NCBI RefSeq assembly: GCF_001625015.1
Contig: NZ_LVWJ02000014.1
Coordinates: forward strand, 2,790,001 to 2,854,000
Direction of reading: 5' to 3'
DNA from: Lewinella sp. 4G2
Lineage (GTDB): Bacteria; Bacteroidota; Bacteroidia; Chitinophagales; Saprospiraceae
DNA: 64,000 nucleotides
Part shown: positions 1 through 64,000 of the stretch, one piece after another
How positions within the stretch are numbered: position 1 is the stretch's first letter
Layout: every line of letters starts with the position of its first letter
Program-made: the position numbers and the translations under genes
Notes under the pieces: generated by a model
What the model saw: the letters and a program-made list of their open reading frames with translations, nothing else
Told to the model about the DNA's origin: nothing
Database searches by the model: none

Positions 1-117
1 GGTGAGATGACCGTGCGACGGAGTACTTACGAGCAGGCTGTCCTAACGCTTAGTTACGATTCGGACCAATTTCCTGTCGTGGATCAGCTGCTGGAGCGAT
101 TACGCGAGCGAGAGTAA
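1..117 (+). CDS. C-terminal end of an unidentified protein (partial)
   Basis: The frame starting at base 1 is open to a TAA stop at 115-117 and gives 38 residues, ending in a charged stretch (LLERLRERE). The 5' part lies outside the window. It is 75 bp upstream of the protease start on the same strand, so the two could be cotranscribed. The visible part is too short to assign a family. Confidence 0.55.
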   Translation, partial: GEMTVRRSTYEQAVLTLSYDSDQFPVVDQLLERLRERE

Positions 118-192
118 AACAGAAACAATTACCCACCGTTGATGCTGATACCGCTACCGTTGTCGGTAGCCAAATCTTCCCAAAACGAACTT

Positions 193-1611
193 ATGCGCTT
201 TTCCTCCTTCAGCAGCAGACTATGCCTTGCCGCTGTTCTTTTCATTGGTCTCACCACCGTCGCCACCGCCCAGAACCGGACGGAAACCGGGATGTACTTC
301 GTGGGGTTTTCGGACAAAGCAGGTAGCCCCGGTACAATTGAAGACCCATCTACCTACCTATCTACGGAAGCGATTCTCAGACGTGCTCGCCATGGCGCGA
401 TCATCACTGAAACCGATTTGCCGCTGACCCCCAACTACGTAGAGGGGGTCCAGGGGACTGGCGCTAAACTCTGGTTGAAAAGCAAATGGATGAATGGGGT
501 AGTGGTCGCCGCCGCAGGGCCGGAGGTAATATCCTTACGCGAACTCCCCTTCGTGGATACGGTGTACTACGTCGCCCCGGTTCAGTACGAGCGCGCTGGC
601 GCCAACCCAGTCATTCCTTCTTTTGAAAGGCCAGCTCCGAAAGTGGATACCGTCCCCGTCCTCGAACGGTACTATGGCTACGGATGGACGAACTTGCAAC
701 AGATGAACGGAGACAGCCTCCACCAGTGGGGCTACCGGGGCGATGGCGTCCTGGTGGGCGTCCTGGATGGTGGGTTCCCCTACGTAGGAAATCGACACTT
801 TTTAGGTTATGACGATGAGGCCGCCATCCCGGCCAACTACGACGTAGTTGCTCAGGACGAAACTGCCCTGGATGGTGGCACGCACGGCGCGACGGTACTG
901 AGTACGATGGCCACTTTCCGCCCCTTCCTCTTCGTCGGGACCGCACCGGCTGCCCGTTACGTACTCTTCACCACCGAAAATGGGAAGGGAGAGCACCGGC
1001 TGGAAGAGATCAACTACGCCGTCGCCCTGGAGCTGGCGGACAGCGCTGGAGTAGACATCGTCAACAGTTCGTTGGGCTACTCCGAGTTTGGGGAGAAAGG
1101 GATGAACTACACCTACGCTGACCTGACCGGTGAGGTGAGCCCCGCTAGCCGTGCGGCGACTACCGCTTTCGCTCGGGGGATGATCCTCGTGACCAGCGCC
1201 GGCAACTCCGGTGGCGACAAGTGGAAGTTCATCAGTATCCCCGCTGACGCCAAGGACATATTTGCCATTGGCGCCCTCAATCGCGACGGCAGTAAAGCTT
1301 ACTTCAGCAGCTTCGGCCCCACCGCCGACGGTCGCATCAAACCCGACGTGAGCGCTCTCGGTGTTGACGTGGCGGCCATGACCGCATCAGGCCGGGCGGT
1401 CACGGGAGCTAACGGAACGAGCCTCGCTTCTCCCCTCGTAACTGGTCTGCTGGCCTGCTTGATCCAGGCCTTTCCCGATGCGACCAACCAGGAGATTTTG
1501 GATGCCGTCCGCCAAACGGCCGATCAGGCCGATGCGCCCGATAACGAACGTGGTTACGGCCGCCCCGACTTTGCCGCAGCCTACCGCCTGCTGGAGAGCC
1601 GCCGGATGTAG
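193..1611 (+). CDS. Secreted S8 (subtilisin-like) serine protease
   Basis: Endopeptidase of the subtilase family, exported by Sec. Counting from ATG 193, the first ~27 residues form a signal peptide ending in TVATAQ. The catalytic triad is visible: Asp192 in VGVLDGG, His231 in GGTHGAT and Ser410 in NGTSLASP. TTG 139 and ATG 142 are alternative in-frame starts, but ATG 193 puts the signal peptide at the N-terminus. At about 472 residues it is usual for a Bacteroidota subtilase with a short N-terminal extension. There is no T9SS sorting tail (it ends RRM), so it is probably periplasmic or anchored by other means. The substrate is unknown. Confidence 0.9.
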   Translation: MRFSSFSSRLCLAAVLFIGLTTVATAQNRTETGMYFVGFSDKAGSPGTIEDPSTYLSTEAILRRARHGAIITETDLPLTPNYVEGVQGTGAKLWLKSKWMNGVVVAAAGPEVISLRELPFVDTVYYVAPVQYERAGANPVIPSFERPAPKVDTVPVLERYYGYGWTNLQQMNGDSLHQWGYRGDGVLVGVLDGGFPYVGNRHFLGYDDEAAIPANYDVVAQDETALDGGTHGATVLSTMATFRPFLFVGTAPAARYVLFTTENGKGEHRLEEINYAVALELADSAGVDIVNSSLGYSEFGEKGMNYTYADLTGEVSPASRAATTAFARGMILVTSAGNSGGDKWKFISIPADAKDIFAIGALNRDGSKAYFSSFGPTADGRIKPDVSALGVDVAAMTASGRAVTGANGTSLASPLVTGLLACLIQAFPDATNQEILDAVRQTADQADAPDNERGYGRPDFAAAYRLLESRRM

Positions 1612-1802
1612 AATTAATCAATAGTACCCGGTCATGGGCGAGGATTGCGTCGTCCGGCACCAGATAGGGACTCCACCTAGCCGTATTATTCGGCTACACA
1701 GGACGATCTATAATTTGTACGATGTATAAATCAATAGCGATCAGATGGTTAAACAATTCGCTGACAAAATTTGGTGTTGTGACGTCGGTATTTTTTCTTT
1801 CC

Positions 1803-1968
1803 TAAGGCTTGGCCTTTCGCATCGCGTTAGCTAATTTTACCAAAGGTTGAAGGGCAACCGCCAGTGTTTTCGCTGGTTACTTTAGTGCCTTCACCCAAAG
1901 AATTTTTTATTTGGTATCAGTAAGTTGGAATGAGCCCTGGCAGTGCGCTGTCAGGGTTCTCTTTTTTT
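1803..1968 (+). ncRNA. Candidate structured RNA ending in an intrinsic terminator
   Basis: Nested pairings are visible in a gene-free stretch. There is a small hairpin at 1804-1816 (AAGGC/GCCTT). A long stem follows: TACCAAA 1838-1844 pairs with TTTGGTA 1910-1916; inside it about 10 bp with two bulges join 1845-1856 to 1886-1895; the tip is CCAGTG-TTTT-CGCTGG (1861-1876). A terminator-like hairpin and T run follow at 1935-1968. A possible promoter (TTTG 1770-1773, TATTTTTT 1789-1796, spacer only 15 bp) would place a start near 1803 and give ~165 nt. That size and rod shape would fit a 6S-like RNA, but the identity is a guess; no family consensus was recognised. Confidence 0.4.
1935..1968 (+). 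terminator. Intrinsic terminator
   Basis: The stem CCCTGGCA (1935-1942) pairs with TGTCAGGG (1949-1956) with one mismatch across a 6-nt loop, and TTCTC plus seven T follow to 1968. The protease gene ends 320 nt upstream, so the terminator more likely ends a separate short transcript. Confidence 0.6.
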
Positions 1969-1971
1969 GGT

Positions 1972-2224
1972 TCCGGACCTTCGGTTCGGATTTGTGGAAG
2001 CTGGGGTACACCAAGGGTACACTGAACGCCTGTATTTTCTGCGTACGATGTAAGCAACCCGACCAGAGGTCGGGCCTCCAAATTGCGACGGTTCCGGACC
2101 TCTAGTCCGGATTTAAAATCAGGAGGTTATCAACTTAGGGTTGCGGCCTCAAACTTTAGTAAGCGGTAGTCTTTAGCCCGACGTGGACGTCGGGAGCCGG
2201 TAACAAACCCGACCGGAGGTCGGG
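1972..2224. repeat. Cluster of five REP-like small palindromes
   Basis: Two palindrome types alternate. Type A (TCCGGAC-5 nt-GTCCGGA) lies at 1972-1990 (one mismatch) and 2093-2111. Type B (CCCGAC-4/5 nt-GTCGGG) lies at 2058-2074, 2177-2194 and 2208-2224. Two type B copies are followed by the same CTCCA. The last copy sits 13 bp from the dihydroorotase stop (that gene is on the minus strand), so it may help end that transcript. No other gene was found in 1612-2236 apart from the candidate RNA. Confidence 0.6.
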
Positions 2225-2236
2225 TCTCCACAGTCA

Positions 2237-3583
2237 CTAATCCCGGTCAAAGAGCAAACGCTCTCCCTTTTGCTCTTCAAAGAATAGCCCCCGATCGTAA
2301 GCCAAATGGCCGGATACGATGGTCTGGCGGACGCGCCCTTGCACGGCTTCTCCCTCCAGTGGAGACCACCCACACTTGTAGAAGATATTATCCGCTGCAA
2401 TCGTCCAGGAAGTAGCGGGGTCGTAGATGACGATATCGGCCCACATGCCTTCGTCGAGGTAGCCGCGGCGGTCGATCTCAAAGCAGACGGCGGGGGCGTG
2501 GCACATTTTCTCCACGATTTTCTCCAGGGTGATTTCTCCCCGTTGTTCGAAGCGCATCATCATATCCAGAGCATGCTGAACGAGGGGAAGACCACCGGGC
2601 GCTTTGAAATAGTTTGTCCGAGCTTTCTCCTCCGCGGTATGGGGGGCGTGGTCGGTGGCCAGTACGTCGAAGTGATCGTCCAGCAGTGCGGGCATGAGGG
2701 CGGAGCGGTGGTACTCGTCCTTAATGGCGGGGTTACACTTCACTTTGTTACCGAGCCGGTGGTAGGCGCCCGCGTTAAAGGTGAGGTGGTGGACGCATAG
2801 CTCAGCGGTGATGCGCTTTTCCGCGAGAGGAATGTCGTTGCGGAAAAGGTCAATCTCTTCCCGCGTAGAGATGTGAAGAATATGGAGCCGTGTGTTGTGT
2901 CGCTTCGCCAGTTCGATGGCGAGGTGGCTGCTTTTGTAGCAACCTTCGGGTGACCGTATGATGGGGTGCTCAGTGACAGGAATTTCCTCGCCGTACTTCT
3001 CCCTGGCTAGAGCAGCGTTAGCACGGATCGTGGCCTCGTCCTCGCAGTGGGTAGCGATGAGTAGTGGGCTCTTCTCAAAGAGAGCGTCTAATGCTTTTTC
3101 ATTGTCCACCAGCATATTCCCCGTGCTGGAACCCATAAAGATCTTCAGGCCACAAACGTTCTTAGGGTTGGTGCGGACCGCTTCGTCGAGGTTGTTATTG
3201 GAGCCGCCCATGTAGAAACTGTAGTTGGCTGGGCTACAGGCTGCGGCGCGGTCGTACTTATCCTGTAGTAAGTCCTGGGTCAGTGTATTGGGAATGGTGT
3301 TAGGCATTTCCATCCAGGAGGTCGTTCCACCGGCAACGGCGGCGCGGCTCTCGGTTTGGATTTCCGCCTTATGCGTGAGGCCGGGCTCCCGGAAGTGGAC
3401 CTGATCATCAATCACTCCGGGGAGGATGTAGCAGCCTTCGGCATTGATCTCCCGGTCGGCTTTGCGGTCAAGGTTGGTGCCAATCGCTTCAATCATTCCG
3501 TTCTTCACGAATAAGTCCCCGACGAAGCGTTCGCCACGGTTGATGATGGTTCCGCCTTTGATGAGAATACTGCCTTTGCGCAT
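2237..3583 (-). CDS. pyrC: Dihydroorotase (amidohydrolase superfamily)
   Basis: Interconverts carbamoyl-aspartate and dihydroorotate in pyrimidine synthesis (cytoplasm). 448 residues, close to the long type I dihydroorotases. Visible signatures are the N-terminal metal motif region DDQVHFREPG (59-68), the pattern EMPNT (92-96), KIFMGSSTGN (147-156), His179 (ATHC), His234/His237 (RLHILHIST) and Asp311 (LATDHAPH). The first histidine of the usual DxHxH metal motif is Gln61 here; to my memory many Bacteroidota members share this. A dihydropyrimidinase-like role is less likely given the HFREPG and EMPNT motifs. It has no operon partner. Confidence 0.85.
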   Translation of the reverse strand: MRKGSILIKGGTIINRGERFVGDLFVKNGMIEAIGTNLDRKADREINAEGCYILPGVIDDQVHFREPGLTHKAEIQTESRAAVAGGTTSWMEMPNTIPNTLTQDLLQDKYDRAAACSPANYSFYMGGSNNNLDEAVRTNPKNVCGLKIFMGSSTGNMLVDNEKALDALFEKSPLLIATHCEDEATIRANAALAREKYGEEIPVTEHPIIRSPEGCYKSSHLAIELAKRHNTRLHILHISTREEIDLFRNDIPLAEKRITAELCVHHLTFNAGAYHRLGNKVKCNPAIKDEYHRSALMPALLDDHFDVLATDHAPHTAEEKARTNYFKAPGGLPLVQHALDMMMRFEQRGEITLEKIVEKMCHAPAVCFEIDRRGYLDEGMWADIVIYDPATSWTIAADNIFYKCGWSPLEGEAVQGRVRQTIVSGHLAYDRGLFFEEQKGERLLFDRD

Positions 3584-3869
3584 GGGAGGGGTGTTTTGCC
3601 AGGGGGACTTTCCGCCCTGACGGCGAAGATAATTCGTGGAGGGTTTATCGTCCTTACTTACTTGGTCCTTGGTTTGTACCTGCGGTCGGGCTGCGCTAGT
3701 CTATAGTCTACAGTCTATAGTCTTCAGTCTATAGTCCGCTAGCCACAGACATTAACGCTGCCTTAAAGAACGGAGGGTAAGAAATTAAGAGTCCAGGATG
3801 CAACCTTTGGGTAGCGGCGACAGCCCTTGCTACCATACACCAAAACATTCAACAAAAACCTAGTATATC
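3584..3869. repeat. Intergenic region with a 7-bp tandem array at 3698-3739
   Basis: Divergent spacer between the dihydroorotase and the following barrel protein. Five near-identical heptamers (AGTCTAT, AGTCTAC, AGTCTAT, AGTCTTC, AGTCTAT) and a degenerate sixth (AGTCCGC) run without interruption from 3698 to 3739. Nothing else coding was recognised. The array may affect spacing of the divergent promoters; its role is unknown. Confidence 0.75.
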
Positions 3870-4514
3870 ATGAGATACCTTTTGCCATCCCTCCTTTGCT
3901 TCTTCGGCCTCAATTTGGCCGCCCAGACTGGTGGCGACGCTGCCGTGCTCGCGTACCAGCCCGAGGAGAAGACCTATGAATTACACGAATTCAAGCAAAA
4001 GCGCGAGCGGACCCTGCTGGGCGACCTGGACCTTACCGGTCTGTGGGGCGGCCCGACCTACAACTATTCTGCGTCGGGTGATGAGTGGGCGTTTGTCCGC
4101 GGTGGCTTCGGTGGCCTGGAATTCGGCGAAGACTTCTTCCTTGGCTACGGAGGCTGGAAGAGCCGCGAATCGTTCAACATCGACGAGAACCCTACCGATG
4201 ATACTGCCTATGACTTCCGGCAGGGTGGGGTGATCATGGCCTACAGCCCAAACCGCGACGCGGCTATTCACCCTCGCTTCACGGCTATCCTCGGCCCGGG
4301 TAGCATCGATCGGGCTGGCGAAGAATTCGAACGCGATCGGATGCTCATCGGCCAGGCCATGGTCGGCCTTGAGCTTAACCTATTCCAGGTGATGCGCCTC
4401 GGCATCGACGGTGGATATCGCTTCGCAAACGGCGTTGATACGGAAGGGATCACCGGCAACGATATCTCTGGTGCAGTCGTCCAGATCGAAGCGCGTTTTG
4501 GTTTTAGCTGGTAA
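3870..4514 (+). CDS. Exported protein of unknown function, probable small beta-barrel
   Basis: 214 residues with a Sec signal peptide (cleavage after NLAAQ, residue ~19). The mature part alternates hydrophobic and polar residues, is rich in Gly and aromatics (GGFGGLEFGEDFFLGYGG), and ends in an aromatic residue within FGFSW, as outer-membrane barrels do. No family was recognised. The gene stands alone on the + strand and is followed by a strong hairpin shared with the convergent metalloprotease gene. Confidence 0.65.
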   Translation: MRYLLPSLLCFFGLNLAAQTGGDAAVLAYQPEEKTYELHEFKQKRERTLLGDLDLTGLWGGPTYNYSASGDEWAFVRGGFGGLEFGEDFFLGYGGWKSRESFNIDENPTDDTAYDFRQGGVIMAYSPNRDAAIHPRFTAILGPGSIDRAGEEFERDRMLIGQAMVGLELNLFQVMRLGIDGGYRFANGVDTEGITGNDISGAVVQIEARFGFSW

Positions 4515-4550
4515 GCTTAACCAATACATAATGAGCAGATGCTCAATAAA

Positions 4551-4581
4551 GAAGGGCCGCAAACTGTGTTTGCGGCCCTTC
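4551..4581. terminator. Bidirectional terminator between convergent genes
   Basis: Perfect 14-bp stem (4551-4564 pairs with 4568-4581) with a TGT loop, 37 bp after the barrel-protein stop and 41 bp before the metalloprotease stop. The flanking T/A tracts are short, but the stem can act in both directions. Confidence 0.8.
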
Positions 4582-4621
4582 TCATTGGCTTCACCCGAAG
4601 GTGTTGGAATACGGTCAGTAC

Positions 4622-7123
4622 TTACCGAGCCACGTTGAACTTCGACGTTGCGCTGAAGCCATTATTGGTTTCCAAACGCAGGAAGTAGGTGCCGGCAGGA
4701 AGCTGACTTACGTCAACGCCGAGCGTCTGGCGGCCAGCCGCGAGGGTCACGGCGCGGTTTACGAGGGTGCGGCCCGTAAGGTCAATCACGCGCACCAAAC
4801 CTTCCGTTTGCCCCGCAACTTCAACGGCTACGTTGAGGTCACCGGCGGTAGGGTTAGGAAATACGGACATGACTTCTTCCTCAATGATCTCAGCAGCGGT
4901 TACTGCCTCACCGTCGATGAGCTCACCACCAGCGGGGAGGTTAGAATTACAGGCGGTTCCTTCGTAGAGACGAATGTTGCGGAAGTTGGCCTCCGCGTTG
5001 CGTGGCTGACGGTCGTGGTCATTCGTAAACGTGATGCGGTTGAAGGTGCCCGTGAAGAATTCACCAACGGGGATAGTATAGGTTTTGTAGTAACCCATAT
5101 CCGCATCGGTGTACGTCTTGAAGTCGCGGATACCCCAATTCTGGGTGCCGAACAGCTGGAACGTACGGGTGCTGCTGATCACGTTGTTGTTATCGAAACC
5201 GATGCCGTGAATCTCGCCTTTGTTAACGGCTCCAAATTCAAAAGTCATCACGGTGTTTGGCGTTACGGTGTAGTCTAGGTTGATGTCTTTCCACGCGTTA
5301 CCCTTCAGTTTGATGGTGCTCTCGTTGATTACCGTTACTGTACCACGGTCCTGCGATCCTCCGTAAGTGCTGGGCACGTAGTTCGTAAAGTCGATGGGAG
5401 GGCAGGTGTCTTCACCACCGCCGTTGCCACCGTCTCCACCACCGGATCCGCCGTCACCGCCATCGTCGCCACCTCCGCCGACGCAGAAGTTCTCGGTAGC
5501 CGTCCGGCCAAAGTTGCCGCCAGTAGCGACGTCGGTACCGTCCACGTTGATGGTATAGGAACCATTACCGTAAGCACAGCAGATGCCGTCACCGTAGGAA
5601 TCGTTGATCACGAAGTCATAGCAACCGTCGGGCAAACAAAGATCTTCGGTGTAAGTGGTATTGCGGCTAGAGTAGGGGCCACCGGAAGCTACGGTGTTAC
5701 CGGATGCGTCCGTAAGCTCCCAGGTCGTTTCGCCGGGGTAGTAGTCAGTAATGATGGTGATGGAGCCTTCGGTATCGGTACAAGCGTCGCCGCCACCGTT
5801 ACCGCCGCCACCGCCGCCGTTGCCACCACCGCCGCCGGTGCTGCAGGACGTCAGACAGGAACCGTTATAAGCACGGTTACGCATGAGGTTGCCGGGCTGG
5901 GTGCCAAAGCCAAGGTTGAAGTTTACCCCAACGTTCGTCAGGTGGCAGTAGCTCATGATCGTTCCGCCGCCCGTGGGAATCGGTGCTGCACCACAGTTGC
6001 CCTCCGTAGAGTAACAACCGTCGATGGCCGTGCCGTTACCGTTCCAGGCACAGGCGTGCGTGTGCTGAGAGCCAAAGTTGTGGCCGAATTCGTGGGCCAG
6101 TACGTTCACGCTCCAGCTGTAGGTAGGAACGCTGTTGTAGCCATTCTGGATGGAGCTGAATCCGTAAGCGTAGGATGGCGTACACAGGACGTCCAGGTAA
6201 GCAACACCACCACTCGCCTGAAAGGAGATCAGGTGGGCAATGTTACCGTTAAAGGTTGGACGGTTTGAACGGAAGGCATTCAGGTTGCCGCTGCTCGTGC
6301 CACTGTTGTAAGGGTCCGCGCTCGTCCAGATGAACATCTCGCTCATGACGAGATTCAGTGACTCGTTTGCGTAAAGCGTCGCCACCTGGTTGAAAAGGCC
6401 GGTGATGAAGGAAGTCGTTCCCGCACCGCGCTGAGCGTAAATGCTGTTGTCAATCTCTAGGTAAGCGTTTACACAATTGTTGGCGTCCTTCTGCGTGACG
6501 TCGAGGTCCAGTAGCTCCTTGGGGGAGTAGGGGAGGTTCGTATCTGGGGTAGCACACTCACCGAGGTCGATGGCGGGGAGATCCTTATCGTTATATACGA
6601 TGTGGTTGGTGGCGGACTTGCCGCGCAGTTTGCCGAGCGTGAAGTTGCCTTCCGCCGTGGAGATGGTACCACTCACTTCACCTTCGAAGATGGATATAGC
6701 AACAACACTCTTGCTGTCGTTAGCCAGGACGCCGCGGTAGTGCAGTCCCAAACCTTCTTTGGTGTAGCCTTCGCTGGTGGACGTCCGAACGACGAAGCCT
6801 TCCGCGAAGATGTTGGCCTTCACGAGGTTCGCTTTGCCCAGCTGACCGGGGAGGTCCAACTGAAGGGCATCCGGCGTGCTTTTGTTGATGGCTTCGAGCG
6901 AGTTGGCTTCCAGGCTGACTACGTGGTAGTCCGCGCCAACGGCATCCAGTTCCGCGATGGCGGGGGCGGATTTTTGCTCGACGAATAGTTTGTAGGAGCC
7001 TTCGAACCCAGATTCTGCCTGCATGGCTTCCACCATGGCGGCGGGGCGAAGGGATTGAGCGTTGATGCCCGGGGTCAGCAGTGCCGTGCAAAGCAGCGCT
7101 GAGAGTAAAAATAATGAACGCAT
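4622..7123 (-). CDS. Secreted zinc metalloprotease with T9SS sorting domain
   Basis: 833 residues. The signal peptide (about 1-22) ends GINAQ. The zinc-binding motif HEFGHNFGSQH (344-354, HExxHxxGxxH) marks a reprolysin/M12B-like metallopeptidase; its Met-turn is probably GTIMSYCH. Two glycine-rich linkers separate a ~100-residue Cys-containing module (CLPDGCYDFVINDSYGDGICC) from a jelly-roll-like domain. The last ~80 residues are a T9SS type A signal (VFPNPTAGDLNV ... LPAGTYFLRL). Expected to be secreted across the outer membrane and attached or released. The low-complexity Gly/Asp linkers may be prone to slippage. The substrate cannot be inferred. Confidence 0.9.
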   Translation of the reverse strand: MRSLFLLSALLCTALLTPGINAQSLRPAAMVEAMQAESGFEGSYKLFVEQKSAPAIAELDAVGADYHVVSLEANSLEAINKSTPDALQLDLPGQLGKANLVKANIFAEGFVVRTSTSEGYTKEGLGLHYRGVLANDSKSVVAISIFEGEVSGTISTAEGNFTLGKLRGKSATNHIVYNDKDLPAIDLGECATPDTNLPYSPKELLDLDVTQKDANNCVNAYLEIDNSIYAQRGAGTTSFITGLFNQVATLYANESLNLVMSEMFIWTSADPYNSGTSSGNLNAFRSNRPTFNGNIAHLISFQASGGVAYLDVLCTPSYAYGFSSIQNGYNSVPTYSWSVNVLAHEFGHNFGSQHTHACAWNGNGTAIDGCYSTEGNCGAAPIPTGGGTIMSYCHLTNVGVNFNLGFGTQPGNLMRNRAYNGSCLTSCSTGGGGGNGGGGGGNGGGDACTDTEGSITIITDYYPGETTWELTDASGNTVASGGPYSSRNTTYTEDLCLPDGCYDFVINDSYGDGICCAYGNGSYTINVDGTDVATGGNFGRTATENFCVGGGGDDGGDGGSGGGDGGNGGGEDTCPPIDFTNYVPSTYGGSQDRGTVTVINESTIKLKGNAWKDINLDYTVTPNTVMTFEFGAVNKGEIHGIGFDNNNVISSTRTFQLFGTQNWGIRDFKTYTDADMGYYKTYTIPVGEFFTGTFNRITFTNDHDRQPRNAEANFRNIRLYEGTACNSNLPAGGELIDGEAVTAAEIIEEEVMSVFPNPTAGDLNVAVEVAGQTEGLVRVIDLTGRTLVNRAVTLAAGRQTLGVDVSQLPAGTYFLRLETNNGFSATSKFNVAR

Positions 7124-7494
7124 AGTTGGTTGTTAAATGACTTGTTCTGATGAGGAGGGCTCGCCGCCGTTGCGGGAGCCAAAATTTTTTCAGTCAAGTG
7201 TCTTGCGGGAGATTGCCGTGGGCCTAAAAGAGAATGAAGTGTGTGAGGCCGGAGAGTTGTACTTAATGCTCGCCAAATATATAATGATATTTCCGAATGT
7301 CTTGCTAGATGAAGGCTTTCTCCCCTCTGCATGTCGCCTGGCGACTAAAGAAGAGAAGCCAAAAACTTTTCGGTATTTGGTGGAGTCAATTCTGGGCAAC
7401 GACTTGGTAATAAGTCACTTAGGTGCCTTCAAATAGAAAGGGCCACCGGAATGCTTCCGATGGCCCTATAGCTAATTGTTAAAGTTCATTAAGG
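7124..7494. other. Intergenic region without a supported gene
   Basis: About 370 bp, carrying the upstream region of the metalloprotease and the downstream region of the Nfu gene. A 99-codon frame at 7137-7436 has no recognisable family, starts almost on top of the protease start, and runs to the terminator; it is not called as a gene. Confidence 0.5.
7440..7466 (-). terminator. Terminator of the Nfu gene
   Basis: The 12-bp stem 7440-7451 pairs with 7455-7466 (one mismatch, TGC loop). On the minus strand it is followed by TTTCTATTT. It lies 28 bp past the Nfu stop codon. Confidence 0.7.
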
Positions 7495-8112
7495 TTAGCC
7501 CATTTCCTGGCGTACTTCCTTCACCTGGGGCATCATCCGCTTGAGCATGGACTCGATGCCGGACTTCAACGTCACGGTAGAACTGGGGCAACCGCTGCAG
7601 GATCCTTGCATGATAACGGTCACGACACCTTCTTCGTAGCTCTTGAACTCGATGTTGCCGCCATCCATCTCTACGGCTGGCTTGACGTAGGTATCGATCA
7701 GTTCCTTAATCTGGTTGACGATCTCGCCATCCTCCTCGCTGTACTGGTAGCTATCGCCGCGCTCTGCTTCGAGGCGGGCAACCTCCTCGGCGAATCCTTC
7801 CTTAATGATGGGCTTCTCTTCCTGCAGGTAGTCCTTGATGAACTCCTTGAGTTTGAGCATGATGTCATCCCAGGAATAGTTAAACTCCTTGGTGAGTGTC
7901 ACGTAGTTGTTGGCGAGGTAGACCTTCTTGACGTAGGGGAAGTCGTAGAGTGCGGCGGCCAGCTCCGACCATTCGCGGGCGAATGCTTCTTCTTTGAACT
8001 CTGCCGTACCGTTGAAGAGCATCCGATTAGTGACGAACTTCAGGCTTTCGGGGTTAGGCGTTTGCTCGGTGTAGAGGAGTACCGGGCGTTTTTTTGCGAC
8101 TACTTCGCTCAT
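7495..8112 (-). CDS. NifU-like (Nfu) iron-sulfur cluster carrier
   Basis: Carrier/scaffold that delivers Fe-S clusters to target proteins in the cytoplasm. 205 residues in two parts: an N-terminal Nfu_N-type domain (about 10-100, TEQTPNPESLKFVTN) and a C-terminal NifU domain (about 130-203) with the cluster-binding pair Cys172 and Cys175 in GSCSGCPS, plus VKPAVEMDGGNIEF. Length and layout match Nfu proteins of Bacteroidota and mitochondria. It is monocistronic with its own terminator. Confidence 0.9.
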   Translation of the reverse strand: MSEVVAKKRPVLLYTEQTPNPESLKFVTNRMLFNGTAEFKEEAFAREWSELAAALYDFPYVKKVYLANNYVTLTKEFNYSWDDIMLKLKEFIKDYLQEEKPIIKEGFAEEVARLEAERGDSYQYSEEDGEIVNQIKELIDTYVKPAVEMDGGNIEFKSYEEGVVTVIMQGSCSGCPSSTVTLKSGIESMLKRMMPQVKEVRQEMG

Positions 8113-8372
8113 GTTTTTTGTTTTGCGGGTTGAAAGCCCGGTTCGCCACGTAAACGTTTCACCGCTTACAGGGTTGAAGGGGAGGTTATCTTTGCCGGCA
8201 AATTATCTTTGCGCGCCGGAAACGAATGGCGCCGTCGATACCGTCTTCCTCTTCGTGGGGATCTGCCGACCAACCATTTGGTAGTGATCACCGATCTTAA
8301 CCCCGTACCACTTTAGTTTTAGCGGCTCAAGCCATTGGGCAGCTTCCTTGCTTTATTCATCTCCACCCAGCT
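8113..8372. promoter_or_regulatory. Divergent spacer with two TATCTTTG elements
   Basis: Between the Nfu gene (minus) and the beta-barrel gene (plus). TATCTTTG occurs at 8187-8194 and again at 8204-8211, both matching the Bacteroidota -7 consensus TAnnTTTG in the + direction. No good TTTG -33 box was found at 17-19 bp upstream of either, so they are only candidate promoters for the barrel gene, with a leader of about 155-170 nt. Confidence 0.35.
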
Positions 8373-9257
8373 ATGCGTTTTACCCTTACTGCTTTTCTTG
8401 CCTTTTTCCTGTGCACCTGCGCCAGCGCCCAGGGATTTAGCGGTGGCTTCCGTGCCGGGCTGAACTTTGTTACCCTCTCCGGGCCAATCGAAGAGGATGC
8501 CGATGGCGGGCAATACGAACGCAGGAACCGAACGACCGGCTTTCACGTCGGCGCAACGTTTGCTTACGAAATTACCGACTTGTTCGGGTTAAAGGCCGAC
8601 TTACTGTACAGCCAAAAAGGAACCGAGATAGTGTACGACGACGTGCCTTCTTATTTCTACCTCTACACCGGCCCGGATGATTTGGACGGTGAGATCTTCT
8701 TCGGCCGCCGGACCAGCGACCAGGACGTGCTGAACAGCTACATCGACATCCCAATCACGGCTTACTACAAACTGGGTAAACTAGAGATTGAAGGTGGCGT
8801 TTCGGCCGGATTTCTCGTCGGGAGCCGGGTGAGTGGAGGCGTAACCTACCGCGAAACGAATCTGCCACGCTTCGGTGATGGAGAATATGAATTTACCATC
8901 GACGGCAACTACCTCAGTGATGAACCCGGCGGTGCATCCGTACAAAACCTGGGCTCCACTACCGTTCCCGGCCTCGCCGAGCCACTACCCGATCTGGTCG
9001 GCGCCTTCTATAATAGCAACAACGACACCCGCCTGTACAACCGCTTAGATTTTGGCCTGGTGGGCGGTTTGGCTTACTACCTTAATAATGGTCTCTACCT
9101 CGGCGCCCGCTACCAATTGGGCCTCACCGACGTTACCAAGGGCGAAAGTGACCGCCGCATCACCAACGTAGACCCCAACGTACCGGAGCGCACGTACAAC
9201 GAGGACGATAAAGATTACACCCGCTCCATGCAGGTCAGTATTGGTTTCCGCTTCTAA
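8373..9257 (+). CDS. Outer-membrane beta-barrel protein (PorT-like fold)
   Basis: 294 residues with a signal peptide ending TCASAQG. The rest looks like a PF13568-type barrel: GFRAGLNF near the start, FAYEITDLFGLKADLLYSQKG, DIPITAYYKLG, LVGGLAYYLNNGLYLGARYQLGL and a final strand ending in Phe (SIGFRF). Located in the outer membrane; cargo or partner unknown. A copy of the window's 17-bp dispersed motif falls inside the signal-peptide codons (8413-8429). Confidence 0.8.
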   Translation: MRFTLTAFLAFFLCTCASAQGFSGGFRAGLNFVTLSGPIEEDADGGQYERRNRTTGFHVGATFAYEITDLFGLKADLLYSQKGTEIVYDDVPSYFYLYTGPDDLDGEIFFGRRTSDQDVLNSYIDIPITAYYKLGKLEIEGGVSAGFLVGSRVSGGVTYRETNLPRFGDGEYEFTIDGNYLSDEPGGASVQNLGSTTVPGLAEPLPDLVGAFYNSNNDTRLYNRLDFGLVGGLAYYLNNGLYLGARYQLGLTDVTKGESDRRITNVDPNVPERTYNEDDKDYTRSMQVSIGFRF

Positions 9258-9346
9258 ATCTACGCCGCATTTCTACCTCAGCCCCCAACCAACCGTTACG
9301 CGAAGAACTCTTCGAAATCGATACCGCCCTACTTACGCAGCGGTGT

Positions 9347-9874
9347 GTGATTCGCCGCTTCCGCGAGCACGAAGGGGCGCAACTGTTTGATTTGGTCCGG
9401 GATAGCCAGGATTATTTGCACGAGCAGTACCCCGATCTTCCGCGGGCGGTAGGGGAGAATGCCAAGCAAGCGGAAGGCTTTGTACGCCGCCGCATCGCAG
9501 ACTGGTTACTCCAACAAAATTTTACGTTTGGGGTGTGGGATAACGAATCCACTGAACTCATCGGTTACCTGCAGGTGCGCGACGTAAACTGGTCCGTTCC
9601 CGCCGCCAGCCTCGACTTTTTCTTGCATCCCGCCCAAAAGGAAGGTGGGTACACCGTTGAGGTGCTCGCCCGAATGCTCCGTTTTGCTTTCCGGCAGTTA
9701 GGATTGGAAAAACTGAACTACTACGTGTTATCTGACAACTTTGCCGCCCAGCGGGCCGCTCGTAAAGTCGGCTTTAAGCGGGAAGGTGACCTCCGCAACC
9801 AATTTCGCAAGGGCAGCGGTTTCCTCGCCGATCTGATGTGCTTCGGCCTCAGCCGCGAGACTTACGGGGAGTAG
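9347..9874 (+). CDS. GNAT-family N-acetyltransferase
   Basis: Transfers an acetyl group from acetyl-CoA to an unknown acceptor; RimJ/RimL-like sequence (IRRFREHEGAQLFDLV, LGLEKLNYYVLSDNFAAQRAARKVGFKREGDL). GTG 9347 is the first canonical start, but it cuts the first beta-strand. The frame stays open back to the stop of the preceding gene and reads as plausible protein (LFEIDTALLTQRCVIRRF), so translation probably begins upstream, possibly at ATT 9269. The upstream barrel gene ends at 9257 and the next gene starts 50 bp after this one. Confidence 0.8.
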   Translation: MIRRFREHEGAQLFDLVRDSQDYLHEQYPDLPRAVGENAKQAEGFVRRRIADWLLQQNFTFGVWDNESTELIGYLQVRDVNWSVPAASLDFFLHPAQKEGGYTVEVLARMLRFAFRQLGLEKLNYYVLSDNFAAQRAARKVGFKREGDLRNQFRKGSGFLADLMCFGLSRETYGE

Positions 9875-9924
9875 GATTTCTCCTGCGCATTCAACTTTCT
9901 GACGGTCCAAATCCTTTGCGTGGC

Positions 9925-10494
9925 ATGCTCGCACACGTAGAAAATCGCCGTTCCATCTTCCCCCAATTTTTCACGGACCAGCCGGTTGCAGAAGCCACGC
10001 TGCGCACTTTGCTAGCGGCCGCCAACCTGGCCCCCAGCCACCGCAAAACCGAGCCGTGGCGCTTCCGGGTCTACCAGGGCACGGGAAAAGATCAGTTGCT
10101 CGACGAGTTGCGCACCGTGTACAATCAGGGCGCTGCCGCAGGTGCTTGGGGGGAGAAGCTAGAAAAAAAGTTTGGGAAAAAGCTGACGCAGAGCCCAGTC
10201 GTACTGGCCATCTTTCTACACCGGGACGAAGCGGAATCCGTCCCGGAATGGGAAGAAGTTGCCGCCGTGGGTTGTGCCGTAGAAAACCTGTGGACTAGCC
10301 TGGATGCCTTCGGTCTCGGTGGCTACTGGTCCAGCCCTGGATTCATGTGCGGCGGGTACGGAGAGTTCCCCGGGGCAGGGGAGCGGGAACGCTGCCTTGG
10401 GTTGTTCTACCTGGGCCATCACGCCGCACCGGATTTGCCGCGACCGCGAGGAAACTGGGAGGATAAGGTCACGTTTGTTGGCGCTCCCGCATAA
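9925..10494 (+). CDS. Nitroreductase-family FMN oxidoreductase
   Basis: NAD(P)H-dependent flavoprotein of the small nitroreductase group; substrate unknown. From ATG 9925 it has 189 residues. The N-terminal RRSIFPQFF is the usual FMN phosphate-binding start, followed by LLAAANLAPSHRKTEPWRF and, near residue 120, AVENLWTSLDAFGLGGYWSSP. An upstream in-frame ATG (9838) would overlap the acetyltransferase gene and adds nothing family-like. The codons at 10129-10145 contain an exact copy of the 17-bp dispersed motif. Confidence 0.85.
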   Translation: MLAHVENRRSIFPQFFTDQPVAEATLRTLLAAANLAPSHRKTEPWRFRVYQGTGKDQLLDELRTVYNQGAAAGAWGEKLEKKFGKKLTQSPVVLAIFLHRDEAESVPEWEEVAAVGCAVENLWTSLDAFGLGGYWSSPGFMCGGYGEFPGAGERERCLGLFYLGHHAAPDLPRPRGNWEDKVTFVGAPA

Positions 10495-10565
10495 GAAGGG
10501 CAAAATGTTTTAGCGCGGACAAAGCTCGATGGGGCGGACAACACCGAATACACCTTGTTAGCGGT

Positions 10566-10573
10566 TACCTTTG
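10566..10573 (+). promoter_or_regulatory. Candidate -7 promoter element TACCTTTG
   Basis: Exact match to the Bacteroidota TAnnTTTG element, 45 bp before the ATG of the small membrane protein. No TTTG box at the right upstream spacing was seen, so support is partial. Confidence 0.35.
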
Positions 10574-10617
10574 GATTATACACATGACCAACCCGGCGCC
10601 ATCTGAATCCTAATTCC

Positions 10618-10845
10618 ATGCGCCAATTATTGAAACGCTTTACTGCTGCTAAGCAGGCCCCCTCTCTTCTGCAAGTCTTGCTCGGTACCCTCACCGGTAT
10701 CACGTTATCCTACGTAGCGATCTACTCCCGTGAAATACTGGCCGGTGAGCATTTTCTCGATTTCCAACTAATGAGCAACCTGATCTGGTTGGGCATCGGT
10801 GTGGTCCTCTTCGGGCTCTGGGAAGCCAAGAAGGGAGGTCGCTAA
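10618..10845 (+). CDS. Small membrane protein of unknown function
   Basis: 75 residues. Two hydrophobic segments (about 19-39, LQVLLGTLTGITLSYVAIYS, and about 51-68, SNLIWLGIGVVLFGLWEA) suggest two inner-membrane helices with basic ends (MRQLLKRF and KKGGR). It has its own promoter-like element upstream. No family was recognised. Confidence 0.6.
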   Translation: MRQLLKRFTAAKQAPSLLQVLLGTLTGITLSYVAIYSREILAGEHFLDFQLMSNLIWLGIGVVLFGLWEAKKGGR

Positions 10846-10878
10846 ACCGAGATGGCCAGCGGCATCCCAATTACTTAG

Positions 10879-11754
10879 TTATTCCGTAGGTAGGTCATTG
10901 ACGACTTTTGCGGTAGCTGGTTTGTCAAATGCAGCGTCCTCCGTATCGGGGCGGAATTCGTAATCAGCGATAGTGATATCCGTAATGTTCACGTCCGGAT
11001 CACTCGACCAGGAGGTGGCGTAACCCGTTGGTAGCAGGATGCCGTCAACGCGCGTTTTCCCTTTAAGGCGCATGAGTTTTTCTGGTAGGGATTTCCCCTC
11101 CTCAAAGAAGCCGCGGTAGCTGACGATGTAATTAAGGGCCACCAGCTCGTGGGTAGTAGGGTCCAGGTGGAGGATGTAGTAATCATCGTCCGCGTCTCCG
11201 GTGCCAGCTTCGTAGGTAACCTTGACCCGTTGCAAGTCCGCACCGTCCAATTCCGCATTTTCGAGAACCTCAAAGTTGATGCCTTCGTCAGCCAGCACGA
11301 ACGGAAGGCCAACGAAGTAGTAGGGCGTTAACGACCAAAAACGGGGACTTACGCCGGGGTCACTATCGGCGGGGTTTTGCCAGGCGTCCGTTCCGTCGAA
11401 GCCGTAGGTGACGTCAAGGTCGCCCGCCTTTTGGTGTACGGCCCGTGCGCCCCGGTAGTCATTCAGAATAAAACTGTTGCGGACCTTTCCCTTGCCGTCG
11501 GTCGGTACGTAGTTGAAGTGGTAGTAAAGGGGGCTTTGCCGGTACCAAGCGTCGAGACCTCCGTGAGCTTCTATTGCGCTGGCTACGAGTTGGCCACCTT
11601 CGGAACCCGCCAAGCGCTTTTCCGCCGCGGCAACGCGTTCGGTGATGGCGTCTGTCGGAGTGCTTGCTACGACCGGATCAGACGTTGTCGCTCCAGGATC
11701 ACCACAGGCGAAAAATATTATGGTAGATAGAAAGAGTAAGGTCAAATATTTCAT
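10879..11754 (-). CDS. Lipoprotein of unknown function (possibly DUF6503-like)
   Basis: 291 residues starting with a lipoprotein signal (MKYLTLLFLSTIIFFACG; lipid-attached Cys at about 17). The mature part (EAHGGLDAWYRQSPLYYHFNY, FSLTPYYFVGLPFVLAD-like stretch, YYILHLDPTTHELVALNYIVSYRGF) recalls LolA/LolB-like barrels and, from memory, the DUF6503 group; this is not verified. Probably outer-membrane or periplasmic. It is read from its own promoter, downstream of the dps terminator. Confidence 0.65.
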   Translation of the reverse strand: MKYLTLLFLSTIIFFACGDPGATTSDPVVASTPTDAITERVAAAEKRLAGSEGGQLVASAIEAHGGLDAWYRQSPLYYHFNYVPTDGKGKVRNSFILNDYRGARAVHQKAGDLDVTYGFDGTDAWQNPADSDPGVSPRFWSLTPYYFVGLPFVLADEGINFEVLENAELDGADLQRVKVTYEAGTGDADDDYYILHLDPTTHELVALNYIVSYRGFFEEGKSLPEKLMRLKGKTRVDGILLPTGYATSWSSDPDVNITDITIADYEFRPDTEDAAFDKPATAKVVNDLPTE

Positions 11755-11833
11755 TTCAAAGGATTTTCTGGTTTGTTAAGGCGTGCGGCTGCACGTTGTT
11801 CGGTCGTGGTGGGGTAGGGTGTCCTGAAACGAC

Positions 11834-11869
11834 AAAAGCAGCCATCCTCAATTTGAGGATAGCTGCTTT
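11834..11869 (-). terminator. Terminator of the dps-like gene
   Basis: The arms AAAGCAGC-C-ATCCTCAA and TTGAGGAT-A-GCTGCTTT form a ~16-bp stem with one mismatch and a very small loop. It lies 26 bp past the dps-like stop. Confidence 0.75.
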
Positions 11870-11894
11870 CTAGTAGAATTGGTGGTCGAGGGGA

Positions 11895-12479
11895 TTACTT
11901 CCCTTTCTTCTTAGACTTCTTTTCATCGCCCGTCTCTACGGGTGGCGCTTCGTGGAGGAAGCCGTAGGCCAATGTATCCTCACCGAGGAAGTGCTCCAGG
12001 TGGTGGGCGCGGTCTTCGATTTTGAAGAGGAAGCCTTCCAACATGGATTTAGTGCCGAAATCATCGTGCTTGATGCAGAGTTTGATGGTCTTCCGGAATT
12101 CGACGGCGATCTTCCGCTCGTTCTTCATGTCGTTTTCGAGGCTCTCGCGGATATGGAAGACATCTTCATCCTCCTGGGGGATGTAGGAAAGAGTCTGGTA
12201 CTTATCCAGGCGGGTGGATGGCGTGTAACCGAGCAGCGTAATGCGCTCAGCGACGGCGTCCAGCTGCAGGTTTACCTCTTCGTAGTGGGATTGTAGGAAA
12301 AGGTGGAGGTCGCGAAACTGTGGGCCTTCCACCATCCAGTGGTGCTTGTGGTACTGTGCGTACATCACCCACAGTGCGGCAAGGTGCTTATCAAGGTCTT
12401 GAGCGATCTCCTTACAGGCCTTGTCGGAGAGACCGACGGGGTTACCTTCGTAGACGCGTTTCTTTCTTAGCTTTTGCAT
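11895..12479 (-). CDS. dps: Dps/ferritin-like DNA-protection protein
   Basis: Dodecameric iron-storing protein that oxidises Fe(II) with peroxide and shields DNA. 194 residues. The ferroxidase signature is visible: His47-Trp48 in HKHHWMVEG, followed by FRDLHLFLQSHYEEVNLQLDAVAERI with Asp74 and Glu78. The C-terminal tail is lysine-rich (GDEKKSKKKGK), which fits non-specific DNA contact. Normal length for the family plus that tail. Monocistronic with a terminator downstream. A plain bacterioferritin is ruled out by the Dps-type HW...D...E spacing. Confidence 0.88.
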   Translation of the reverse strand: MQKLRKKRVYEGNPVGLSDKACKEIAQDLDKHLAALWVMYAQYHKHHWMVEGPQFRDLHLFLQSHYEEVNLQLDAVAERITLLGYTPSTRLDKYQTLSYIPQEDEDVFHIRESLENDMKNERKIAVEFRKTIKLCIKHDDFGTKSMLEGFLFKIEDRAHHLEHFLGEDTLAYGFLHEAPPVETGDEKKSKKKGK

Positions 12480-12694
12480 TGGTAATTCTGTTTTATTCTA
12501 CTGCTGGAGCGTAAAACGGAACGGCAATGTTCAGGGTAAGATTCGAAGACTTAGGTGCGTTGGCGGATTTTCTGACCAAAGCGCATCAGGCAATATCGTC
12601 TACCGAGATTCTCGTTACCTTGGCGTTGGAATTACGTCGAACCAACGACTGGCTTTTGCCGTCTTGACCCCGGTTACCCAAAAATCTTTCCCCA

Positions 12695-13519
12695 ATGAGC
12701 AAACTGAAACTGGCCATTCTGGACCTGTACAACGGCATCCCTAACCAGGGTATGCGGTGCATCAAGGAGATCGTCGAGCAATTAGCTGACGTCATCGATT
12801 ACAAAGTATTCGACGTGCGCCAAACCTCGCGGGTGCCGGACATGACCTACGACATTTTCATTTCTTCCGGCGGCCCGGGTAACCCCATTGGTGGCGACGG
12901 CCTCGAAGGCTGGGAGGATGCTTGGACGGGATGGTTGGATAAGGTTTACCAGTATAACCTGAGCAATGGCCGGAAGAAGCACGTGCTCTTCATTTGTCAC
13001 AGCTTTCAGATGGCCGTGGCCCACTTTGAACTGGCCAACGTTTGTGCCCGTAAAGGGATTAGCTTCGGCACCTTTCCAGTATACCGTGAGCACGACGAGA
13101 ATATGGACCTACTGTTCGCCGGCTTGGACAACCCTTTCTGGGTGGCCGACTTCCGCCGCTTCCAGGTGATCGAGCCAAACGATGTCCGCCTCGAAGAAAT
13201 TGGTGCTTCCGTAATCGCTCTGGAAAAGATCCGCCCTCACGTCGACCTTGAACGCGCCGTGATGGCCATCCGTTGGAGTGACGAGATTGTCGGCGTACAA
13301 TTCCACCCGGAGGCCGACCCGGAAGGGATGATGGCGCACTTCAGCCGCAAGGATATAAAGGATGAGGTCATCAAGGACCATGGCCGGGATAAGTGGCTAC
13401 AGATCATGGAGGATCTCAACCACCCGGAACGAATCACGCGAACGCACGAAACCGTAATCCCCGGCTTCTTGAAGCGGGCCGTTCAAGCACTGACCATCAG
13501 TGAAGTGCAATCTATCTAA
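12695..13519 (+). CDS. Class I glutamine amidotransferase-like protein
   Basis: 274 residues with a GATase1 domain. The nucleophile is Cys101 in FICHSFQ and the His204-Glu206 pair lies in VQFHPEAD; the oxyanion region is SSGGPGNPIGG. It resembles the stand-alone, GMP-synthase-like amidotransferases; no synthetase domain is fused. The acceptor of ammonia is unknown, and it may instead hydrolyse gamma-glutamyl compounds. The C-terminal ~60 residues (DIKDEVIKDHGRDKW ...) extend beyond the core fold. The gene stands alone. Confidence 0.8.
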   Translation: MSKLKLAILDLYNGIPNQGMRCIKEIVEQLADVIDYKVFDVRQTSRVPDMTYDIFISSGGPGNPIGGDGLEGWEDAWTGWLDKVYQYNLSNGRKKHVLFICHSFQMAVAHFELANVCARKGISFGTFPVYREHDENMDLLFAGLDNPFWVADFRRFQVIEPNDVRLEEIGASVIALEKIRPHVDLERAVMAIRWSDEIVGVQFHPEADPEGMMAHFSRKDIKDEVIKDHGRDKWLQIMEDLNHPERITRTHETVIPGFLKRAVQALTISEVQSI

Positions 13520-13672
13520 CGGTAGACCCACTACGCCTTATCGTTACATCCGCCGTTGAGTTGAGTATTCACCTCAAGGACTTGACATTTTATGCCAGGT
13601 ATTTGGGCAAAACGATGTTCCTTTGCGGCAGACACGCCAGAACGCCCGTGTCCTCAATTGAAATACTGCCCC

Positions 13673-14581
13673 ATGCTGAGCCGCCGCAACGTCCGAATCA
13701 AAGTTATGCAAGTCCTCTACGCCGCCCAGCGGCAGGGGTTTAGCACGCCGAACGCCTACGTATCGCTGCTGAATAGTATGACGCGGAATACCTTCAAACT
13801 CTATCTGGAAAACCTGCTGATCTTCCAGCGGGTGTGTGAGTATGCTAAGCACGACTTCGCTACCCGCCAAGCAAAGTTGCGGCCGACCGAAGAAGACAAG
13901 TCATTCCGCCCGGTGTTGGCCGATAACCAGTGCGTGCAGTCGCTGTCGGATAACAATGACCTCAGCCAGATCTACGATCGTTACGGCGTCCGATCCATGA
14001 TCGATGCGGACCAGATCCAGAGCCTTTACCGCGAGTTTGGTAAGACGGATACACATCAGTCATTTCTCGAAATCCCCAACCCCAGCAACGAGGAAACTAA
14101 GACCTTGCTGTTGGCGCTGTACAAGTGGTTACAGAAGCAAGATCTATTCCTCAACATGGTGGAGGACCAGTTCCCACTTTGGAATGAAGACAAGAGCCTG
14201 GTGATCGGAGCCATGAAGAAGACAATTAAGTCCATGCCGGTGGACGCCAGCTTCTACCACGACTACGAATCCCCCAGCGAAGCCATTACCGACTTCGGCC
14301 GGCCACTCCTGCGCTTTGTCGTGGAGGCAGAGGAAACCTTACTGGAGAGAATCAAAACCGTCCTCCAAAACTGGGACGCGGACCGCGTTGCCATCGTCGA
14401 CATGATTCTCCTCAAAATGGCGGTAGGGGAGTTCACCCAATTTCCCGCCATCGCGCCCGAGGTGACCATCAATGAGTACATCGATATCTCCAAAGCGTAC
14501 AGTACCCCGAAGAGCCGGGAGTTCATTAATGGCGTGCTGGATAACCTGAAGAAGCAACTGGAGAAGGAAGGGCTGATTTAG
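13673..14581 (+). CDS. nusB: Transcription antitermination factor NusB, long Bacteroidota form
   Basis: Part of the antitermination complex (with NusE/S10) on rRNA transcripts. ATG 13673 gives 302 residues starting MLSRRNVRIKVMQVLYA, the standard NusB opening. The NusB helical core is at the C-terminus (about 190-300: LLERIKTVLQNWDADRVAIVDMILLKMAVGEF, PEVTINEYIDISKAYST, FINGVLDNL). The ~150-residue insert between the start and the core is typical of Bacteroidota. An upstream in-frame ATG at 13592 adds no family-like sequence. Confidence 0.9.
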   Translation: MLSRRNVRIKVMQVLYAAQRQGFSTPNAYVSLLNSMTRNTFKLYLENLLIFQRVCEYAKHDFATRQAKLRPTEEDKSFRPVLADNQCVQSLSDNNDLSQIYDRYGVRSMIDADQIQSLYREFGKTDTHQSFLEIPNPSNEETKTLLLALYKWLQKQDLFLNMVEDQFPLWNEDKSLVIGAMKKTIKSMPVDASFYHDYESPSEAITDFGRPLLRFVVEAEETLLERIKTVLQNWDADRVAIVDMILLKMAVGEFTQFPAIAPEVTINEYIDISKAYSTPKSREFINGVLDNLKKQLEKEGLI

Positions 14582-14622
14582 TCGGGTAGTCGGGTAGTAC
14601 GTACTACCTGACTACCCGACTA
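14579..14622. terminator. Near-perfect 22-bp inverted repeat between convergent genes
   Basis: Arms 14579-14600 and 14601-14622 match with one mismatch and no spacer. The sequence is built from 8-bp units (GTCGGGTA, then CTACCTGA, CTACCCGA, CTACGATA). It overlaps the nusB stop codon and ends 6 bp before the OmpA-protein stop, so it can end both transcripts. No long T run is present. Confidence 0.65.
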
Positions 14623-14627
14623 CGATA

Positions 14628-15659
14628 CTACAAAACTCTAATCTCCACTCTTCGATTCGCCCGCATCTCCCGCTCATCAACCGGGTTCGGATTCACCATT
14701 TCGTAATTCGAGTAGCTGCGGTAGCGCATGCGTTCTGGTTCAATCCCTCTTCCTACCAAGTAATTATAGACCACTTTGGCCCGGGCACCTGCGAGGGCGT
14801 GCAGTCGCGTACCCGGGAGCTGTGGCTCGCCCGGTTGGTTGACGTGGCCGGCCAGTTCTATCCTCGTGTCGGCGTTGTACTCCATGAAGTGATACAGCCT
14901 TTCTAAGGCGGTGGATCCTCCCGGTAGAAGTTTGGTCTTATTTCCTACGAAGTAGAGATTTTGGATGTCAATCCTGCGGCCGGTGGTTGCCAGCTTGAGG
15001 CGAACGTCGAAGGGTGGGGGAGGGCCGTCCGCCACGCTGAGTTTAATGTCCCTAGTCTCAATGAAGTGTCGCCGCGCAAAGACGTCCAACCGAATCGGGT
15101 CGTCGGCGGGCAGCCAGATGGCAAACTTCCCTTGATCATCCGCGGTAACCGTGTCTATGAGGTAAGTCCCGTGAGCAATGGCGCCACCGGGAATGGGATT
15201 GCCGACTTCGTCGCGAACGGTACCCGTCAGTTGAATGTAAGTCCGTGGCAAGCCCGACCGTAGGAGGACGCGGCGGTTCAATCGTTCTTTAGCCTGGGTG
15301 GGGACGGCTAATTTTCGTTCCCCAAAATACCGGAGTTCTACCTTATCCGCAGGCCAGCCGGCTTCGATCATGGCTGCGCGGGCGGCTTGGCACCGGGCTT
15401 CGGCCAACGCTTCATTGGCGGCGTCCGTCCCGACGGCATCGGTGTGGCCTTCGATGTACAGTTCCAGGTCTCCAGGCCGGTCGGCAACCATTTGGTGGAT
15501 CTTGGTCTTTGCGGTGGCATCTACGTCAGCGCCCGCGAAATCGAAATAGATGGTGTCGTTGCGGTGGACTTCTACGGAGTCTTTGACGCCGTTGGTCTGT
15601 GCAAAAACGCCGGAACTAGTAAAGAGTACCAACAAACTATACCGGCAAAATGATAGCAT
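14628..15659 (-). CDS. Two-domain OmpA-like protein with a central carboxypeptidase-regulatory-like domain
   Basis: 343 residues, signal peptide ending VFAQ (about 21). Residues ~30-135 form one OmpA-type peptidoglycan-binding domain (IYFDFAGADVDATAK, EGHTDAVGTDAANEALAEARCQA, RLNRRVLL). Residues ~140-225 look like a CarboxypepD_reg beta-sandwich (IQLTGTVRDEVGNPIPGGAI). Residues ~235-343 form a second OmpA domain (IELAGHVNQPG, ALAGARAKVVYNYLVGRGI, RANRRVEIRVL). In the second copy the usual GHTD is GHVN. Expected in the periplasm bound to peptidoglycan. The layout is unusual because the OmpA domains are at both ends. Confidence 0.8.
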   Translation of the reverse strand: MLSFCRYSLLVLFTSSGVFAQTNGVKDSVEVHRNDTIYFDFAGADVDATAKTKIHQMVADRPGDLELYIEGHTDAVGTDAANEALAEARCQAARAAMIEAGWPADKVELRYFGERKLAVPTQAKERLNRRVLLRSGLPRTYIQLTGTVRDEVGNPIPGGAIAHGTYLIDTVTADDQGKFAIWLPADDPIRLDVFARRHFIETRDIKLSVADGPPPPFDVRLKLATTGRRIDIQNLYFVGNKTKLLPGGSTALERLYHFMEYNADTRIELAGHVNQPGEPQLPGTRLHALAGARAKVVYNYLVGRGIEPERMRYRSYSNYEMVNPNPVDEREMRANRRVEIRVL

Positions 15660-15753
15660 TTTAAGCGTGTCTACGTTCCGACTATATAACGGTATAAATC
15701 AAAAAATAGCTTGGCTTAACAACTTGGGAGCTCCCCGAAATAACTACCGACAA

Positions 15754-16437
15754 TCAGTACAAGATATGCTTGTACCCCATACTGAGCGAATAAGGGTAAA
15801 GGGGAAGGACTTCATCGTACGCTGAATTATTGGGGCGGTAGAGCCCCACGAAGGACTTGTTGTGCTGGATGAAAAGTGCGCCCCGGAGGCCAGTGGGGAT
15901 GGTGACACCAACCATAACTTTGACATCCCAGTCCCGATATTCATCTTCTACGGCTGCGAAGTTAAAATTGCGGGGGAGCCGCTCCGTTTTGCCGGAAGTT
16001 TCGATGGTGTAGCTAGTTAGGCGGGACACCACGAAGCCAAGTTGCAATACACCACTTCGGTACAATTTAAAGTTGTCTTTCTTACCCGCGAATCGCTTAT
16101 TTCCCAGGCGGAGATTATAGAGTAGCGGAACTTCGACGGTGTTGAGGCGAAGGTCAATTGCGTTGTTCCCCCTTTCTTTTCTCTCGGACCGATTGGATTT
16201 GGCTCCAGCCTGAGCGAAGCCCACGCCGACGGTCACGAATGATTTGGGCGTTAGTAAGATCTGCGTTTCCGCCCCAAACCGAACCCCAATCTTATTGTAG
16301 CCAAAGTAATAATCCCCATCGATCTGACTCAGGTTGACGCCAGCATAGGCTGCCGCAGCAAACTTTTGCTTTGCGCCGGGTTGGGCACACAGGAATGATG
16401 AAGCTAGGAAAAAGCAAGCGAGTAATAGTGGCCGCAT
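15754..16437 (-). CDS. Outer-membrane beta-barrel protein (PorT-like)
   Basis: 227 residues from ATG 16437 (MRPLLLACFFLASSFLCAQ, a signal peptide); a start 10 codons earlier (16467) would put extra residues before the signal. The mature part has the pattern of a small 8-10-strand barrel: AAAYAGVNLSQIDGDYYFGYNK, GVRFGAETQILLTPKSFVTVGVGFAQ, VEVPLLYNLRLG, LSMGYKHILY at the end. The cargo is unknown. Next to the two-OmpA-domain protein on the same strand, separated by ~95 bp. Confidence 0.75.
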   Translation of the reverse strand: MRPLLLACFFLASSFLCAQPGAKQKFAAAAYAGVNLSQIDGDYYFGYNKIGVRFGAETQILLTPKSFVTVGVGFAQAGAKSNRSERKERGNNAIDLRLNTVEVPLLYNLRLGNKRFAGKKDNFKLYRSGVLQLGFVVSRLTSYTIETSGKTERLPRNFNFAAVEDEYRDWDVKVMVGVTIPTGLRGALFIQHNKSFVGLYRPNNSAYDEVLPLYPYSLSMGYKHILY

Positions 16438-16515
16438 ATTTTCTGGGGTTACAGGAATGGTATTCAAAGGCTAGTCGATAATGCTGAGCGCAATGATCAA
16501 TCAATCTACGAAAAA

Positions 16516-16544
16516 CGCCCTGCTTTACTGAGTAAAACAGGGCG
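16516..16544 (-). terminator. Terminator of the SusC-SusD-lipoprotein operon
   Basis: The 14-bp stem (16516-16529 with 16531-16544, one mismatch) is followed on the minus strand by five T. It lies 28 bp past the stop of the last operon gene. Confidence 0.8.
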
Positions 16545-16571
16545 CTTTCGATTGGTTTACCGAGTAGCGGA

Positions 16572-17090
16572 CTAATCGTTAACCAGATTCAGTGTAATGG
16601 AAGTACGCAGTTCAGGCGTTTGCCCCGCAACAACGTTACCGCTACCGCCCGAAGCTTCGGTCAGCGTAAGCACGATGGTTTCGGGGCCAGCCGCCAACGT
16701 ATCTACCAGGAACTCAATCGTGATGTCATCCGTAGAGAAAGCAGTGTTCAACTCGTCACCGTTATCAAAGACAATGGTGCCGGAGCCACCGGAAGCGGAT
16801 GCACCGTCGATGGTGTAAGTTTCACCAAAAACTGCCGTTCCACCGAGGGAATAGGAGTAGTCGATGTCACTACCATCGTTAAAGGGGTACTGTACCTCCA
16901 CGGATGTCATGGTGTTGGTCTCACTTACGACGACCTCCTCCATACCGGCTGCAGCGCCGGTAGAGATGCGGATGTAACGGTCACCGAATTCGAGGCCGGC
17001 GGGGGTGGGCTCATCTTCAAAAGTGTCCCATTCGCAGGAACTGAGCGCCGCCATGCAGAGCAAGGCTAAGAATATATTACTAAACTTCAT
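16572..17090 (-). CDS. Lipoprotein of unknown function, third gene of the SusCD operon
   Basis: 172 residues with a lipoprotein signal (MKFSNIFLALLCMAALSSCEW; lipid Cys at about 19). The mature part is beta-rich and resembles Calx-beta-like or DUF4843-type domains (YSLGGTAVFGETYTIDG, GSGTIVFDNGDELNTAFSTDDITIEFLVDTLAAGPETIVLTL). It starts 26 bp after the SusD-like gene and is followed by the operon terminator, so it probably binds the same substrate at the cell surface. Confidence 0.75.
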   Translation of the reverse strand: MKFSNIFLALLCMAALSSCEWDTFEDEPTPAGLEFGDRYIRISTGAAAGMEEVVVSETNTMTSVEVQYPFNDGSDIDYSYSLGGTAVFGETYTIDGASASGGSGTIVFDNGDELNTAFSTDDITIEFLVDTLAAGPETIVLTLTEASGGSGNVVAGQTPELRTSITLNLVND

Positions 17091-17116
17091 TGATTTTGCT
17101 TTTAGAGAGGCTAAGG

Positions 17117-18556
17117 TTAGTTACCCTCGTACCACATTGGTGAATCTAGGTTGGCGTCCAGCGTTTCGGGAACGTTGGGGTTTGCAGCGCGCTCATCCGG
17201 TGGGTAGAAGAAACGGCGAACGACTCCGTCGGCGTTGCTACCGTTAGGAGTAGACAAATTGGGGACCTTCGTTCTTCTCCACTCCGCCCACGCGGCAGGA
17301 ATACGGAGGAAGTTGGCCAGATACAGTTGTTCGTGGATGCCTTCCAGATCAAGATCCAAAGAGTTGATGTATGCCGTAACGGCATCCTCCTCAATGGCTT
17401 CGGCGGTCGTGTCAAATTCATCCATGCTGGCGCGGATACCAGCGGCAAACGCATCTTCGGCGCTACCGTCGGCTAATCCGCGGAGGATAGCCTCTGCTTT
17501 GTAGAGTTGAGTCTCTGCCGCAGTAATGTAAGTATCGGGGCGATCCGCACGAATCACCGTCAGGCTAACAATGGCAGCCGTACCACCTTCGCTGCGGAAG
17601 ACACCGGCGGGGCTACGTACCCCGAAATTGCCGGTACCCTGAGTAGAGTCGGCTGCGCTCTCCGAGTAATATACACCTAGACGTGGGTCATCCAGGTCTT
17701 CCAGGAGATCAAAACAAACTTCACCAGCCGTGTACCAGGTTGGATTAACACCACCAGCAAAGTTGTTGAGAATACTCCAGAAAGGATTAAAGGCACCCGC
17801 CATGTCGAGGTATTCCAGCTGAGCGTTCTGGTCTTCCGTTTCCAACAGTGGGCTGTTTACCGTAGCTCGGATCTGATCGCGGACGCTCGCTTCGTCAACG
17901 TTGGCGATTTGCAGCAGAATCTTCAGTTTGAGGCTATTGGCAGCTCTCAACCATAGGTCCATATCACCGTCGTAAACCAGGTCGCCATTCGTCATCTTGG
18001 CGCTTTCCTCATCAATGAGGTTAGCAGCTTCGTCGAGATCACTTACGATACCCCGGAGGACGTCTTCCTGGCGCTCGTATTCGGGAAGGGCCGTGACGAA
18101 GTCAGCCGCCTGGCGGAACGGAATGTCTTCCCACAGCATGGTAGCTTGCCAGAAAATGAGGGACTTCATAATGAGGCCCTGAGCCAGGATGTTGTTCTGC
18201 GTTCCAGGTTCTGCTTCACGGGCGGTGGCCTCGAGGAGGTTGATGTTCTTTACCGCGTTGCCGTACATGGCACCCCAGGTATTGTTCATCATGTTGACGT
18301 TACTACGCTCGGCACGGGCGTAATCACCGATCACACCAAAAATTGCTTCATTGTACTGGAGTACGGTACCAAGGCGACCGTCGAGCTCAGCTTCGCGGTT
18401 ATTTGAGAAGTTGAGAAGGACCTCCGGAAAGAGGAGGTTAGCGTCTACCGCAGTAGCCGCGAGTGGGTCAGTGTTGATGTCAAGCTGATCGTCGCAGGAA
18501 GTCCCAACGAAACCGAGCAAGAGCACGAGCACTGGTAGATAAATTAATCTTTTCAT
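17117..18556 (-). CDS. SusD/RagB-like surface lipoprotein
   Basis: 479 residues. Substrate-binding lid of a TonB-dependent SusCD importer, lipid-anchored on the outer membrane (lipobox ...LGFVGTSC, Cys at about 21). The N-terminus DDQLDINTDPLAATAVDANLLFPEVL and the TPR-like helices (NIINLLEATAREAEPG-like segment, ILAQGLIMKSLIFWQATMLWEDIPF) fit the SusD-like_2 group. The C-terminal RIPAAWAEWRRTKVP and RFFYPPDERAANP are usual for it. This group is often linked to peptide or other non-starch substrates, but the substrate here cannot be told. Confidence 0.9.
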   Translation of the reverse strand: MKRLIYLPVLVLLLGFVGTSCDDQLDINTDPLAATAVDANLLFPEVLLNFSNNREAELDGRLGTVLQYNEAIFGVIGDYARAERSNVNMMNNTWGAMYGNAVKNINLLEATAREAEPGTQNNILAQGLIMKSLIFWQATMLWEDIPFRQAADFVTALPEYERQEDVLRGIVSDLDEAANLIDEESAKMTNGDLVYDGDMDLWLRAANSLKLKILLQIANVDEASVRDQIRATVNSPLLETEDQNAQLEYLDMAGAFNPFWSILNNFAGGVNPTWYTAGEVCFDLLEDLDDPRLGVYYSESAADSTQGTGNFGVRSPAGVFRSEGGTAAIVSLTVIRADRPDTYITAAETQLYKAEAILRGLADGSAEDAFAAGIRASMDEFDTTAEAIEEDAVTAYINSLDLDLEGIHEQLYLANFLRIPAAWAEWRRTKVPNLSTPNGSNADGVVRRFFYPPDERAANPNVPETLDANLDSPMWYEGN

Positions 18557-18642
18557 TATTACTTTCTTAAAGCTGCTGGCTGGTTTTTCTTTCAGCCAGC
18601 AACTTCTTGATGATTTGAATTAGTGTGGACTTAGCAATTAGC

Positions 18643-21600
18643 TTAGAAGCCCAAACGGAGGTTAAGACCGAACGTACGCGTAGTCGGCGGGCTGTTGAAT
18701 TCAATACCCGCACCGTCATTCGCTGAGCCGAAAATGTTGGATTCTGGATCGATGTGAGGGATCGTGCTGTAGAGGATGCCGAGGTTCCGGGATTCCAAAC
18801 CAATGGTAGCCGAGCGAATGGGTAGTTTATTCAATAGCGTTGAGGGCAGGGTGTAACTAACTGCAATTTCCCGCAACTTGATAAAGCTGGCATCGAAGAA
18901 AGATGTCTCATCCGCGGCAGTGTAGTTGGTCCAGAATTGCTGGGCCGTAACCGGAATGTCGTTTGGCGTAAGGTTGCCTTCCGCATCCTCAAAGAAACTC
19001 TCCGTGTCTACGAAAGAAGATTCACGGTTAACGGCAGTCTCAGCGGCAAGGCCGCCGCTGCGCAAACTAGCAACGGTTTCAGAGTAGAGCAGGCCACCGT
19101 CACGGTAATCAAACGTAAAGCGGAAGTTTAAACCCTTCCAGTTCAGGTTATTCGTCCAACCCATGATAAAGTTGGGGTATACATCACCAATACGCTCAAC
19201 ACCAGCCGTTTCGCGGAGACCCGTTTCTGGGTTAGCGATGATGCGCTGGTCAGCAAGTGCCAGGCTAGAGTCAGCCACGGCGCGGCGGAAAGTAGATGCA
19301 TAGAGTCCGTAAGTCTCGCCGGGGACGGCAATGATGGACTGACCGTTGAAGCCACTGTTGATGACGAGCTCTTCAGCCGTTTCACCCAGGTCTTCGACGA
19401 TGAATTCATTCGCCGTGAAGGTGACGAGTGAATTCCACTTAAAGTTCTCCGTACGAACGGGAGCGAAGTTCAGTTCGAATTCTACACCCGTATTGGAGGT
19501 CTCACCAACGTTCTGCAACTGGAAGCCGAATCCGGTAGATTCAGGAATTGGCACGGCAAGGATCTGGTCGGTAGTGATGACACGGTAGTAAGTAGCGTCA
19601 AGGCCAAGGCGGCCACCGAAGAATTGAAGTTCAGTACCGATCTCAAAACTGTTCTGGTTCTCCGGGCGTAGGCTTGTGGGAGGAATTGTTCCCGGGCCGG
19701 AGAAGCCCAAACGGCCGTTGAATGGGAAACTCGTACCCGTACCGAATTGGCCAAATACCGTCGTCTGAGGTGAGTAATTGAACGCTAATTGGTAAGGTGC
19801 CGTGTCACCACCGACGTTTGCGAAGCTAGAACGGAACTTACCGTAGCTCAGCACGTCGCTGTTGATCTCAAAGGCGTCAGTAAATACGAAGCTCAGACCA
19901 ACACTGGGGTAGAAGTAGCTGTTTTCGTTCAGACCCAGGGTAGAGGTGTAATCATTACGACCCGTTACGTTCAGGGAGAGGTAATCGCGGTAAGTAAGCG
20001 TCAGGTCTCCGTAAAGGCCGAAGAGGCGGCGCTCGCTGAAGTCATTCGTTACGTTGTTGACCTCCGCGTTACCCGTGCTGTACAGCTCATCTACCGTCAA
20101 GTTTTGCGCGTTGTTGAAGAGGCGTTCAAATACCCGGTTATTGTAGTTAAAGCCAATGATTCCTTTGATGAAGAAGTCATCACCCAGGTCGTTAGCGGCA
20201 GTTACGAGGAAGTTGTAGTCCAGCTGGCGCTGCTCGATGCGGTCATCGGTGAAGTCGCCAGGCAGGCGACCGAGGGTGCCCTTACGGTTGGAGCGGAAGC
20301 GGTTGTCCGCAATGAAGTCGATACCCACACGACCGGTGATGTCCAACCAGAAAAGGGGTTCGTAAGTCAGGGCGAAGTTACCGAACACGCGGTCTGCCTC
20401 AGTATCGAAGCGGTTCTCGTTGGCAATCCAGTAAGGGTTGTTCGTCATTCCCGTGAGCGTATTCAGTTGTTCGCCTACACCGGAGGACTCGTCGATGTAG
20501 TCCGTGATGGTGTTCAGGTCCAGGTTACGGGGGAAGGAGTTAACGATGCTGGAGAGAACGTTCGGGTCGTTAGCACCCTGGGCTACCCGTCCTTCACTGG
20601 TTGTACGCACCAGGTTGATACCAAAGGAAGAGCTGATCTTCTGGTCAAACTTCTGGCCGGCATTCAAACCAAGGGTGATGCGATCAAGCTCGGAACCGGG
20701 GAAAATCCCCTGCTGGTTCAGGCTCGTCATACTGAAACGGTAGTTGCTCTTCTCGGAGCCACCGCCAATGGCGAGGTTGTTGATCAGCGTGCTACCCGTT
20801 TCGTAAAAGTCCTTTACGTTATCAGGGTTGGCTTGCAGAGGCACTTCCTCGTCGGACAGGTTAGGCAGGACTTGACCATTAATACGGGGACCCCAACCAT
20901 TCAGGTTCTGGCGGTTGTAACGGCCGTTAGATCCCTGAGCGTACTCATTCTGGAAATCGGGGAGGCGCAGTGGAGAATCCGCACGGGCCGTACTGTTGAA
21001 AGTGATCTCGGCGCGGTTACCCTTGCCGCCTTTCTTAGTGGTCACGATAATGGCACCGTTAGCGGCCCGGCTACCGTAAAGAGCGGCTGCGTTAGCACCC
21101 TTCAGTACCGTGATGGATTCAATATCGTCCGGGTTGATGTCCTGAGCGCGGTTACCCGTGTCAAAACCACCGGAGATCCGGCTACCCGTAGAAATGTTGC
21201 TGTCGAAGATCGGCACCCCGTCCACTACCCACAGTGGATTGTTGTTGCCGGAGAGCGAGCTGATACCGCGAATGAGGATCTTGGATGAACCACCAAGGTT
21301 ACCACTCTGCTGGCTCACCTGTACGCCGGATACCTTACCCTGCAGGGAGTTTACGACGTTGGTTTCCCGCACGGTACCTACCTCGTCGGAACTGATGGTA
21401 GATACCGCATAACCGAGATCACGCTTGGACCGCTCAATACCGTTTGCCGTAACGACGACCTGATCGAGGGAAGTAGCGCTTTCCAGTAAGGTCACCTTGT
21501 AGTCCGTCTGGCCAGTAATGACCGGGATTTCCAAGTTGGCGAAGCCCGTGTAGGAAATGACGAGAATTTCGGTGTTGGCGGGGAGATTGAGGGAGAAATT

Positions 21601-21768
21601 TCCGTCAATATCCGTGACCGTGCCGGTCGTGGTGCTTTTAGCGAAAACGGAAGCACCGATGAGCGGAATCCCTTCGGAGTCCGACACCGTACCCGTAATC
21701 GCCGTCTGGGCCGTCAGAGCCGCACAGCTCAGTAACAGCGCCCAGCTTAATAGTAGCAATTTTTGCAT
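18643..21768 (-). CDS. SusC/RagA-like TonB-dependent outer-membrane transporter
   Basis: 1041 residues. Outer-membrane barrel that imports substrate captured by the SusD-like partner 86 bp downstream. Order of parts: signal peptide (to ALTAQ), CarboxypepD_reg-like domain (about 22-95, ITGTVSDSEGIPLIGASV), plug domain (about 110-235, SLQGKVSGVQVSQQSGNLGG, PLWVVDGVPI, LKGANAAALYGSRAANGAIIVTT), barrel to the final LNLRLGF. No STN domain is present, so signalling through an anti-sigma factor is not indicated. No sigma/anti-sigma pair lies nearby. A long antisense open frame (19789-21288) is a composition artefact. Confidence 0.93.
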   Translation of the reverse strand: MQKLLLLSWALLLSCAALTAQTAITGTVSDSEGIPLIGASVFAKSTTTGTVTDIDGNFSLNLPANTEILVISYTGFANLEIPVITGQTDYKVTLLESATSLDQVVVTANGIERSKRDLGYAVSTISSDEVGTVRETNVVNSLQGKVSGVQVSQQSGNLGGSSKILIRGISSLSGNNNPLWVVDGVPIFDSNISTGSRISGGFDTGNRAQDINPDDIESITVLKGANAAALYGSRAANGAIIVTTKKGGKGNRAEITFNSTARADSPLRLPDFQNEYAQGSNGRYNRQNLNGWGPRINGQVLPNLSDEEVPLQANPDNVKDFYETGSTLINNLAIGGGSEKSNYRFSMTSLNQQGIFPGSELDRITLGLNAGQKFDQKISSSFGINLVRTTSEGRVAQGANDPNVLSSIVNSFPRNLDLNTITDYIDESSGVGEQLNTLTGMTNNPYWIANENRFDTEADRVFGNFALTYEPLFWLDITGRVGIDFIADNRFRSNRKGTLGRLPGDFTDDRIEQRQLDYNFLVTAANDLGDDFFIKGIIGFNYNNRVFERLFNNAQNLTVDELYSTGNAEVNNVTNDFSERRLFGLYGDLTLTYRDYLSLNVTGRNDYTSTLGLNENSYFYPSVGLSFVFTDAFEINSDVLSYGKFRSSFANVGGDTAPYQLAFNYSPQTTVFGQFGTGTSFPFNGRLGFSGPGTIPPTSLRPENQNSFEIGTELQFFGGRLGLDATYYRVITTDQILAVPIPESTGFGFQLQNVGETSNTGVEFELNFAPVRTENFKWNSLVTFTANEFIVEDLGETAEELVINSGFNGQSIIAVPGETYGLYASTFRRAVADSSLALADQRIIANPETGLRETAGVERIGDVYPNFIMGWTNNLNWKGLNFRFTFDYRDGGLLYSETVASLRSGGLAAETAVNRESSFVDTESFFEDAEGNLTPNDIPVTAQQFWTNYTAADETSFFDASFIKLREIAVSYTLPSTLLNKLPIRSATIGLESRNLGILYSTIPHIDPESNIFGSANDGAGIEFNSPPTTRTFGLNLRLGF

Positions 21769-22056
21769 ACGAATAAAAGGTTAGGTTGATTAAGAATTAG
21801 GCTAGTGTGTGGGTAGCCCGAGTGATAGTATTCTGCAGAAAGCCGGTTCGTGGGCCGGCGCTCGATTCATCCCAAAGAAACGATAAGAATGTTAATTCCT
21901 TTACGTTTCCTTAACAGTAGGGACGAATGCGTAACGCAGGCTAGCGGAAATTCGCTGCCTCATTGATTACACCACGAAACATTTCGTCCGCCACGCGTTC
22001 CCGCCCCAAATTTTTGTCACCACAAGTATTGTTAGAAAAACAATCAACTGAATCGC
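21769..22056. other. Intergenic region upstream of the SusC gene
   Basis: 288 bp between two minus-strand genes. AT-rich patches (about 21886-21915) could hold the SusCD promoter, but no TAnnTTTG element was found in the minus direction; the closest is TTTCTTTG near 21877-21884. No gene was seen. Confidence 0.4.
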
Positions 22057-23694
22057 CTATTTGTCGACCAGCGGCAATTTTTCTTGGCTATTCCAACAGT
22101 TTTTTGCCGTCAACCCACCTTTTCTAGCGGCTAACACACCGTACACGATGTCGTCAATCCCACCCATAGAGTGAGCGTCGGGGTTGATGCTGACGGGGAC
22201 GTCGCGCTCCGTAGCGTAGGGAATCCACCGCCAGTCCAGGTCGAGGCGGTAGGGGTTGGCGTTGAGTTCGATGGCGACGTTATGCTCTGCGCAGGCATCG
22301 ATGATGCGGGCGTGGTCAATAGGGTAGCCTTCCCGGCTCAGGAGCAGCCTTCCGGTGGGGTGGCCCAAGACCGTGGTGTGTGGATTTCGAATCGCAGTAA
22401 GGAGGCGTTCGGTGGCTTTCTCCTGGTCCATATTCAGGCCGCTGTGGATACTGGCGATCACGAGGTCAAACCCAGCCAGCACGTCGTCCGGATAGTCCAG
22501 GCTGCCGTCGCTGAGGATGTCGCTTTCGATGCTTTTGTAGATGCGGAAGGGCGCCAATTCAACGTTCAACGCATCGATCTCAGCCCATTGCTCACGGACA
22601 CGATCTTCCTTCAATCCACCGGCGTACACGGCCGTGCGGCTGTGGTCGGAGATCACCAGGTAGGCGTACCCTTTATCGCGGGCGGCCTCGGCCATCTGCC
22701 GGAGGCTGTGGATACCGTCGCTGTAAGTGGAGTGGGAGTGAACGACGCCGCGCACGTCGGTAGCTTCAATCAAGTCCGGAAGTTGGCCTGCGGCAGCGGT
22801 GTCTAACCAGGTGTCGTCTTCCCGTAATTCAGGTGGGATGAACTGCATGCCGACGGCCGCAAATACTTCCGCTTCCGTAGCCAATCCGGTGAAGTCTTTT
22901 CCGGGGTAGCGCTCCACGAAGGCCTGCAAAAATTCCGGGTTGCCCGTGTGTTTGAATTGCTTCGACCCAAAGTTTTCCGCAGTCACGTGGTGGAGTACGA
23001 AAGGGTAGCCATCCACCACGCCGGTGGTCTGGTTGTCTTTATGGATTAAGATGTCTACGCCTTCCAATTCGGGCGCTGCCGCGGGTGCGATGGTGGTGAC
23101 AAAGTCCATCCGCGTAAGGGTAGGGCAACAACGACGTAAGGCACCGGAACGCTCCGTGGTCGCTTCGGGGAAGAGACGGGTGAGTTCGGCAAGGAAAGCC
23201 TTTGCTGCCAAGTCGAGATCGCGGTACAAGAACTGCCCCCGGCTCCGCTGGTGAAACTCCAGCTTCTCGCGGAGGGTCTCCTGGGTCTTGGCTCCGAACC
23301 CCTTCAGCTCCACCAGCCGGTTTTCGTTGATGGCGTAGAGTAGCTGGCCGACGGTAGTTACCCCGAGCCCGTCCCAGACAGCCTTCACTTTTTTGGGTCC
23401 GAAACCGCGGATGTTGAGCATCTCCTGGATGCCGGCGGGAGTCTGGTCGCGCCACTTATTTAAGGTCGCCATTTCGCCGGTCGTGGCCAGTTCGTGGATC
23501 TTTCCCGCGATGGCTTTCCCGACGCCGTCCAGTTTCTGCAACTCTTCTTCCGACATGGATGCCAGCGGCCGGTCATCCTTCCGCAGCTTATTATAGGCGC
23601 TGGTATAGGAACGGATCTTGAACGGGTTATCCCCGTGCAACTCCATCAAGCGGGCGAGTTCACGGAAGTGGCGGGCAATGTCGGGGTTCGTCAT
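22057..23694 (-). CDS. polX: PolX-like protein: HhH, degenerate Pol-beta fold and PHP phosphoesterase domain
   Basis: 545 residues. The N-terminal helix-hairpin-helix region (about 1-145) contains DGVGKAIAGKI and IRGFGPKKVKAVW and should bind DNA. The Pol-beta-type domain (about 150-300) carries GALRRCCPTLTRMDF (184-198). The C-terminal PHP domain (about 313-535) keeps metal ligands His319 and His321 (HSHSTYSDG), Asp350/His351 (ISDHS) and a late NPDAH. In active PolX enzymes the polymerase motif is GS.RR..E...D.D; here Ser is Ala185, Glu is Pro191 and the first Asp is Arg195, so only the PHP 3'-5' exonuclease/phosphoesterase looks functional. Role in repair is inferred. Confidence 0.88.
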   Translation of the reverse strand: MTNPDIARHFRELARLMELHGDNPFKIRSYTSAYNKLRKDDRPLASMSEEELQKLDGVGKAIAGKIHELATTGEMATLNKWRDQTPAGIQEMLNIRGFGPKKVKAVWDGLGVTTVGQLLYAINENRLVELKGFGAKTQETLREKLEFHQRSRGQFLYRDLDLAAKAFLAELTRLFPEATTERSGALRRCCPTLTRMDFVTTIAPAAAPELEGVDILIHKDNQTTGVVDGYPFVLHHVTAENFGSKQFKHTGNPEFLQAFVERYPGKDFTGLATEAEVFAAVGMQFIPPELREDDTWLDTAAAGQLPDLIEATDVRGVVHSHSTYSDGIHSLRQMAEAARDKGYAYLVISDHSRTAVYAGGLKEDRVREQWAEIDALNVELAPFRIYKSIESDILSDGSLDYPDDVLAGFDLVIASIHSGLNMDQEKATERLLTAIRNPHTTVLGHPTGRLLLSREGYPIDHARIIDACAEHNVAIELNANPYRLDLDWRWIPYATERDVPVSINPDAHSMGGIDDIVYGVLAARKGGLTAKNCWNSQEKLPLVDK

Positions 23695-23796
23695 GCCGCG
23701 AAGGTAAGTTCCCGATTGGAAAGCCTACACCCGTCCAACAAGGGTAGGGCGATGCCTCCTCCCTACAAACCTTAGCCGCGAATTCAGTGTAGATGC

Positions 23797-23808
23797 TACC
23801 TTTAAGCC
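23797..23808 (+). promoter_or_regulatory. Possible -7 element immediately before a GTG start
   Basis: TACCTTTA (23797-23804) matches TAnnTTTG at all but the last base and ends 4 bp before the GTG at 23809. If used, the transcript would start at or next to the start codon, i.e. leaderless. No -33 box was recognised. Confidence 0.25.
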
Positions 23809-24957
23809 GTGATTCCGTCCTTACTGCTTGCCGTTGCCTTTATTCTGCTTGCCCTTTATCTCTGGCACCTGCGGCAGCGCCCCTACGCCGCCGTGCCCTT
23901 CTTGTTGGGAATAGGATTGCTGACCCTAACGATCACCATCAAGGTGCAGGATGAAAACCGGACGCTGGCGAAGCAGGACGTCGATACGCTGCTCGACCAC
24001 CTAAGTACGACGGACCTGTGGCGCATCAACGAGGTGGACCGGGCCGACGAAAGACTATTGCTGGCCAGCACCGCCAGCCAGGCACTCTTGCGGGCCAAAA
24101 CCTGGTACCCGGAGCGGGCGGGAGCCATTGATTCTACGCTGGCCGTACTGGCCTATTTTGCCGCTAGCCCCACGAACTTTCCGCAGTGGAAACGGCAGCG
24201 AAGTTGGGACGAACAGGTCTTCTTCCTCGCTCACGCCGGAGCGACCCTGGCGCACTACCAACTGGCGACGGGCAACGCCGGGCGCGCCAGCGAACTCGGC
24301 CGCATCGGTAATCATTTGGGGACGCGCCTCATCCGCAGCAAGTACAAACACCTACCCAGCCGGGCGGACGAACCCTTCTTCCGGCCAGCCGATAACGCTG
24401 CTGCCCTGTACACCCTCTCTCTCTACGAACGCATCGACAGCGCCGGCCTGCTGCTGCCGACCTATACGGACTGGAGCGCCTACCTGACGGACGAATTGTA
24501 CTACGAAGAATCGCGGCTCCCCTGCGCTGCATTTAGCACGACGAATACCTGCCAACTAGAGCCAAGTGCTGCTGCCACGGGCCTGTACATCGCCTACCGC
24601 GCCGCCGCCCGCGAGGAGGTAGAAACGGATATTCCCTACCGCGAGTGGCTCCACTATTTTAAAGGGGGCATCAGCACGCCATTCACGTTGAGCATCCGCC
24701 AGGATATGCGGCAGGATGAACAGACCCGCTTCTGCGGTTTAGGGTCCAAACCACTTAAGTGCGGTCGCTACGAATCCGCCGTCGCGCTCTGGGCCAGCGC
24801 GGAATACGACGGCGACTACGCTTACTTCCGCCTCTTCGCCGGCCGCCTCCTCGGTCGCTGGCTTAATGAACGGCCGGACTACGCCGCCATGAGCCCCGCC
24901 AAACGCGTGGAGGCTTTGCAAGGGGTAGCCTTCTGGGCCTTGGGGGAAGGATTGTAG
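23809..24957 (+). CDS. Membrane-anchored protein of unknown function
   Basis: 382 residues from GTG 23809. Two hydrophobic segments lie at the N-terminus (about 2-21, IPSLLLAVAFILLALYLWH, and 29-47, AVPFLLGIGLLTLTITIKV); the remaining ~330 residues are soluble and mostly helical, with no recognised motif and with many Arg, Ala and aromatic residues. Four cysteines lie in the C-terminal half (LPCAAFSTTNTCQLE, RFCGLGSKPLKCG). Codons 23865-23881 contain an exact copy of the 17-bp dispersed motif (LRQRP region). It converges on the PQQ dehydrogenase gene with 36 bp between stops. Confidence 0.7.
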   Translation: MIPSLLLAVAFILLALYLWHLRQRPYAAVPFLLGIGLLTLTITIKVQDENRTLAKQDVDTLLDHLSTTDLWRINEVDRADERLLLASTASQALLRAKTWYPERAGAIDSTLAVLAYFAASPTNFPQWKRQRSWDEQVFFLAHAGATLAHYQLATGNAGRASELGRIGNHLGTRLIRSKYKHLPSRADEPFFRPADNAAALYTLSLYERIDSAGLLLPTYTDWSAYLTDELYYEESRLPCAAFSTTNTCQLEPSAAATGLYIAYRAAAREEVETDIPYREWLHYFKGGISTPFTLSIRQDMRQDEQTRFCGLGSKPLKCGRYESAVALWASAEYDGDYAYFRLFAGRLLGRWLNERPDYAAMSPAKRVEALQGVAFWALGEGL

Positions 24958-24993
24958 GCGTCTTTTAAGCCAACTGCCTTTACCGTAAATCAA

Positions 24994-27201
24994 CTAGTCA
25001 CGCCCCGGAAGCGCAAACGCAACGTACGCATCACTCGCTTTTGTACCCAGCTTCCCGCCACCGCAGGCGATGACGATATACTGGCGACCATTCAACTCGT
25101 ACACGGAAGGCGTGGCGAAGCCCGAGGCTGGTAATTCATGTTCCCAAACTATCTCGCCCGATGCTTTATCGAAGGCCCGGATGAGCCCATCCGACGTAGC
25201 GGCGATGAAGAGTAGGCCGCCCGCCGTAACCACTGGCCCGCCGTAATTTTCCGTCCCGGTTGCGGGATAGCCAGCTGCTTTGTAGTGCGCGTACTCACCG
25301 AGGGGGACCTGCCAGGCGTGTTCGCCGGTATTCAGGTTGATGGCGGTGAGCGTACCCCAGGGCGGGGAAATCGCCGGCATGCCATCCGAGGCCAGGAATT
25401 TGGTGTAACCTTTTAATTTGTAGGGAAGGAAAGTAGGATCCTCCTCCGGCGATTTAGGGACTATCGTAAAGCCTCTTTTCCCCTCCTTTTCTTGTTCCAA
25501 GACGAAGCTGGCTAGAGCGTTAATCTCCTCTTCTTCCAGGTGGCCAAAAGCCGGCATCATGCGTCGGCCCCGCCGCATCAGGGAGGAAAAGGTCGGCGTA
25601 TCGTACCGGTCCCCGATGTTGATGAGCGAAGGGTTGTTGCCAGTCCCTGCCCGGTCGGTGCCGTGGCAGTTCAGGCAGTGCTGGTTGTAGATGCGGTGGC
25701 CGGCCCTGGCCCAGGTTTCCGGGCCGGGTGCTTCCCAAGTGTTGGGGATCATTTCGAGGAAGCGGGCGATGTTGTTGGCGTTGACGTAGAGCAATCCCGT
25801 CTCCGGATCAAAAGCCGGGCCGCCCCATTCGGCACCGCCGTCCATACCCGGGAAAAAGATGATCTTTTGTTCTCCCGGTGGCAGGTAGGGGTGGCCGTAA
25901 CGTGAGGCCTGAAACTCCGCCAGCGCGGCCTCCTTATCCGCTTCGCTCATGTAAGGATTGAGGTCATTTGGCGTTAATTCCTGGCGGCCGAAGGGTTTGG
26001 GCAAAGTGGGTTTAGGCTGGGTGGGGTGGACGTACTCTTCGGGAAAAGCGCCCTCCGTCGGGACGGGTACTTCCTCCACCGGAAAGAGGGGTTCGCCGGA
26101 ATCGCGGTCGAGGAGAAACAGGTCACCGTTCTTCGTGACCTGGGCGACCGCGTCTACTTGATTTCCGTCGTGGTCGACGGTCACCAGCATGGGCGGGGTG
26201 GGGTGGTCCTTATCCCACAGGTCGTGGTGGACGGTTTGGTAATGCCATTTCCGTTCGCCGGTGCGGGCATCGAGGGCGAGAATACAGTTGGCGAAAAGGT
26301 TAGTGCCGGGGCGGTTGGCGCCGTAGAAGTCGTAGCTGGAGGAGCCCGTCCCGCAGTACACCACGCCGCGTTCGGGGTCGAGGCTAAAGCCGCTCCAGGG
26401 GTTGCCGCCGCCGGTGTATTCCCAGGCCGTGGGGTTGTCCCAAGTTTCGTAGCCTTGCTCGCCAGGTTGGGGGATGGTGTGGAAGATCCAGGCCAATTCT
26501 CCCGTCCTGACGTCGTAAGCGCGAATGTGGCCGGGGGCGGCGGGCAGCGTTTCGTCAACGCGGGTACCCATGATCAGTAGGTCTTCAAAGACGATTCCCG
26601 GGCTGGTGGAGACCACGAAATTTTCGTCGACGTCGCGTCCCAAATCTTTGTGCAGGTCAATGTAGCCGTCGGTGCCAAAGCTTTTGATCACACTTCCGTC
26701 GGCGGCATCAATGGCGTAAGTCAGGCTACCGGCAGTGAAGAAGAGGCGGGTCTGATCGTCACCTTTCCAGTGCGTCAGGCCCCGGCTATTGATCATGATG
26801 TGTTTGTATACGGATCCGTTTTCGTCGAGGGCGTCATCGTCCGGGTCAAAGGTCCAGTGGTGTTTGCCGGTTGCGGCATCGACGGCGAATAGACGCATTT
26901 GTGGGGTGGAACCGTAGAGCACGCCATCCACCACAATCGGGTTGCACTGGATCTGGGAGGCGTTGGCGGTATCTGCGTCCCCGGTTCGGTAAGTCCAGGC
27001 GACTTCAAGTTGGTCAACGTTGGCGGCACTGATCTGGGTGGAGGAGCTGTAGTGGTTCAGCCCGAGGTCGCCGCCGTAGTGGGCCCAGGTGGTGAAGTCT
27101 TGCCAATCTGTATCAACCCCTTCTGCGTTCGGTCCGGATTTGTCGCCCGCGCAGGTGCAGAGCAAAAGGAGGAGGAGCGGGAGGGAGAGGAGCTTGTGCA
27201 T
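24994..27201 (-). CDS. PQQ-dependent dehydrogenase with a c-type haem domain
   Basis: 735 residues; periplasmic or outer-envelope oxidation of an alcohol or sugar, passing electrons to haem. The N-terminus is a lipoprotein or Sec signal (LLLLLLCTCAGDKS; the lipobox is not ideal). The beta-propeller contains quinoprotein repeats (YGSTPQMRLFAVDAATGKHHWTF-like, DLWDKDHPTPPML, NTGEHAWQVPLGEY). A CxxCH haem site (CLNCH, about residue 505) with RRMMPAFGHLEEEEINALASF is inserted inside the propeller, as in membrane glucose dehydrogenase-like Bacteroidota proteins. No pqq synthesis genes are in the window; the cofactor may be taken up. Confidence 0.88.
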   Translation of the reverse strand: MHKLLSLPLLLLLLCTCAGDKSGPNAEGVDTDWQDFTTWAHYGGDLGLNHYSSSTQISAANVDQLEVAWTYRTGDADTANASQIQCNPIVVDGVLYGSTPQMRLFAVDAATGKHHWTFDPDDDALDENGSVYKHIMINSRGLTHWKGDDQTRLFFTAGSLTYAIDAADGSVIKSFGTDGYIDLHKDLGRDVDENFVVSTSPGIVFEDLLIMGTRVDETLPAAPGHIRAYDVRTGELAWIFHTIPQPGEQGYETWDNPTAWEYTGGGNPWSGFSLDPERGVVYCGTGSSSYDFYGANRPGTNLFANCILALDARTGERKWHYQTVHHDLWDKDHPTPPMLVTVDHDGNQVDAVAQVTKNGDLFLLDRDSGEPLFPVEEVPVPTEGAFPEEYVHPTQPKPTLPKPFGRQELTPNDLNPYMSEADKEAALAEFQASRYGHPYLPPGEQKIIFFPGMDGGAEWGGPAFDPETGLLYVNANNIARFLEMIPNTWEAPGPETWARAGHRIYNQHCLNCHGTDRAGTGNNPSLINIGDRYDTPTFSSLMRRGRRMMPAFGHLEEEEINALASFVLEQEKEGKRGFTIVPKSPEEDPTFLPYKLKGYTKFLASDGMPAISPPWGTLTAINLNTGEHAWQVPLGEYAHYKAAGYPATGTENYGGPVVTAGGLLFIAATSDGLIRAFDKASGEIVWEHELPASGFATPSVYELNGRQYIVIACGGGKLGTKASDAYVAFALPGRD

Positions 27202-27352
27202 GATCGTAAAATAGGGTTTACGGATGCAACGACGTTCGGATGCTAGCCTTCCACCTTGGCACCTGCGGCAGCGCCCTCTGATTAGAAAAGAATGGATCTA
27301 ATCCTGACTCGGTCTCTGCGCACATATTTGAACGTTTTCAACCAGTAGTAAT
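27202..27352. other. Short intergenic region with an exact 17-bp motif copy
   Basis: Between the PQQ dehydrogenase start and the beta-helix stop. It holds GCACCTGCGGCAGCGCC at 27259-27275, outside any gene. The 20 bases at 27257-27276 match those in the coding sequence near 23863. Confidence 0.6.
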
Positions 27353-29542
27353 TCAATGAACTACCAGCCGGCTCACTGGGCTTCCATCCGAAACTGTAAT
27401 CAAGTAGGTCCCCGCTGGGAGATTAATATTGACGTAGGCAGAGACGCCACGTACGGCGGAGCGGTGTACCTCCCTCCCCGTAAAGTCGAGTATGCGTAGG
27501 ATGGCCGGCGATTCCTGAACGCGAACCAGATGAAAGCCTCCTCGGGCTGGCTGTGGGTAGATTCCAAGCTTAAGATCTTGCGGCGGACAGCCGTGATCTA
27601 GTACAGTGGCCAGTGGCGAGGTATTGACGCGCCCATCCCAATCGTATTGCTTCACCCGAAATACGGTGCCCGGCACTAGTAGTTTCCTATCAATGGTTTG
27701 CCCGTAGGTAAAGACACCGGCCGGGACCTCCTGGTTGATACTTCGCCACTCGGAACTGCCCGCCACGCGGTACTCAACTTGAAAGGATCGCACGTCCGTT
27801 TCCGCTGTTGTTTCCCACCTCACGAAACCACTCCTACAATCACGGTTCCGCCCTATCACTACTTCTCCCCACGCTACGGGCAAGCTGGTAGCGCCAATGG
27901 AGATCGTCGCGGCTTCAGCCCGTCCGACTACCGGCGGGCTGATTTGGAATGGGGTGTTGGCATTAAGATTAAAGGTTATGTCTTCCGACTCTTCTACCTC
28001 ATTATCCCGTCGTGCCTTCACGAAATAGTTCCGGTCGGTTGCACCAGCAGGCACCACCACGAGACCGGGTGCATAATTGTAATCAATACGGTTGGTCGCG
28101 GAGCCCGTTACGTCGTACAACACGGGTGCCGGGACGGACAGTGCATTACTAAGGCTGATCTCAAAAGCTCCACTATCCGCAGGGCTTTCCGCAATGATTT
28201 CGTCCAGCGCCGTTATGCTTACCTCTGCCGACGGCCAGTTGGTAAGGGCAGTCGTTACAATGCCCACATTGTCGACATTCCCCCCTTCTGAAAAGATTTC
28301 CGTGGGCGTAAATGGGCTAATTACGGTGATGTTGCCCGTAACATCCTGCAGCGTCCGATCCGGTTGGTTGTTGCCGGTGGCGACGAGGTACTGGATGTCC
28401 TGGTCCTGTTCCACCACGACATTCGTGAAGGTGACGCCACCAAAGGGTAGGGTAGGATTCCGAAAATTGGCCTCGATTTGAATGGGGCGGGCGATCCGAA
28501 ATACAGTGTCACCCACGCTCGCCGTGTTCAACGTGTCCGGATGGTTGGCAACGTTGCGCAGTATCACGTTCTCCAAATCAACGGTAACACTGGCGGGGGC
28601 GGACTTAAGAAACAGACCGTCGTAGGGCTGGTCTTCGATCAGGACGTTGCGCACCGTGACGTTGCCCGTCACGCCATTGTTGCCCACGTTCAGCGTAATC
28701 CCGCCGGCCTTGACCCTGGAATTGCTCGTTCCATTACGCGCGATGTAGGTGTCTTCGATCAACACTTTAATTGGAGGTGTTGTAGCGTCCGATTTGCCGA
28801 ACCCATTTTGAATTCCCCGCCCGGCGTTGTCGGTGATCCGGCAATTACGTACCACGCAGTTTTGGATGACCTCCTCGGGAAAGGAGGGCTCGAAATCAAT
28901 TCCGGAAGAAGGGAGGGCGCCTTCCGTATTCGTCACCTCACAATTTTCGATCAGTACATTCTTCCCACCGGTAATGCTGATGCCCTGGCGGTAGTTATTG
29001 TCCAGGAAGCAGTCGCGAATGACCACGTTTTCGCAAAAGTCTTTGCCTCCGTCCTGGAAGTTTTTGCTCACCTGAATCCCGTCCCCGCCGGAGTCCCGAA
29101 GCTCCAAACCGATCACGCTGATGTTGGTGCAGCCACCAAAGTTGAGCAAGTGGCGAAAACCGCCGGGGTCACCCTCCGAAAATGACACGCCCGGCACCAT
29201 CCGAATCGTCGCGCCGTAGCCGATAAAGTGGACGTTACTGCGGCCCCGGATATTGAAGAATTTAAAGTTGGTGTCCTCAAACGCTCCCGCCAGTCCAGTG
29301 ACAATCGTACCCGGCTCAAGCAGGATGGTGACGTCGTCCCGGTTTACGAAGATCCGTTCGCTAAACCATTCCCCAACGTTATCGATAATGACGGTATCCG
29401 CGGTGCTGTTCGGGCCCAGGGCCTGCCGCAAAAAGTTGGTAGCATCCGTCGCATCGTAGCCGTAGGCTTCCGATACTTTGACGGAGGTCGCGTGGCTCAG
29501 TGCGGGCACTAGAATAAGGAGAGTGAGTAAGATCCGTAGCAT
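27353..29542 (-). CDS. T9SS-secreted right-handed beta-helix protein
   Basis: About 729 residues from ATG 29542 (MLRILLTLLILVPALSHATS signal peptide); the frame also opens at GTG 29566. Residues ~40-330 form parallel beta-helix repeats (ENVVIRDCFLDNNYRQGISITGGKNVLIENCEV, VRNCRITDNAGRGIQNG-type rungs), as in pectate-lyase-like or polysaccharide-binding proteins. A Calx-beta-like segment follows (about 440-540). The last ~75 residues are a T9SS type A signal (LGIYPQPARGGFHLV ... LPAGTYLITV). No catalytic residues could be assigned, so it may bind rather than cut polysaccharide. Confidence 0.8.
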   Translation of the reverse strand: MLRILLTLLILVPALSHATSVKVSEAYGYDATDATNFLRQALGPNSTADTVIIDNVGEWFSERIFVNRDDVTILLEPGTIVTGLAGAFEDTNFKFFNIRGRSNVHFIGYGATIRMVPGVSFSEGDPGGFRHLLNFGGCTNISVIGLELRDSGGDGIQVSKNFQDGGKDFCENVVIRDCFLDNNYRQGISITGGKNVLIENCEVTNTEGALPSSGIDFEPSFPEEVIQNCVVRNCRITDNAGRGIQNGFGKSDATTPPIKVLIEDTYIARNGTSNSRVKAGGITLNVGNNGVTGNVTVRNVLIEDQPYDGLFLKSAPASVTVDLENVILRNVANHPDTLNTASVGDTVFRIARPIQIEANFRNPTLPFGGVTFTNVVVEQDQDIQYLVATGNNQPDRTLQDVTGNITVISPFTPTEIFSEGGNVDNVGIVTTALTNWPSAEVSITALDEIIAESPADSGAFEISLSNALSVPAPVLYDVTGSATNRIDYNYAPGLVVVPAGATDRNYFVKARRDNEVEESEDITFNLNANTPFQISPPVVGRAEAATISIGATSLPVAWGEVVIGRNRDCRSGFVRWETTAETDVRSFQVEYRVAGSSEWRSINQEVPAGVFTYGQTIDRKLLVPGTVFRVKQYDWDGRVNTSPLATVLDHGCPPQDLKLGIYPQPARGGFHLVRVQESPAILRILDFTGREVHRSAVRGVSAYVNINLPAGTYLITVSDGSPVSRLVVH

Positions 29543-29566
29543 AGCGAGTAGGTTAGTCGATCGCAC

Positions 29567-29770
29567 CGCTGCTGCTTACAAGGCAGTAGGGCGCCGCCGC
29601 AGGTGCGGAGCGCAGTGGCAAGTAATCAGGACCGGTCGATCAGTGGGCGTGCAAACCCAGGGTGTGAATGTGTATGCGGGGAAATAGTCCAGTACCCAAG
29701 TAAGGAGAGATAGGCATTTTTGTTGACGGCAAAAGCCAAAAACTAGGGACAAGTTGTTACACCACGCTCG
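29567..29770. other. Intergenic region with a 17-bp motif copy
   Basis: No gene seen. A one-mismatch copy of the dispersed motif (GGCGCCGCCGCAGGTGC, 29590-29606) sits in a GC-rich palindrome (29591-29613). Confidence 0.5.
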
Positions 29771-29819
29771 AAACTATAAACTGCAGACTGAACACTACAG
29801 ACTACAGACTGTAGACTTC
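29771..29819. repeat. 7-bp tandem array, seven units
   Basis: Uninterrupted heptamers: AAACTAT, AAACTGC, AGACTGA, ACACTAC, AGACTAC, AGACTGT, AGACTTC. It overlaps the 3' end of the small gene remnant at 29795-29905. Confidence 0.85.
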
Positions 29820-29905
29820 CCCTGGCGTTTCAGCCAGTACAAAATGTGGCTATCCGCCTCCTCGAAGGTTTGGATTTTGAAGGCGGTGCGGTCGAATTCG
29901 AACAT
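29795..29905 (-). pseudogene. 36-codon gene remnant truncated by the heptamer array
   Basis: ATG at 29905 opens a frame reading MFEFDRTAFKIQTFEEADSH followed by ILYWLKR, then running into the 7-bp array and stopping. The first ~28 residues look like the N-terminus of a small conserved Bacteroidota protein (family recalled from memory, normally ~80-90 residues, unnamed). The C-terminal part is replaced by repeat-derived codons. It could also be a short expressed peptide. Confidence 0.5.
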
Positions 29906-29972
29906 GGTTGAAAGGTAAGGGGAATAACAGATTCGGTCTCGCAACTTTAGCCCCGCTTCAAATTGATTAGAG

Positions 29973-30007
29973 AGACTTAAGACTACAGACTATAGACCAT
30001 TGACTAA
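29973..30007. repeat. 7-bp tandem array, four to five units
   Basis: AGACTTA, AGACTAC, AGACTAT, AGACCAT, then TGACTAA. It ends only 5 bp before the -7-like element of leuS. Confidence 0.8.
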
Positions 30008-30011
30008 TAAT

Positions 30012-30019
30012 TACCTTTG
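30012..30019 (+). promoter_or_regulatory. Candidate leuS -7 element TACCTTTG
   Basis: Exact TAnnTTTG match 20 bp before the leuS ATG. The -33 position would fall inside the adjacent heptamer array, where no TTTG is present. Confidence 0.45.
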
Positions 30020-30038
30020 CCCACCCCAAAGAATAAAG

Positions 30039-32948
30039 ATGAAATTCGACGTACAACACATCGACGCCAAGTGGCAGGCACGGTGGCAGCAGGACGAAAC
30101 TTACAAGACTTCCTCCGATACCTCCAAGCCGAAGTATTACGTACTGGACATGTTCCCGTACCCCTCCGGCGCCGGGCTACACGTGGGGCACCCACTGGGC
30201 TACATAGCCTCGGATATCGTCGCCAGAAGCAAGCGCCAGCAAGGGTTTAACGTCTTGCACCCAATGGGCTTCGACGCCTTCGGACTGCCCGCGGAACAGT
30301 ACGCCATCGACACGGGGGTACACCCCAGTGAATCCACCGCCGTGAACACGGAGCGGTACAAGGAACAGATGCAACGCCTGGGCTTGAGCTACGACTGGAG
30401 CCGCTCCGTCAATACCTCGGACCCTAAATACTACAAATGGTCTCAGTGGATCATCGGCCAGGTCTTCGAGCACTGGTACGACGTTGACGCTGATCGCGCC
30501 CGCCCCATCAGCGAATTGGTCGCCCACCTCGCCGAGCAAGGAACCGTGGGGCTGAACGCCGCCCAGAGCGAGCAACTCAACCTGACCGCCCACGCCTGGG
30601 GAGAACTGAGCGCCAAGGAGCAATCCGACGTGCTCATGAACTACCGCCTGGCCTTCCGCTCGGTCACCTACGTGAACTGGTGTGAAGCCCTCGGGACGGT
30701 ACTCGCCAACGACGAGGTAAAGGACGGCCGCAGCGAACGCGGCAACCACCCCGTCGTCCAAAAACCAATGCTGCAGTGGAGCCTCCGCATCACGGCCTAC
30801 GCCGACCGCCTCCTGGCCGGCCTCGATACCGTGGATTACAGCGACGGCCTCAAAGCCCAACAACGCAATTGGATTGGCCGCAGCACCGGCGCCCAGGCTT
30901 TCTTCGACATCGAGGGCTACGAGCAACGACTGGAAGTCTTCACGACCCGCCCCGACACCATCTTTGGCACCACCTTCATGGTAATTGCTCCGGAACACGA
31001 CCTGGTGGGGGAACTGACGACGGACGCCCAACAAAAAGAAATTGACGATTACCTAGCCTACGTCGGTAGCCGCTCCGAGATCGATCGCCAGCAGGAAACG
31101 AAAGTGACCGGTGCCTTCACCGGCAGCTACTGCATCAACCCCTTCACCGAAAAACGCGTCCCGATCTACATCGCCGAGTACGTACTGAAGGACTACGGCA
31201 CCGGCGCCATCATGGCCGTGCCGAGCGACGACGAACGGGACAAGCGCTTCGCGGAGAAGTTCGGGATCGAAATCATTGACGTCGTCGACAAAAGTGATTA
31301 CCCCGGCGCTTCGCTTAAGGATAAGGTGGGCAAGCTCATCAACTCCGGCTTCCTGGACGGCATGGAGGTGAAGGACGCCATCGCCGCCGCCACCGAAAAA
31401 CTACGGGAAATGGGCCGAGGTAAAGAGCAGGTCAACTTCCGCATTCGCGACCTCGTCTTTAGCCGCCAACGCTACTGGGGCGAGCCCTGGCCGATCGTCT
31501 ACAACGACCAAGACGTGCCTGAGCTGGTGCCGGTTGAAGAACTTCCCGTCACGCTACCGCCGATGGACGACTTCCGCGCCGTCTCCGGCGTTAGCCCCCT
31601 CGAGCGGGCCAAGGAATGGAACACGCTGCCCGGCGGTCGTCGCCGGGAGACTGACACCATGCCCGCCACGGCCGGATCCAACTGGTACTACCTGCGGTAC
31701 ATGGACCCCAACAACGATAAGGAGTTCGCCGCCAGGGATATCGTCGATTACTGGCAGGACGTCGACCTCTACGTTGGTGGAGCAGAGCACGCCGTCAGCC
31801 ACATCCTCTACAGCCGTTTGATCCACAAGTTTCTGTTCGATCTCGACAAGGTCCCCACGCGGGAACCCTACAAGAAACTGCTGAACCAGGGGATGATCGG
31901 TGCGCCGATCGTGAATATCCACCTGGGTATTCTGCTGACGGAGGACGGGCAGCGTCACCCGATTTGGGTAAGTGCTCATGCCACTGAAGGTCAAGCACTC
32001 GAGGTGGATGGTCTTGGAACAGGGACTCTAGTATTTGACGGCAGCACCGGTTATCGAAAGGTGCCCCTGCGAATGATTGAAGAGACCAGCGTCAATAACG
32101 AACCTAGTTTTCGGCTTTATAAGGACGCCATCGACAAACTAGCCGCCGATGAAGCGATGGATGCAGCGTACTTCAAAACCATCCTTCAACAGGCAGGCGC
32201 CTTCGTATGGGAAATAGACAAGGAAGGTAGAGCCTACCTAGAACTAAGCGCACAAATGGGCAAAATGTCCAAACGCTACTACAATGTCATTAACCCCGAC
32301 GACATTAGCGAACGCTACGGCACGGATACCTTCCGGATGTACGAGATGTTCCTCGGCCCCATCGACCAGGCGAAACCCTGGTCCGTTTCGGGCATCGACG
32401 GGGTGTACCGTTTCCTGCGCCGCTTCTGGAACCTATTCGTAGGCAAGGGTGACCAACTGAACGTGAGCGACGCCGAGCCCACCAAGGCCGAGATGAAGAT
32501 CCTCCACACCCTGATCAAAAAGGTGACGGAGGACATCGACAAGCTCAGCTTCAACACCTGTGTCTCCGCCTTCATGGTGGCCAGCAACGAACTGAATAAG
32601 GCGAAATGCAACAAGCGCGCCGTTCTGGAACCCATGGTCCGCCTCATCGCGCCCTTCGCGCCGCACGTTGCCGAAGAACTCTTCGCCGCCCTGGGTGGTG
32701 CGGGAAGCGTCCACCACGCTGCCCTTCCGGAAGTGGAAGAGAAGTGGTTGGTGGAGGATTCCCACACCTATCCCATTGCCTTTAACGGTAAGACCCGCCT
32801 CACGCTGGACTTCCCCGCCGGTGCCTCCATGGAGGACATCGAAGCCGCCGCGCGCGCTAACGACCAAGTTGCCAAGCAGCTGGAAGGGAAGACGGTGCGG
32901 AAGGTTATCGTAGTCCCCGGGCGGATGGTGAATTTCGTGGTGGGGTAG
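30039..32948 (+). CDS. leuS: Leucyl-tRNA synthetase
   Basis: Charges tRNA-Leu with leucine; class I synthetase, cytoplasmic, essential. 969 residues from ATG 30039. The HIGH-type motif is in PYPSGAGLHVGHPLGY (about 38-53). The editing (CP1) domain includes TTRPDTIFGTTFMVIAPEH. The KMSKS loop reads KMSKR in GKMSKRYYNVINPDD. The C-terminal anticodon-binding part and the small domain GKTVRKVIVVPGRMVNFVVG close the protein. The segment before KMSKR (about 31,940-32,270) is less GC-rich and differs from the usual Bacteroidota sequence as I recall it. An earlier non-ATG in-frame start at 30000 is not needed. Confidence 0.95.
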   Translation: MKFDVQHIDAKWQARWQQDETYKTSSDTSKPKYYVLDMFPYPSGAGLHVGHPLGYIASDIVARSKRQQGFNVLHPMGFDAFGLPAEQYAIDTGVHPSESTAVNTERYKEQMQRLGLSYDWSRSVNTSDPKYYKWSQWIIGQVFEHWYDVDADRARPISELVAHLAEQGTVGLNAAQSEQLNLTAHAWGELSAKEQSDVLMNYRLAFRSVTYVNWCEALGTVLANDEVKDGRSERGNHPVVQKPMLQWSLRITAYADRLLAGLDTVDYSDGLKAQQRNWIGRSTGAQAFFDIEGYEQRLEVFTTRPDTIFGTTFMVIAPEHDLVGELTTDAQQKEIDDYLAYVGSRSEIDRQQETKVTGAFTGSYCINPFTEKRVPIYIAEYVLKDYGTGAIMAVPSDDERDKRFAEKFGIEIIDVVDKSDYPGASLKDKVGKLINSGFLDGMEVKDAIAAATEKLREMGRGKEQVNFRIRDLVFSRQRYWGEPWPIVYNDQDVPELVPVEELPVTLPPMDDFRAVSGVSPLERAKEWNTLPGGRRRETDTMPATAGSNWYYLRYMDPNNDKEFAARDIVDYWQDVDLYVGGAEHAVSHILYSRLIHKFLFDLDKVPTREPYKKLLNQGMIGAPIVNIHLGILLTEDGQRHPIWVSAHATEGQALEVDGLGTGTLVFDGSTGYRKVPLRMIEETSVNNEPSFRLYKDAIDKLAADEAMDAAYFKTILQQAGAFVWEIDKEGRAYLELSAQMGKMSKRYYNVINPDDISERYGTDTFRMYEMFLGPIDQAKPWSVSGIDGVYRFLRRFWNLFVGKGDQLNVSDAEPTKAEMKILHTLIKKVTEDIDKLSFNTCVSAFMVASNELNKAKCNKRAVLEPMVRLIAPFAPHVAEELFAALGGAGSVHHAALPEVEEKWLVEDSHTYPIAFNGKTRLTLDFPAGASMEDIEAAARANDQVAKQLEGKTVRKVIVVPGRMVNFVVG

Positions 32949-33080
32949 AGGGGGCTGTTAGTTCCGTTTTTTGCCGTGACAAATTTTATTGGCGGTTACT
33001 TTGGATTACTACTTCTGGTGATTCGGTATGTTGGTGCTTTGGGCGTGCCATCTTAAGCCGTGCAAAACGGTTGGGTGGGA

Positions 33081-33395
33081 CTACTTCATTTCGTCGAGTA
33101 GGTTGCCCAGCTTGTCCAGACGGTCTTCCCAGGTTTGGCGGAGTTGGCTCAGGTAGTCATCCAGCTCCATCAGGGCTTGGAGTTCGGCGTGGACGACCCG
33201 TTGGCGGCCATCGGTCGCACCACGGGCGTAGCGGACGAGGTTGGCGCCTTCCAGCACCCGCAGGTGTTTACTTACGGCTGGCCGGCTGATGTCAAACTGT
33301 TCAGTCAGTTCGTTGACCGGGCGGGGGCGTTCGGCGAGTAGCATCAGCATGGAGCGCCGGGTGGGGTCCGCCAGGGCATTGAAGGGGTCGGTCAT
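33081..33395 (-). CDS. ArsR-family winged-helix repressor
   Basis: 104 residues. HTH core: MTDPFNALADPTRRSMLMLL, then ELTEQFDISRPAVSKHLRVLEGANLV, with the RYARGATDGRQRVVHAE wing. It belongs to the metal-independent ArsR subgroup often paired with SRPBCC/AHSA1 proteins. Its ATG overlaps the stop of the SRPBCC gene by 4 bp (ATGA), so the two are translationally coupled. It probably represses its own operon through the inverted repeat at 34374-34403. Confidence 0.92.
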   Translation of the reverse strand: MTDPFNALADPTRRSMLMLLAERPRPVNELTEQFDISRPAVSKHLRVLEGANLVRYARGATDGRQRVVHAELQALMELDDYLSQLRQTWEDRLDKLGNLLDEMK

Positions 33396-33817
33396 GATAG
33401 GTCGTTGAGGAGGGCCGGAAGTTGGCGACTGAGCAGTTTGCCGCGCCATCCGCTGGCCAGTACGTTTCTGGCGATGAGGCGGTTGAGGAAACCGGCAAAA
33501 CCGGCGTGGTGGAAATTCAGCGTGGTCGTCCCGTCGCCGTTGTCCTTGAGCCGGAAGGTAATCGTGGTGTTTTTCAGGCCTCCGCCGCTCCAGGTGTAGG
33601 CCAGTTCGTAGGGCTCTTCGACCGTAAATACTTCGCAGTGTACGGTGCCGTCGAAACCGGGGTAAGGGTCCGTTTGGAAGGTGAAGCGGTGGCCTACTTC
33701 GGCTTTGATGTCCGTCGGCATCAGCCACTGACTCACTAGCTCGGGGTCCGTGATGGCCCGCCACACTTTTTCAATGGGGTGAGGGTAACGTTTCTGGGTA
33801 GCGATGCTCTTCTTCAT
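33392..33817 (-). CDS. SRPBCC/AHSA1-family protein
   Basis: 141 residues of the START-like fold that binds hydrophobic ligands (ATQKRYPHPIEKVWRAITDPELVSQWLMP, GTVHCEVFTVEEPYELAYTWSGGGLKNTTITFRL, TTLNFHHAGF). Cytoplasmic; ligand unknown. It overlaps the upstream DUF4287 gene by 4 bp and the downstream ArsR gene by 4 bp, so all three are one coupled operon. In such pairs the protein may bind a small molecule sensed by the system, but this is inference. Confidence 0.88.
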   Translation of the reverse strand: MKKSIATQKRYPHPIEKVWRAITDPELVSQWLMPTDIKAEVGHRFTFQTDPYPGFDGTVHCEVFTVEEPYELAYTWSGGGLKNTTITFRLKDNGDGTTTLNFHHAGFAGFLNRLIARNVLASGWRGKLLSRQLPALLNDLS

Positions 33818-34365
33818 TTGGCGTTGTTTTGGTAGGCCCGGTGAAGAAGGTCCCGCTGTCCGTCGCTGAGGGTAGCATTAGCCGGCAAATTGATGACGTG
33901 GGTCATCCGCTGGCTGCCCTTAAAAGCGTCCACTTTTTCGGCTTCTGGGGTAGCTGTCGCTTCATCCAGCGCAAGGCCGATCTGCATGCCCTCCGCGCTC
34001 GGGGCGGCCATGGCAAATACGCGTTTCGCGTAGAAGGGCACGTAGGTTTGGCAGGGCCGTACGGAAACGTCCTTCCCAAAGCCAAGTAGCTGTTTTTTCA
34101 GATCAGCGTAGGTCGTATTGCCGTTGAACTGCTTGGCTTCCAGCCCGGCGGCATCGTCGTACTTCGCCTCGCCGACGGAGCGTTCGTAGACGGCTGCGGC
34201 CTGGAAGTGCCCGAGCCCGGCTTGCTTCAATTGGGAAATGGCCGAGCGCTTATCCGGCGCGTCGAGTTGTTGAAGGACGCCGAGCCAGTGGTCGAGGCCG
34301 TGGCCCGTTTTGGCAGGTAAATTCTTTAGAATGGCAATCTTCATTGCCTTTGGATCACAAGACAT
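33814..34365 (-). CDS. DUF4287/DUF5655-type protein
   Basis: 183 residues. The N-terminal part (MSCDPKAMKIAILKNLPAKT, GLDHWL, GLGHFQAAAVYERSV) has the DUF4287 pattern, and the C-terminal half (ADLKKQLLGFGKDVSVRPCQTYVPFYAKRVFAMAAP) resembles DUF5655. Function is unknown. First gene of the three-gene ArsR operon. I keep ATG 34365 because the DPKA segment fits the family; ATG 34344 is possible. With the promoter below, the leader would be only ~13 nt for 34365. Confidence 0.8.
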   Translation of the reverse strand: MSCDPKAMKIAILKNLPAKTGHGLDHWLGVLQQLDAPDKRSAISQLKQAGLGHFQAAAVYERSVGEAKYDDAAGLEAKQFNGNTTYADLKKQLLGFGKDVSVRPCQTYVPFYAKRVFAMAAPSAEGMQIGLALDEATATPEAEKVDAFKGSQRMTHVINLPANATLSDGQRDLLHRAYQNNAK

Positions 34366-34373
34366 AGGTAACT

Positions 34374-34414
34374 GTTTGGTTACGCAAATTTAGGTAGCCA
34401 AACGGTTACGCAAA
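34374..34414 (-). promoter_or_regulatory. Promoter and probable ArsR operator of the DUF4287-SRPBCC-ArsR operon
   Basis: On the minus strand TTTG (34414-34411), an 18-bp spacer and TAAATTTG (34392-34385) match the Bacteroidota promoter exactly. A 10-bp inverted repeat with one mismatch (34374-34383 GTTTGGTTAC, 34394-34403 GTAGCCAAAC) brackets the -7 element, and GGTTACGCAAA is repeated directly on the + strand at 34378-34388 and 34404-34414. Binding here would block RNA polymerase, as expected of ArsR autoregulation. Confidence 0.75.
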
Positions 34415-34540
34415 AGGGTCTAAGTCAATTATTCAAGCTTTCGGACAAAGTCAATCCGAATCGTCACTGCTCACCTTCGTGATGAATCAGGGCGCTGCCG
34501 CGGGTGCCCGGAAATAGGCAAGTAAAAAGAACCTGCCCTC

Positions 34541-36652
34541 TCACCGAATGACGAAACGACTACTCATAACTCGCCCGTCCGTCATTCGTAACACGATGGC
34601 GTAAGGACCGGGGCGGTACTGATGACCGGTGAGAGAAATGACCAATCTATCTGATGCCGGCTCCTTTATCGTAGTCACCTTTCTGCCAGCCAGGGTAAAG
34701 ATCTCCGCTGAAGCGACACGGCGTGTATCTAGGTCCACTGTTAGTTGGTCCTTAACCGGATTCGGGTAGAGTTTGATCCCTGCCTGAGCGAAGGTGGAAA
34801 CCGCAGTCAGGTCATCAATGACAAAAGTCTCCTCGTAGGTGCAGTCGTTGGCGTCCGTTATTGTCACGGTGTATTCCCCGAAGTTGAGGTCCGTCCGGAT
34901 CGAGTCCGTCAGCGTGGTATCGGACCAGGCGTAGCGGTAGGGTGGGGTGGCGCCTTCCACCGTCAGGGTAATGGTGCCACCGTCGCGCAGACGGGCGGGG
35001 GTGGTTGCGCTGGTGACCGTGAAGTCGGAGTCGGGCCCGGTGATCGTAAAGGTCACCCGTACGGCATTGCCGGACATATCCCTAAAGAAGATTGCCTTTT
35101 CGCCGACCGTCAAATTAGTTACGGACTGTTCGCCAGCCGTCCCCTCCGCTTCGGTACTGCCGCCGGATACGTTGAACGTAGCCGTTCCGTCGTTCCCCCC
35201 AAAACATGACACCGGCGTCAGCGCCACAATAGTCGCGACGAGCGGGCGCTGAGTACGTAGGGAATATAACTCGTGGCCGATCTCGCCGTCGTCGGCAAAG
35301 AAGTAGAGCAGCTTGTCGACGGATAGGAAGTGGGTAGGGAAACTGCTGCCGCCACCCCGATTAACGTTGGAGACGAGCACGGTGCCCGCTACGGTCCCGT
35401 CGGAAACGTACAGCTCGGTGCCGGTAGAATTGCCATTGTTATCTAGGCCCCGCGCCGCGAAGTAAAGCTGCCCCTCATGCTCGTGGAATAAACTGCTGGG
35501 GACAATGCCACTCTCCGCGCCGGGTATGAGGTCTTTCACCTGGGTCGTCCCCAACTGAGAGCCATTCGTCCGCCACAGTTCGACGCCACCGGTAGGCGTA
35601 GCATCTGCGTAGTAAACGAAGTCGCCGACAGTCGTGAAGTGTTGGGGCGCGTACCCACCGTTACCGATTTCTGGCAGGTTCTCAATGATGCGCGTACCCT
35701 GCGGGGAGCCGTCGCTGACGTACACGTCCGCGCCCCCGTTGATGTCGGCGGCGAAGATGAAGCGGTCGCCAATGAATGCGTAGCGATCGTCATCGGAATC
35801 GGTCTCGATGTTCATGCCGGGACCATTGAAGTCAAAAATGAGCGTAGGGCGGGCGTTATCCGGGCCAAGTTTGTAGAGGTCGTAGCTCGTCAGCCGCGTG
35901 AGGGCACCAAAGTAGGCGGTGTCCTTGTGGACGACCATGCTTTCTAACGTGATGCCATTCGCGCCGCGGAAGTTGGATACCCGGACGGTCCCGTCTTCCG
36001 TACCGTCCGTCCGCCAGATCTGTCGGTTATCGATGCCACTCTCGGCGGTGAAATAGGTGACATTATCGCCGGTGTGAAAGTCACGTGGCAGGCTACCCCG
36101 GGTGTTGTTGCCCAGTACCTCGATGTCCTTTAGTAAGTAGGTGCCCTCCAACGTGCCGTCACTCCGCCAGAGTTCCGTTTCCGCGATGCTGTTTCGAGCC
36201 GCGAAGAGCAGGGTGTCCTGCGCGAAACCGAAGGTCCGGTCCGGGTCTTCCAGCAAGCCAGATGCGGGGCCGGTGAATATGTCCGCCACGATGCGGGTGC
36301 CGCGGGTAGTGCCGTCCGTCCGGTAAAGTTCCGTTCCGAAGCGTGGGGTCGTGGCGGCGAAGAAGACCTGATCGCCGACTTTAGTAAATCCGTGAGGCTC
36401 GCTGCCGTCCTCTCCGGGGACGATATCCGAGAGTAAGCGGGTGCCGGCCGGCGTACCGTCGCTGATCCAAATCTCCGTGCCCGTAGCGTCGTTACTGGCC
36501 GGGAAAATGAGCCTGCCGTTGAGGACGACGCCACGCTCTTCGGCGAGCGAACTGGAGCGGCCGGGGTTGATGTCCAGCACCAATTCCGGTGGCAACTGGG
36601 CACCGAGGGGAAGGCCCACCAATAGGAGGCCCAAAAACAACTGAAATCTCAT
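34541..36652 (-). CDS. ELWxxDGT-repeat T9SS-secreted protein
   Basis: 703 residues: signal peptide (to LPLGAQ), then about ten repeats of the ELWRSDGTxxGT type (ELYRTDGTTRGTRIV, ELWRSDGTLEGTYLLKDI, ELWRTNGSQLGTTQVKDL), likely a beta-propeller. A SprB-like segment follows (SCFGGNDGTATFNVSGGSTEAEG, DANDCTYEE). The C-terminal ~75 residues are a T9SS type A signal (LYPNPVKDQLTVDL). Secreted or surface-located; partner unknown. Single gene with no visible terminator. Confidence 0.85.
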   Translation of the reverse strand: MRFQLFLGLLLVGLPLGAQLPPELVLDINPGRSSSLAEERGVVLNGRLIFPASNDATGTEIWISDGTPAGTRLLSDIVPGEDGSEPHGFTKVGDQVFFAATTPRFGTELYRTDGTTRGTRIVADIFTGPASGLLEDPDRTFGFAQDTLLFAARNSIAETELWRSDGTLEGTYLLKDIEVLGNNTRGSLPRDFHTGDNVTYFTAESGIDNRQIWRTDGTEDGTVRVSNFRGANGITLESMVVHKDTAYFGALTRLTSYDLYKLGPDNARPTLIFDFNGPGMNIETDSDDDRYAFIGDRFIFAADINGGADVYVSDGSPQGTRIIENLPEIGNGGYAPQHFTTVGDFVYYADATPTGGVELWRTNGSQLGTTQVKDLIPGAESGIVPSSLFHEHEGQLYFAARGLDNNGNSTGTELYVSDGTVAGTVLVSNVNRGGGSSFPTHFLSVDKLLYFFADDGEIGHELYSLRTQRPLVATIVALTPVSCFGGNDGTATFNVSGGSTEAEGTAGEQSVTNLTVGEKAIFFRDMSGNAVRVTFTITGPDSDFTVTSATTPARLRDGGTITLTVEGATPPYRYAWSDTTLTDSIRTDLNFGEYTVTITDANDCTYEETFVIDDLTAVSTFAQAGIKLYPNPVKDQLTVDLDTRRVASAEIFTLAGRKVTTIKEPASDRLVISLTGHQYRPGPYAIVLRMTDGRVMSSRFVIR

Positions 36653-37131
36653 TTAACCGGGGGGAATTACTGTAAGACTGGAAGGCCCTAAGGTAAGGCG
36701 GCTACGCCTTACTAGCCAAGGTGCACCACCTAGCTAGTTTTTCCGGTGGTTCAGTTGAACTACGTCCTATATATACGACTGTAAACAACGGGTGATGGCA
36801 ACATCGGCTCTTACTCCCCAATGCCACGTTTGGTGTAACAATTTGTTGGCCGTGTTTCTCTGTTAAAACGAATTGATGGCTATATTTGGTCCGAATTCAC
36901 CCGAAATCTCCCCTGGTGAACTGAAATTGACCCCGGAGCACCACTTTTTACCACCGGACTCTGCATCTTGGAAAAATCGAAAGTGGTCTTTAAGGGAGAG
37001 GTGAGATGATCAAAGGCAATGAAAAATGACAACATATTAGGTATTCGAGCATGAAATAACACCTTCAGAATGGCACGCCGCTGCGCTGCCAGAAATCACG
37101 GAAGCATTCTGTGATAAAAATTTGTCTTTTT

Positions 37132-37155
37132 GTGGTAGAAAGTGGGAAAATGTGG
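37132..37155 (+). promoter_or_regulatory. MraZ operator: three GTGG boxes at 10-bp spacing
   Basis: GTGGT (37132), GTGGG (37142) and GTGGC (37152) repeat with exactly 10 bp between starts, 56 bp before the mraZ ATG. Known MraZ sites are direct TGGGN repeats with 5-bp spacers upstream of mraZ, so this is the expected autoregulatory operator; the G content of each box varies. Confidence 0.75.
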
Positions 37156-37183
37156 CCCGGTGATGTATTTTTACATCATCGGG
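37156..37183 (+). other. Hairpin between the MraZ boxes and mraZ
   Basis: CCCGGTGATGTA (37156-37167), TTTT loop, TACATCATCGGG (37172-37183): 12-bp stem with one G-T pair, starting directly after the last MraZ box. There is no T run after the stem, so it is not a classical terminator. It may influence mRNA stability or MraZ binding. Confidence 0.6.
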
Positions 37184-37210
37184 TGATTGATGTATTGCCC
37201 GCCACTTTTT

Positions 37211-37705
37211 ATGACCACTCCGTACAATTTACTTGGTGAGTATTCAGTGACCCTTGACGCCAAGGGCCGCCTCCGCTTACCCAGTAGTTTGATCAAGGGA
37301 TTGGGCGATCGGGACACCCTGAAAATGGTCGTCAACCGCGGCCTTACGAACTGTCTGACCATCTACCCGATGGACGTTTGGGACACCGTTCGCAAGCCCA
37401 TCGATGAGCTCAATTCCTTCGACCGCCGTGCGGACAAACTGAAGCGCCTCTTTTACCGGGGGGCAACGGAGGTTGTGCCAGATTCTGCCGACCGGATCCT
37501 GCTGCCTAAGGGCCTGCAGACCATCCTGAAGAAGAACCTGGAGGAAGGTGCGAAGCTCAAGAACCTCGTGCTCATCGGGCTGAATAACAAAATTGAAATA
37601 TGGGACGAATCCGAGTACGAACGGATGTTGGAGGATGAAGCTGATGAATACGGCTCGCTCTCCGAAGATCTGCTCGGATATTCTTCACGGGAACCACTAG
37701 CCTGA
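37211..37705 (+). CDS. mraZ: Transcriptional regulator MraZ
   Basis: First gene of the dcw cluster; DNA-binding repressor made of two SpoVT/AbrB-like domains. ATG 37211 gives 164 residues starting MTTPYNLLGEYSVTLDAKGRLRLP; an ATG 24 bp earlier (37187-37190 region) lies inside the leader and is less likely. The second repeat reads VPDSADRILLPKGLQTIL. The cognate GTGG boxes lie upstream. The rsmH start follows one base after the stop. Confidence 0.93.
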   Translation: MTTPYNLLGEYSVTLDAKGRLRLPSSLIKGLGDRDTLKMVVNRGLTNCLTIYPMDVWDTVRKPIDELNSFDRRADKLKRLFYRGATEVVPDSADRILLPKGLQTILKKNLEEGAKLKNLVLIGLNNKIEIWDESEYERMLEDEADEYGSLSEDLLGYSSREPLA

Positions 37706-37706
37706 C

Positions 37707-38618
37707 ATGTCAGACTACCACGTCCCCGTACTGGCCCACGAATGCGTGGAAGCCTTGAATTTACGTCTCGGAGGAGTTTACGTTGATGTAACCTTCGGTG
37801 GGGGTGGCCACAGCCGCCTCATCCTCGAACACGCAAAGGACCTCGATCTGAAGCTGTTCGGATTTGACCAGGATGAGGAAGCCCGGGCCAATGCGCTCAC
37901 CGATGACCGCTTCACCTTCGTAGCGGCCAACTTTCGCCACTTACGTAACCACTTACGCCTGTACGGCATCACCCAAATTGATGGGTTGCTTGCCGACCTG
38001 GGGGTTTCCAGCCACCAGTTCAACCAGGCCGACCGTGGGTTCAGTTACCGCTTTGACGCGGATCTGGACATGCGCATGAGCAAGACGGTTGACCGCTCGG
38101 CCGCCGACGTAGTGAATAACTACGACGCGGATGACCTGCAGCAGGTCTTTGGTGAATACGGCGAAGTCCGCAACGCCCGCACCCTGGCCCACGCCATCGT
38201 GGAAGCCCGGGAGCGCCAGCCGATCGTATCCATTCAGGACTTCCTGAACGTGTGCGATCCGCTAGTTCGTGGCACGCGGCCCCGCTACTTAGCACAAGTT
38301 TTTCAAGCATTACGGATAGAAGTCAACGACGAGATCGGCGCACTTACTGATTTATTGGCACAAGCCACCGATTTACTGATACCTGACACAGGCCGACTCG
38401 TCGTGATTTCTTACCACTCGCTGGAAGACCGCATCACCAAAAACTTCCTCAAAACCGGTAACGCTAAAGGCGAAATGGTGAAAGACTTTTACGGGAAAAT
38501 TGACCGACCGTACAAGATCCTCACCAAAAAGCCCCAGTTGCCAAGCGCGGAAGAAATTCAGCGCAACTCCCGCGCCCGTAGCGCTAAACTGCGGGTAGGT
38601 CTTAGAGTGGGGGAGTAG
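37707..38618 (+). CDS. rsmH: 16S rRNA (cytosine1402-N4)-methyltransferase
   Basis: Methylates C1402 of 16S rRNA using SAM. 303 residues. SAM-binding YVDVTFGGGGHSRLIL (about 25-40), FGFDQDEEA, LLADLGVSSHQFNQADRGFSYR and the C-terminal VVISYHSLEDRITKNFLK are all family signatures. ATG follows the mraZ stop by one base. It is separated from ftsL by a 79-bp spacer with a heptamer array. Confidence 0.95.
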   Translation: MSDYHVPVLAHECVEALNLRLGGVYVDVTFGGGGHSRLILEHAKDLDLKLFGFDQDEEARANALTDDRFTFVAANFRHLRNHLRLYGITQIDGLLADLGVSSHQFNQADRGFSYRFDADLDMRMSKTVDRSAADVVNNYDADDLQQVFGEYGEVRNARTLAHAIVEARERQPIVSIQDFLNVCDPLVRGTRPRYLAQVFQALRIEVNDEIGALTDLLAQATDLLIPDTGRLVVISYHSLEDRITKNFLKTGNAKGEMVKDFYGKIDRPYKILTKKPQLPSAEEIQRNSRARSAKLRVGLRVGE

Positions 38619-38677
38619 CAAGTTGCGAGTAACACACTCGGTACTCGCTACTTGCAACTCGAAACTCGATACTTTTC
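38614..38677. repeat. Self-inverting 7-bp array inside the dcw operon
   Basis: Units AGTAGCA, AGTTGCG, AGTAACA, CACTCGG (38614-38641) then, after a T, ACTCGCT, ACTTGCA, ACTCGAA, ACTCGAT, ACTTTTC (38643-38677). The two halves are partly complementary: 38618-38631 pairs with 38642-38655 (14 bp, one mismatch, 10-nt loop). It overlaps the rsmH stop codon and could form a stem in the dcw transcript. Confidence 0.75.
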
Positions 38678-38697
38678 AAGGTGTGAATTAAACCGAA

Positions 38698-39006
38698 ATG
38701 GCAGTTAGAAGAAAAAAACGCGGGAAAAAACTCGAGCTGTCAGCGCTCATTCTGGAGAACCTGGGCTTCCTCGCTTTCCTGGGCTTACTCGCCATCATCT
38801 ACATCGGTAACGCACACTACGCCGAGTACAACGTCCGTAAGATCCAAACGCTAGAGGCGGACATCAAAGAACAAAACTGGCTGCACCTGACGCTGCAATC
38901 CGAGAACATGTATAACGGCCTGCGCTCGGAAGTCGTCGAAACCGTCCGGGAGGACGGCCTGCGGATGCACCGTGGTAAACCGAAAAAACTGGTCGTGAGT
39001 AAATAG
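38698..39006 (+). CDS. ftsL: FtsL-like divisome protein
   Basis: 102 residues, a small bitopic membrane protein of the septal complex. Basic N-terminus (AVRRKKRGKK), one transmembrane segment (about 20-38, ENLGFLAFLGLLAIIYIGN), then a coiled-coil-like periplasmic part (EYNVRKIQTLEADIKEQNWLHLTLQSENM). Identity rests on size, topology and position between rsmH and ftsI, since FtsL sequences diverge widely. Confidence 0.8.
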   Translation: MAVRRKKRGKKLELSALILENLGFLAFLGLLAIIYIGNAHYAEYNVRKIQTLEADIKEQNWLHLTLQSENMYNGLRSEVVETVREDGLRMHRGKPKKLVVSK

Positions 39007-39097
39007 ACCAAGTAACCACGCGCCTCTCCTTTACAACACTCATTTTATACACCCACCTCCGGGCTTCACACACTCGGCACTTTCGCTCCCTTTAGTC

Positions 39098-41215
39098 ATG
39101 GCAGTCAATTTTAAAGACGAAGTCCTCGTACGCGTCTACGTCATTTGCGCGATCATCGTTGTACCGGTGGCCCTGCTCTTGTCATTCCGCACGCTGGAGA
39201 TCGCCGTGTTTAAGCAGGAGAAGTACCAGAAGCTAGGGGAGGCTTACGTACGGGACGTTACCGTGCAGGCCGAGCGGGGTAATATCTACAGCCAGGACGG
39301 CAACCTGCTGGCTACTTCCGTCCCCTACTTCAGCCTCCGGTTTGACCCTTTCATGGCCTCGCCCGAGGACTACTACGACAACATCGATAGCCTGGCTTAC
39401 CTGCTCAGCCTGCACGTGGACAACAGCCATACGGCTGGTGCCTGGCGGGATAGCCTGTTCAATATGCGCGATAGCGTCAACCGCAGCGCTAATCACTACT
39501 ACCGGTTGGCGGAGAGCGTTAGCTACCGGAAACTGCAGGACATTAAAACCTTCCCCCTCTTCAATAAGGGGAGAATGGGCGGTGGCCTCATCGTTGAGAA
39601 AAAGGAATCCCGCAAGCGCCCCTTCGGCTGGTTGGCCCGCCGGACGGTTGGCCGCATCGGCGGTGAAAAAGTAGGCTTGGAGGAAGCCTTCGACAAAGAG
39701 CTTTCCGGTAAGAAGGGTAAGGCGAGAATGTTCCGCATCCCCAACGGCGGCGGCTGGTTACCACTGGAGGACCTCACCGTCGTGGAGCCCACCGCGGGCG
39801 CTGACGTCCACAGTACCATCAATGTCAACATCCAGGACATTGCCGAGAACGCCCTTTACACCGCCGCGCGTCGCCACCTTCCCGATTGGGGAACCGCGAT
39901 CGTGATGGACGTCGAAACCGGTGCTATCCGGGCCATGGCCAACCTCGGCCGGGGGGATAAAACGAGCAATAAGTACTACGAGAACTACAATTACGCCATC
40001 GCCAAGGCTACTGAGCCCGGGTCCACCTTCAAGTTGGCTACCATGATGGCCTTGCTAGAGGACGATAAGGTGATGCTTGACGACGAGATCGACATCGAAA
40101 ATGGCGTCAAGACTTTCTACGACAAGAAGGTGACCGACTCCAACAAGAAGAGCCGCAACTGGAACAACATTTCCATTCGCCAGGCCTTCGAGCAGTCTTC
40201 CAACGTGGCCATGGCCAAGCTGGCCGACAGTCTTTACCAGGGTAATGAGTTCAGCGCTCGGTTGGCAGACTTCAAACTGACGGAAAAGACGGGACTGGAA
40301 ATCACCGGTGAGGCGGAGCCCTTCATCGCCGATACGAGCTCAGAATACTGGTCCGGCATCTCCCGCGCCTGGTTGGCTTTTGGGTACGAGAGCCGCATCA
40401 CGCCGCTGCAGATGCTCAATCTTTTCAACACCGTGGCCAACGACGGGCGTATGATGAAGCCTTACCTCGTGGATGAGATTCGCAGGGAGGGGAAGAGCGT
40501 CCAGCGATTCAAGCCTACCGTCATCCAGAAGCAAATCGCTTCCCAGACGACCATTGAGCAACTACGCTCTCTGTTAGAGGGGGTTGTCGACAACGGCACT
40601 GCGGCGAAGTTGAAATCCGACCAGTACCGCTTCGCCGGGAAGACGGGTACGAGCCAGCAGAACTACGGCCGCCGGGGGCGCAAGCAGTACCAGGCCAGCT
40701 TCGCCGGTTACTTCCCCGCCGAGAACCCGAAGTACAGCGTCATCGTCGTCATTTTCAATCCCAGCCAGGGTGCCTACTACGGTGGCGAAGTAGCCGGGCC
40801 GGTCTTCCGCGAGATCGCCGACAACATCTACAACAGTATGATCGAGGTGCACGAGCCCCTCAACCAGGGGCCCCGTCCGGTACTCTACGCCGAGCAAATG
40901 CCCGACGGTGATCTTGGCCATACGGATGAACTTGCTACACTCCTCAATTTCGTCAACGTCGATACGGATTCCACGACGGAGACCGAAATGGCTGTAGTTC
41001 GGTCCGCCGATGAGCGGGTCTCCCTTGCGGCCGCTGACCCTGCGGCGCAGGCCTTCCCCAACGTGCGGGGCATGCGCTTGCGCGATGCCGTCTACGTCCT
41101 CGAAAACGCTGGTTACGTCGTCCATCCCCGGGGCGTCGGGCGCGTCACGAGCCAGCAGTGGCAGCGGGATGCCGCCGGCCGGAAGGGCAAGGACGTCACC
41201 TTAATACTCAACTGA
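39098..41215 (+). CDS. ftsI: Septal peptidoglycan transpeptidase (PBP3) with a PASTA domain
   Basis: Cross-links septal peptidoglycan. 705 residues: short cytoplasmic end, one transmembrane helix (about 9-30), PBP-dimer domain, transpeptidase with Ser309 and Lys312 (EPGSTFKLATM), SSN 367-369, and KTGT at 515-518 (AGKTGTSQ). One C-terminal PASTA repeat (FPNVRGMRLRDAVYVLENAGY) binds peptidoglycan. Works with FtsW and FtsL in this cluster. Confidence 0.95.
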   Translation: MAVNFKDEVLVRVYVICAIIVVPVALLLSFRTLEIAVFKQEKYQKLGEAYVRDVTVQAERGNIYSQDGNLLATSVPYFSLRFDPFMASPEDYYDNIDSLAYLLSLHVDNSHTAGAWRDSLFNMRDSVNRSANHYYRLAESVSYRKLQDIKTFPLFNKGRMGGGLIVEKKESRKRPFGWLARRTVGRIGGEKVGLEEAFDKELSGKKGKARMFRIPNGGGWLPLEDLTVVEPTAGADVHSTINVNIQDIAENALYTAARRHLPDWGTAIVMDVETGAIRAMANLGRGDKTSNKYYENYNYAIAKATEPGSTFKLATMMALLEDDKVMLDDEIDIENGVKTFYDKKVTDSNKKSRNWNNISIRQAFEQSSNVAMAKLADSLYQGNEFSARLADFKLTEKTGLEITGEAEPFIADTSSEYWSGISRAWLAFGYESRITPLQMLNLFNTVANDGRMMKPYLVDEIRREGKSVQRFKPTVIQKQIASQTTIEQLRSLLEGVVDNGTAAKLKSDQYRFAGKTGTSQQNYGRRGRKQYQASFAGYFPAENPKYSVIVVIFNPSQGAYYGGEVAGPVFREIADNIYNSMIEVHEPLNQGPRPVLYAEQMPDGDLGHTDELATLLNFVNVDTDSTTETEMAVVRSADERVSLAAADPAAQAFPNVRGMRLRDAVYVLENAGYVVHPRGVGRVTSQQWQRDAAGRKGKDVTLILN

Positions 41216-41300
41216 TTATCAATGCTTTGCCGGTAGTTCTTCGCCGGCGGGCTCACTCAAGACTTTATCCCTTAAACTATTTTTTGCAACCGATTTATCC

Positions 41301-42827
41301 ATGCTGCTCACTCAACTCGTTCATCGCTTACAAGACCTCTCGGCCGTCATCGCCGGCGAGCCGGGTGTAAGTGACCGGGAAGTGAGCAGCGTGGTTTTTG
41401 ACTCCCGCCAAGTGCAGCCGGGCAGCCTCTTCGTCGCCGTCAAGGGTACGCAGGTGGACGGCCACGACTACATCGGCAAGGCCATCGATCGGGGTGCCAT
41501 CGCCATTGTGGGCGCTGACGCAGGTGCCATGCAAAAGGGACTTAAAGAACAGAAAGAAACCAAGGACGGTACCTCCAACGAAGTGACCTTCATCACCGTG
41601 GAGGACTCCGCCAAAGCGCTCGCGCTCGCCGCCGCCGAATTCTACGGCAACCCCAGCCAGGACCTCACCCTGATTGGAGTGACCGGCACCAACGGCAAGA
41701 CGACCGTCACCACCTTACTCCACGACCTCTTCACGGATCTGGGTTACAAAGCCGGACTCCTTTCCACCGTTGAGGTACGGATTGGGACGGAGGTCAAGAC
41801 CGCCACCCACACTACGCCGGACGCCGTGGCCATCAACGCCAACCTCGCCGAGATGCTGGACGCGGGGTGTACTTACGTTTTCATGGAGGTCTCCAGCCAC
41901 GCCGTTGACCAGCAGCGGACGGTCGGCCTTGCGTTTGACGGAGGGGCGTTCACCAACCTCAGCCACGACCATCTTGATTACCACGAGACCTTCCGGGCCT
42001 ACCTGGAAGCCAAAAAAGCCTTCTTCGACGGGCTCCCCAAAACCGCTTTCGCCCTCAGTAATGCGGACGATAAGAACGGACCGGTGATGCTCCAGAATAC
42101 CCGGGCGACCAAACGCTTCTACAGCCTCCGTAAGGTGGTGGATTACCGGGCGCGTCTGCTCACGGATTCTCCGCAGGGGTTGCAACTCGAGTTGGACGGT
42201 ACTGAAATATTCACCCGTCTACTTGGTCGGTACAACGCTTACAACCTCACTGCCGTATTCGGTATCGCCATGGAGTTGGGGATGAACCGGGAGGAAACCC
42301 TCGTCTCCCTTAGCAACCTCACCGCCCCCAATGGCCGGATGGAGAACGTCGTTGATCCCACCGGTCAGGTGACGGCCATCGTTGACTACGCCCATACGCC
42401 GGATGCGTTGCAGAATATCCTTGAAACCCTTGCCGCCGTCCGCCAGCCCGGCGCCCAACTCATTTGTGTGGTGGGGGCCGGTGGTGATCGGGATAAGTCC
42501 AAACGCCCGGAGATGGCGCGCATCGCGGCCCAACTATCCGATCGGGTGATCCTCACTTCGGATAACCCACGAACGGAATCGGCGGAATCGATCCTGGACG
42601 ATATGTCCGCTGGACTCATCAGCCCGGCATCCCGCGCCAGCGCCCTGAGAATCACGGACCGCCGGAGTGCCATTCAGACCGCCGTGCAGTTCGCGCGGGC
42701 CGGAGACATTGTACTCGTAGCTGGAAAAGGACACGAAACTTACCAGGATATCCAGGGTGTAAAACACCCTTTCGACGATAAGGTAGAACTGACGAACGCT
42801 TTAAACCTCCGCCTCCATGCTAGTTAA
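41301..42827 (+). CDS. murE: UDP-MurNAc-tripeptide synthetase, meso-DAP type
   Basis: Adds the third residue of the stem peptide. 508 residues. ATP site GTNGKTT (about 128-134). DNPR (421-424) in [12 protein letters not shown] is the motif for meso-diaminopimelate as substrate. Codons 41511-41527 contain a copy of the dispersed 17-bp motif (VGADAGAM). Its last 11 bp overlap mraY. An 85-bp gap follows ftsI. Confidence 0.95.
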
Positions 42828-44082
42828 TTTTTGGGAATGGTTGGGGACCGTACTGGGTGATTTCCCGGGGGACAAAGTCTTTCGTTTTCTCTCCGTGCGC
42901 GCCGGGGTGGCGATCATCATTTCCCTGGTGATCAGCATGATCTTTGGTGGCAACATCATCCGTATGCTGCGCCGCAAGCAAATGGGCGAAGAAGTGCGGG
43001 ACCTGGGCCTCGCGGGCCAAAAAGAAAAGGCCGGTACGCCGACGATGGGCGGCATCATCATCCTGTTGGCCATCCTGGTCCCCTGCCTGCTGATGGGTGA
43101 CCTGAGTAATATTTACCTCGTGGTCATGCTCGTTTCCACGGTGTGGCTGGGCGCCATTGGCTTTGTGGATGATTACCTCAAGCAAAAGCACAAAAATAAA
43201 GATGGGCTGGCCGGCAAATTCAAGGTGCTCGGTCAGGTAGGGCTGGGTGTTTTCATCGCCGTCGTTATGCTTTTTAATGACCAGATCGTGGTGCGGATGG
43301 ACGTTAACGCCGCCGCCGAAATTGGGCTGACCGTAGCCGATCGGGTAGGGGCGGTGGCCTCTTCCACTTTGGATAACGGCGATATCATCAACCGGGCCAA
43401 TTACCGGACGACGCTGACGAACGTTCCATTTTTTAAGGATGGCGCCTTTGCCTACGGAGACGTAATGAGCTGGGTCAACATCAGCGAAGAACTGGTTTAT
43501 CTCCTCTTCATCCCCTTCATCATCTTCGTAGTGACTGCCGTATCAAACGCCGCTAATCTCACCGACGGGCTGGACGGTTTGGCGACGGGTGTTTCCGCGA
43601 TCATCGCCGGGGTCCTGCTCATTTTTGCCTATATCAGTTCCAATGCAATCGCGACGAATTACCTCGGTATTCTCCACCTGCCGGGAACGGAGGAACTGGT
43701 GATTTACGCCGGCTGTCTATTTGGTGCTTGCCTCGGTTTCCTCTGGTACAACAGCCACCCGGCGACGGTATTTATGGGGGATACCGGATCACTGGCCCTG
43801 GGTGGCGTGATTGCGGCGCTCGCTATTCTGCTACGCAAGGAATTATTGCTGCCTTTGCTCTGCGGCGTTTTTGTGATGGAAAACCTGTCCGTCATCATCC
43901 AGGTGAGCTACTTCAAATACACGAAAAAACGCTACGGGGAAGGCCGGCGGATCTTCAAAATGAGCCCCCTGCACCATCACTACCAGAAGTTGGGGATGCC
44001 GGAAACGAAGATTGTTAACCGTGCCTGGATCATCGGATTGTTACTGGCCGTTGCTACCATCCTCACGCTAAAACTTCGGTAA
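42817..44082 (+). CDS. mraY: Phospho-MurNAc-pentapeptide transferase (MraY)
   Basis: Makes lipid I in the inner membrane. 421 residues, about ten membrane segments. Catalytic aspartates D118 and D119 ([16 protein letters not shown]), [15 protein letters not shown] (245-259), and [10 protein letters not shown] near 383-390. A ~55-residue periplasmic stretch between helices (160-215) makes it longer than the E. coli enzyme, as in other Bacteroidota. ATG overlaps the murE end by 11 bp. Confidence 0.95.
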
Positions 44083-44140
44083 TACGCCACCTCACTTTTG
44101 CAGACTTCACTACTCAACTACGCTAGCCACCTTCAATAAA

Positions 44141-45466
44141 ATGACTTCAACTAAATCCATCATCATCCTCGGCGCCGGAGAATCCGGAGCAAGTGCCGCC
44201 CGGTTGGCCAAAGCGCAAGGGTTTGAGGTGTTCGTCTCCGACTACGGCCGGGGCGTGGATCGGTTTGTGGCCGAATTGGAAGAAGCGGGTATTGCCTACG
44301 AATTGGGAGGACATTCCGAAGAACGCATCCTGGCAGCGGATGAGGTGATCAAGAGTCCCGGTATTCCGGATACTGCGCCTATCATCGTTGCGTTGCGTAA
44401 GCAGGGGACGCCCGTCATTAGCGAAATTGAATTCGCCAGCCGGTATGCCCCCCGCGGCTGTAAGATTGTGGGGATTACGGGTTCCAACGGTAAAACAACG
44501 ACGACGCTCCTGACTCACCACCTCCTCGCTTTTGCCGGCGTGAAGACGCTAGCCGGTGGAAATTTGGGAGACAGCTTCGCCCGGCTTTTGCTGGACTTCC
44601 CCCCGCAGGATGTCTACGTCCTTGAGCTGAGTAGCTTCCAACTGGACGGCATCGTTGCTTTCCGTCCGGACATTGCCGCCGTGCTTAACATCACCCCGGA
44701 CCACCTCGACCGTTACGAATACGAATTAGAGAAATACGCGAATGCAAAATTGCGCATCGCCCAATCCCAACGGATGGACGATCGGCTATTCGTGCTCGCC
44801 GAACCGACCGTGTTAGGTGCTGCCGTACAGCGCGCCAACCCAAGTAGCCAACTGGCTACAATTGGCGCCGGCGATATTACCGAAAAAACAATCAAGGTTG
44901 AAGGTTACGGCTTTGACTTGAACGCCGGTCAGCTGCGTGGAAAGCACAATGCGCTCAATGCGTTATTCGCAGTGCGAATTGCTCTAGCGCTCGGCGTCAA
45001 CGAACAGGAAATTCAACTGGCGCTGAACAGCTTCACCCCGGCCCCCCACCGGATGGAAGTGGTCGCCACTCAGGATGGCCGCACCTGGATCAACGACTCC
45101 AAGGCCACCAACGTGGACGCTACTTACTTCGCCCTCGACGCAATGGACGGCCCCACGGTGTGGATTGCCGGTGGTACCGACAAGGGAAATGACTACGATG
45201 TACTCACTCCATTAGTGGAAGGAAAGGTACACACCCTTATCTGTATGGGTAAGGATAATACCAAGTTGCTAGAAGTATTTACGGGGGCGATTCCCAATAT
45301 TCTGGAATGCCACTCCGCCCAGGCGGCGACCGTGTTTGCCGGGCACCGTGCGAATAAAGGGGACCGCGTTTTACTCAGCCCCTGTTGCGCCAGTTTCGAC
45401 CTATTTAAAAATTATATCGACCGTGGAGATCAGTTCCGGGCGGCCGTCCAAAAATTATACGCATGA
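44141..45466 (+). CDS. murD: UDP-MurNAc-L-alanine--D-glutamate ligase
   Basis: Adds D-Glu to UDP-MurNAc-L-Ala. 441 residues. N-terminal Rossmann-type IILGAGESGASAARLA, ATP loop ITGSNGKTTTT (about 112-122), LNITPDHLDRY, and PAPHRME and NDSKATNVDAT further on. Its stop overlaps the ftsW start by 4 bp (ATGA). Confidence 0.95.
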   Translation: MTSTKSIIILGAGESGASAARLAKAQGFEVFVSDYGRGVDRFVAELEEAGIAYELGGHSEERILAADEVIKSPGIPDTAPIIVALRKQGTPVISEIEFASRYAPRGCKIVGITGSNGKTTTTLLTHHLLAFAGVKTLAGGNLGDSFARLLLDFPPQDVYVLELSSFQLDGIVAFRPDIAAVLNITPDHLDRYEYELEKYANAKLRIAQSQRMDDRLFVLAEPTVLGAAVQRANPSSQLATIGAGDITEKTIKVEGYGFDLNAGQLRGKHNALNALFAVRIALALGVNEQEIQLALNSFTPAPHRMEVVATQDGRTWINDSKATNVDATYFALDAMDGPTVWIAGGTDKGNDYDVLTPLVEGKVHTLICMGKDNTKLLEVFTGAIPNILECHSAQAATVFAGHRANKGDRVLLSPCCASFDLFKNYIDRGDQFRAAVQKLYA

Positions 45467-46623
45467 ATATCTCCGCACGTATTGCTACGGAACTGCGGGG
45501 TGACCGCGTGATCTGGGCCCTGGTTGCTCTGTTCAGCATCATTTCCATGGTTGCCGTTTACAGCTCAGTGGCGGACCTTGCCTACGAGGATCGGGCTGGT
45601 TCTACGCTTTATTACCTCATCAAACACGGGGTAATTCTGGGTGTTGGCCTAGTTATTATTTACATATGCCACTTGATGGCGTACACGAAGTACAGCCGCT
45701 GGGCACCGGGCTTACTAGTGGCAGCGGGGGCATTGCTTTTAATGACCATGTTTTTTGGTTTGGAAATCAATAGCGCCAAGCGTTGGTTGCGCATCCCGCT
45801 GGTAGGGCTCACCTTTCAAACCTCGGATTTTGCCAAGCTGGCGTTGATCATTTTTGTTGCCCGATCCATTGGTTCCAAGCAGGATGTGATCAAGGATTTC
45901 AAAGAAGCATTCGTACCCATCATTGTACCCGTGGTTGGTATCTGTGCCCTGATTGCCGTTAACGATTTAAGCTCAGCGGCCATGCTTTTCTTCATCTGTT
46001 TGCTGATGATGATCGTTGGCCGCGTGGCCCTTCAGTACATTGTGATGCTGGTGTTGACGGGTATTTGCGTATTCAGTTTAATGGTGATGGTGGGTAGTAA
46101 ATTCCCCACACTCATTCCCCGGGCCGCGACCTGGGAAAGCCGCATAGAACATTTTCTGGACGGTCGCGAGCCTGATCCGCAAGCCATGGAGCAGGTGGAT
46201 TACGCCACGGTGGCGATGTCAAACGGTGGCCTGTTTGGTGAAGGACCGGGTAACAGTCTGCAGCGGAACTACGTCTTCAGCGCCCACGCGGATTTCATTT
46301 ACGCCATCATCGTTGAAGAATACGGCGCGCTGGGAGGCATCTTGGTCATCGGCCTTTACGTGATGCTTTTCTTCAGGGTCGTTCGGCTGGTCACCAAAAG
46401 TTCCAAAGCCTTCGGGGCGATGGTCGCATTTGGCATTGGGACGGCATTGCTGTTGCAAGCCTTTTTTAATATCGCCGTAAATCTTGATTTGCTCCCGGTC
46501 ACGGGTCTTCCGTTGCCGATGATTTCTATGGGCGGTACCTCTACTCTTTTCACCTGTATTGCGCTCGGAATTATTCTTTCCGTTTCCAAGTACATCGAAT
46601 CCGCTACCGCCGATGCTACCTAA
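45463..46623 (+). CDS. ftsW: Septal peptidoglycan glycosyltransferase FtsW
   Basis: SEDS-family membrane enzyme that polymerises lipid II at the septum with FtsI. 386 residues, about ten transmembrane helices. Family segments: AKRWLRIPLVGLTFQTSDFAKLALI, NGGLFGEGPGNSLQ and the C-terminal VTGLPLPMISMGGTSTLF. Overlaps murD by 4 bp and murG by 11 bp. Confidence 0.95.
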   Translation: MNISARIATELRGDRVIWALVALFSIISMVAVYSSVADLAYEDRAGSTLYYLIKHGVILGVGLVIIYICHLMAYTKYSRWAPGLLVAAGALLLMTMFFGLEINSAKRWLRIPLVGLTFQTSDFAKLALIIFVARSIGSKQDVIKDFKEAFVPIIVPVVGICALIAVNDLSSAAMLFFICLLMMIVGRVALQYIVMLVLTGICVFSLMVMVGSKFPTLIPRAATWESRIEHFLDGREPDPQAMEQVDYATVAMSNGGLFGEGPGNSLQRNYVFSAHADFIYAIIVEEYGALGGILVIGLYVMLFFRVVRLVTKSSKAFGAMVAFGIGTALLLQAFFNIAVNLDLLPVTGLPLPMISMGGTSTLFTCIALGIILSVSKYIESATADAT

Positions 46624-47740
46624 GGAAATCAAAAAACCATTGCGGGTGATCGTCAGCGGCGGTGGAACGGGAGGACACATCTTTCCGGCCATTGCCATTG
46701 CGGACGAATTGAAAAGACTTGTCCCCCGAGCAGAATTTCTCTTCGTTGGTGCGGAGGGTAAAATGGAAATGGAGAAGGTGCCGAAGGCGGGCTACAAAAT
46801 TGTGGGCTTACCCATCCGTGGCTTACAACGCCATAACAAATTAGCCAACCTGTCTTTTCCGTTCCGCTTGATTTCTTCTCTGATCAAAAGTAGAAGCACC
46901 ATTAAAAACTTCAAGCCCGATATCGTAATTGGAACCGGTGGCTACGCCGGTGGGCCAGTGCTATACGCCGCTGCCAAAATGGGTGTGCCCACTTTGATCC
47001 AGGAGCCCAATGCATTCGCCGGCCTGGCCAATAAATGGTTGGGTAAGCACGTCGATAAAATCTGCGTCGCTTTCCCCAAAATGGAGAAATACTTTCCCAA
47101 AGAAAAGCTGGTAGAAACGGGCAATCCTGTCCGGGAATCCATGCTCGAAAAAGCTGCTGACCTAGCCGCGAAAAAACCGGCTGCCACCAGTCAATTTTCC
47201 GTCTTACTGATGGGTGGTTCCGGTGGTGCAAAATCCATGAACGAAGCTTTGCGTGATAATACCGAAGCCATTCGGGCGCGGCCGCAGGTGCAATGGAAAT
47301 GGCAATGTGGCAAGCATTACTACGAGGATTTTTCCTCCTGCGAAACAGCCCGGCTGGATAACGTAAGTATCTCCGCCTTTATCGATAAAATGGATGACGC
47401 TTACGCCACCGCCGACTTGGTGATTGGCCGCGCGGGTTCTACCACCATCGCTGAAATTCAATATCTCGGAAAACCAACCATCCTGGTTCCGAGCCCCTGG
47501 GTGGCCGAAGACCACCAAACCATGAACGCCAAAGCATTGACTGAAAATGATGCAGCCGTTCTCGTTGCCGATAAAGATCTGCAGTTAGATCTTATCCCGA
47601 CCGTTTTTGAATTAGCCGACAATCCTGCGCGTCGGGAGCAACTTTCCAGTAAAGCACGGGAAATGGCGCAGCTTGGTGCCGTCACCCGGATCGCTGAAGA
47701 GGCGCTGGCGCTGATCAACTTAAAAACCGCAGAGTCATGA
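46613..47740 (+). CDS. murG: Undecaprenyl-PP-MurNAc-pentapeptide GlcNAc transferase
   Basis: Converts lipid I to lipid II at the membrane face. 375 residues from ATG 46613. N-terminal SGGGTGGHIFPAIAIADEL and C-terminal GRAGSTTIAEIQYLGKPTILVPSPWVAEDHQ are signatures. A one-mismatch copy of the 17-bp dispersed motif lies in codons 47275-47291. The start is chosen inside the ftsW tail (11-bp overlap); a frame opening at 46559 would overlap ftsW much more. Stop overlaps murC by 4 bp. Confidence 0.95.
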   Translation: MLPKEIKKPLRVIVSGGGTGGHIFPAIAIADELKRLVPRAEFLFVGAEGKMEMEKVPKAGYKIVGLPIRGLQRHNKLANLSFPFRLISSLIKSRSTIKNFKPDIVIGTGGYAGGPVLYAAAKMGVPTLIQEPNAFAGLANKWLGKHVDKICVAFPKMEKYFPKEKLVETGNPVRESMLEKAADLAAKKPAATSQFSVLLMGGSGGAKSMNEALRDNTEAIRARPQVQWKWQCGKHYYEDFSSCETARLDNVSISAFIDKMDDAYATADLVIGRAGSTTIAEIQYLGKPTILVPSPWVAEDHQTMNAKALTENDAAVLVADKDLQLDLIPTVFELADNPARREQLSSKAREMAQLGAVTRIAEEALALINLKTAES

Positions 47741-49122
47741 TTGCGCTACAGGACATTACTGAAGTTTACTTCATTGGTATCGGTGGTATCGGTATGAGCG
47801 CGGTAGCCAGGTACTTTAATGAAAACGACGTGCGCGTTACCGGTTACGACAAAACGGCAACCACCCTTACTTCAGCGTTAGAGGAGGAGGGAATGGCTAT
47901 CCATTTCGGTGAGGCCAACGTGGGTTTGGTTCCCCAACCGCACCCAGGTTTACTGGTTGTATTTACTCCCGCCATACCCAACGATTTTGCGGAGTTGGAA
48001 CTGGTACGGAACGGGGATTACATTTTATTAAAGCGCTCGGAGATTCTGGGCATCATCAGCCGGGGAATGGAATGCGTTGCCATTGCCGGTACCCACGGCA
48101 AGACTACAACTACCACGATCACTACTCATCTCATGAGTGAGGCGGGGCTTGAACCCAACGCCTTCTTGGGTGGAATCAGCAGAAATTTCAATACCAATTT
48201 CATTGGTGGAGATAGCGACTACGTGGTAGTGGAAGCAGATGAGTACGACCGCAGCTTCTTGCAGCTGGACCCATCCGTGGCCGTCATCCTTTCGGCGGAC
48301 CCCGACCACCTCGATATTTACGGTGACCACGCCACGATGATGGAAGATGGGTTCCGCGCTTTCGCCCGCCGCGTACGGTCGGGTGGCCAATTACTGGTGC
48401 GCCACGAAATCGCCGACCAATTTGCCGATATTGACCAGGTTTTGTTCAGCACCTTTGGTATTGGGACGGGTGATTTTTCCGCTCAGAATATTCACGTAAA
48501 AAATGGCGCCTTCCACTTCGATCTTCACGAACCGGATGGCCACATCGTACCTGAATTACGGACGGAACTTCCCGGCCGGCACAACGTCGAAAATGCGGTG
48601 GCAGCTTGTGCAGTGACCCGACTTTGTGGAGGGGCCGAAGCAGATATCCGCCGGGGGCTCAAAAGCTTCCGGGGAATTGGCCGCCGCTTTGACAAAGTAT
48701 ATGACGACGGTGAATTAATCATCATTGATGATTACGCTCATCACCCTACGGAATTAAATGCCGCAATCGACGCGGCCCGAGAATTATTTCCTGGCAAAAA
48801 AATCAGTGGTGTATTTCAACCACATCTATTTTCCCGTACCCAGGATTTTGCTCCCGGTTTTGCGGAGTCTTTAGATCAATTGGATGAGGCCATCCTAATT
48901 CCAATCTACCCCGCCCGGGAGCTTCCCATGCCTGGTGTAACGAGCCGCCTCATTTTTGATCGAATGAAAAGCGATAACAAGCGACTGCTGACCGATCGCA
49001 AAATGGTCACCTGGGCGAAGGAACTTCGCAGCGGCGTCCTGCTGTTGCTCGGTGCGGGCGATATCCAGGTACTGATTGGCGAGATCACCGAATACCATAA
49101 AAATCGAAACAAAAATGGCTAA
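47737..49122 (+). CDS. murC: UDP-N-acetylmuramate--L-alanine ligase
   Basis: First amino-acid ligation of peptidoglycan synthesis. 461 residues. IGIGGIGMSAVARYF at the N-terminus, ATP loop GTHGKTTTT (about 119-127), ADPDHLDIYGDH, and IDDYAHHPTEL. Couples to murG by ATGA overlap; overlaps ftsQ by 8 bp. Confidence 0.95.
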   Translation: MIALQDITEVYFIGIGGIGMSAVARYFNENDVRVTGYDKTATTLTSALEEEGMAIHFGEANVGLVPQPHPGLLVVFTPAIPNDFAELELVRNGDYILLKRSEILGIISRGMECVAIAGTHGKTTTTTITTHLMSEAGLEPNAFLGGISRNFNTNFIGGDSDYVVVEADEYDRSFLQLDPSVAVILSADPDHLDIYGDHATMMEDGFRAFARRVRSGGQLLVRHEIADQFADIDQVLFSTFGIGTGDFSAQNIHVKNGAFHFDLHEPDGHIVPELRTELPGRHNVENAVAACAVTRLCGGAEADIRRGLKSFRGIGRRFDKVYDDGELIIIDDYAHHPTELNAAIDAARELFPGKKISGVFQPHLFSRTQDFAPGFAESLDQLDEAILIPIYPARELPMPGVTSRLIFDRMKSDNKRLLTDRKMVTWAKELRSGVLLLLGAGDIQVLIGEITEYHKNRNKNG

Positions 49123-49924
49123 GCAGAAGCAAAAGCTCCCCCTGCCTTACCGGTTGGTGATGGGCATAAAAAGTTATGGGTGGATATTCATCACCCTGGC
49201 CATTGCCGTCATTGCGATGTCGGCCATCGGAACCCGCGAAGCCTCCCACGTACAAACGGTGGCCCCCGTCGTGATGCCATTACCCGATGGTAGTGCGCTC
49301 GTCACGCCCGAACAATTATTGGAAAAATTGTCCGCCAGTTTCACCAAACCGTTGAGCGCTCTTTCACTAGCGGACATTGACATCAAGCGGGTAGAAGATG
49401 TATTGGAAAACCAGGCTTTCGTCGCCGATGCGGATGCTTTCGTGGATGATGATTTGCAGTTAAATATCATCGTCACCCAACAAGTACCCCTCCTACGGGT
49501 CATTGCGGAAAACGGACAGAATTACTACCTGGATGAGAATGGTTTGCGGATGCCACTAAGTGAAAACTACACCGCCCGCGTCCCGGTCGTTACGGGCAAC
49601 ATCGTTTTGTGGTCGGACGACTTTATGGAGGATTCTGATAACCAACTTTACCAATTGGTACAATTTGCCCGCCACATTCGGGCCGATGAATTCCTCAACG
49701 CACTCGTCGAACAGGTTTACGTAAACACCGCCGGAGAATGGGTGCTGGCCCCCAAAGTAGGCGACCAAATTATTCACCTCGGCCGCTACCACGAAATGAC
49801 TACCGTTGAGCGTCTCGAACGCCTGAAAACTTTCTACCGGGAGGGCGTGCCCTACGAAGGATGGCGCAAGTACAAAAGCTTCGATCTACGTTACAACGAT
49901 CAGGTGGTAGCCCGGAAAAACTAA
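49115..49924 (+). CDS. ftsQ: Divisome protein FtsQ
   Basis: Bitopic membrane protein linking divisome parts. 269 residues from ATG 49115, with a basic N-terminus, one transmembrane segment (about 20-38), a POTRA-like part (about 70-130, IDIKRVEDVLENQAFVADADAFV) and a FtsQ beta domain (VPVVTGNIV, WVLAPKVGDQIIHLGRY). Sequence conservation is low; position and layout give the name. Confidence 0.88.
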   Translation: MAKQKQKLPLPYRLVMGIKSYGWIFITLAIAVIAMSAIGTREASHVQTVAPVVMPLPDGSALVTPEQLLEKLSASFTKPLSALSLADIDIKRVEDVLENQAFVADADAFVDDDLQLNIIVTQQVPLLRVIAENGQNYYLDENGLRMPLSENYTARVPVVTGNIVLWSDDFMEDSDNQLYQLVQFARHIRADEFLNALVEQVYVNTAGEWVLAPKVGDQIIHLGRYHEMTTVERLERLKTFYREGVPYEGWRKYKSFDLRYNDQVVARKN

Positions 49925-50176
49925 GCAAGAAAGTGGCGAATTTGAGCTGCTCGTAAGCCCCTCCAATCCACCACAAAAAAATATCACTTTAAATGAAAAT
50001 TTTGCGTCTAATTAGCCTCTGAAAGTAAATTGTTATGAGTACATTTACAACTAAGCGATGAAGCACTCATTGCATTGGATTTCAGGAGGCAAAATGGCCC
50101 CAAATTTTTGATTTTCGACCGCTGAGACGACCCTCTCCAAGTCGAATTATTTTATATTCAGCTAAATAGGTTTAGA
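49925..50176. promoter_or_regulatory. AT-rich spacer before ftsA
   Basis: 252 bp, clearly richer in A and T than its surroundings, between otherwise tightly packed genes. This suggests an internal promoter for ftsA-ftsZ. No exact TAnnTTTG was found; TAAATTGT near 50025-50032 is the closest. No gene was seen. Confidence 0.4.
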
Positions 50177-51601
50177 ATGTCTGATACCACTCAACAACAA
50201 ATTATTGCTGCGCTAGATATTGGCACCACCAAGGTCTGCGCACTCGTCGGAAAACGCGACGAGCACGGCCAACTGGAAATCCTGGGGACGGGAAAAGTAC
50301 AGTCCGAAGGCGTCATGCGCGGCGTCGTCAACAACATCGAAAAAACGATTACCGCAATCAAAGATGCGTGTGATTTAGCCCGTCGGTCAAGTGGGGTAGA
50401 CTTTGATGTCGTCCACGTCGGTATTGCCGGCCAACACATCAAAAGTTTGCAGCACCGCGGTATGCTCGTGCGGGATAACGCCCGGGAGGAGATCAGCCAG
50501 CGCGACATTGACCGGCTCATCAGCGACATGCATAAGTTGGTATTGCCCCCCGGTGATAAGATTCTTCACGTGATTCCGCAGGAATACACCGTTGATATGG
50601 AGCAAGGCATCGTGGACCCGATCGGTATGTCCGGTAGCCGCCTCGAAGCGAACTTTCACATCATTACGGGCCAGACAATGGCTAGTAATAACATCAACCG
50701 TTGCGTGGAGCGCGCTGATCTTGAAATGGCGAGCGTTACCCTCGAACCCATTGCCAGCGCCGCATCCGTACTGTACAAAGACGAAAAGCAAGCGGGCGTT
50801 GCCCTCGTAGATATTGGCGGAGGCACCACCGACATCACCATTTACAAGGATGGTATCATTCGCCACACGGCGGTCATTCCATTCGGTGGCAACGTCTTTA
50901 CCAGTGACATCAAGCAGGGCTGCACCGTCATGTACGATCAGGCAGAAAAACTGAAGATCGTTTACGGCCGTGCCGTCCCCAACGAGGTGCAGGAGAATCG
51001 TCTCATCGTAATTCCCGGATTGCGTGGTCGTGATCCCAAAGAAATCAGCGAAAGAAACTTATCCCGCATCATTATGGCGCGGGGAGAAGAGATTTTGGAT
51101 CACGTACAGTGGGAGATCCGCCGGGCTGGGTTCAATCAGCACGACTTGATCGGAGGCATCGTTTTGACGGGCGGTGGATCCTTACTTAAGGACCTCGATA
51201 AGCTTACTGAGATCCAAACCGGAATGTCCGCCCGCCTCGGCACTCCCGTAGAGCACCTGACGCACGGATACCAGGAAAAACTGACCAGCCCTGTTTACGC
51301 TACCGGCCTCGGTCTTTTACTCCAGGGATTCAGCGATATTGATGCTGGCCGCATCGAACCAGTCCTATCCCGCCGCAAGGAAAAGGAGGCTGCCGCTAAA
51401 GCCGCTGCCGAAGCCGCTGCTCTCCGTGTCCAGGAGGACAACAACATGAAGGAACGCCAGGCAGCTCAGGCAAAATTGTTGGAACTCCAACGCCAGCGCG
51501 AAGCCGAAGCTGCTACCAATTCCGGACAGAGTGGCTGGTTGAACAATATGTTCAAAAAGACCAAGGAATGGTTCGAAGCGGAGCCGGACGCCGATCTTTA
51601 A
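50177..51601 (+). CDS. ftsA: Cell division actin homologue FtsA
   Basis: Tethers FtsZ filaments to the membrane. 474 residues. ATP-binding actin-fold motifs: AALDIGTTKVCALVG, VDIGGGTTDITIY and GGIVLTGGGSLLKD. The 1C domain region is typical. After residue ~395 a charged Ala/Glu/Gln-rich linker leads to a C-terminal amphipathic helix (GWLNNMFKKTKEWF), the membrane-targeting sequence. Confidence 0.95.
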   Translation: MSDTTQQQIIAALDIGTTKVCALVGKRDEHGQLEILGTGKVQSEGVMRGVVNNIEKTITAIKDACDLARRSSGVDFDVVHVGIAGQHIKSLQHRGMLVRDNAREEISQRDIDRLISDMHKLVLPPGDKILHVIPQEYTVDMEQGIVDPIGMSGSRLEANFHIITGQTMASNNINRCVERADLEMASVTLEPIASAASVLYKDEKQAGVALVDIGGGTTDITIYKDGIIRHTAVIPFGGNVFTSDIKQGCTVMYDQAEKLKIVYGRAVPNEVQENRLIVIPGLRGRDPKEISERNLSRIIMARGEEILDHVQWEIRRAGFNQHDLIGGIVLTGGGSLLKDLDKLTEIQTGMSARLGTPVEHLTHGYQEKLTSPVYATGLGLLLQGFSDIDAGRIEPVLSRRKEKEAAAKAAAEAAALRVQEDNNMKERQAAQAKLLELQRQREAEAATNSGQSGWLNNMFKKTKEWFEAEPDADL

Positions 51602-51816
51602 TCGTCCGCTAATGTCCGGCAGCTGTACGTTTCCTACGTATTCACCTACCGGACATTGCACCCGCGGCAGCGCAAAAACAACTTAATTTATACCATATAA
51701 AAATTTGGGTGAGAGAATTGACCATTTCACCCAAGCCCGCAGTAATACTCTCTAGCCAGTTTCAAAAAAGGTGTGAAAACGGTGAGGACCGAGCCCGCGG
51801 GCACAAAACCTGAATT
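51602..51816. other. ftsA-ftsZ spacer with a hairpin and a 17-bp motif copy
   Basis: 215 bp. AATGTCCGG (51611-51619) pairs with CCGGACATT (51649-51657), enclosing a 29-nt loop. The next base begins a two-mismatch copy of the dispersed motif (51658-51674). An ATAAAAATTTG stretch (51697-51707) also occurs before mraZ (37114-37124). No gene was seen; a promoter for ftsZ is possible. Confidence 0.5.
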
Positions 51817-53295
51817 ATGACTATCGATTTCCCTCAGGGCGAAGCGCCCATCATCAAAGTAATCGGTGTAGGTGGCGGTGGCTCTAACGCCGTGAACCAC
51901 ATGTACGAACAAGGTATCATTGGCGTCGATTTCGCCATCTGTAATACCGACCACCAGGCCCTCGAACAGAGCCCGGTGCCCACCCTCATGCACCTCGGCC
52001 CAAACCTGACCGAAGGACGCGGAGCCGGCTCCAAGCCCAACGTTGGCAAGGCCGCCTGCGAAGAGAGCATTGAAGAGGTAAAGAAATACCTGAATAACAA
52101 TTGCCGGATGCTCTTCGTCACCGCCGGAATGGGTGGTGGTACCGGTACCGGCGCGGCGCCCATCATCGCCAAGACCGCCCGTGAAATGGGCATCCTGACG
52201 GTGGGTATCGTAACCCTCCCCTTCACCTTTGAAGGCCGCCGCCGCGCGACCAACGGAATGGAAGGACTGAAAGAATTGAAGGATAACGTCGACACGCTGA
52301 TTGTCGTCAGCAACGACAAACTACGCCAAATCCACGGCAACCTGAGTCTGAAGGATGCCTTCTCAAAGGCGGATAACATCCTGACGACCGCCGCGAAAGG
52401 TATCGCCGAGATCATCACCGTTCCCGGTTACGTAAACGTTGACTTCGAAGACGTCAACACGGTAATGCGCGACAGTGGAGTAGCCATCATGGGCACTGCA
52501 ATGGCGGAAGGCGACGACCGCGCCCGCCAAGCAGTGGACCAAGCCCTACACAGCCCACTGCTCGAGGATAACGACATCCGTGGTGCTGAGCACATCCTGT
52601 TGAACATTACCTCCGGTAAGCGGGAAGTGACGATGGATGAGATCTTTGAGATCACTGAATTCGTCCAGGAAGAAGCTGGCTACGGAACGGACCTTATCTG
52701 GGGTAACTGTTTCGACGAAAGCCTCGGTGATAGCTTGAGCGTGACCGTAATTGCTACCGGTTTTGGTGGTCGCAAGACCCTCAGCTCCGCCAGCGGAACT
52801 GAGCGCAAAGTGGTGCACCTGGACGATGCTGCAACCGAAGAGCCAGCACAAACTCGGGTAACGTTAGAGGACATCACTAATGAAGCTGACCCCGTCGGCT
52901 ACACCCGTGATACTAAGACGACTACTTTCGAATTTGAGAACCTGGACGAAGCAAAGGCACGTCTGCGCCCCCGCTCCCGTAACGAAGAACGTAGCTTCAC
53001 CAGCAGCTTTCTGCGCGACGAGGAAGAAGCGCGCCGTGAAGCCCAACGACGGGAAATGGAAGCTCGCGACGAGGAACGCCGCGCTGCGCTCCGCAACCGG
53101 ACGGAACTACCCAAGCTGAGCAACCCCAACGTAGTCGTTGAAATGGAAAAGCAGCCTGCTTACCTCCGCCGTAACGTACAGTTGGACGACGTGACCGTTT
53201 CTGACGCCACCGAAATGAGCCGCTGGAGCATTGGCGAAGACGAAACCATGCCGCTACGTGGTGGCAACCGGTACTTCCAGGACAACGTGGACTAA
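51817..53295 (+). CDS. ftsZ: Cell division tubulin homologue FtsZ
   Basis: GTPase that forms the Z ring. 492 residues. Near the N-terminus KVIGVGGGGSNAVNHM, then the GTP loop GGGTGTGAAP (about 106-115), LPFTFEGRRR and the T7-type NVDFEDVNTVM. After the core (~320) comes a long charged linker (RRAALRNR, EEARREAQRRE), then PAYLRRNVQLDDV, a Bacteroidota C-terminal feature, and a short tail. Longer than the usual ~390 because of the linker. Confidence 0.95.
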   Translation: MTIDFPQGEAPIIKVIGVGGGGSNAVNHMYEQGIIGVDFAICNTDHQALEQSPVPTLMHLGPNLTEGRGAGSKPNVGKAACEESIEEVKKYLNNNCRMLFVTAGMGGGTGTGAAPIIAKTAREMGILTVGIVTLPFTFEGRRRATNGMEGLKELKDNVDTLIVVSNDKLRQIHGNLSLKDAFSKADNILTTAAKGIAEIITVPGYVNVDFEDVNTVMRDSGVAIMGTAMAEGDDRARQAVDQALHSPLLEDNDIRGAEHILLNITSGKREVTMDEIFEITEFVQEEAGYGTDLIWGNCFDESLGDSLSVTVIATGFGGRKTLSSASGTERKVVHLDDAATEEPAQTRVTLEDITNEADPVGYTRDTKTTTFEFENLDEAKARLRPRSRNEERSFTSSFLRDEEEARREAQRREMEARDEERRAALRNRTELPKLSNPNVVVEMEKQPAYLRRNVQLDDVTVSDATEMSRWSIGEDETMPLRGGNRYFQDNVD

Positions 53296-53435
53296 CGCCA
53301 CTCCGGTATTAACCTACCGCAAACGTAGTTCGTGAACCAAGGTGTTTGTACGCCATTTGGTTGCCGGGCTATCGTTCAAGACTTATCATCATACGAGAGT
53401 TCTGTAAGATTTTTTCACACCTTTTTAGCTTTGAT

Positions 53436-53472
53436 GCGGGCATCGGGGGGTCAATCCCGGTGCTCGCTTTTT
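53436..53472 (+). terminator. Terminator closing the dcw cluster
   Basis: 12-bp stem with two G-T pairs (53436-53447 with 53456-53467), 8-nt loop, then TTTTT. It lies ~140 bp past the ftsZ stop. Confidence 0.75.
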
Positions 53473-53539
53473 CTATGGCCGGCGCGCGGACACCAGTTTC
53501 AGAATACGGTGGCCCTACATAATTTCTGGTCGCGTTTCG

Positions 53540-53547
53540 TAGTTTTG
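53540..53547 (+). promoter_or_regulatory. Candidate -7 element TAGTTTTG
   Basis: Exact TAnnTTTG match 92 bp before the next gene, after the dcw terminator. No -33 TTTG at standard spacing was found. The rest of 53296-53639 shows no supported gene. Confidence 0.4.
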
Positions 53548-53639
53548 CACGCGTTATACCACTGCTGTCTTTCCAAATAGTCAACTACTTCAAACGAGTC
53601 TAATCACGCTGGCGGATTCCTGCCAGCTAAAATCATCGT

Positions 53640-56600
53640 ATGCGGTTTGTTTTCTGTGTGTTGGCTGTATTTTTCTCCATTGGCCTTCAGGCTCAGGGGT
53701 TTAGCATTACGACGGAGGTTACGGATGCCACTTGTAGCGCCAACGGCCGGGTGGACATCACCGTGACCGGTGGGAGTGGTTCCTTTCAGTACGATCTGAC
53801 GGGTGATTGCGGACCTGATTTTCAATCCTTGGACGAGGCCTTCTTTACTTCACTTCCCCCGTGTACCTACCTGCTAAGTGTAACTGATAGAGTATCCAGC
53901 ATGACTGCGACCGCTACGGTTGTGGTAGGCAGTGCGAATGAGTTGCTTTCGGTAGCCACGGAATTCTCGGGCTGTGATGCGGTCGTATCGATCGAAGGTG
54001 GTTTGCCGCCCTACAACGTTTCCTACACTAATGATGGTGCTAACGAAGTTGATACCATGCTTTCCGCGTCACTTACAATTGGTGAGATTGGCGATGCGCG
54101 CATCGATGGTACCGTAATTGACGATTGCGGTAACTCCCGCCGGTTTACTCTAGACGGCAGAACTACGGCTGTCAGCCGGATCGGCATTGACCAAGAGGCG
54201 GATAGCATCCGCGTGACCTTTCAGGGTGGGGTAGGGCCGTTCACTTACGTCCTCACGAGTACCCTGGGCAGCTTTACAAGCGCCACTGGAAGGTTTCCCT
54301 ACGAGGAGGTAGGTTGTTCGGCATCCGTTTCAATTCGGGGCGCCTGCCCTAATGCCGAAAGAGTTGAAGACATTACGCTGGAAAGCCGCGTTGGATTGAA
54401 CTGCGTCAACTACGAGGAGGGCACCGCTACGGTATTTGTGGACCCACCCGGTGTACAGCCCTATACCTTTACCGTGGAGGCGGCGGGGCAGACAATTACC
54501 TCTAACTCTACCAGAATAAGCGGCATACCGGCGGGAGCAACCTCACTGATGGTAACGGCCACCGACGGTTGTGGAGAGGAGATACCGGGCGCCGTAAATA
54601 CTACACCGCTACGCATCATCACACCGGAAGCGTTGGACGCCTGTAACGCGAATGAGCTTTCTATCCTTGCAGGAAGGACTTGCGCGGGGGATAATAAATA
54701 CCCCATCGAGATCACCTGTGAGAGTTGCCCGGGTAGCCCCTCGCTCAGCCAGACTGAAGACGGGCAGATCCTCACTTTTATGGCGGGTACGGATGTCGGT
54801 AACTACGTGATCAGTTTTGAGGATGGTTGCGGCGATCGGCAACGTTGTACCGATTCCATTTTGCTGGAAGTCGTCCCTGCCTGCGACTCCCTCATCGCGA
54901 ATGTTATCCAACTTTTTACCTGTGAGAACGGCTCCATCAGCCGTTCGCCCATCCAGGATCCATCCTTTGTTTATCAACTCAGGGACGCCACCGGTAGTAT
55001 CGTTGAGGCAAGTAATACGACGGGGCGGTTCACAAATTTGAGTGACGGTGATTACACCGTGGAAGTAACCGGAGCCTGTTTAACCACAAGCAGTGACGTA
55101 ACATTAGGAGTAGACCTTCCAATTGATCCAACCATCATTTTGGACCCTACGTACGCAGCTCAAACCAATGGAAGCTGCGGCGTACGCTACGGAGTAGAAG
55201 TGGAGCAATCAGAGGGGCCGTACGAACTGGTAAGCCTTGATGATCCATCGCTTCAGTTTTACTTGAATGACTTCGACCAGAGTGCCTGCCCCAACTTCAA
55301 CGTTCCGCTGTTACTGCCTCCGGGAGATTACCGGCTGGTTTCTCTGAGTCGCTGTGGGGAAAAGCTGTTTACGCTGCCGGACCTCGTGGAAGATCGGATC
55401 AACAACATTGACGTCGTCTCTACTTGCCCCGGCGCTACGGAAATAGACGTCGACGCGCTGCTGCGAACGAGCCGGGAATGGCGCGAATACTTTGCCGATT
55501 TAGGCTTTCGCAGTCTGATCCGGGGCAACGAGGGGGATTACCTATTCGTCAATGGCCGCCGGTATTTTGGGGGAAGTATTACCAACCTGGCCCCCGGCGA
55601 GTACGAAGTGGTGGTTGGGCTAGGGTTCGGCCAAATTGAATGTGGCATCGATACGGCTACGGTGACGATTCCCGCCTACGAGCCCGTCAGCCTGGCCGTC
55701 AGTGGCAACTACATCTGCGAGGACGGAGGTGCATCACCTCTGCAAATACAGCCCCAAAATGGTAATGGGCCCTACTCTCTGCGGCGGATAGATTGTGCAA
55801 ATACTTCCTCGATCATCAGTACTCAGTCATTAGTGGCGGGAGACATTGCCATGGTAGATACCGAAGGCGTAGGCACCTACTGCTTCGTGGTGGAAGACAA
55901 CTGCGGCATTACCTCCGACTTCCAGGTAGAAGTGCGCAACCTAGCCGATCAGGTGCGGTTCGCGTATGATTGTTCCCCCGCGGTCATTTTACTTGCGGAT
56001 ACACTGGACGGCGTATTTACGTGGCTCGACGCGGAAGGGGCGCCCGTCGGGGTAGGCAACCAAGTTAGCGTTCCGCCAGCGACCGAAGACCGCACCTTCA
56101 CCCTCGAAGTCCTCACCGATATCTGTACGCTAACCGCCGAAGTAGAAGTGCCAGGCCGGGCCATCCTCCCAGAATTAGCGATTGATGCTAGTGATGACGT
56201 CGTACAGTGTGGAGACGATCCGGTAACCGTCACCGCATCGGTGGATGCCAACTCTACGCTACAATGGGAGGGGCAAGCGATCAACGAAGACCAACTCTCG
56301 GTGACCGAGCCAGGTAGCTACCGCATTACCGCCACCAACGACTTGGCCTGTGCAGTGACTGACAGCGTCCTGGTGGTCCGGGTAGTAAAACCCAACCCAA
56401 GTATTGGCTTTAGCGAACTGGTTTGTCCCGGCACGCCGGCAAGGTTCGGCATCGAAACAACTCCCGGTGAAATGGCTAGCTGGATGCCAACGAATGAGTT
56501 GACGGATTCCATCACCGTAACGGAGGAGAATAATTACGTGGTGACCGTTGAGAACGAAGCGGGTTGCATCGGTCAGGATTCTATCCTTTTTGTCCCACCG

Positions 56601-57374
56601 CTACCCATCGAGTTTAGTGCTACCCCGGACTCCGTAAGCTGCTTCGGCCAGGAAGACGGTGCCCTTATCGTTGACGGGAATGGCGGAACCGGCACGCTCA
56701 CCTACACGCTCGTAGGTGAAGGCCGCAATCTCGAAGCCCCCGCTCTCGACTTATCCGCCGGAACCTATACGCTGATGGTTCGCGACGAAAATGGCTGTGG
56801 ACGGGATACTACCATCACAATCGGTACGCCAGATAGTACCGCCTTAGACGTTGGACCAGACGTTTACGCGGTCTTTGGTGACGAGGTATTCCTCAACCTG
56901 TTCAACAATCTGGATTCCGTAATCGCCATTTCGCTCTCGCCCCTAATCCTTGACGCGGAACTCACCGACGAAACCATTCGCTTTCGCGGAACGGAGAGCG
57001 TCGATTTGCTCGTTACCCTACTCGATACCCGGGGCTGCCCCGCATCGGACTCCGTCCGCATCATCGTGGATCGTCAGCTCAAGTTGTACGCTCCTACGGC
57101 CTTCTCCCCGAACGGGGATGGTGTCAACGACCGGTTCACTTTGCAAGGAACGTCCGACGTAGCTACGATCTCCAGCTTGCGCGTCTTTGACCGTTGGGGC
57201 TCGCAGGTGTTTTCAGCTACGGATGTGGCGCCTAACGACCTTGGGGCGGGATGGGATGGCAATGGTCCTGACCGCCGACCCCTCAATCCCGCCACATTTG
57301 TCTGGCAGGCGGAGGTTGTTTTCTTTGATGGATCCGAGCGGGTATTCAGCGGAGCGGTTAGCTTGTTGCGGTAG
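53640..57374 (+). CDS. Large secreted protein with gliding-motility-type (T9SS type B) C-terminal domain
   Basis: 1244 residues: signal peptide (to GLQAQ), then many Ig-/SprB-like beta modules rich in paired cysteines and Gly (TDATCSANGRVDITVTGGSG, PDSVSCFGQEDGALIVDGNGG). The last ~90 residues form the CHU_C/gliding motility-associated domain (YAPTAFSPNGDGVNDRFTL, LRVFDRWGSQVFS, FVWQAEVVF), which sends proteins through T9SS to the surface. Likely an adhesin or matrix protein. Its last 17 bp overlap the convergent photolyase gene. Confidence 0.9.
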   Translation: MRFVFCVLAVFFSIGLQAQGFSITTEVTDATCSANGRVDITVTGGSGSFQYDLTGDCGPDFQSLDEAFFTSLPPCTYLLSVTDRVSSMTATATVVVGSANELLSVATEFSGCDAVVSIEGGLPPYNVSYTNDGANEVDTMLSASLTIGEIGDARIDGTVIDDCGNSRRFTLDGRTTAVSRIGIDQEADSIRVTFQGGVGPFTYVLTSTLGSFTSATGRFPYEEVGCSASVSIRGACPNAERVEDITLESRVGLNCVNYEEGTATVFVDPPGVQPYTFTVEAAGQTITSNSTRISGIPAGATSLMVTATDGCGEEIPGAVNTTPLRIITPEALDACNANELSILAGRTCAGDNKYPIEITCESCPGSPSLSQTEDGQILTFMAGTDVGNYVISFEDGCGDRQRCTDSILLEVVPACDSLIANVIQLFTCENGSISRSPIQDPSFVYQLRDATGSIVEASNTTGRFTNLSDGDYTVEVTGACLTTSSDVTLGVDLPIDPTIILDPTYAAQTNGSCGVRYGVEVEQSEGPYELVSLDDPSLQFYLNDFDQSACPNFNVPLLLPPGDYRLVSLSRCGEKLFTLPDLVEDRINNIDVVSTCPGATEIDVDALLRTSREWREYFADLGFRSLIRGNEGDYLFVNGRRYFGGSITNLAPGEYEVVVGLGFGQIECGIDTATVTIPAYEPVSLAVSGNYICEDGGASPLQIQPQNGNGPYSLRRIDCANTSSIISTQSLVAGDIAMVDTEGVGTYCFVVEDNCGITSDFQVEVRNLADQVRFAYDCSPAVILLADTLDGVFTWLDAEGAPVGVGNQVSVPPATEDRTFTLEVLTDICTLTAEVEVPGRAILPELAIDASDDVVQCGDDPVTVTASVDANSTLQWEGQAINEDQLSVTEPGSYRITATNDLACAVTDSVLVVRVVKPNPSIGFSELVCPGTPARFGIETTPGEMASWMPTNELTDSITVTEENNYVVTVENEAGCIGQDSILFVPPLPIEFSATPDSVSCFGQEDGALIVDGNGGTGTLTYTLVGEGRNLEAPALDLSAGTYTLMVRDENGCGRDTTITIGTPDSTALDVGPDVYAVFGDEVFLNLFNNLDSVIAISLSPLILDAELTDETIRFRGTESVDLLVTLLDTRGCPASDSVRIIVDRQLKLYAPTAFSPNGDGVNDRFTLQGTSDVATISSLRVFDRWGSQVFSATDVAPNDLGAGWDGNGPDRRPLNPATFVWQAEVVFFDGSERVFSGAVSLLR

Positions 57375-58977
57375 CCTTGGCCACCTTCTTTTTGCGGGGT
57401 TTACGTGGCCCCTTGCGGCTTCCGTGTTTGGCGAATACCTTTTCGGTGATCTCGCGTCCGCCGGGCTGAAATTTGAGGTCACCAATGATTTTGCGGTAAG
57501 CCTTTACACGTTCGGTGCGGTCGACCACTGCCGGCGGGTACTCCCCTAAGCCAACCGTTAGGTCGCGTTTGGCAATTTCTTTGGCCGTGTAATCACGGAG
57601 TTCGGGGATCCACCGGTGCACAAATTCGGCGTCGGGGTCGTGGTCGGTAAATTGCTTTTCGGGGCTGTACGTGCGGAGGGTATTAATCCCTACCATGCCA
57701 GCCTGCATTTGCAGTTGGGCGAGGTGGATACCGGGTTCGTAATCCGTGTAGAGCTGGGCCATTGGTTTGTCGATCCTCCGGAAGTCCAGGTGGAGCATGT
57801 GGGCGGCGGTGCTCGTCAGCATGGCGCGCATTCGGAAATTGATGTAGCCCGTCACGGCCATGCAGCGGATGCAGGCATCGACCATCACGAAACCGGTGCG
57901 GCCGGTGATCCAGGCTTGGAAAAGTTCGTCGCTGTTCTCTAGTTGGAGGTCCCAGAAATTGGGGTTGAGTGGCCGGTGCTCCATCTCCACCTCCGTTTCC
58001 AGGCGCTGGCTGAAGTGGTCGCGCCAGTGCAGGCGGCTGAGGAAGGAGCGGAGGTTTTTGCGCCACGTCCCCGCATTCTCCAAGTCGCTGTCCTTTAGGG
58101 ATTCGTAGTAAGTCTGCGTCCGTTGGTAGACGGTCCGCCCGGAGATCGTTCCCCAGGCCAGATGGACACTCAGTCGGCTACAGCGGTAGAAGGCGGTATT
58201 GGGGCTGGACATCCCCTTAGAGTAGTCCAGCGCTCGCTCCCGGTGAAAACTTCGGAGGGTGGTCTCCGCGCTCTGTTCCGATACCGGTTGCACGTACTGA
58301 CGTTGCACCTGCGACAGCGCAAAATTGAAGTGCTCGGGTACGAGTGGCCCGTCGTGCGCATCCCCAAACAGTTCAACTTTGGGCATCCATTTATCAACTG
58401 GTAAGGTCTGAGTTAATTTTTGCGTCTTGACGGGCGCCGGAAGGGCAAGTAATAATTTGTACTCATCCAGAATTTTCACGTTTTGAAGATCTGGAATTGG
58501 GAGCAGTTCACCACGGTAGAATTGCTCCCAGTCCTTATGCCGCTTATCCCGATCTACGGGGCCGCGTAAGACGCCCGTTTGCTGGTGTTCCTCCCAAGTG
58601 ACGCCCCTTTCTTGGCACCATTTACTGACGGCCTTATCGCGATCATAGGTCCGATTATTGCCCGTTTCGAAGTGGCTGACGAGGGCCGTAAACGGCTTGG
58701 CTGCGTAGAGTAGATCGAGCGTTTCAATAACTTCCCGATGGCTAAAACCCAACTGCGCTTCACCATTTTGGCGCTCACGCAGGTGCCGGGTTAAGCCGTT
58801 AAACGCGTCGCACTGGGCGTGGACGTGGAAGACACTCGTTTCGGCCGCCACCAACGCGGAGGGTTCAAGAATGAAGAGGGGAGTGACCGTGTCGTAGCCA
58901 GAAATGGCCGCGGTAAGTGCAGGATTATCCGCCAGGCGGAAGTCGCGTTTGAGCCAGTAAATTGCGTGAGTTGCCAT
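57358..58977 (-). CDS. Cryptochrome/photolyase family protein
   Basis: Flavoprotein that repairs UV dimers or senses blue light. 539 residues from ATG 58977 (MATHAIYWLKRDFRLADNPAL). The N-terminal alpha/beta domain and the C-terminal FAD-binding helical domain are visible (SRLHWRDHFSQRL, HRPLNPNFWDL, TGFVMVDACIRCMAVTGYINFRMRAML, DYEPGIHLAQLQMQAG). The C-terminus is lysine-rich (GSRKGPRKPRKKKVAKATA). Whether it repairs DNA cannot be told from sequence alone. Two copies of the 17-bp motif lie in its codons (58305-58321, 58770-58786). An in-frame start at 59037 is unlikely. Confidence 0.88.
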   Translation of the reverse strand: MATHAIYWLKRDFRLADNPALTAAISGYDTVTPLFILEPSALVAAETSVFHVHAQCDAFNGLTRHLRERQNGEAQLGFSHREVIETLDLLYAAKPFTALVSHFETGNNRTYDRDKAVSKWCQERGVTWEEHQQTGVLRGPVDRDKRHKDWEQFYRGELLPIPDLQNVKILDEYKLLLALPAPVKTQKLTQTLPVDKWMPKVELFGDAHDGPLVPEHFNFALSQVQRQYVQPVSEQSAETTLRSFHRERALDYSKGMSSPNTAFYRCSRLSVHLAWGTISGRTVYQRTQTYYESLKDSDLENAGTWRKNLRSFLSRLHWRDHFSQRLETEVEMEHRPLNPNFWDLQLENSDELFQAWITGRTGFVMVDACIRCMAVTGYINFRMRAMLTSTAAHMLHLDFRRIDKPMAQLYTDYEPGIHLAQLQMQAGMVGINTLRTYSPEKQFTDHDPDAEFVHRWIPELRDYTAKEIAKRDLTVGLGEYPPAVVDRTERVKAYRKIIGDLKFQPGGREITEKVFAKHGSRKGPRKPRKKKVAKATATS

Positions 58978-59076
58978 GCTATTGAAAGCGCGGCCAGCCG
59001 CCGGGTGTTCTGTTTTGGCGTGACAGGGCGGCGTCAACAGGACGTTGCCGTCACTTTAATGCCAGAGCTATTCGAT

Positions 59077-60009
59077 CTAACTTTTTTCCGCCATCAAGGC
59101 ACCGTAGGTTACCTCCAAGTTGACACCCCGTAACCGCTCCCCAAACTTCCATTCCCGAGCGCCGGGGATGGTTTCCGTTTTGGCCTTTAGGTCTTCGAGT
59201 GAGGTACCTTTTTTGATCTCTTTGCGTACGTAGTTCCGTAATTTCTTCAGGTAGTTTTCGAAGGCCTTGATGTCGGAAGCCGTTCCGAAAACGGGGTAGC
59301 CATCCGCTGCGTGGCCGAAGATGTAGATGGTGTTGCGATCGTAATGCGTACGGATCTTTTTCATGACCACCGGCCAGTTCAGAATATCGCCGCCGGCGCC
59401 CGGATCGATGTAGGGGAAGCGGCGGTTAAACAGCAGGTCGCCCAGGTGAGCCACGTTGGCATTCTCAAAGTGGACGACCGCATCCCCCCCAGTGTGGGCT
59501 GCCCCGAAGTGGCGCAAGGAAACGGTCTCCTTACCGTCGGGCAGGTTGGTGGACCAGCTTTCGCCGAAGGTCGTTTTGGGAAGCGGCAGCTCGGCTTTTT
59601 CGTCCTTTTTAGCGAGGTTCTCGATTAGATTCTGTTTGGCGCGTTCGTGGGCCACGTACTGGGTGGCGAGGGGTGCGATCACGCCGTTTCCGCCGGTATG
59701 GTCACCGTGGTGATGGGTATTGGCGAGGAGCGAAAACTGCGTGAGCCGCCCCTGCTCGCGGAGGGTTTCGAGGAGGGCCGTAGCCTGATCCGGGAACTGG
59801 GTGTCCACCACCACGCCGCCTTCGGGTTGGCCGCCCGGTAGGTAGAGGCCGATGGTGCCCCCACGATTGGTGTAGTAGCCAACGTTCCCGCGGATAAGTT
59901 GGTAATCACCCGCCAGTTCCGGACGAAAGGTATTGGCGAACAACTCCAGGCCGGAGGTGGCCAGGGCGGCGGTAGCGAGGCTGGTTTTTAGAAAATTTCG
60001 ACGGTGCAT
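59077..60009 (-). CDS. Tat-exported metallo-beta-lactamase-fold hydrolase
   Basis: 310 residues from ATG 60009. The N-terminus HRRNFLKTSLATAALATSG is a twin-arginine signal, so the folded metalloprotein is exported to the periplasm. Zinc motif THHHGDHTGG (about 97-106) and a later HFGAAHTGGDAVVHF fit the MBL superfamily; GHAADGYPVFG follows. Substrate unknown. A TAACTTTA element (60037-60030 on the minus strand) lies ~20 bp upstream. Confidence 0.85.
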   Translation of the reverse strand: MHRRNFLKTSLATAALATSGLELFANTFRPELAGDYQLIRGNVGYYTNRGGTIGLYLPGGQPEGGVVVDTQFPDQATALLETLREQGRLTQFSLLANTHHHGDHTGGNGVIAPLATQYVAHERAKQNLIENLAKKDEKAELPLPKTTFGESWSTNLPDGKETVSLRHFGAAHTGGDAVVHFENANVAHLGDLLFNRRFPYIDPGAGGDILNWPVVMKKIRTHYDRNTIYIFGHAADGYPVFGTASDIKAFENYLKKLRNYVRKEIKKGTSLEDLKAKTETIPGAREWKFGERLRGVNLEVTYGALMAEKS

Positions 60010-60034
60010 GGGGTGGGTTATTGGTAGGGTAAAG

Positions 60035-60559
60035 TTACGCCTCGCCACTCTGCTGTCCTCGTTCAAAAGCGATGACGTCGGCCAGCGACTGTTCGTGGAA
60101 CTTAACACTGAGGCCGTCGGGGAGGCGTAACCGAAGGTCGGGATTGATGGATTTATTGAGCCCTTTCCGGTCGATGTACGTAGCAGGAAACCCAAGGTGA
60201 TCGGTCAGACGCCATTCGAAATCAGCGAGGGGAGTATCGATTACAAACTCCACGTGCTCGTACCCGGAAGGGTAGGCGCTACCTGGTTTGGGGGCGGGCA
60301 ATTCCAGGACCTCGATTGAGCGCCCGCGAAAGGTAATGGGATCCGAAAGCCGAAAGACGGCAATCGGTCGGCCGCCGATTTGACTCTCCGTCAGCAACTC
60401 ATTCTCTAATAGCAATGCGTCGCGTAACGCAACGTATTCCTCCCAATCACCGACGCGATAACAGAGGTGGTCGAGCTCGAATCCGTCGAATTGTCCGGGT
60501 ACTTTTTCGAGGGCAGCGAACAGTTGGGTGAGGAAATTTTGCGGGTCGGGGAGGGACAT
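60035..60559 (-). CDS. YecM/VOC-fold protein
   Basis: 174 residues from ATG 60559 (MSLPDPQNFLTQLFAALEKV). Sequence resembles YecM-type members of the vicinal-oxygen-chelate fold (GFELDHLCYRVGDWEEYVALRDALL, GRPIAVFRL, VEVLELPAPKPG-like segment, YEHVEFVIDTPL). Function unknown; may bind a metal. ATG 60577 is also in frame, but the promoter below would put the transcript start within a few bases of it, so 60559 seems better. It diverges from the LOG gene. Confidence 0.75.
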   Translation of the reverse strand: MSLPDPQNFLTQLFAALEKVPGQFDGFELDHLCYRVGDWEEYVALRDALLLENELLTESQIGGRPIAVFRLSDPITFRGRSIEVLELPAPKPGSAYPSGYEHVEFVIDTPLADFEWRLTDHLGFPATYIDRKGLNKSINPDLRLRLPDGLSVKFHEQSLADVIAFERGQQSGEA

Positions 60560-60585
60560 ATTGGGCGGGGCGTTCATCTTTACGG

Positions 60586-60614
60586 CAAATCTACACCGTA
60601 TGTCCCAACGCAAA
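60586..60614 (-). promoter_or_regulatory. Promoter of the YecM-like gene, inside the start of the LOG gene
   Basis: On the minus strand TTTG (60614-60611), 17-bp spacer, TAGATTTG (60593-60586): a full Bacteroidota promoter. The -33 box lies within codons 4-5 of the divergent LOG gene (ATG 60600). Confidence 0.6.
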
Positions 60615-61181
60615 TCCATCGCCATCTTTTGTGGTTCCTCTTCCGGAAGTGACCCCGCCTACGTCGCCGCCGCTCACGAGATGGGGCGGGCCATCGCCGA
60701 GCGGGGCTACCGGTTGGTGTACGGCGCCGGCTCCGTCGGCCTTATGGGCGAAGTCGCCGACGAAGTGCTACGGCAGGGTGGGGAAGTGCTGGGTGTGATC
60801 CCCCAATTCCTCGTCGATATGGAAGTCGGCCACGATGGTCTGACGGAACTCATCGTCACCGAAACCATGCACGAACGCAAACTCGCCATGGCCGAGGCCG
60901 CCGACGGTTTCATCGCCATGCCCGGCGGGGTAGGGACGCTCGAAGAGATCATCGAGGTACTCACCTGGACGCAGCTGGGCGTCCACGATAAACAGTGCGG
61001 CCTGTACGACGTGAAGGGCTACTACGACCACCTTGTCCGCTTCCTCGAACACGCCGTAGACCAGCGTTTTCTCAAGGCCAGTCAGGCCGCCTTACTCCAC
61101 CGGGGCGCTGACGCAGGTGCGTTGCTGGAGACGGTTTTAGAGAGTGGTGGGGTTGTTTATGAGGGGAAGTGGGTTGGGTAG
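60600..61181 (+). CDS. LOG-family nucleotide phosphoribohydrolase (TIGR00730)
   Basis: Members split a purine base from nucleoside monophosphates (cytokinin-activating 'lonely guy' type). 193 residues, Rossmann fold: SIAIFCGSSSGSDPAYVAAA, GRAIAERGYRLVYGAGSVGLMG, and MPGGVGTLEEI (about 106-116), the PGGxGTxxE motif. Codons 61104-61120 carry a motif copy (RGADAGAL). ATG 60600 is only 22 bp from ATG 60577 of the divergent gene. An earlier in-frame start (60528) lies inside the neighbour. Confidence 0.92.
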   Translation: MSQRKSIAIFCGSSSGSDPAYVAAAHEMGRAIAERGYRLVYGAGSVGLMGEVADEVLRQGGEVLGVIPQFLVDMEVGHDGLTELIVTETMHERKLAMAEAADGFIAMPGGVGTLEEIIEVLTWTQLGVHDKQCGLYDVKGYYDHLVRFLEHAVDQRFLKASQAALLHRGADAGALLETVLESGGVVYEGKWVG

Positions 61182-61320
61182 CAATAAATATTATTTTTAT
61201 TTAGAGGATATGTATTGAATAGCGTAATTTGACAAAGCCAGCCGATTGCTTAACACGATGCTCCATAAGATGCATAAGCCAGCGGAAAACTCAACTATCA
61301 CCTACCTAAAACCCTCACTA

Positions 61321-63069
61321 ATGATGAACAGATTACAGTCTTTTGTTTCCGCTTTTTGCCTCTCTCTCCTTTTACCTTTTGGCGCAATTGGCCAAAGTTG
61401 TGGGGCTACGCCACTTACTACCAGCTTTGAAACATCTTTCGTTCGCGCTCTATATTCAACTGGTGGTGATATGTGGTACACCGGATTGGAGGAAGCTTAT
61501 TTTGTAACTGACCCTTCCAGTCGTCGAAACTTCGCGATCATGTTCGCTGGCGGCCTTTGGTTGGGGGCGAAAGACCCCGGTGGCAACCTAAAAGTTTCTG
61601 CCCAGACGTACGGTAGAAATAGTTTTGATTTTGACTACCGACCTGGACCATTGAACGTAGACGGAACTGAATTTGAAAACTGTGAGGATTGGGTTTTGCC
61701 ATTCAAAATTACCCGAGAGGAGATATTGGAATATCAGAATCGGCTTAATTTGCCCGAGCCTCTTGCTCCAGAAATGATCGTAGATAATATTCTAGGTTGG
61801 CCGGGCCAGGGTAATCCATACTTCTTTGGTATTCACGGCCATAATCTACCGGATACTCCCAATGGATTAGCACCCTTCCACGATGAGGATCTTGACGGAA
61901 TTTATGACCCAACGCGGGGTGATTATCCTCTATTCTGTGGGGATCTGGCCAGCTGGTCCGTCTTTCATGATGCGGTACCCAATCAAGATAGTAACTCACC
62001 CGCTAGTTTAGAAATGGAGATTCATCAGCTGGTGTACGCCACTAATTTTTCTGGAAGCCCTCTTAATACTACCACATTTCATGAGTACACCTTCATTAAT
62101 CGTGGCCAGGAAGACTTAATTGATCTACACGTTGGGCAGTGGATGGATTTCGACTTAGGCTGCCCGAGCAATGATCGTTTTAATTCAGTGCCTGAGAATA
62201 ATCTGTTTTACTATTACAATGATTCTGCAATCGAAACGCAGCAATGTTTTCAGATAGGTTCTACAACTACTGGCACAACCAGACCAGTGACGATTGTGCA
62301 AATCCTAGATGGTCTAAAAGCTTATAATTCGGATTCTTCGGAAGTTGTGAACCGAGGTATGTCCAGTATTTCAGGGTACGGTAATGAAGGTTTCTCTACA
62401 ACGCCAGTAGGTGCTGGACCTGCGCGTAATCCTACCCAGTATTACAACTTACTCACCGGAAAGTGGTCCGGAGGTGAACCGATCACGAGGGGAGGGCTAG
62501 GTTTTCAAACGGAAGGGGATACGACTCGGTTTGCCTACGATGGAGGGCTGGACGCCAATGGCGTTCCGTGGCGCAATTGTAATCAACCAGATGGGAATAT
62601 TACTATTGATCCTCGCGTAGTGATGAGTAGCGGTCCGGTAATCATGTCCCCGGGTACTTCAAACTCTCTCACGATTGCCGTGACTACAACGTTCAGAAAT
62701 AACTATGATGGAGAGTGCCCAGACGAAGGACCTATCGTTCGATTAGCAGGAGTGGTGAAAAGAGTTTTTGATGAATTTTGCGCAAGTTCTATCTCTACGA
62801 GCGCCGACCCCCAACCCGCCACAGTCCTCCAACTATCCGTATACCCAAACCCTACCCACGGGCGAATTAATTTCGATCTACCGGTGGGCAGCTCCATCCA
62901 GTCCCTGCAATTATTCAATGCTGCCGGGCAACGCGTCGCAACGATGCAAGGGAACGGGCCAACGTTGAGTTACGATACTAAGGCGAATGGCTTGCCGGCG
63001 GGGCTGTATCATTACCTGGTAAGGACTGGAGATGGGCGGTCTGGTAGTGGACGGGTGGTTGTTCGGTAG
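61321..63069 (+). CDS. T9SS-secreted protein of unknown function
   Basis: 582 residues from ATG 61321 (MMNRLQSFVSAFCLSLLLPF, signal peptide ending GAIGQ). The body (about 25-500) has no recognised domain; it holds stretches such as FAGGLWLGAKDPGG, ATNFSGSPLNTTTFHEYTFINRG and WMDFDLGCPSNDRF. The last ~75 residues are a T9SS type A signal (VYPNPTHGRINFDLPVG ... LPAGLYHYLV). Codons in the body are clearly AT-richer than in the tail. A start at 61246 would precede the signal peptide by 25 residues. Confidence 0.8.
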   Translation: MMNRLQSFVSAFCLSLLLPFGAIGQSCGATPLTTSFETSFVRALYSTGGDMWYTGLEEAYFVTDPSSRRNFAIMFAGGLWLGAKDPGGNLKVSAQTYGRNSFDFDYRPGPLNVDGTEFENCEDWVLPFKITREEILEYQNRLNLPEPLAPEMIVDNILGWPGQGNPYFFGIHGHNLPDTPNGLAPFHDEDLDGIYDPTRGDYPLFCGDLASWSVFHDAVPNQDSNSPASLEMEIHQLVYATNFSGSPLNTTTFHEYTFINRGQEDLIDLHVGQWMDFDLGCPSNDRFNSVPENNLFYYYNDSAIETQQCFQIGSTTTGTTRPVTIVQILDGLKAYNSDSSEVVNRGMSSISGYGNEGFSTTPVGAGPARNPTQYYNLLTGKWSGGEPITRGGLGFQTEGDTTRFAYDGGLDANGVPWRNCNQPDGNITIDPRVVMSSGPVIMSPGTSNSLTIAVTTTFRNNYDGECPDEGPIVRLAGVVKRVFDEFCASSISTSADPQPATVLQLSVYPNPTHGRINFDLPVGSSIQSLQLFNAAGQRVATMQGNGPTLSYDTKANGLPAGLYHYLVRTGDGRSGSGRVVVR

Positions 63070-63311
63070 GGGGGTAGTTAGGATCTAGGCGAGAGCCGCA
63101 TTGACTGCTTTGAATTGGTCTCCTTGCTTTATGGATGCCAAAACTCATCCTTTCCAGTTCCCTTATTGGAGAGGGCTTGAGTTAGTCTAAGGGCTCCGGA
63201 AGTAACGCTTCTTCTACCCGCCCTAAGCTGCAAATAAGCAAAAAGGACACCAGGGGTTTATAAACATAGGCTGTCCGTAGCATTACTCTCCGGATTTCTG
63301 GGGTACTGCCG
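63070..63311. other. Intergenic region without recognised features
   Basis: 242 bp between convergent genes. I see no clear terminator hairpin, repeat array or gene. Confidence 0.5.
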
Positions 63312-64000
63312 CTAATCTGGCAAGATAAACCTTCCCCTAACCGTGCGCTCAAAAGTGTTGGGCCTTTGACCTAGGGGTATCGAACAGAAAGCTATTTCAG
63401 TGCCGCCCTCTACTCTGCTTACGTAGACGTCCTGAAATTCTCGTGTATTGAAGAAATTGGTCCCTACCACGGTAACGGTAACAAATTTACCACGTGGGTC
63501 GTCACGCAGGAGAAAGTCATCGTCGGTGGTCTGGAAAATCCCATTGGTTGGCTTTCGGGGGAATTCGAATGTCATATAATTTCTATCACAGTTGGCAGTA
63601 ATGACATACAGTTCGCCATTCCTATCGAGAGCCCCAGTTACTGAAGGAGCGTTTCCGTTGCAATCAAAGGGGCTAAAATTGCTTCTTATAGAGTTATTAG
63701 CCAACGTACAGGGCAGCTCGAAGACAGGGGAGATGAGGTTAAAGGCAATTTCTTCGCTGGTGCCATAAAGCTCATCCGTAGCTACGATGATTCGTAGGAA
63801 ATTGTCTCCGTCATCAGGGCCAGTGAAAAGTACACGGTTTTCTCCCGTCGCGGGGAGAATAATTTGTCGGAAGGTGGAGTAAGACTGAGTGGGTTTGCGA
63901 TACTCAACGGTTATAATTTGCACCTCTTCCGACGTGCCAGGATCATACGTGAGTAAGACGCCGTCATCCGTATTTTCAACGGAAGTAATGGTTGGGACGG
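63312..64000 (-). CDS. C-terminal part of an extracellular-type protein (partial)
   Basis: The frame is open to the window edge, so the gene starts beyond base 64000; about 228 residues are visible. The first part reads like a fibronectin-III-type strand set (VPTITSVENTDDGVLLTYDP), followed by a beta-rich segment with Cys (PCTLANNSIRSNFSPFDCNG, ITANCDRNY). It ends RGRFILPD with no T9SS signal. Base composition is AT-richer than most of the window. Family unknown. Confidence 0.65.
   Translation of the reverse strand, partial: VPTITSVENTDDGVLLTYDPGTSEEVQIITVEYRKPTQSYSTFRQIILPATGENRVLFTGPDDGDNFLRIIVATDELYGTSEEIAFNLISPVFELPCTLANNSIRSNFSPFDCNGNAPSVTGALDRNGELYVITANCDRNYMTFEFPRKPTNGIFQTTDDDFLLRDDPRGKFVTVTVVGTNFFNTREFQDVYVSRVEGGTEIAFCSIPLGQRPNTFERTVRGRFILPD

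Follow-up and report, generated by a model that had tools for sequence, protein, structure and literature searches.

The receptor of DUS, the DNA uptake signal of Neisseriaceae, is the minor pilin ComP. Among other signals, KOPS, Chi and matS are shorter than the motif described here and/or polarised or regional. The excerpted text of one study states that Neisseriaceae and Pasteurellaceae are the only families from which uptake signals, of the DUS and USS types, are known (PMC12616744). According to excerpts of two papers, Pasteurellaceae USS combine a high copy number with a strong core and weaker, one-sided downstream segments; their copies in coding sequences arose by substitution, and their types follow subclades (PMC1626085; PMC12616744). 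The motif that we analyzed in the genus Neolewinella resembles USS in its copy number, its strong core with weaker one-sided downstream segments and its types, and its copies in coding sequences may likewise have arisen by substitution. However, its core is another sequence, of 17 to 18 bp compared with 9 nt, its tail is purine-rich whereas that of USS is AT-rich, and it belongs to another phylum, in a genus where neither a secretin nor a full pilus ATPase was found.

The motif shares with DUS, as portrayed in the portions of PMC3630211 at hand, the existence of dialects of one signal and copies both inside and outside genes; inverted pairs, another trait of DUS, are in excess in some Neolewinella species and not in others. 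Going by the same excerpts of PMC12616744, DUS is an uninterrupted sequence no longer than about 13 nt, whereas the Neolewinella motif is bipartite with a spacer of 4 to 6. Unlike DUS, it has a nearly unrelated spelling in one species of its genus (G011), and the machine of ComP was not found in the genus. Riemerella columbina, another member of Bacteroidota, is naturally competent and prefers its own DNA in competition; it belongs to Flavobacteriaceae, however, and the partial text of the report gives top k-mers that are A-rich and up to 10 bp, with no signal established (PMC7965970). With KOPS, Chi and matS the motif has in common that a short signal is repeated along the chromosome, but it lacks polarity and its spelling turns over within the genus.

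Copies of the motif in the 64-kb window

The window, i.e., the whole stretch of 64,000 nucleotides of Lewinella sp. 4G2 DNA that was analyzed, had been described in a sequence-only reading as carrying 12 copies of a 17-bp motif, all of whose coordinates and mismatch counts were reproduced by our rescan. The rescan added a copy with one mismatch at 23072 that had been missed, and marginal ones at 15517 and 35209 with three mismatches each. With ≤3 mismatches allowed, the window holds 15 matches, whereas 100 dinucleotide shuffles averaged 0.37 (standard deviation, 0.66; maximum, 3), bearing out the view that the motif occurs far above chance.

Exact copies lie at 10129..10145 (+; sense in ORF 9838-10494, nitroreductase family, coding for ..QGAAAGAW..), at 23865..23881 (-; antisense in ORF 23809-24957 on the + strand, which has no Pfam match; near-match in N. 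antarctica) and at 27259..27275 (-; intergenic, between ORFs 24994-27201 and 27353-29566). Copies with one mismatch are found at 8413..8429 (-; antisense in ORF 8373-9257 on the + strand, an outer-membrane beta-barrel; 17 of 17 positions identical in N. antarctica), 23072..23088 (+; antisense in ORF 22057-23694 on the - strand, HHH/PHP and polymerase-X-like; near-match at the same place in N. antarctica, the flank with small gaps), 29590..29606 (+; intergenic, ORF bounds 29566 and 30000) and 34491..34507 (+; A>G at degenerate position 12; intergenic, between 33814-34365 and 34541-36652, with AATCAGGG upstream). Three more have a single mismatch: 41511..41527 (+; degenerate position 8) in a murE loop whose length varies, 47275..47291 (+) in murG, coding for ..RARPQVQW.. 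in the alignment column that holds the site in several other species, and 61104..61120 (+; degenerate position 8) in the LOG-family ORF 60528-61181. The murE and LOG-family copies both encode GADAGA in frame, as had been proposed, the reading frame of the latter being derived from the site and ORF coordinates. Two mismatches are present at 51658..51674 (-; intergenic, between 50177-51601 and 51817-53295; near-match in N. antarctica with a gapped flank) and in the photolyase ORF 57358-59037 on the - strand, at 58305..58321 (-; sense) and 58770..58786 (+; antisense). The marginal sites are 15517..15533 (-; ORF 14628-15659 on the - strand, OmpA family) and 35209..35225 (-; ORF 34541-36652, SprB repeat/Por secretion tail). 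Rfam covariance models gave no match in the window at the gathering threshold, and an RNA element was rejected on this ground.

Anatomy of the signal

The signal has a direction and spans about 45 bp, with 4 T/A-rich bp, then GGGCGCTGNCGCRGGTGC, then about 23 purine-rich bp with NRRGNAARRGG. The core is bipartite, GGGCG-N-CGCRGGTGC, with a spacer length of 4, 5 or 6 that is mixed within several species, e.g., in G013. Among 123 sites, A is preferred upstream at position -4 (46%), T at -3 (43%), -2 (49%) and -1 (41%), and G at 0 (67%). The sequence-only reading had several copies extending upstream to AATCAGGG; a weak upstream preference does exist, but AATCAGGG is only part of it. The larger conserved extension, absent from that reading, is downstream, with G at +21 (86%), A at +24 (64%), G at +27 and +28 (65 to 67%) and T depleted to about +40; in the 464-kb sample described below, the purine-rich tail was one-sided and about 23 bp long. 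Outside the core, conservation fades quickly, with no sharp end. At zero, one and two mismatches to the degenerate core, the same sample contained 95, 29 and 9 sites, versus 0, 0 and 6 for the reversed pattern.

Abundance, orientation and spacing along the chromosome

A genome-wide count, suggested in the sequence-only reading, yielded 861 sites at ≤1 mismatch in this Neolewinella-like member of Saprospirales, compared with none for the reversed pattern. The signal occurs about once per 3.5 to 6 kb on both strands, amounting to about a thousand copies in this genome. Placement and spacing were analyzed in a 464-kb sample made up of 21 stretches along the main contig and holding 133 sites, with ORFs called by a greedy longest-ORF script rather than a gene caller. 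Copies had been reported both inside and outside genes, and the sample agrees: although ORFs make up 89% of the sequence, 45 sites are wholly outside them and 87 are fully inside (P = 4e-13), an approximately threefold enrichment outside ORFs. Sites within ORFs are 40 sense and 47 antisense and use all three frames.

The motif is GC-rich, and GADAGA or APAAAP is the peptide encoded by several of its in-frame copies, as might be expected of ordinary composition or of a repeated peptide. This explanation retains practically no credence: the 15 copies in the window against 0.37 expected, the 861 in the genome against none reversed, the 45 of 133 wholly outside ORFs and the equal use of the strands all contradict it. 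A composition artefact was rejected by the dinucleotide shuffles and the reversed-pattern control, and a repeated peptide by the occurrence on both strands, in three frames and, for a third of the sites, outside ORFs. We also considered a viral source. The exact 17-mer is present in at least 120 stretches of viral contigs, with a single match in each of the 80 listed; the stretches listed thus show no clustering, and a viral source was rejected, although these contigs are silent on Neolewinella phages.

The idea of an orientation signal found no support, as the strands are balanced genome-wide (428/433), in the 21 main-contig stretches (67/66) and relative to genes (40/47), and each of the 21 stretches carries sites on both strands. 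A polarised chromosome signal of the KOPS or Chi type was rejected given this lack of orientation bias. Among the matches listed for contig 14, there were long runs of + sites; the sample from the same contig is balanced (67/66).

Spacing is more even than random, with a coefficient of variation of 0.74 compared with 0.92 ± 0.07 in simulations (0.25 percentile), and counts per 20 kb have a variance-to-mean ratio of 0.37 (P = 0.006). Even spacing, the use of both strands and positions in and between genes would suit an architectural role, i.e., a binding site for an abundant protein inside the cell with a part in chromosome organisation or repair, such as a nucleoid-associated protein, an SMC-type loader or a recombination factor, whose DNA-binding domain would co-evolve with the dialects. 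The bipartite GGGCG-N-CGCRGGTGC would likewise suit a two-domain binder. However, the main contig lacks the orientation bias of KOPS or Chi, and it is hard to imagine how, without a drive, selection could act one by one on 17-bp sites that number about a thousand and often lie in conserved enzymes. According to the excerpts available of PMC1939737, Karlin et al. interpreted the even spacing of known uptake sequences as pointing to a function in replication, repair or compaction. We regard such an intracellular protein as unlikely. It is nevertheless the main rival to an uptake signal; the earlier suggestion of a protein-binding site holds in the broad sense.

Dialects of the motif in the genus

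Other species of Neolewinella carry their own spellings, or dialects, of the motif. The comparison for presence or absence was made between species of the genus. The sequence-only reading had named three points by which the motif should be judged, and none of them refutes it: copies in the genome are numerous, their positions are patterned (even spacing and enrichment outside ORFs), and species differ. The most divergent case is G011, with a nearly unrelated AT-rich motif present in 510 copies, versus 0 to 1 in each of 20 others. It is spelled TTTTG.CT..CAAAGTAGCA, compared with GGGCG..CGCRGGTGC. Its right half matches CGCAGGTGCAATG by eye at 9 of 13 positions, which is suggestive of a diverged form of the same signal. 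In 145 further genomes sampled from the order, the motif was near control level, and de novo k-mer analyses of 30 to 80 kb defined no motif by themselves in G004, G009 and G020-G023.

An MraY tree of 19 of the 21 genus genomes, compared with small dialect samples, supported the pairs G001+G007 and G000+G019, grouped the species with the GGG spelling together (94/90) and left G011 alone. Species with the CGG spelling did not form one clade, and several forks are open. The dialects appear to follow phylogeny, then, with the exception of the CGG species and with those MraY forks open. Such turnover of spelling inside one genus argues against an intracellular chromosome protein.

Insertion or substitution

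A small mobile element had been another suggestion. We compared sites with their orthologues in 50 query rows (38 distinct sites, with duplicates of two species included), for a total of 948 comparisons, most rows having just 1 to 5 comparators; at least 5 unmatched residues at the site were taken as insertion-sized. Such gaps occurred in 126 comparisons, 121 of them in three rows for the MurE loop, leaving 5 of 710 outside that loop. In MurG, from six query species, no more than 2 residues were unmatched in any of 413 comparisons. An earlier round of 106 comparisons had found the site absent in 72, of which 15 were gapped. In the wider test, 417 of 849 site-absent comparisons had a gap of any size, mostly one- or two-residue gaps in MurG, plus the MurE loop.

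A MITE- or REP-like repeat multiplied by copying would account for the very strong consensus, typical of copied elements, and for the MurE loop, where the gene of the window has at least 5 unmatched residues in 53 of 80 comparisons and that of ANT-68/G008 in 34 of 79. The MurE site is ambiguous as to insertion because of these extra residues relative to many relatives. At most sites compared, however, copying is disfavoured. The motif has no defined ends, identity falling off rapidly and gradually fading outside the core; the site at 10129 is missing from the N. antarctica orthologue without any gap; insertion-sized gaps are rare beyond the MurE loop and missing from MurG; and, of the 133 sampled sites, 87 are inside ORFs, where every one of the three frames is used. 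We consider a mobile repeat very improbable.

Competence genes and a putative uptake signal

The genomic pattern is the signature of DNA uptake signals (DUS/USS), and the motif is probably the core of a genome-wide uptake signal that works like them. Of the three possibilities raised by the sequence-only reading this one fits best. We propose that the signal is T4P-independent, DUS/USS-like in its working without being filed as a member of either.

All 19 genus members searched have ComEC, and 18 of them DprA; HHH_3 (ComEA-like) proteins likewise turned up in 18, the remaining genome being 55% complete. Most relatives that lack the motif have all three as well, so that these proteins do not discriminate. 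The ComEA-like proteins of the four species inspected all matched HHH_3, with no link to dialect shown. The search for the pilus machine covered the secretin and PF00437. No secretin (PilQ) was detected in 19 genus members, nor did PF00437 reveal a full-length pilus ATPase in them, E. coli controls being positive in both cases. The PF00437 matches were partial, at 19 to 25 bits, just over the cut-off in 10 of 19 and below it in G000, and spanned roughly 84 of the 370 positions, within frames 943 to 984 aa long; true ATPases in G029 and G034 scored 410 to 423 bits. A receptor pilin displayed through a PilQ secretin is unlikely because the genus yielded neither a secretin nor a full-length pilus ATPase. 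Bacteroidota has a precedent for competence that does without T4P: the consulted excerpts on P. gingivalis describe ComEA and ComEC as essential for competence and a T4P-like conjugation pilus as not involved (PMC11532111). Our literature searches retrieved no report of competence in Neolewinella and no description of an uptake tag of this kind in Bacteroidota.

In the proposed mechanism, competent cells would have a DNA receptor on their surface that favours DNA bearing the signal of their own species. Fragments with this signal would enter via the ComEA-like protein and ComEC, DprA would protect them, and recombination would place them in the chromosome. As imported signal-bearing fragments recombine, alleles nearer the preferred sequence would spread through biased gene conversion. 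This drive would create sites via point mutation wherever protein and RNA constraints permit, spacing them at about one per imported fragment, and a shift in receptor preference would rewrite them together, giving rise to dialects. Several observations speak against an uptake signal, among them the CGG species that form no single clade, the extra residues at the MurE loop and the looser inverted-pair counts of G000 and G019. In addition, a single rigid receptor would not usually read a mixed spacer of 4 to 6, the core exceeds those of DUS and USS in length, the T4P machinery of both known systems was not found in the genus, and even spacing with dialects could also be obtained from an abundant intracellular DNA-binding protein. 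Any mechanism favouring marked DNA would yield the same genomic pattern, and with the usual uptake machine not found, the motif might instead be a restriction-like or defence self-mark, or serve another DNA transfer by vesicles or gene transfer agents. ComEC, DprA and ComEA-like genes offer a simpler route, however, and we know of no defence or restriction-like system with a long, asymmetric, bipartite mark; we give these alternatives little weight.

Returning to an uptake signal, we lean toward Neolewinella having a third, independently evolved system, with a non-T4-pilin receptor, a signal of about 45 bp and turnover of spelling within the genus up to near-complete replacement. If so, a third case, in another phylum and with the pilus machine not found, would mean that DNA marks have brought about sexual isolation more than once in evolution, and would be a reason to look for DNA receptors of a new, sequence-specific kind. 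In the approximately 20 species with graded dialects, co-variation could be used to find that receptor, and the same natural series would allow tests of how a signal of about a thousand copies changes spelling. An uptake signal could also help explain the self-DNA preference that the excerpted report describes in another member of Bacteroidota (PMC7965970).

Inverted pairs

Strict inverted close pairs, in which both copies have ≤3 mismatches, numbered 3 in G011 versus 0.24 expected (P = 0.0005) and 4 in G000 versus 1.1 expected (P = 0.03). The G011 pairs have short loops, an arrangement known from DUS/USS in the excerpts of two papers (PMC3630211; PMC12616744), which counts against an intracellular chromosome protein. 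When the partner was allowed ≤6 mismatches and pairs were compared with the reversed control, they exceeded it in G011 (14/0), G012 (17/4) and G007 (4/0). There was little excess in G006 (19/14), G017 (7/6), G009 (17/15), G005 (6/5) and G002 (3/2), none in G000 (26 versus 49) or G019 (8 versus 15), and G001 had 0/0. A terminator scan of L398, left out of account here, found 31, compared with 19.6 in shuffles.

Abundance and anatomy of the motif

A scan of the window confirmed every position and mismatch number that a sequence-only reading had assigned to the dispersed 17-mer, and added an overlooked site at 23072 and two further marginal ones, at 15517 and 35209 (3 mismatches each). At up to 3 mismatches the window contains 15 matches, against an expectation of 0.37; none of 100 shuffles gave more than 3. 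It spans positions 2790001-2854000 of a 4.17-Mb contig in a genome totaling 5.21 Mb, and its MraY shares 86% identity with the Neolewinella antarctica protein. Genome-wide, we counted 861 sites with at most 1 mismatch and none for the reversed pattern, i.e., the same motif read backwards. The strand bias that the same reading had proposed to map was not found, as the two strands of the whole genome carry 428 and 433 sites.

Further analyses used a 464-kb sample made of the window and 20 stretches of 20 kb from the same contig. There, 95, 29, and 9 sites (133 in all) have 0, 1, and 2 mismatches to the degenerate core GGCGCTGNCGCRGGTGC, compared with 0, 0, and 6 for the reversed pattern, which outnumbers the motif from 3 mismatches upward. 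A logo built from 123 sites of this sample at up to 2 mismatches consists of a weak A/T preference at -4 to -1, a G at 0 (67%), the core GGCGCTG[C/a]CGC[A/g]GGTGC, in which 8 of 17 positions are invariant and 5 more reach 97 to 99%, and a tail, N R R G N A A R R G G, that is purine rich to about +40. Around the 133 GGCGCTGNCGCRGGTGC sites, the purine share is 70% at +18 to +40, 55% in the next stretch, and 48% upstream. Thus, the element is directional and about 45 bp long.

Opposed copies were also analyzed. Strict pairs, at most 60 bp apart with both copies at up to 3 mismatches, number 4 in the source genome, G000 (1.1 expected; P = 0.03), and 3 in another genus member, G011 (0.24 expected; P = 0.0005), where two have loops of 7 to 8 bp. 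When the partner was allowed up to 6 mismatches, pairs clearly exceeded the reversed control solely in G011 (14 versus 0), G012 (17 versus 4), and G007 (4 versus 0), whereas the control exceeded the motif in G000 (26 versus 49) and G019 (8 versus 15). Passages of PMC3630211 and PMC12616744 describe inverted pairs as a habit of the uptake sequences of Neisseriaceae (DUS) and Pasteurellaceae (USS).

Placement and spacing

With ORFs defined by a greedy longest-ORF script, 87 of the 133 sites fall completely within ORFs, 1 crosses an edge, and the other 45 lie entirely outside, even though 89% of the sample is ORF sequence (P = 4e-13 for the count of 87). In the window, 11 of the 15 sites are inside ORFs and 4 are between them (27259, 29590, 34491, and 51658). 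Sites within ORFs are 40 sense and 47 antisense, and either orientation uses all three frames; relative to the contig, 67 are on the plus strand and 66 on the minus strand, with both strands represented in each of the 21 stretches. Spacing is more even than under random placement (CV of 0.74 versus 0.92 ± 0.07), and sites per 20 kb are underdispersed (variance/mean of 0.37; P = 0.006).

The strongest rival explanation for such a pattern is that the motif is bound by an abundant chromosome-organizing protein. We read the pattern instead as the probable footprint of biased uptake and recombination, a molecular drive of the kind argued for known uptake sequences in parts of PMC1939737. The signal would build up by point mutation where constraint is low, which could account for the excess outside ORFs, and would settle at about one site per imported fragment, which could account for the even spacing.

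Insertion or substitution

Among the possibilities raised from the sequence was a small mobile element. Eight of the 15 window sites could be aligned with N. antarctica. Site 10129 (ORF 9838-10494) is absent there with zero gap in the alignment, and site 8413 is identical; near-matches stand at sites 47275 (murG), 23072, 41511 (murE), 51658, and 23865, and the sequence beside each of these except 47275 contains small gaps. In the OmpA-family ORF (14628-15659), the weak site 15517 aligns without gaps, and the N. antarctica orthologue (L401) has a better near-match at a distance of about 12 nt (counted by eye), which looks like regain of the signal close by.

The wider test against all relatives comprised 948 comparisons from 50 query rows. 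These stand for 38 distinct sites, some of which were queried in 2 to 3 frames and some entered twice through two records of the same species; most rows other than MurG and the MurE loop had 1 to 5 comparators each. At least 5 query residues were unmatched at the site in 126 of the 948, of which 121 came from three rows of one MurE loop (53/80, 34/79, and 34/79). Outside this loop there were 5 such cases in 710 (two fall within a long linker gap and three are single subjects), and MurG, with queries from six species, showed at most 2 unmatched residues in 413/413 comparisons. The scarcity of gaps and the gap-free absence of site 10129 argue against a mobile element; the MurE loop is of variable length with flanks gapped too, so its alignments speak neither for nor against insertion. 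A test of this kind, as described in passages of PMC1626085, served to demonstrate that USS did not arise by insertion. The variable MurE region (41509-41530) bears sites or site-like words in G000, ANT-68, and N. antarctica, and nearby in G005 and G006, perhaps through recurrent gain at one permissive spot.

Species-specific spellings

At up to 1 mismatch, the 17-mer has at least 150 copies in 8 of the 20 other genus members (G002, G003, G005, G006, G008, G010, G014, and G018), 75 in G019, 0 to 27 in the remaining 11, and 0 or 1 in each of 19 genomes outside the genus. Across 149 genomes of the order, a relaxed GGGCG-N3-7-CGCAGGT pattern occurs 234 to 814 times in four genus members, including G000 (510), and no more than 11 times in any of the remaining 145 genomes, whose reversed-control counts go up to 19.

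Several species with low 17-mer counts have other spellings: GGGCGGCGGAGCGCAGGTAA in G001, GGGCGCCGGAGCGCRGGTGC in G007, and GGGCGGGG-CGCRGGTGC in G009, G012, and G017. The spelling GGGCGCGG-CGCRGGTGC occurs in G002, G005, G006, and G014, and also in G019, where the A/G position is usually G. Calls for G004, G013 (with mixed spacer lengths), G015, G016, and G020 are weaker, coming from small samples; 3 kb of G003 and 9 kb of G008 were sampled, and G010 and G018 were covered by the 17-mer count. The GGGCG/CGCRGGTGC-type pattern is absent from 145 kb of G011, which instead carries TTTTG[GA]CT..CAAAGTAGCA; a core of this motif has 510 copies there (238/272 by strand) and at most 1 in each of the 20 others (control, at most 2).

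An IQ-TREE phylogeny of MraY covered 19 of the 21 genomes of the genus together with Lewinella sp. W8, ANT-68, and 3 outgroups. In it, G001+G007 and G000+G019 form pairs with full support, G009, G012, G017, and G004 group together (94/90), and G011 is alone on a long branch. Species with the CGG spelling do not make up a single clade (G019 is the partner of G000, and G006 has no firm position), and the tree leaves several forks open. Under the uptake hypothesis, these dialects might arise when a change of the putative surface receptor causes the signal to be rewritten.

Competence genes

ComEC (PF03772) was found in 19/19 genus members searched, and DprA (PF02481) and the ComEA-like HHH_3 in 18/19 each, the missing genome being 55% complete. 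Most of the relatives beyond the genus have these genes as well, so their presence does not account for where the motif occurs. Secretin (PF00263) was detected in 0/19 members, with 6 of 14 control genomes positive. PF00437 gave partial matches of 19 to 25 bits in the genus, 10/19 barely above the cutoff and G000 below it, compared with 410 to 423 bits in G029 and G034, relatives outside the genus that do possess the pilus machine. A case of competence that does without such a machine is documented for Bacteroidota: in P. gingivalis, ComEA and ComEC are essential and the T4P-like conjugation pilus has no role (parts of PMC11532111). Passages of PMC7965970 describe Riemerella columbina as preferring its own DNA, without establishing a signal.

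We regard the motif as a candidate signal that may work like DUS and USS in cells that are presumably competent. It is not filed as one of them, since the secretin and the full-length ATPase of the pilus machine common to the known systems were looked for and not found, and since motif-dependent uptake is something we infer. In the open-licence literature, excluding subscription papers and preprints, we found no earlier report of such a signal for Lewinella, Saprospirales, or Bacteroidota.

Other repeats

The window also contains short arrays of the AGTCTATAGTC / ACTACAGACTATAGAC type (3700-3740 and 29773-29997), and words akin to them show strong enrichment across 400 kb of this genome (AGTCTGTAGT, 26 versus 0.17 expected). 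An abutting inverted repeat, TAGTCGGGTAGTCGGGTAGTAC / GTACTACCTGACTACCCGACTA, 95% complementary, lies at 14579-14622, at the end of ORF 13592-14581; its word TAGTCGGGTAGT is likewise enriched in the genome sample. Three stretches of G017 (L052, L055, and L056) harbor elements made of GTCGTCGGCCGAC and GCTCGTCCGCCGAC words, a second dispersed repeat family there, and a stretch of G001 (L038, 3600-5400) has repeats with GCCTGGAGCTGGAGCTCCAGGACCCTGTGCGGGGTGGAGGAGCTC, several spaced 93 bp.
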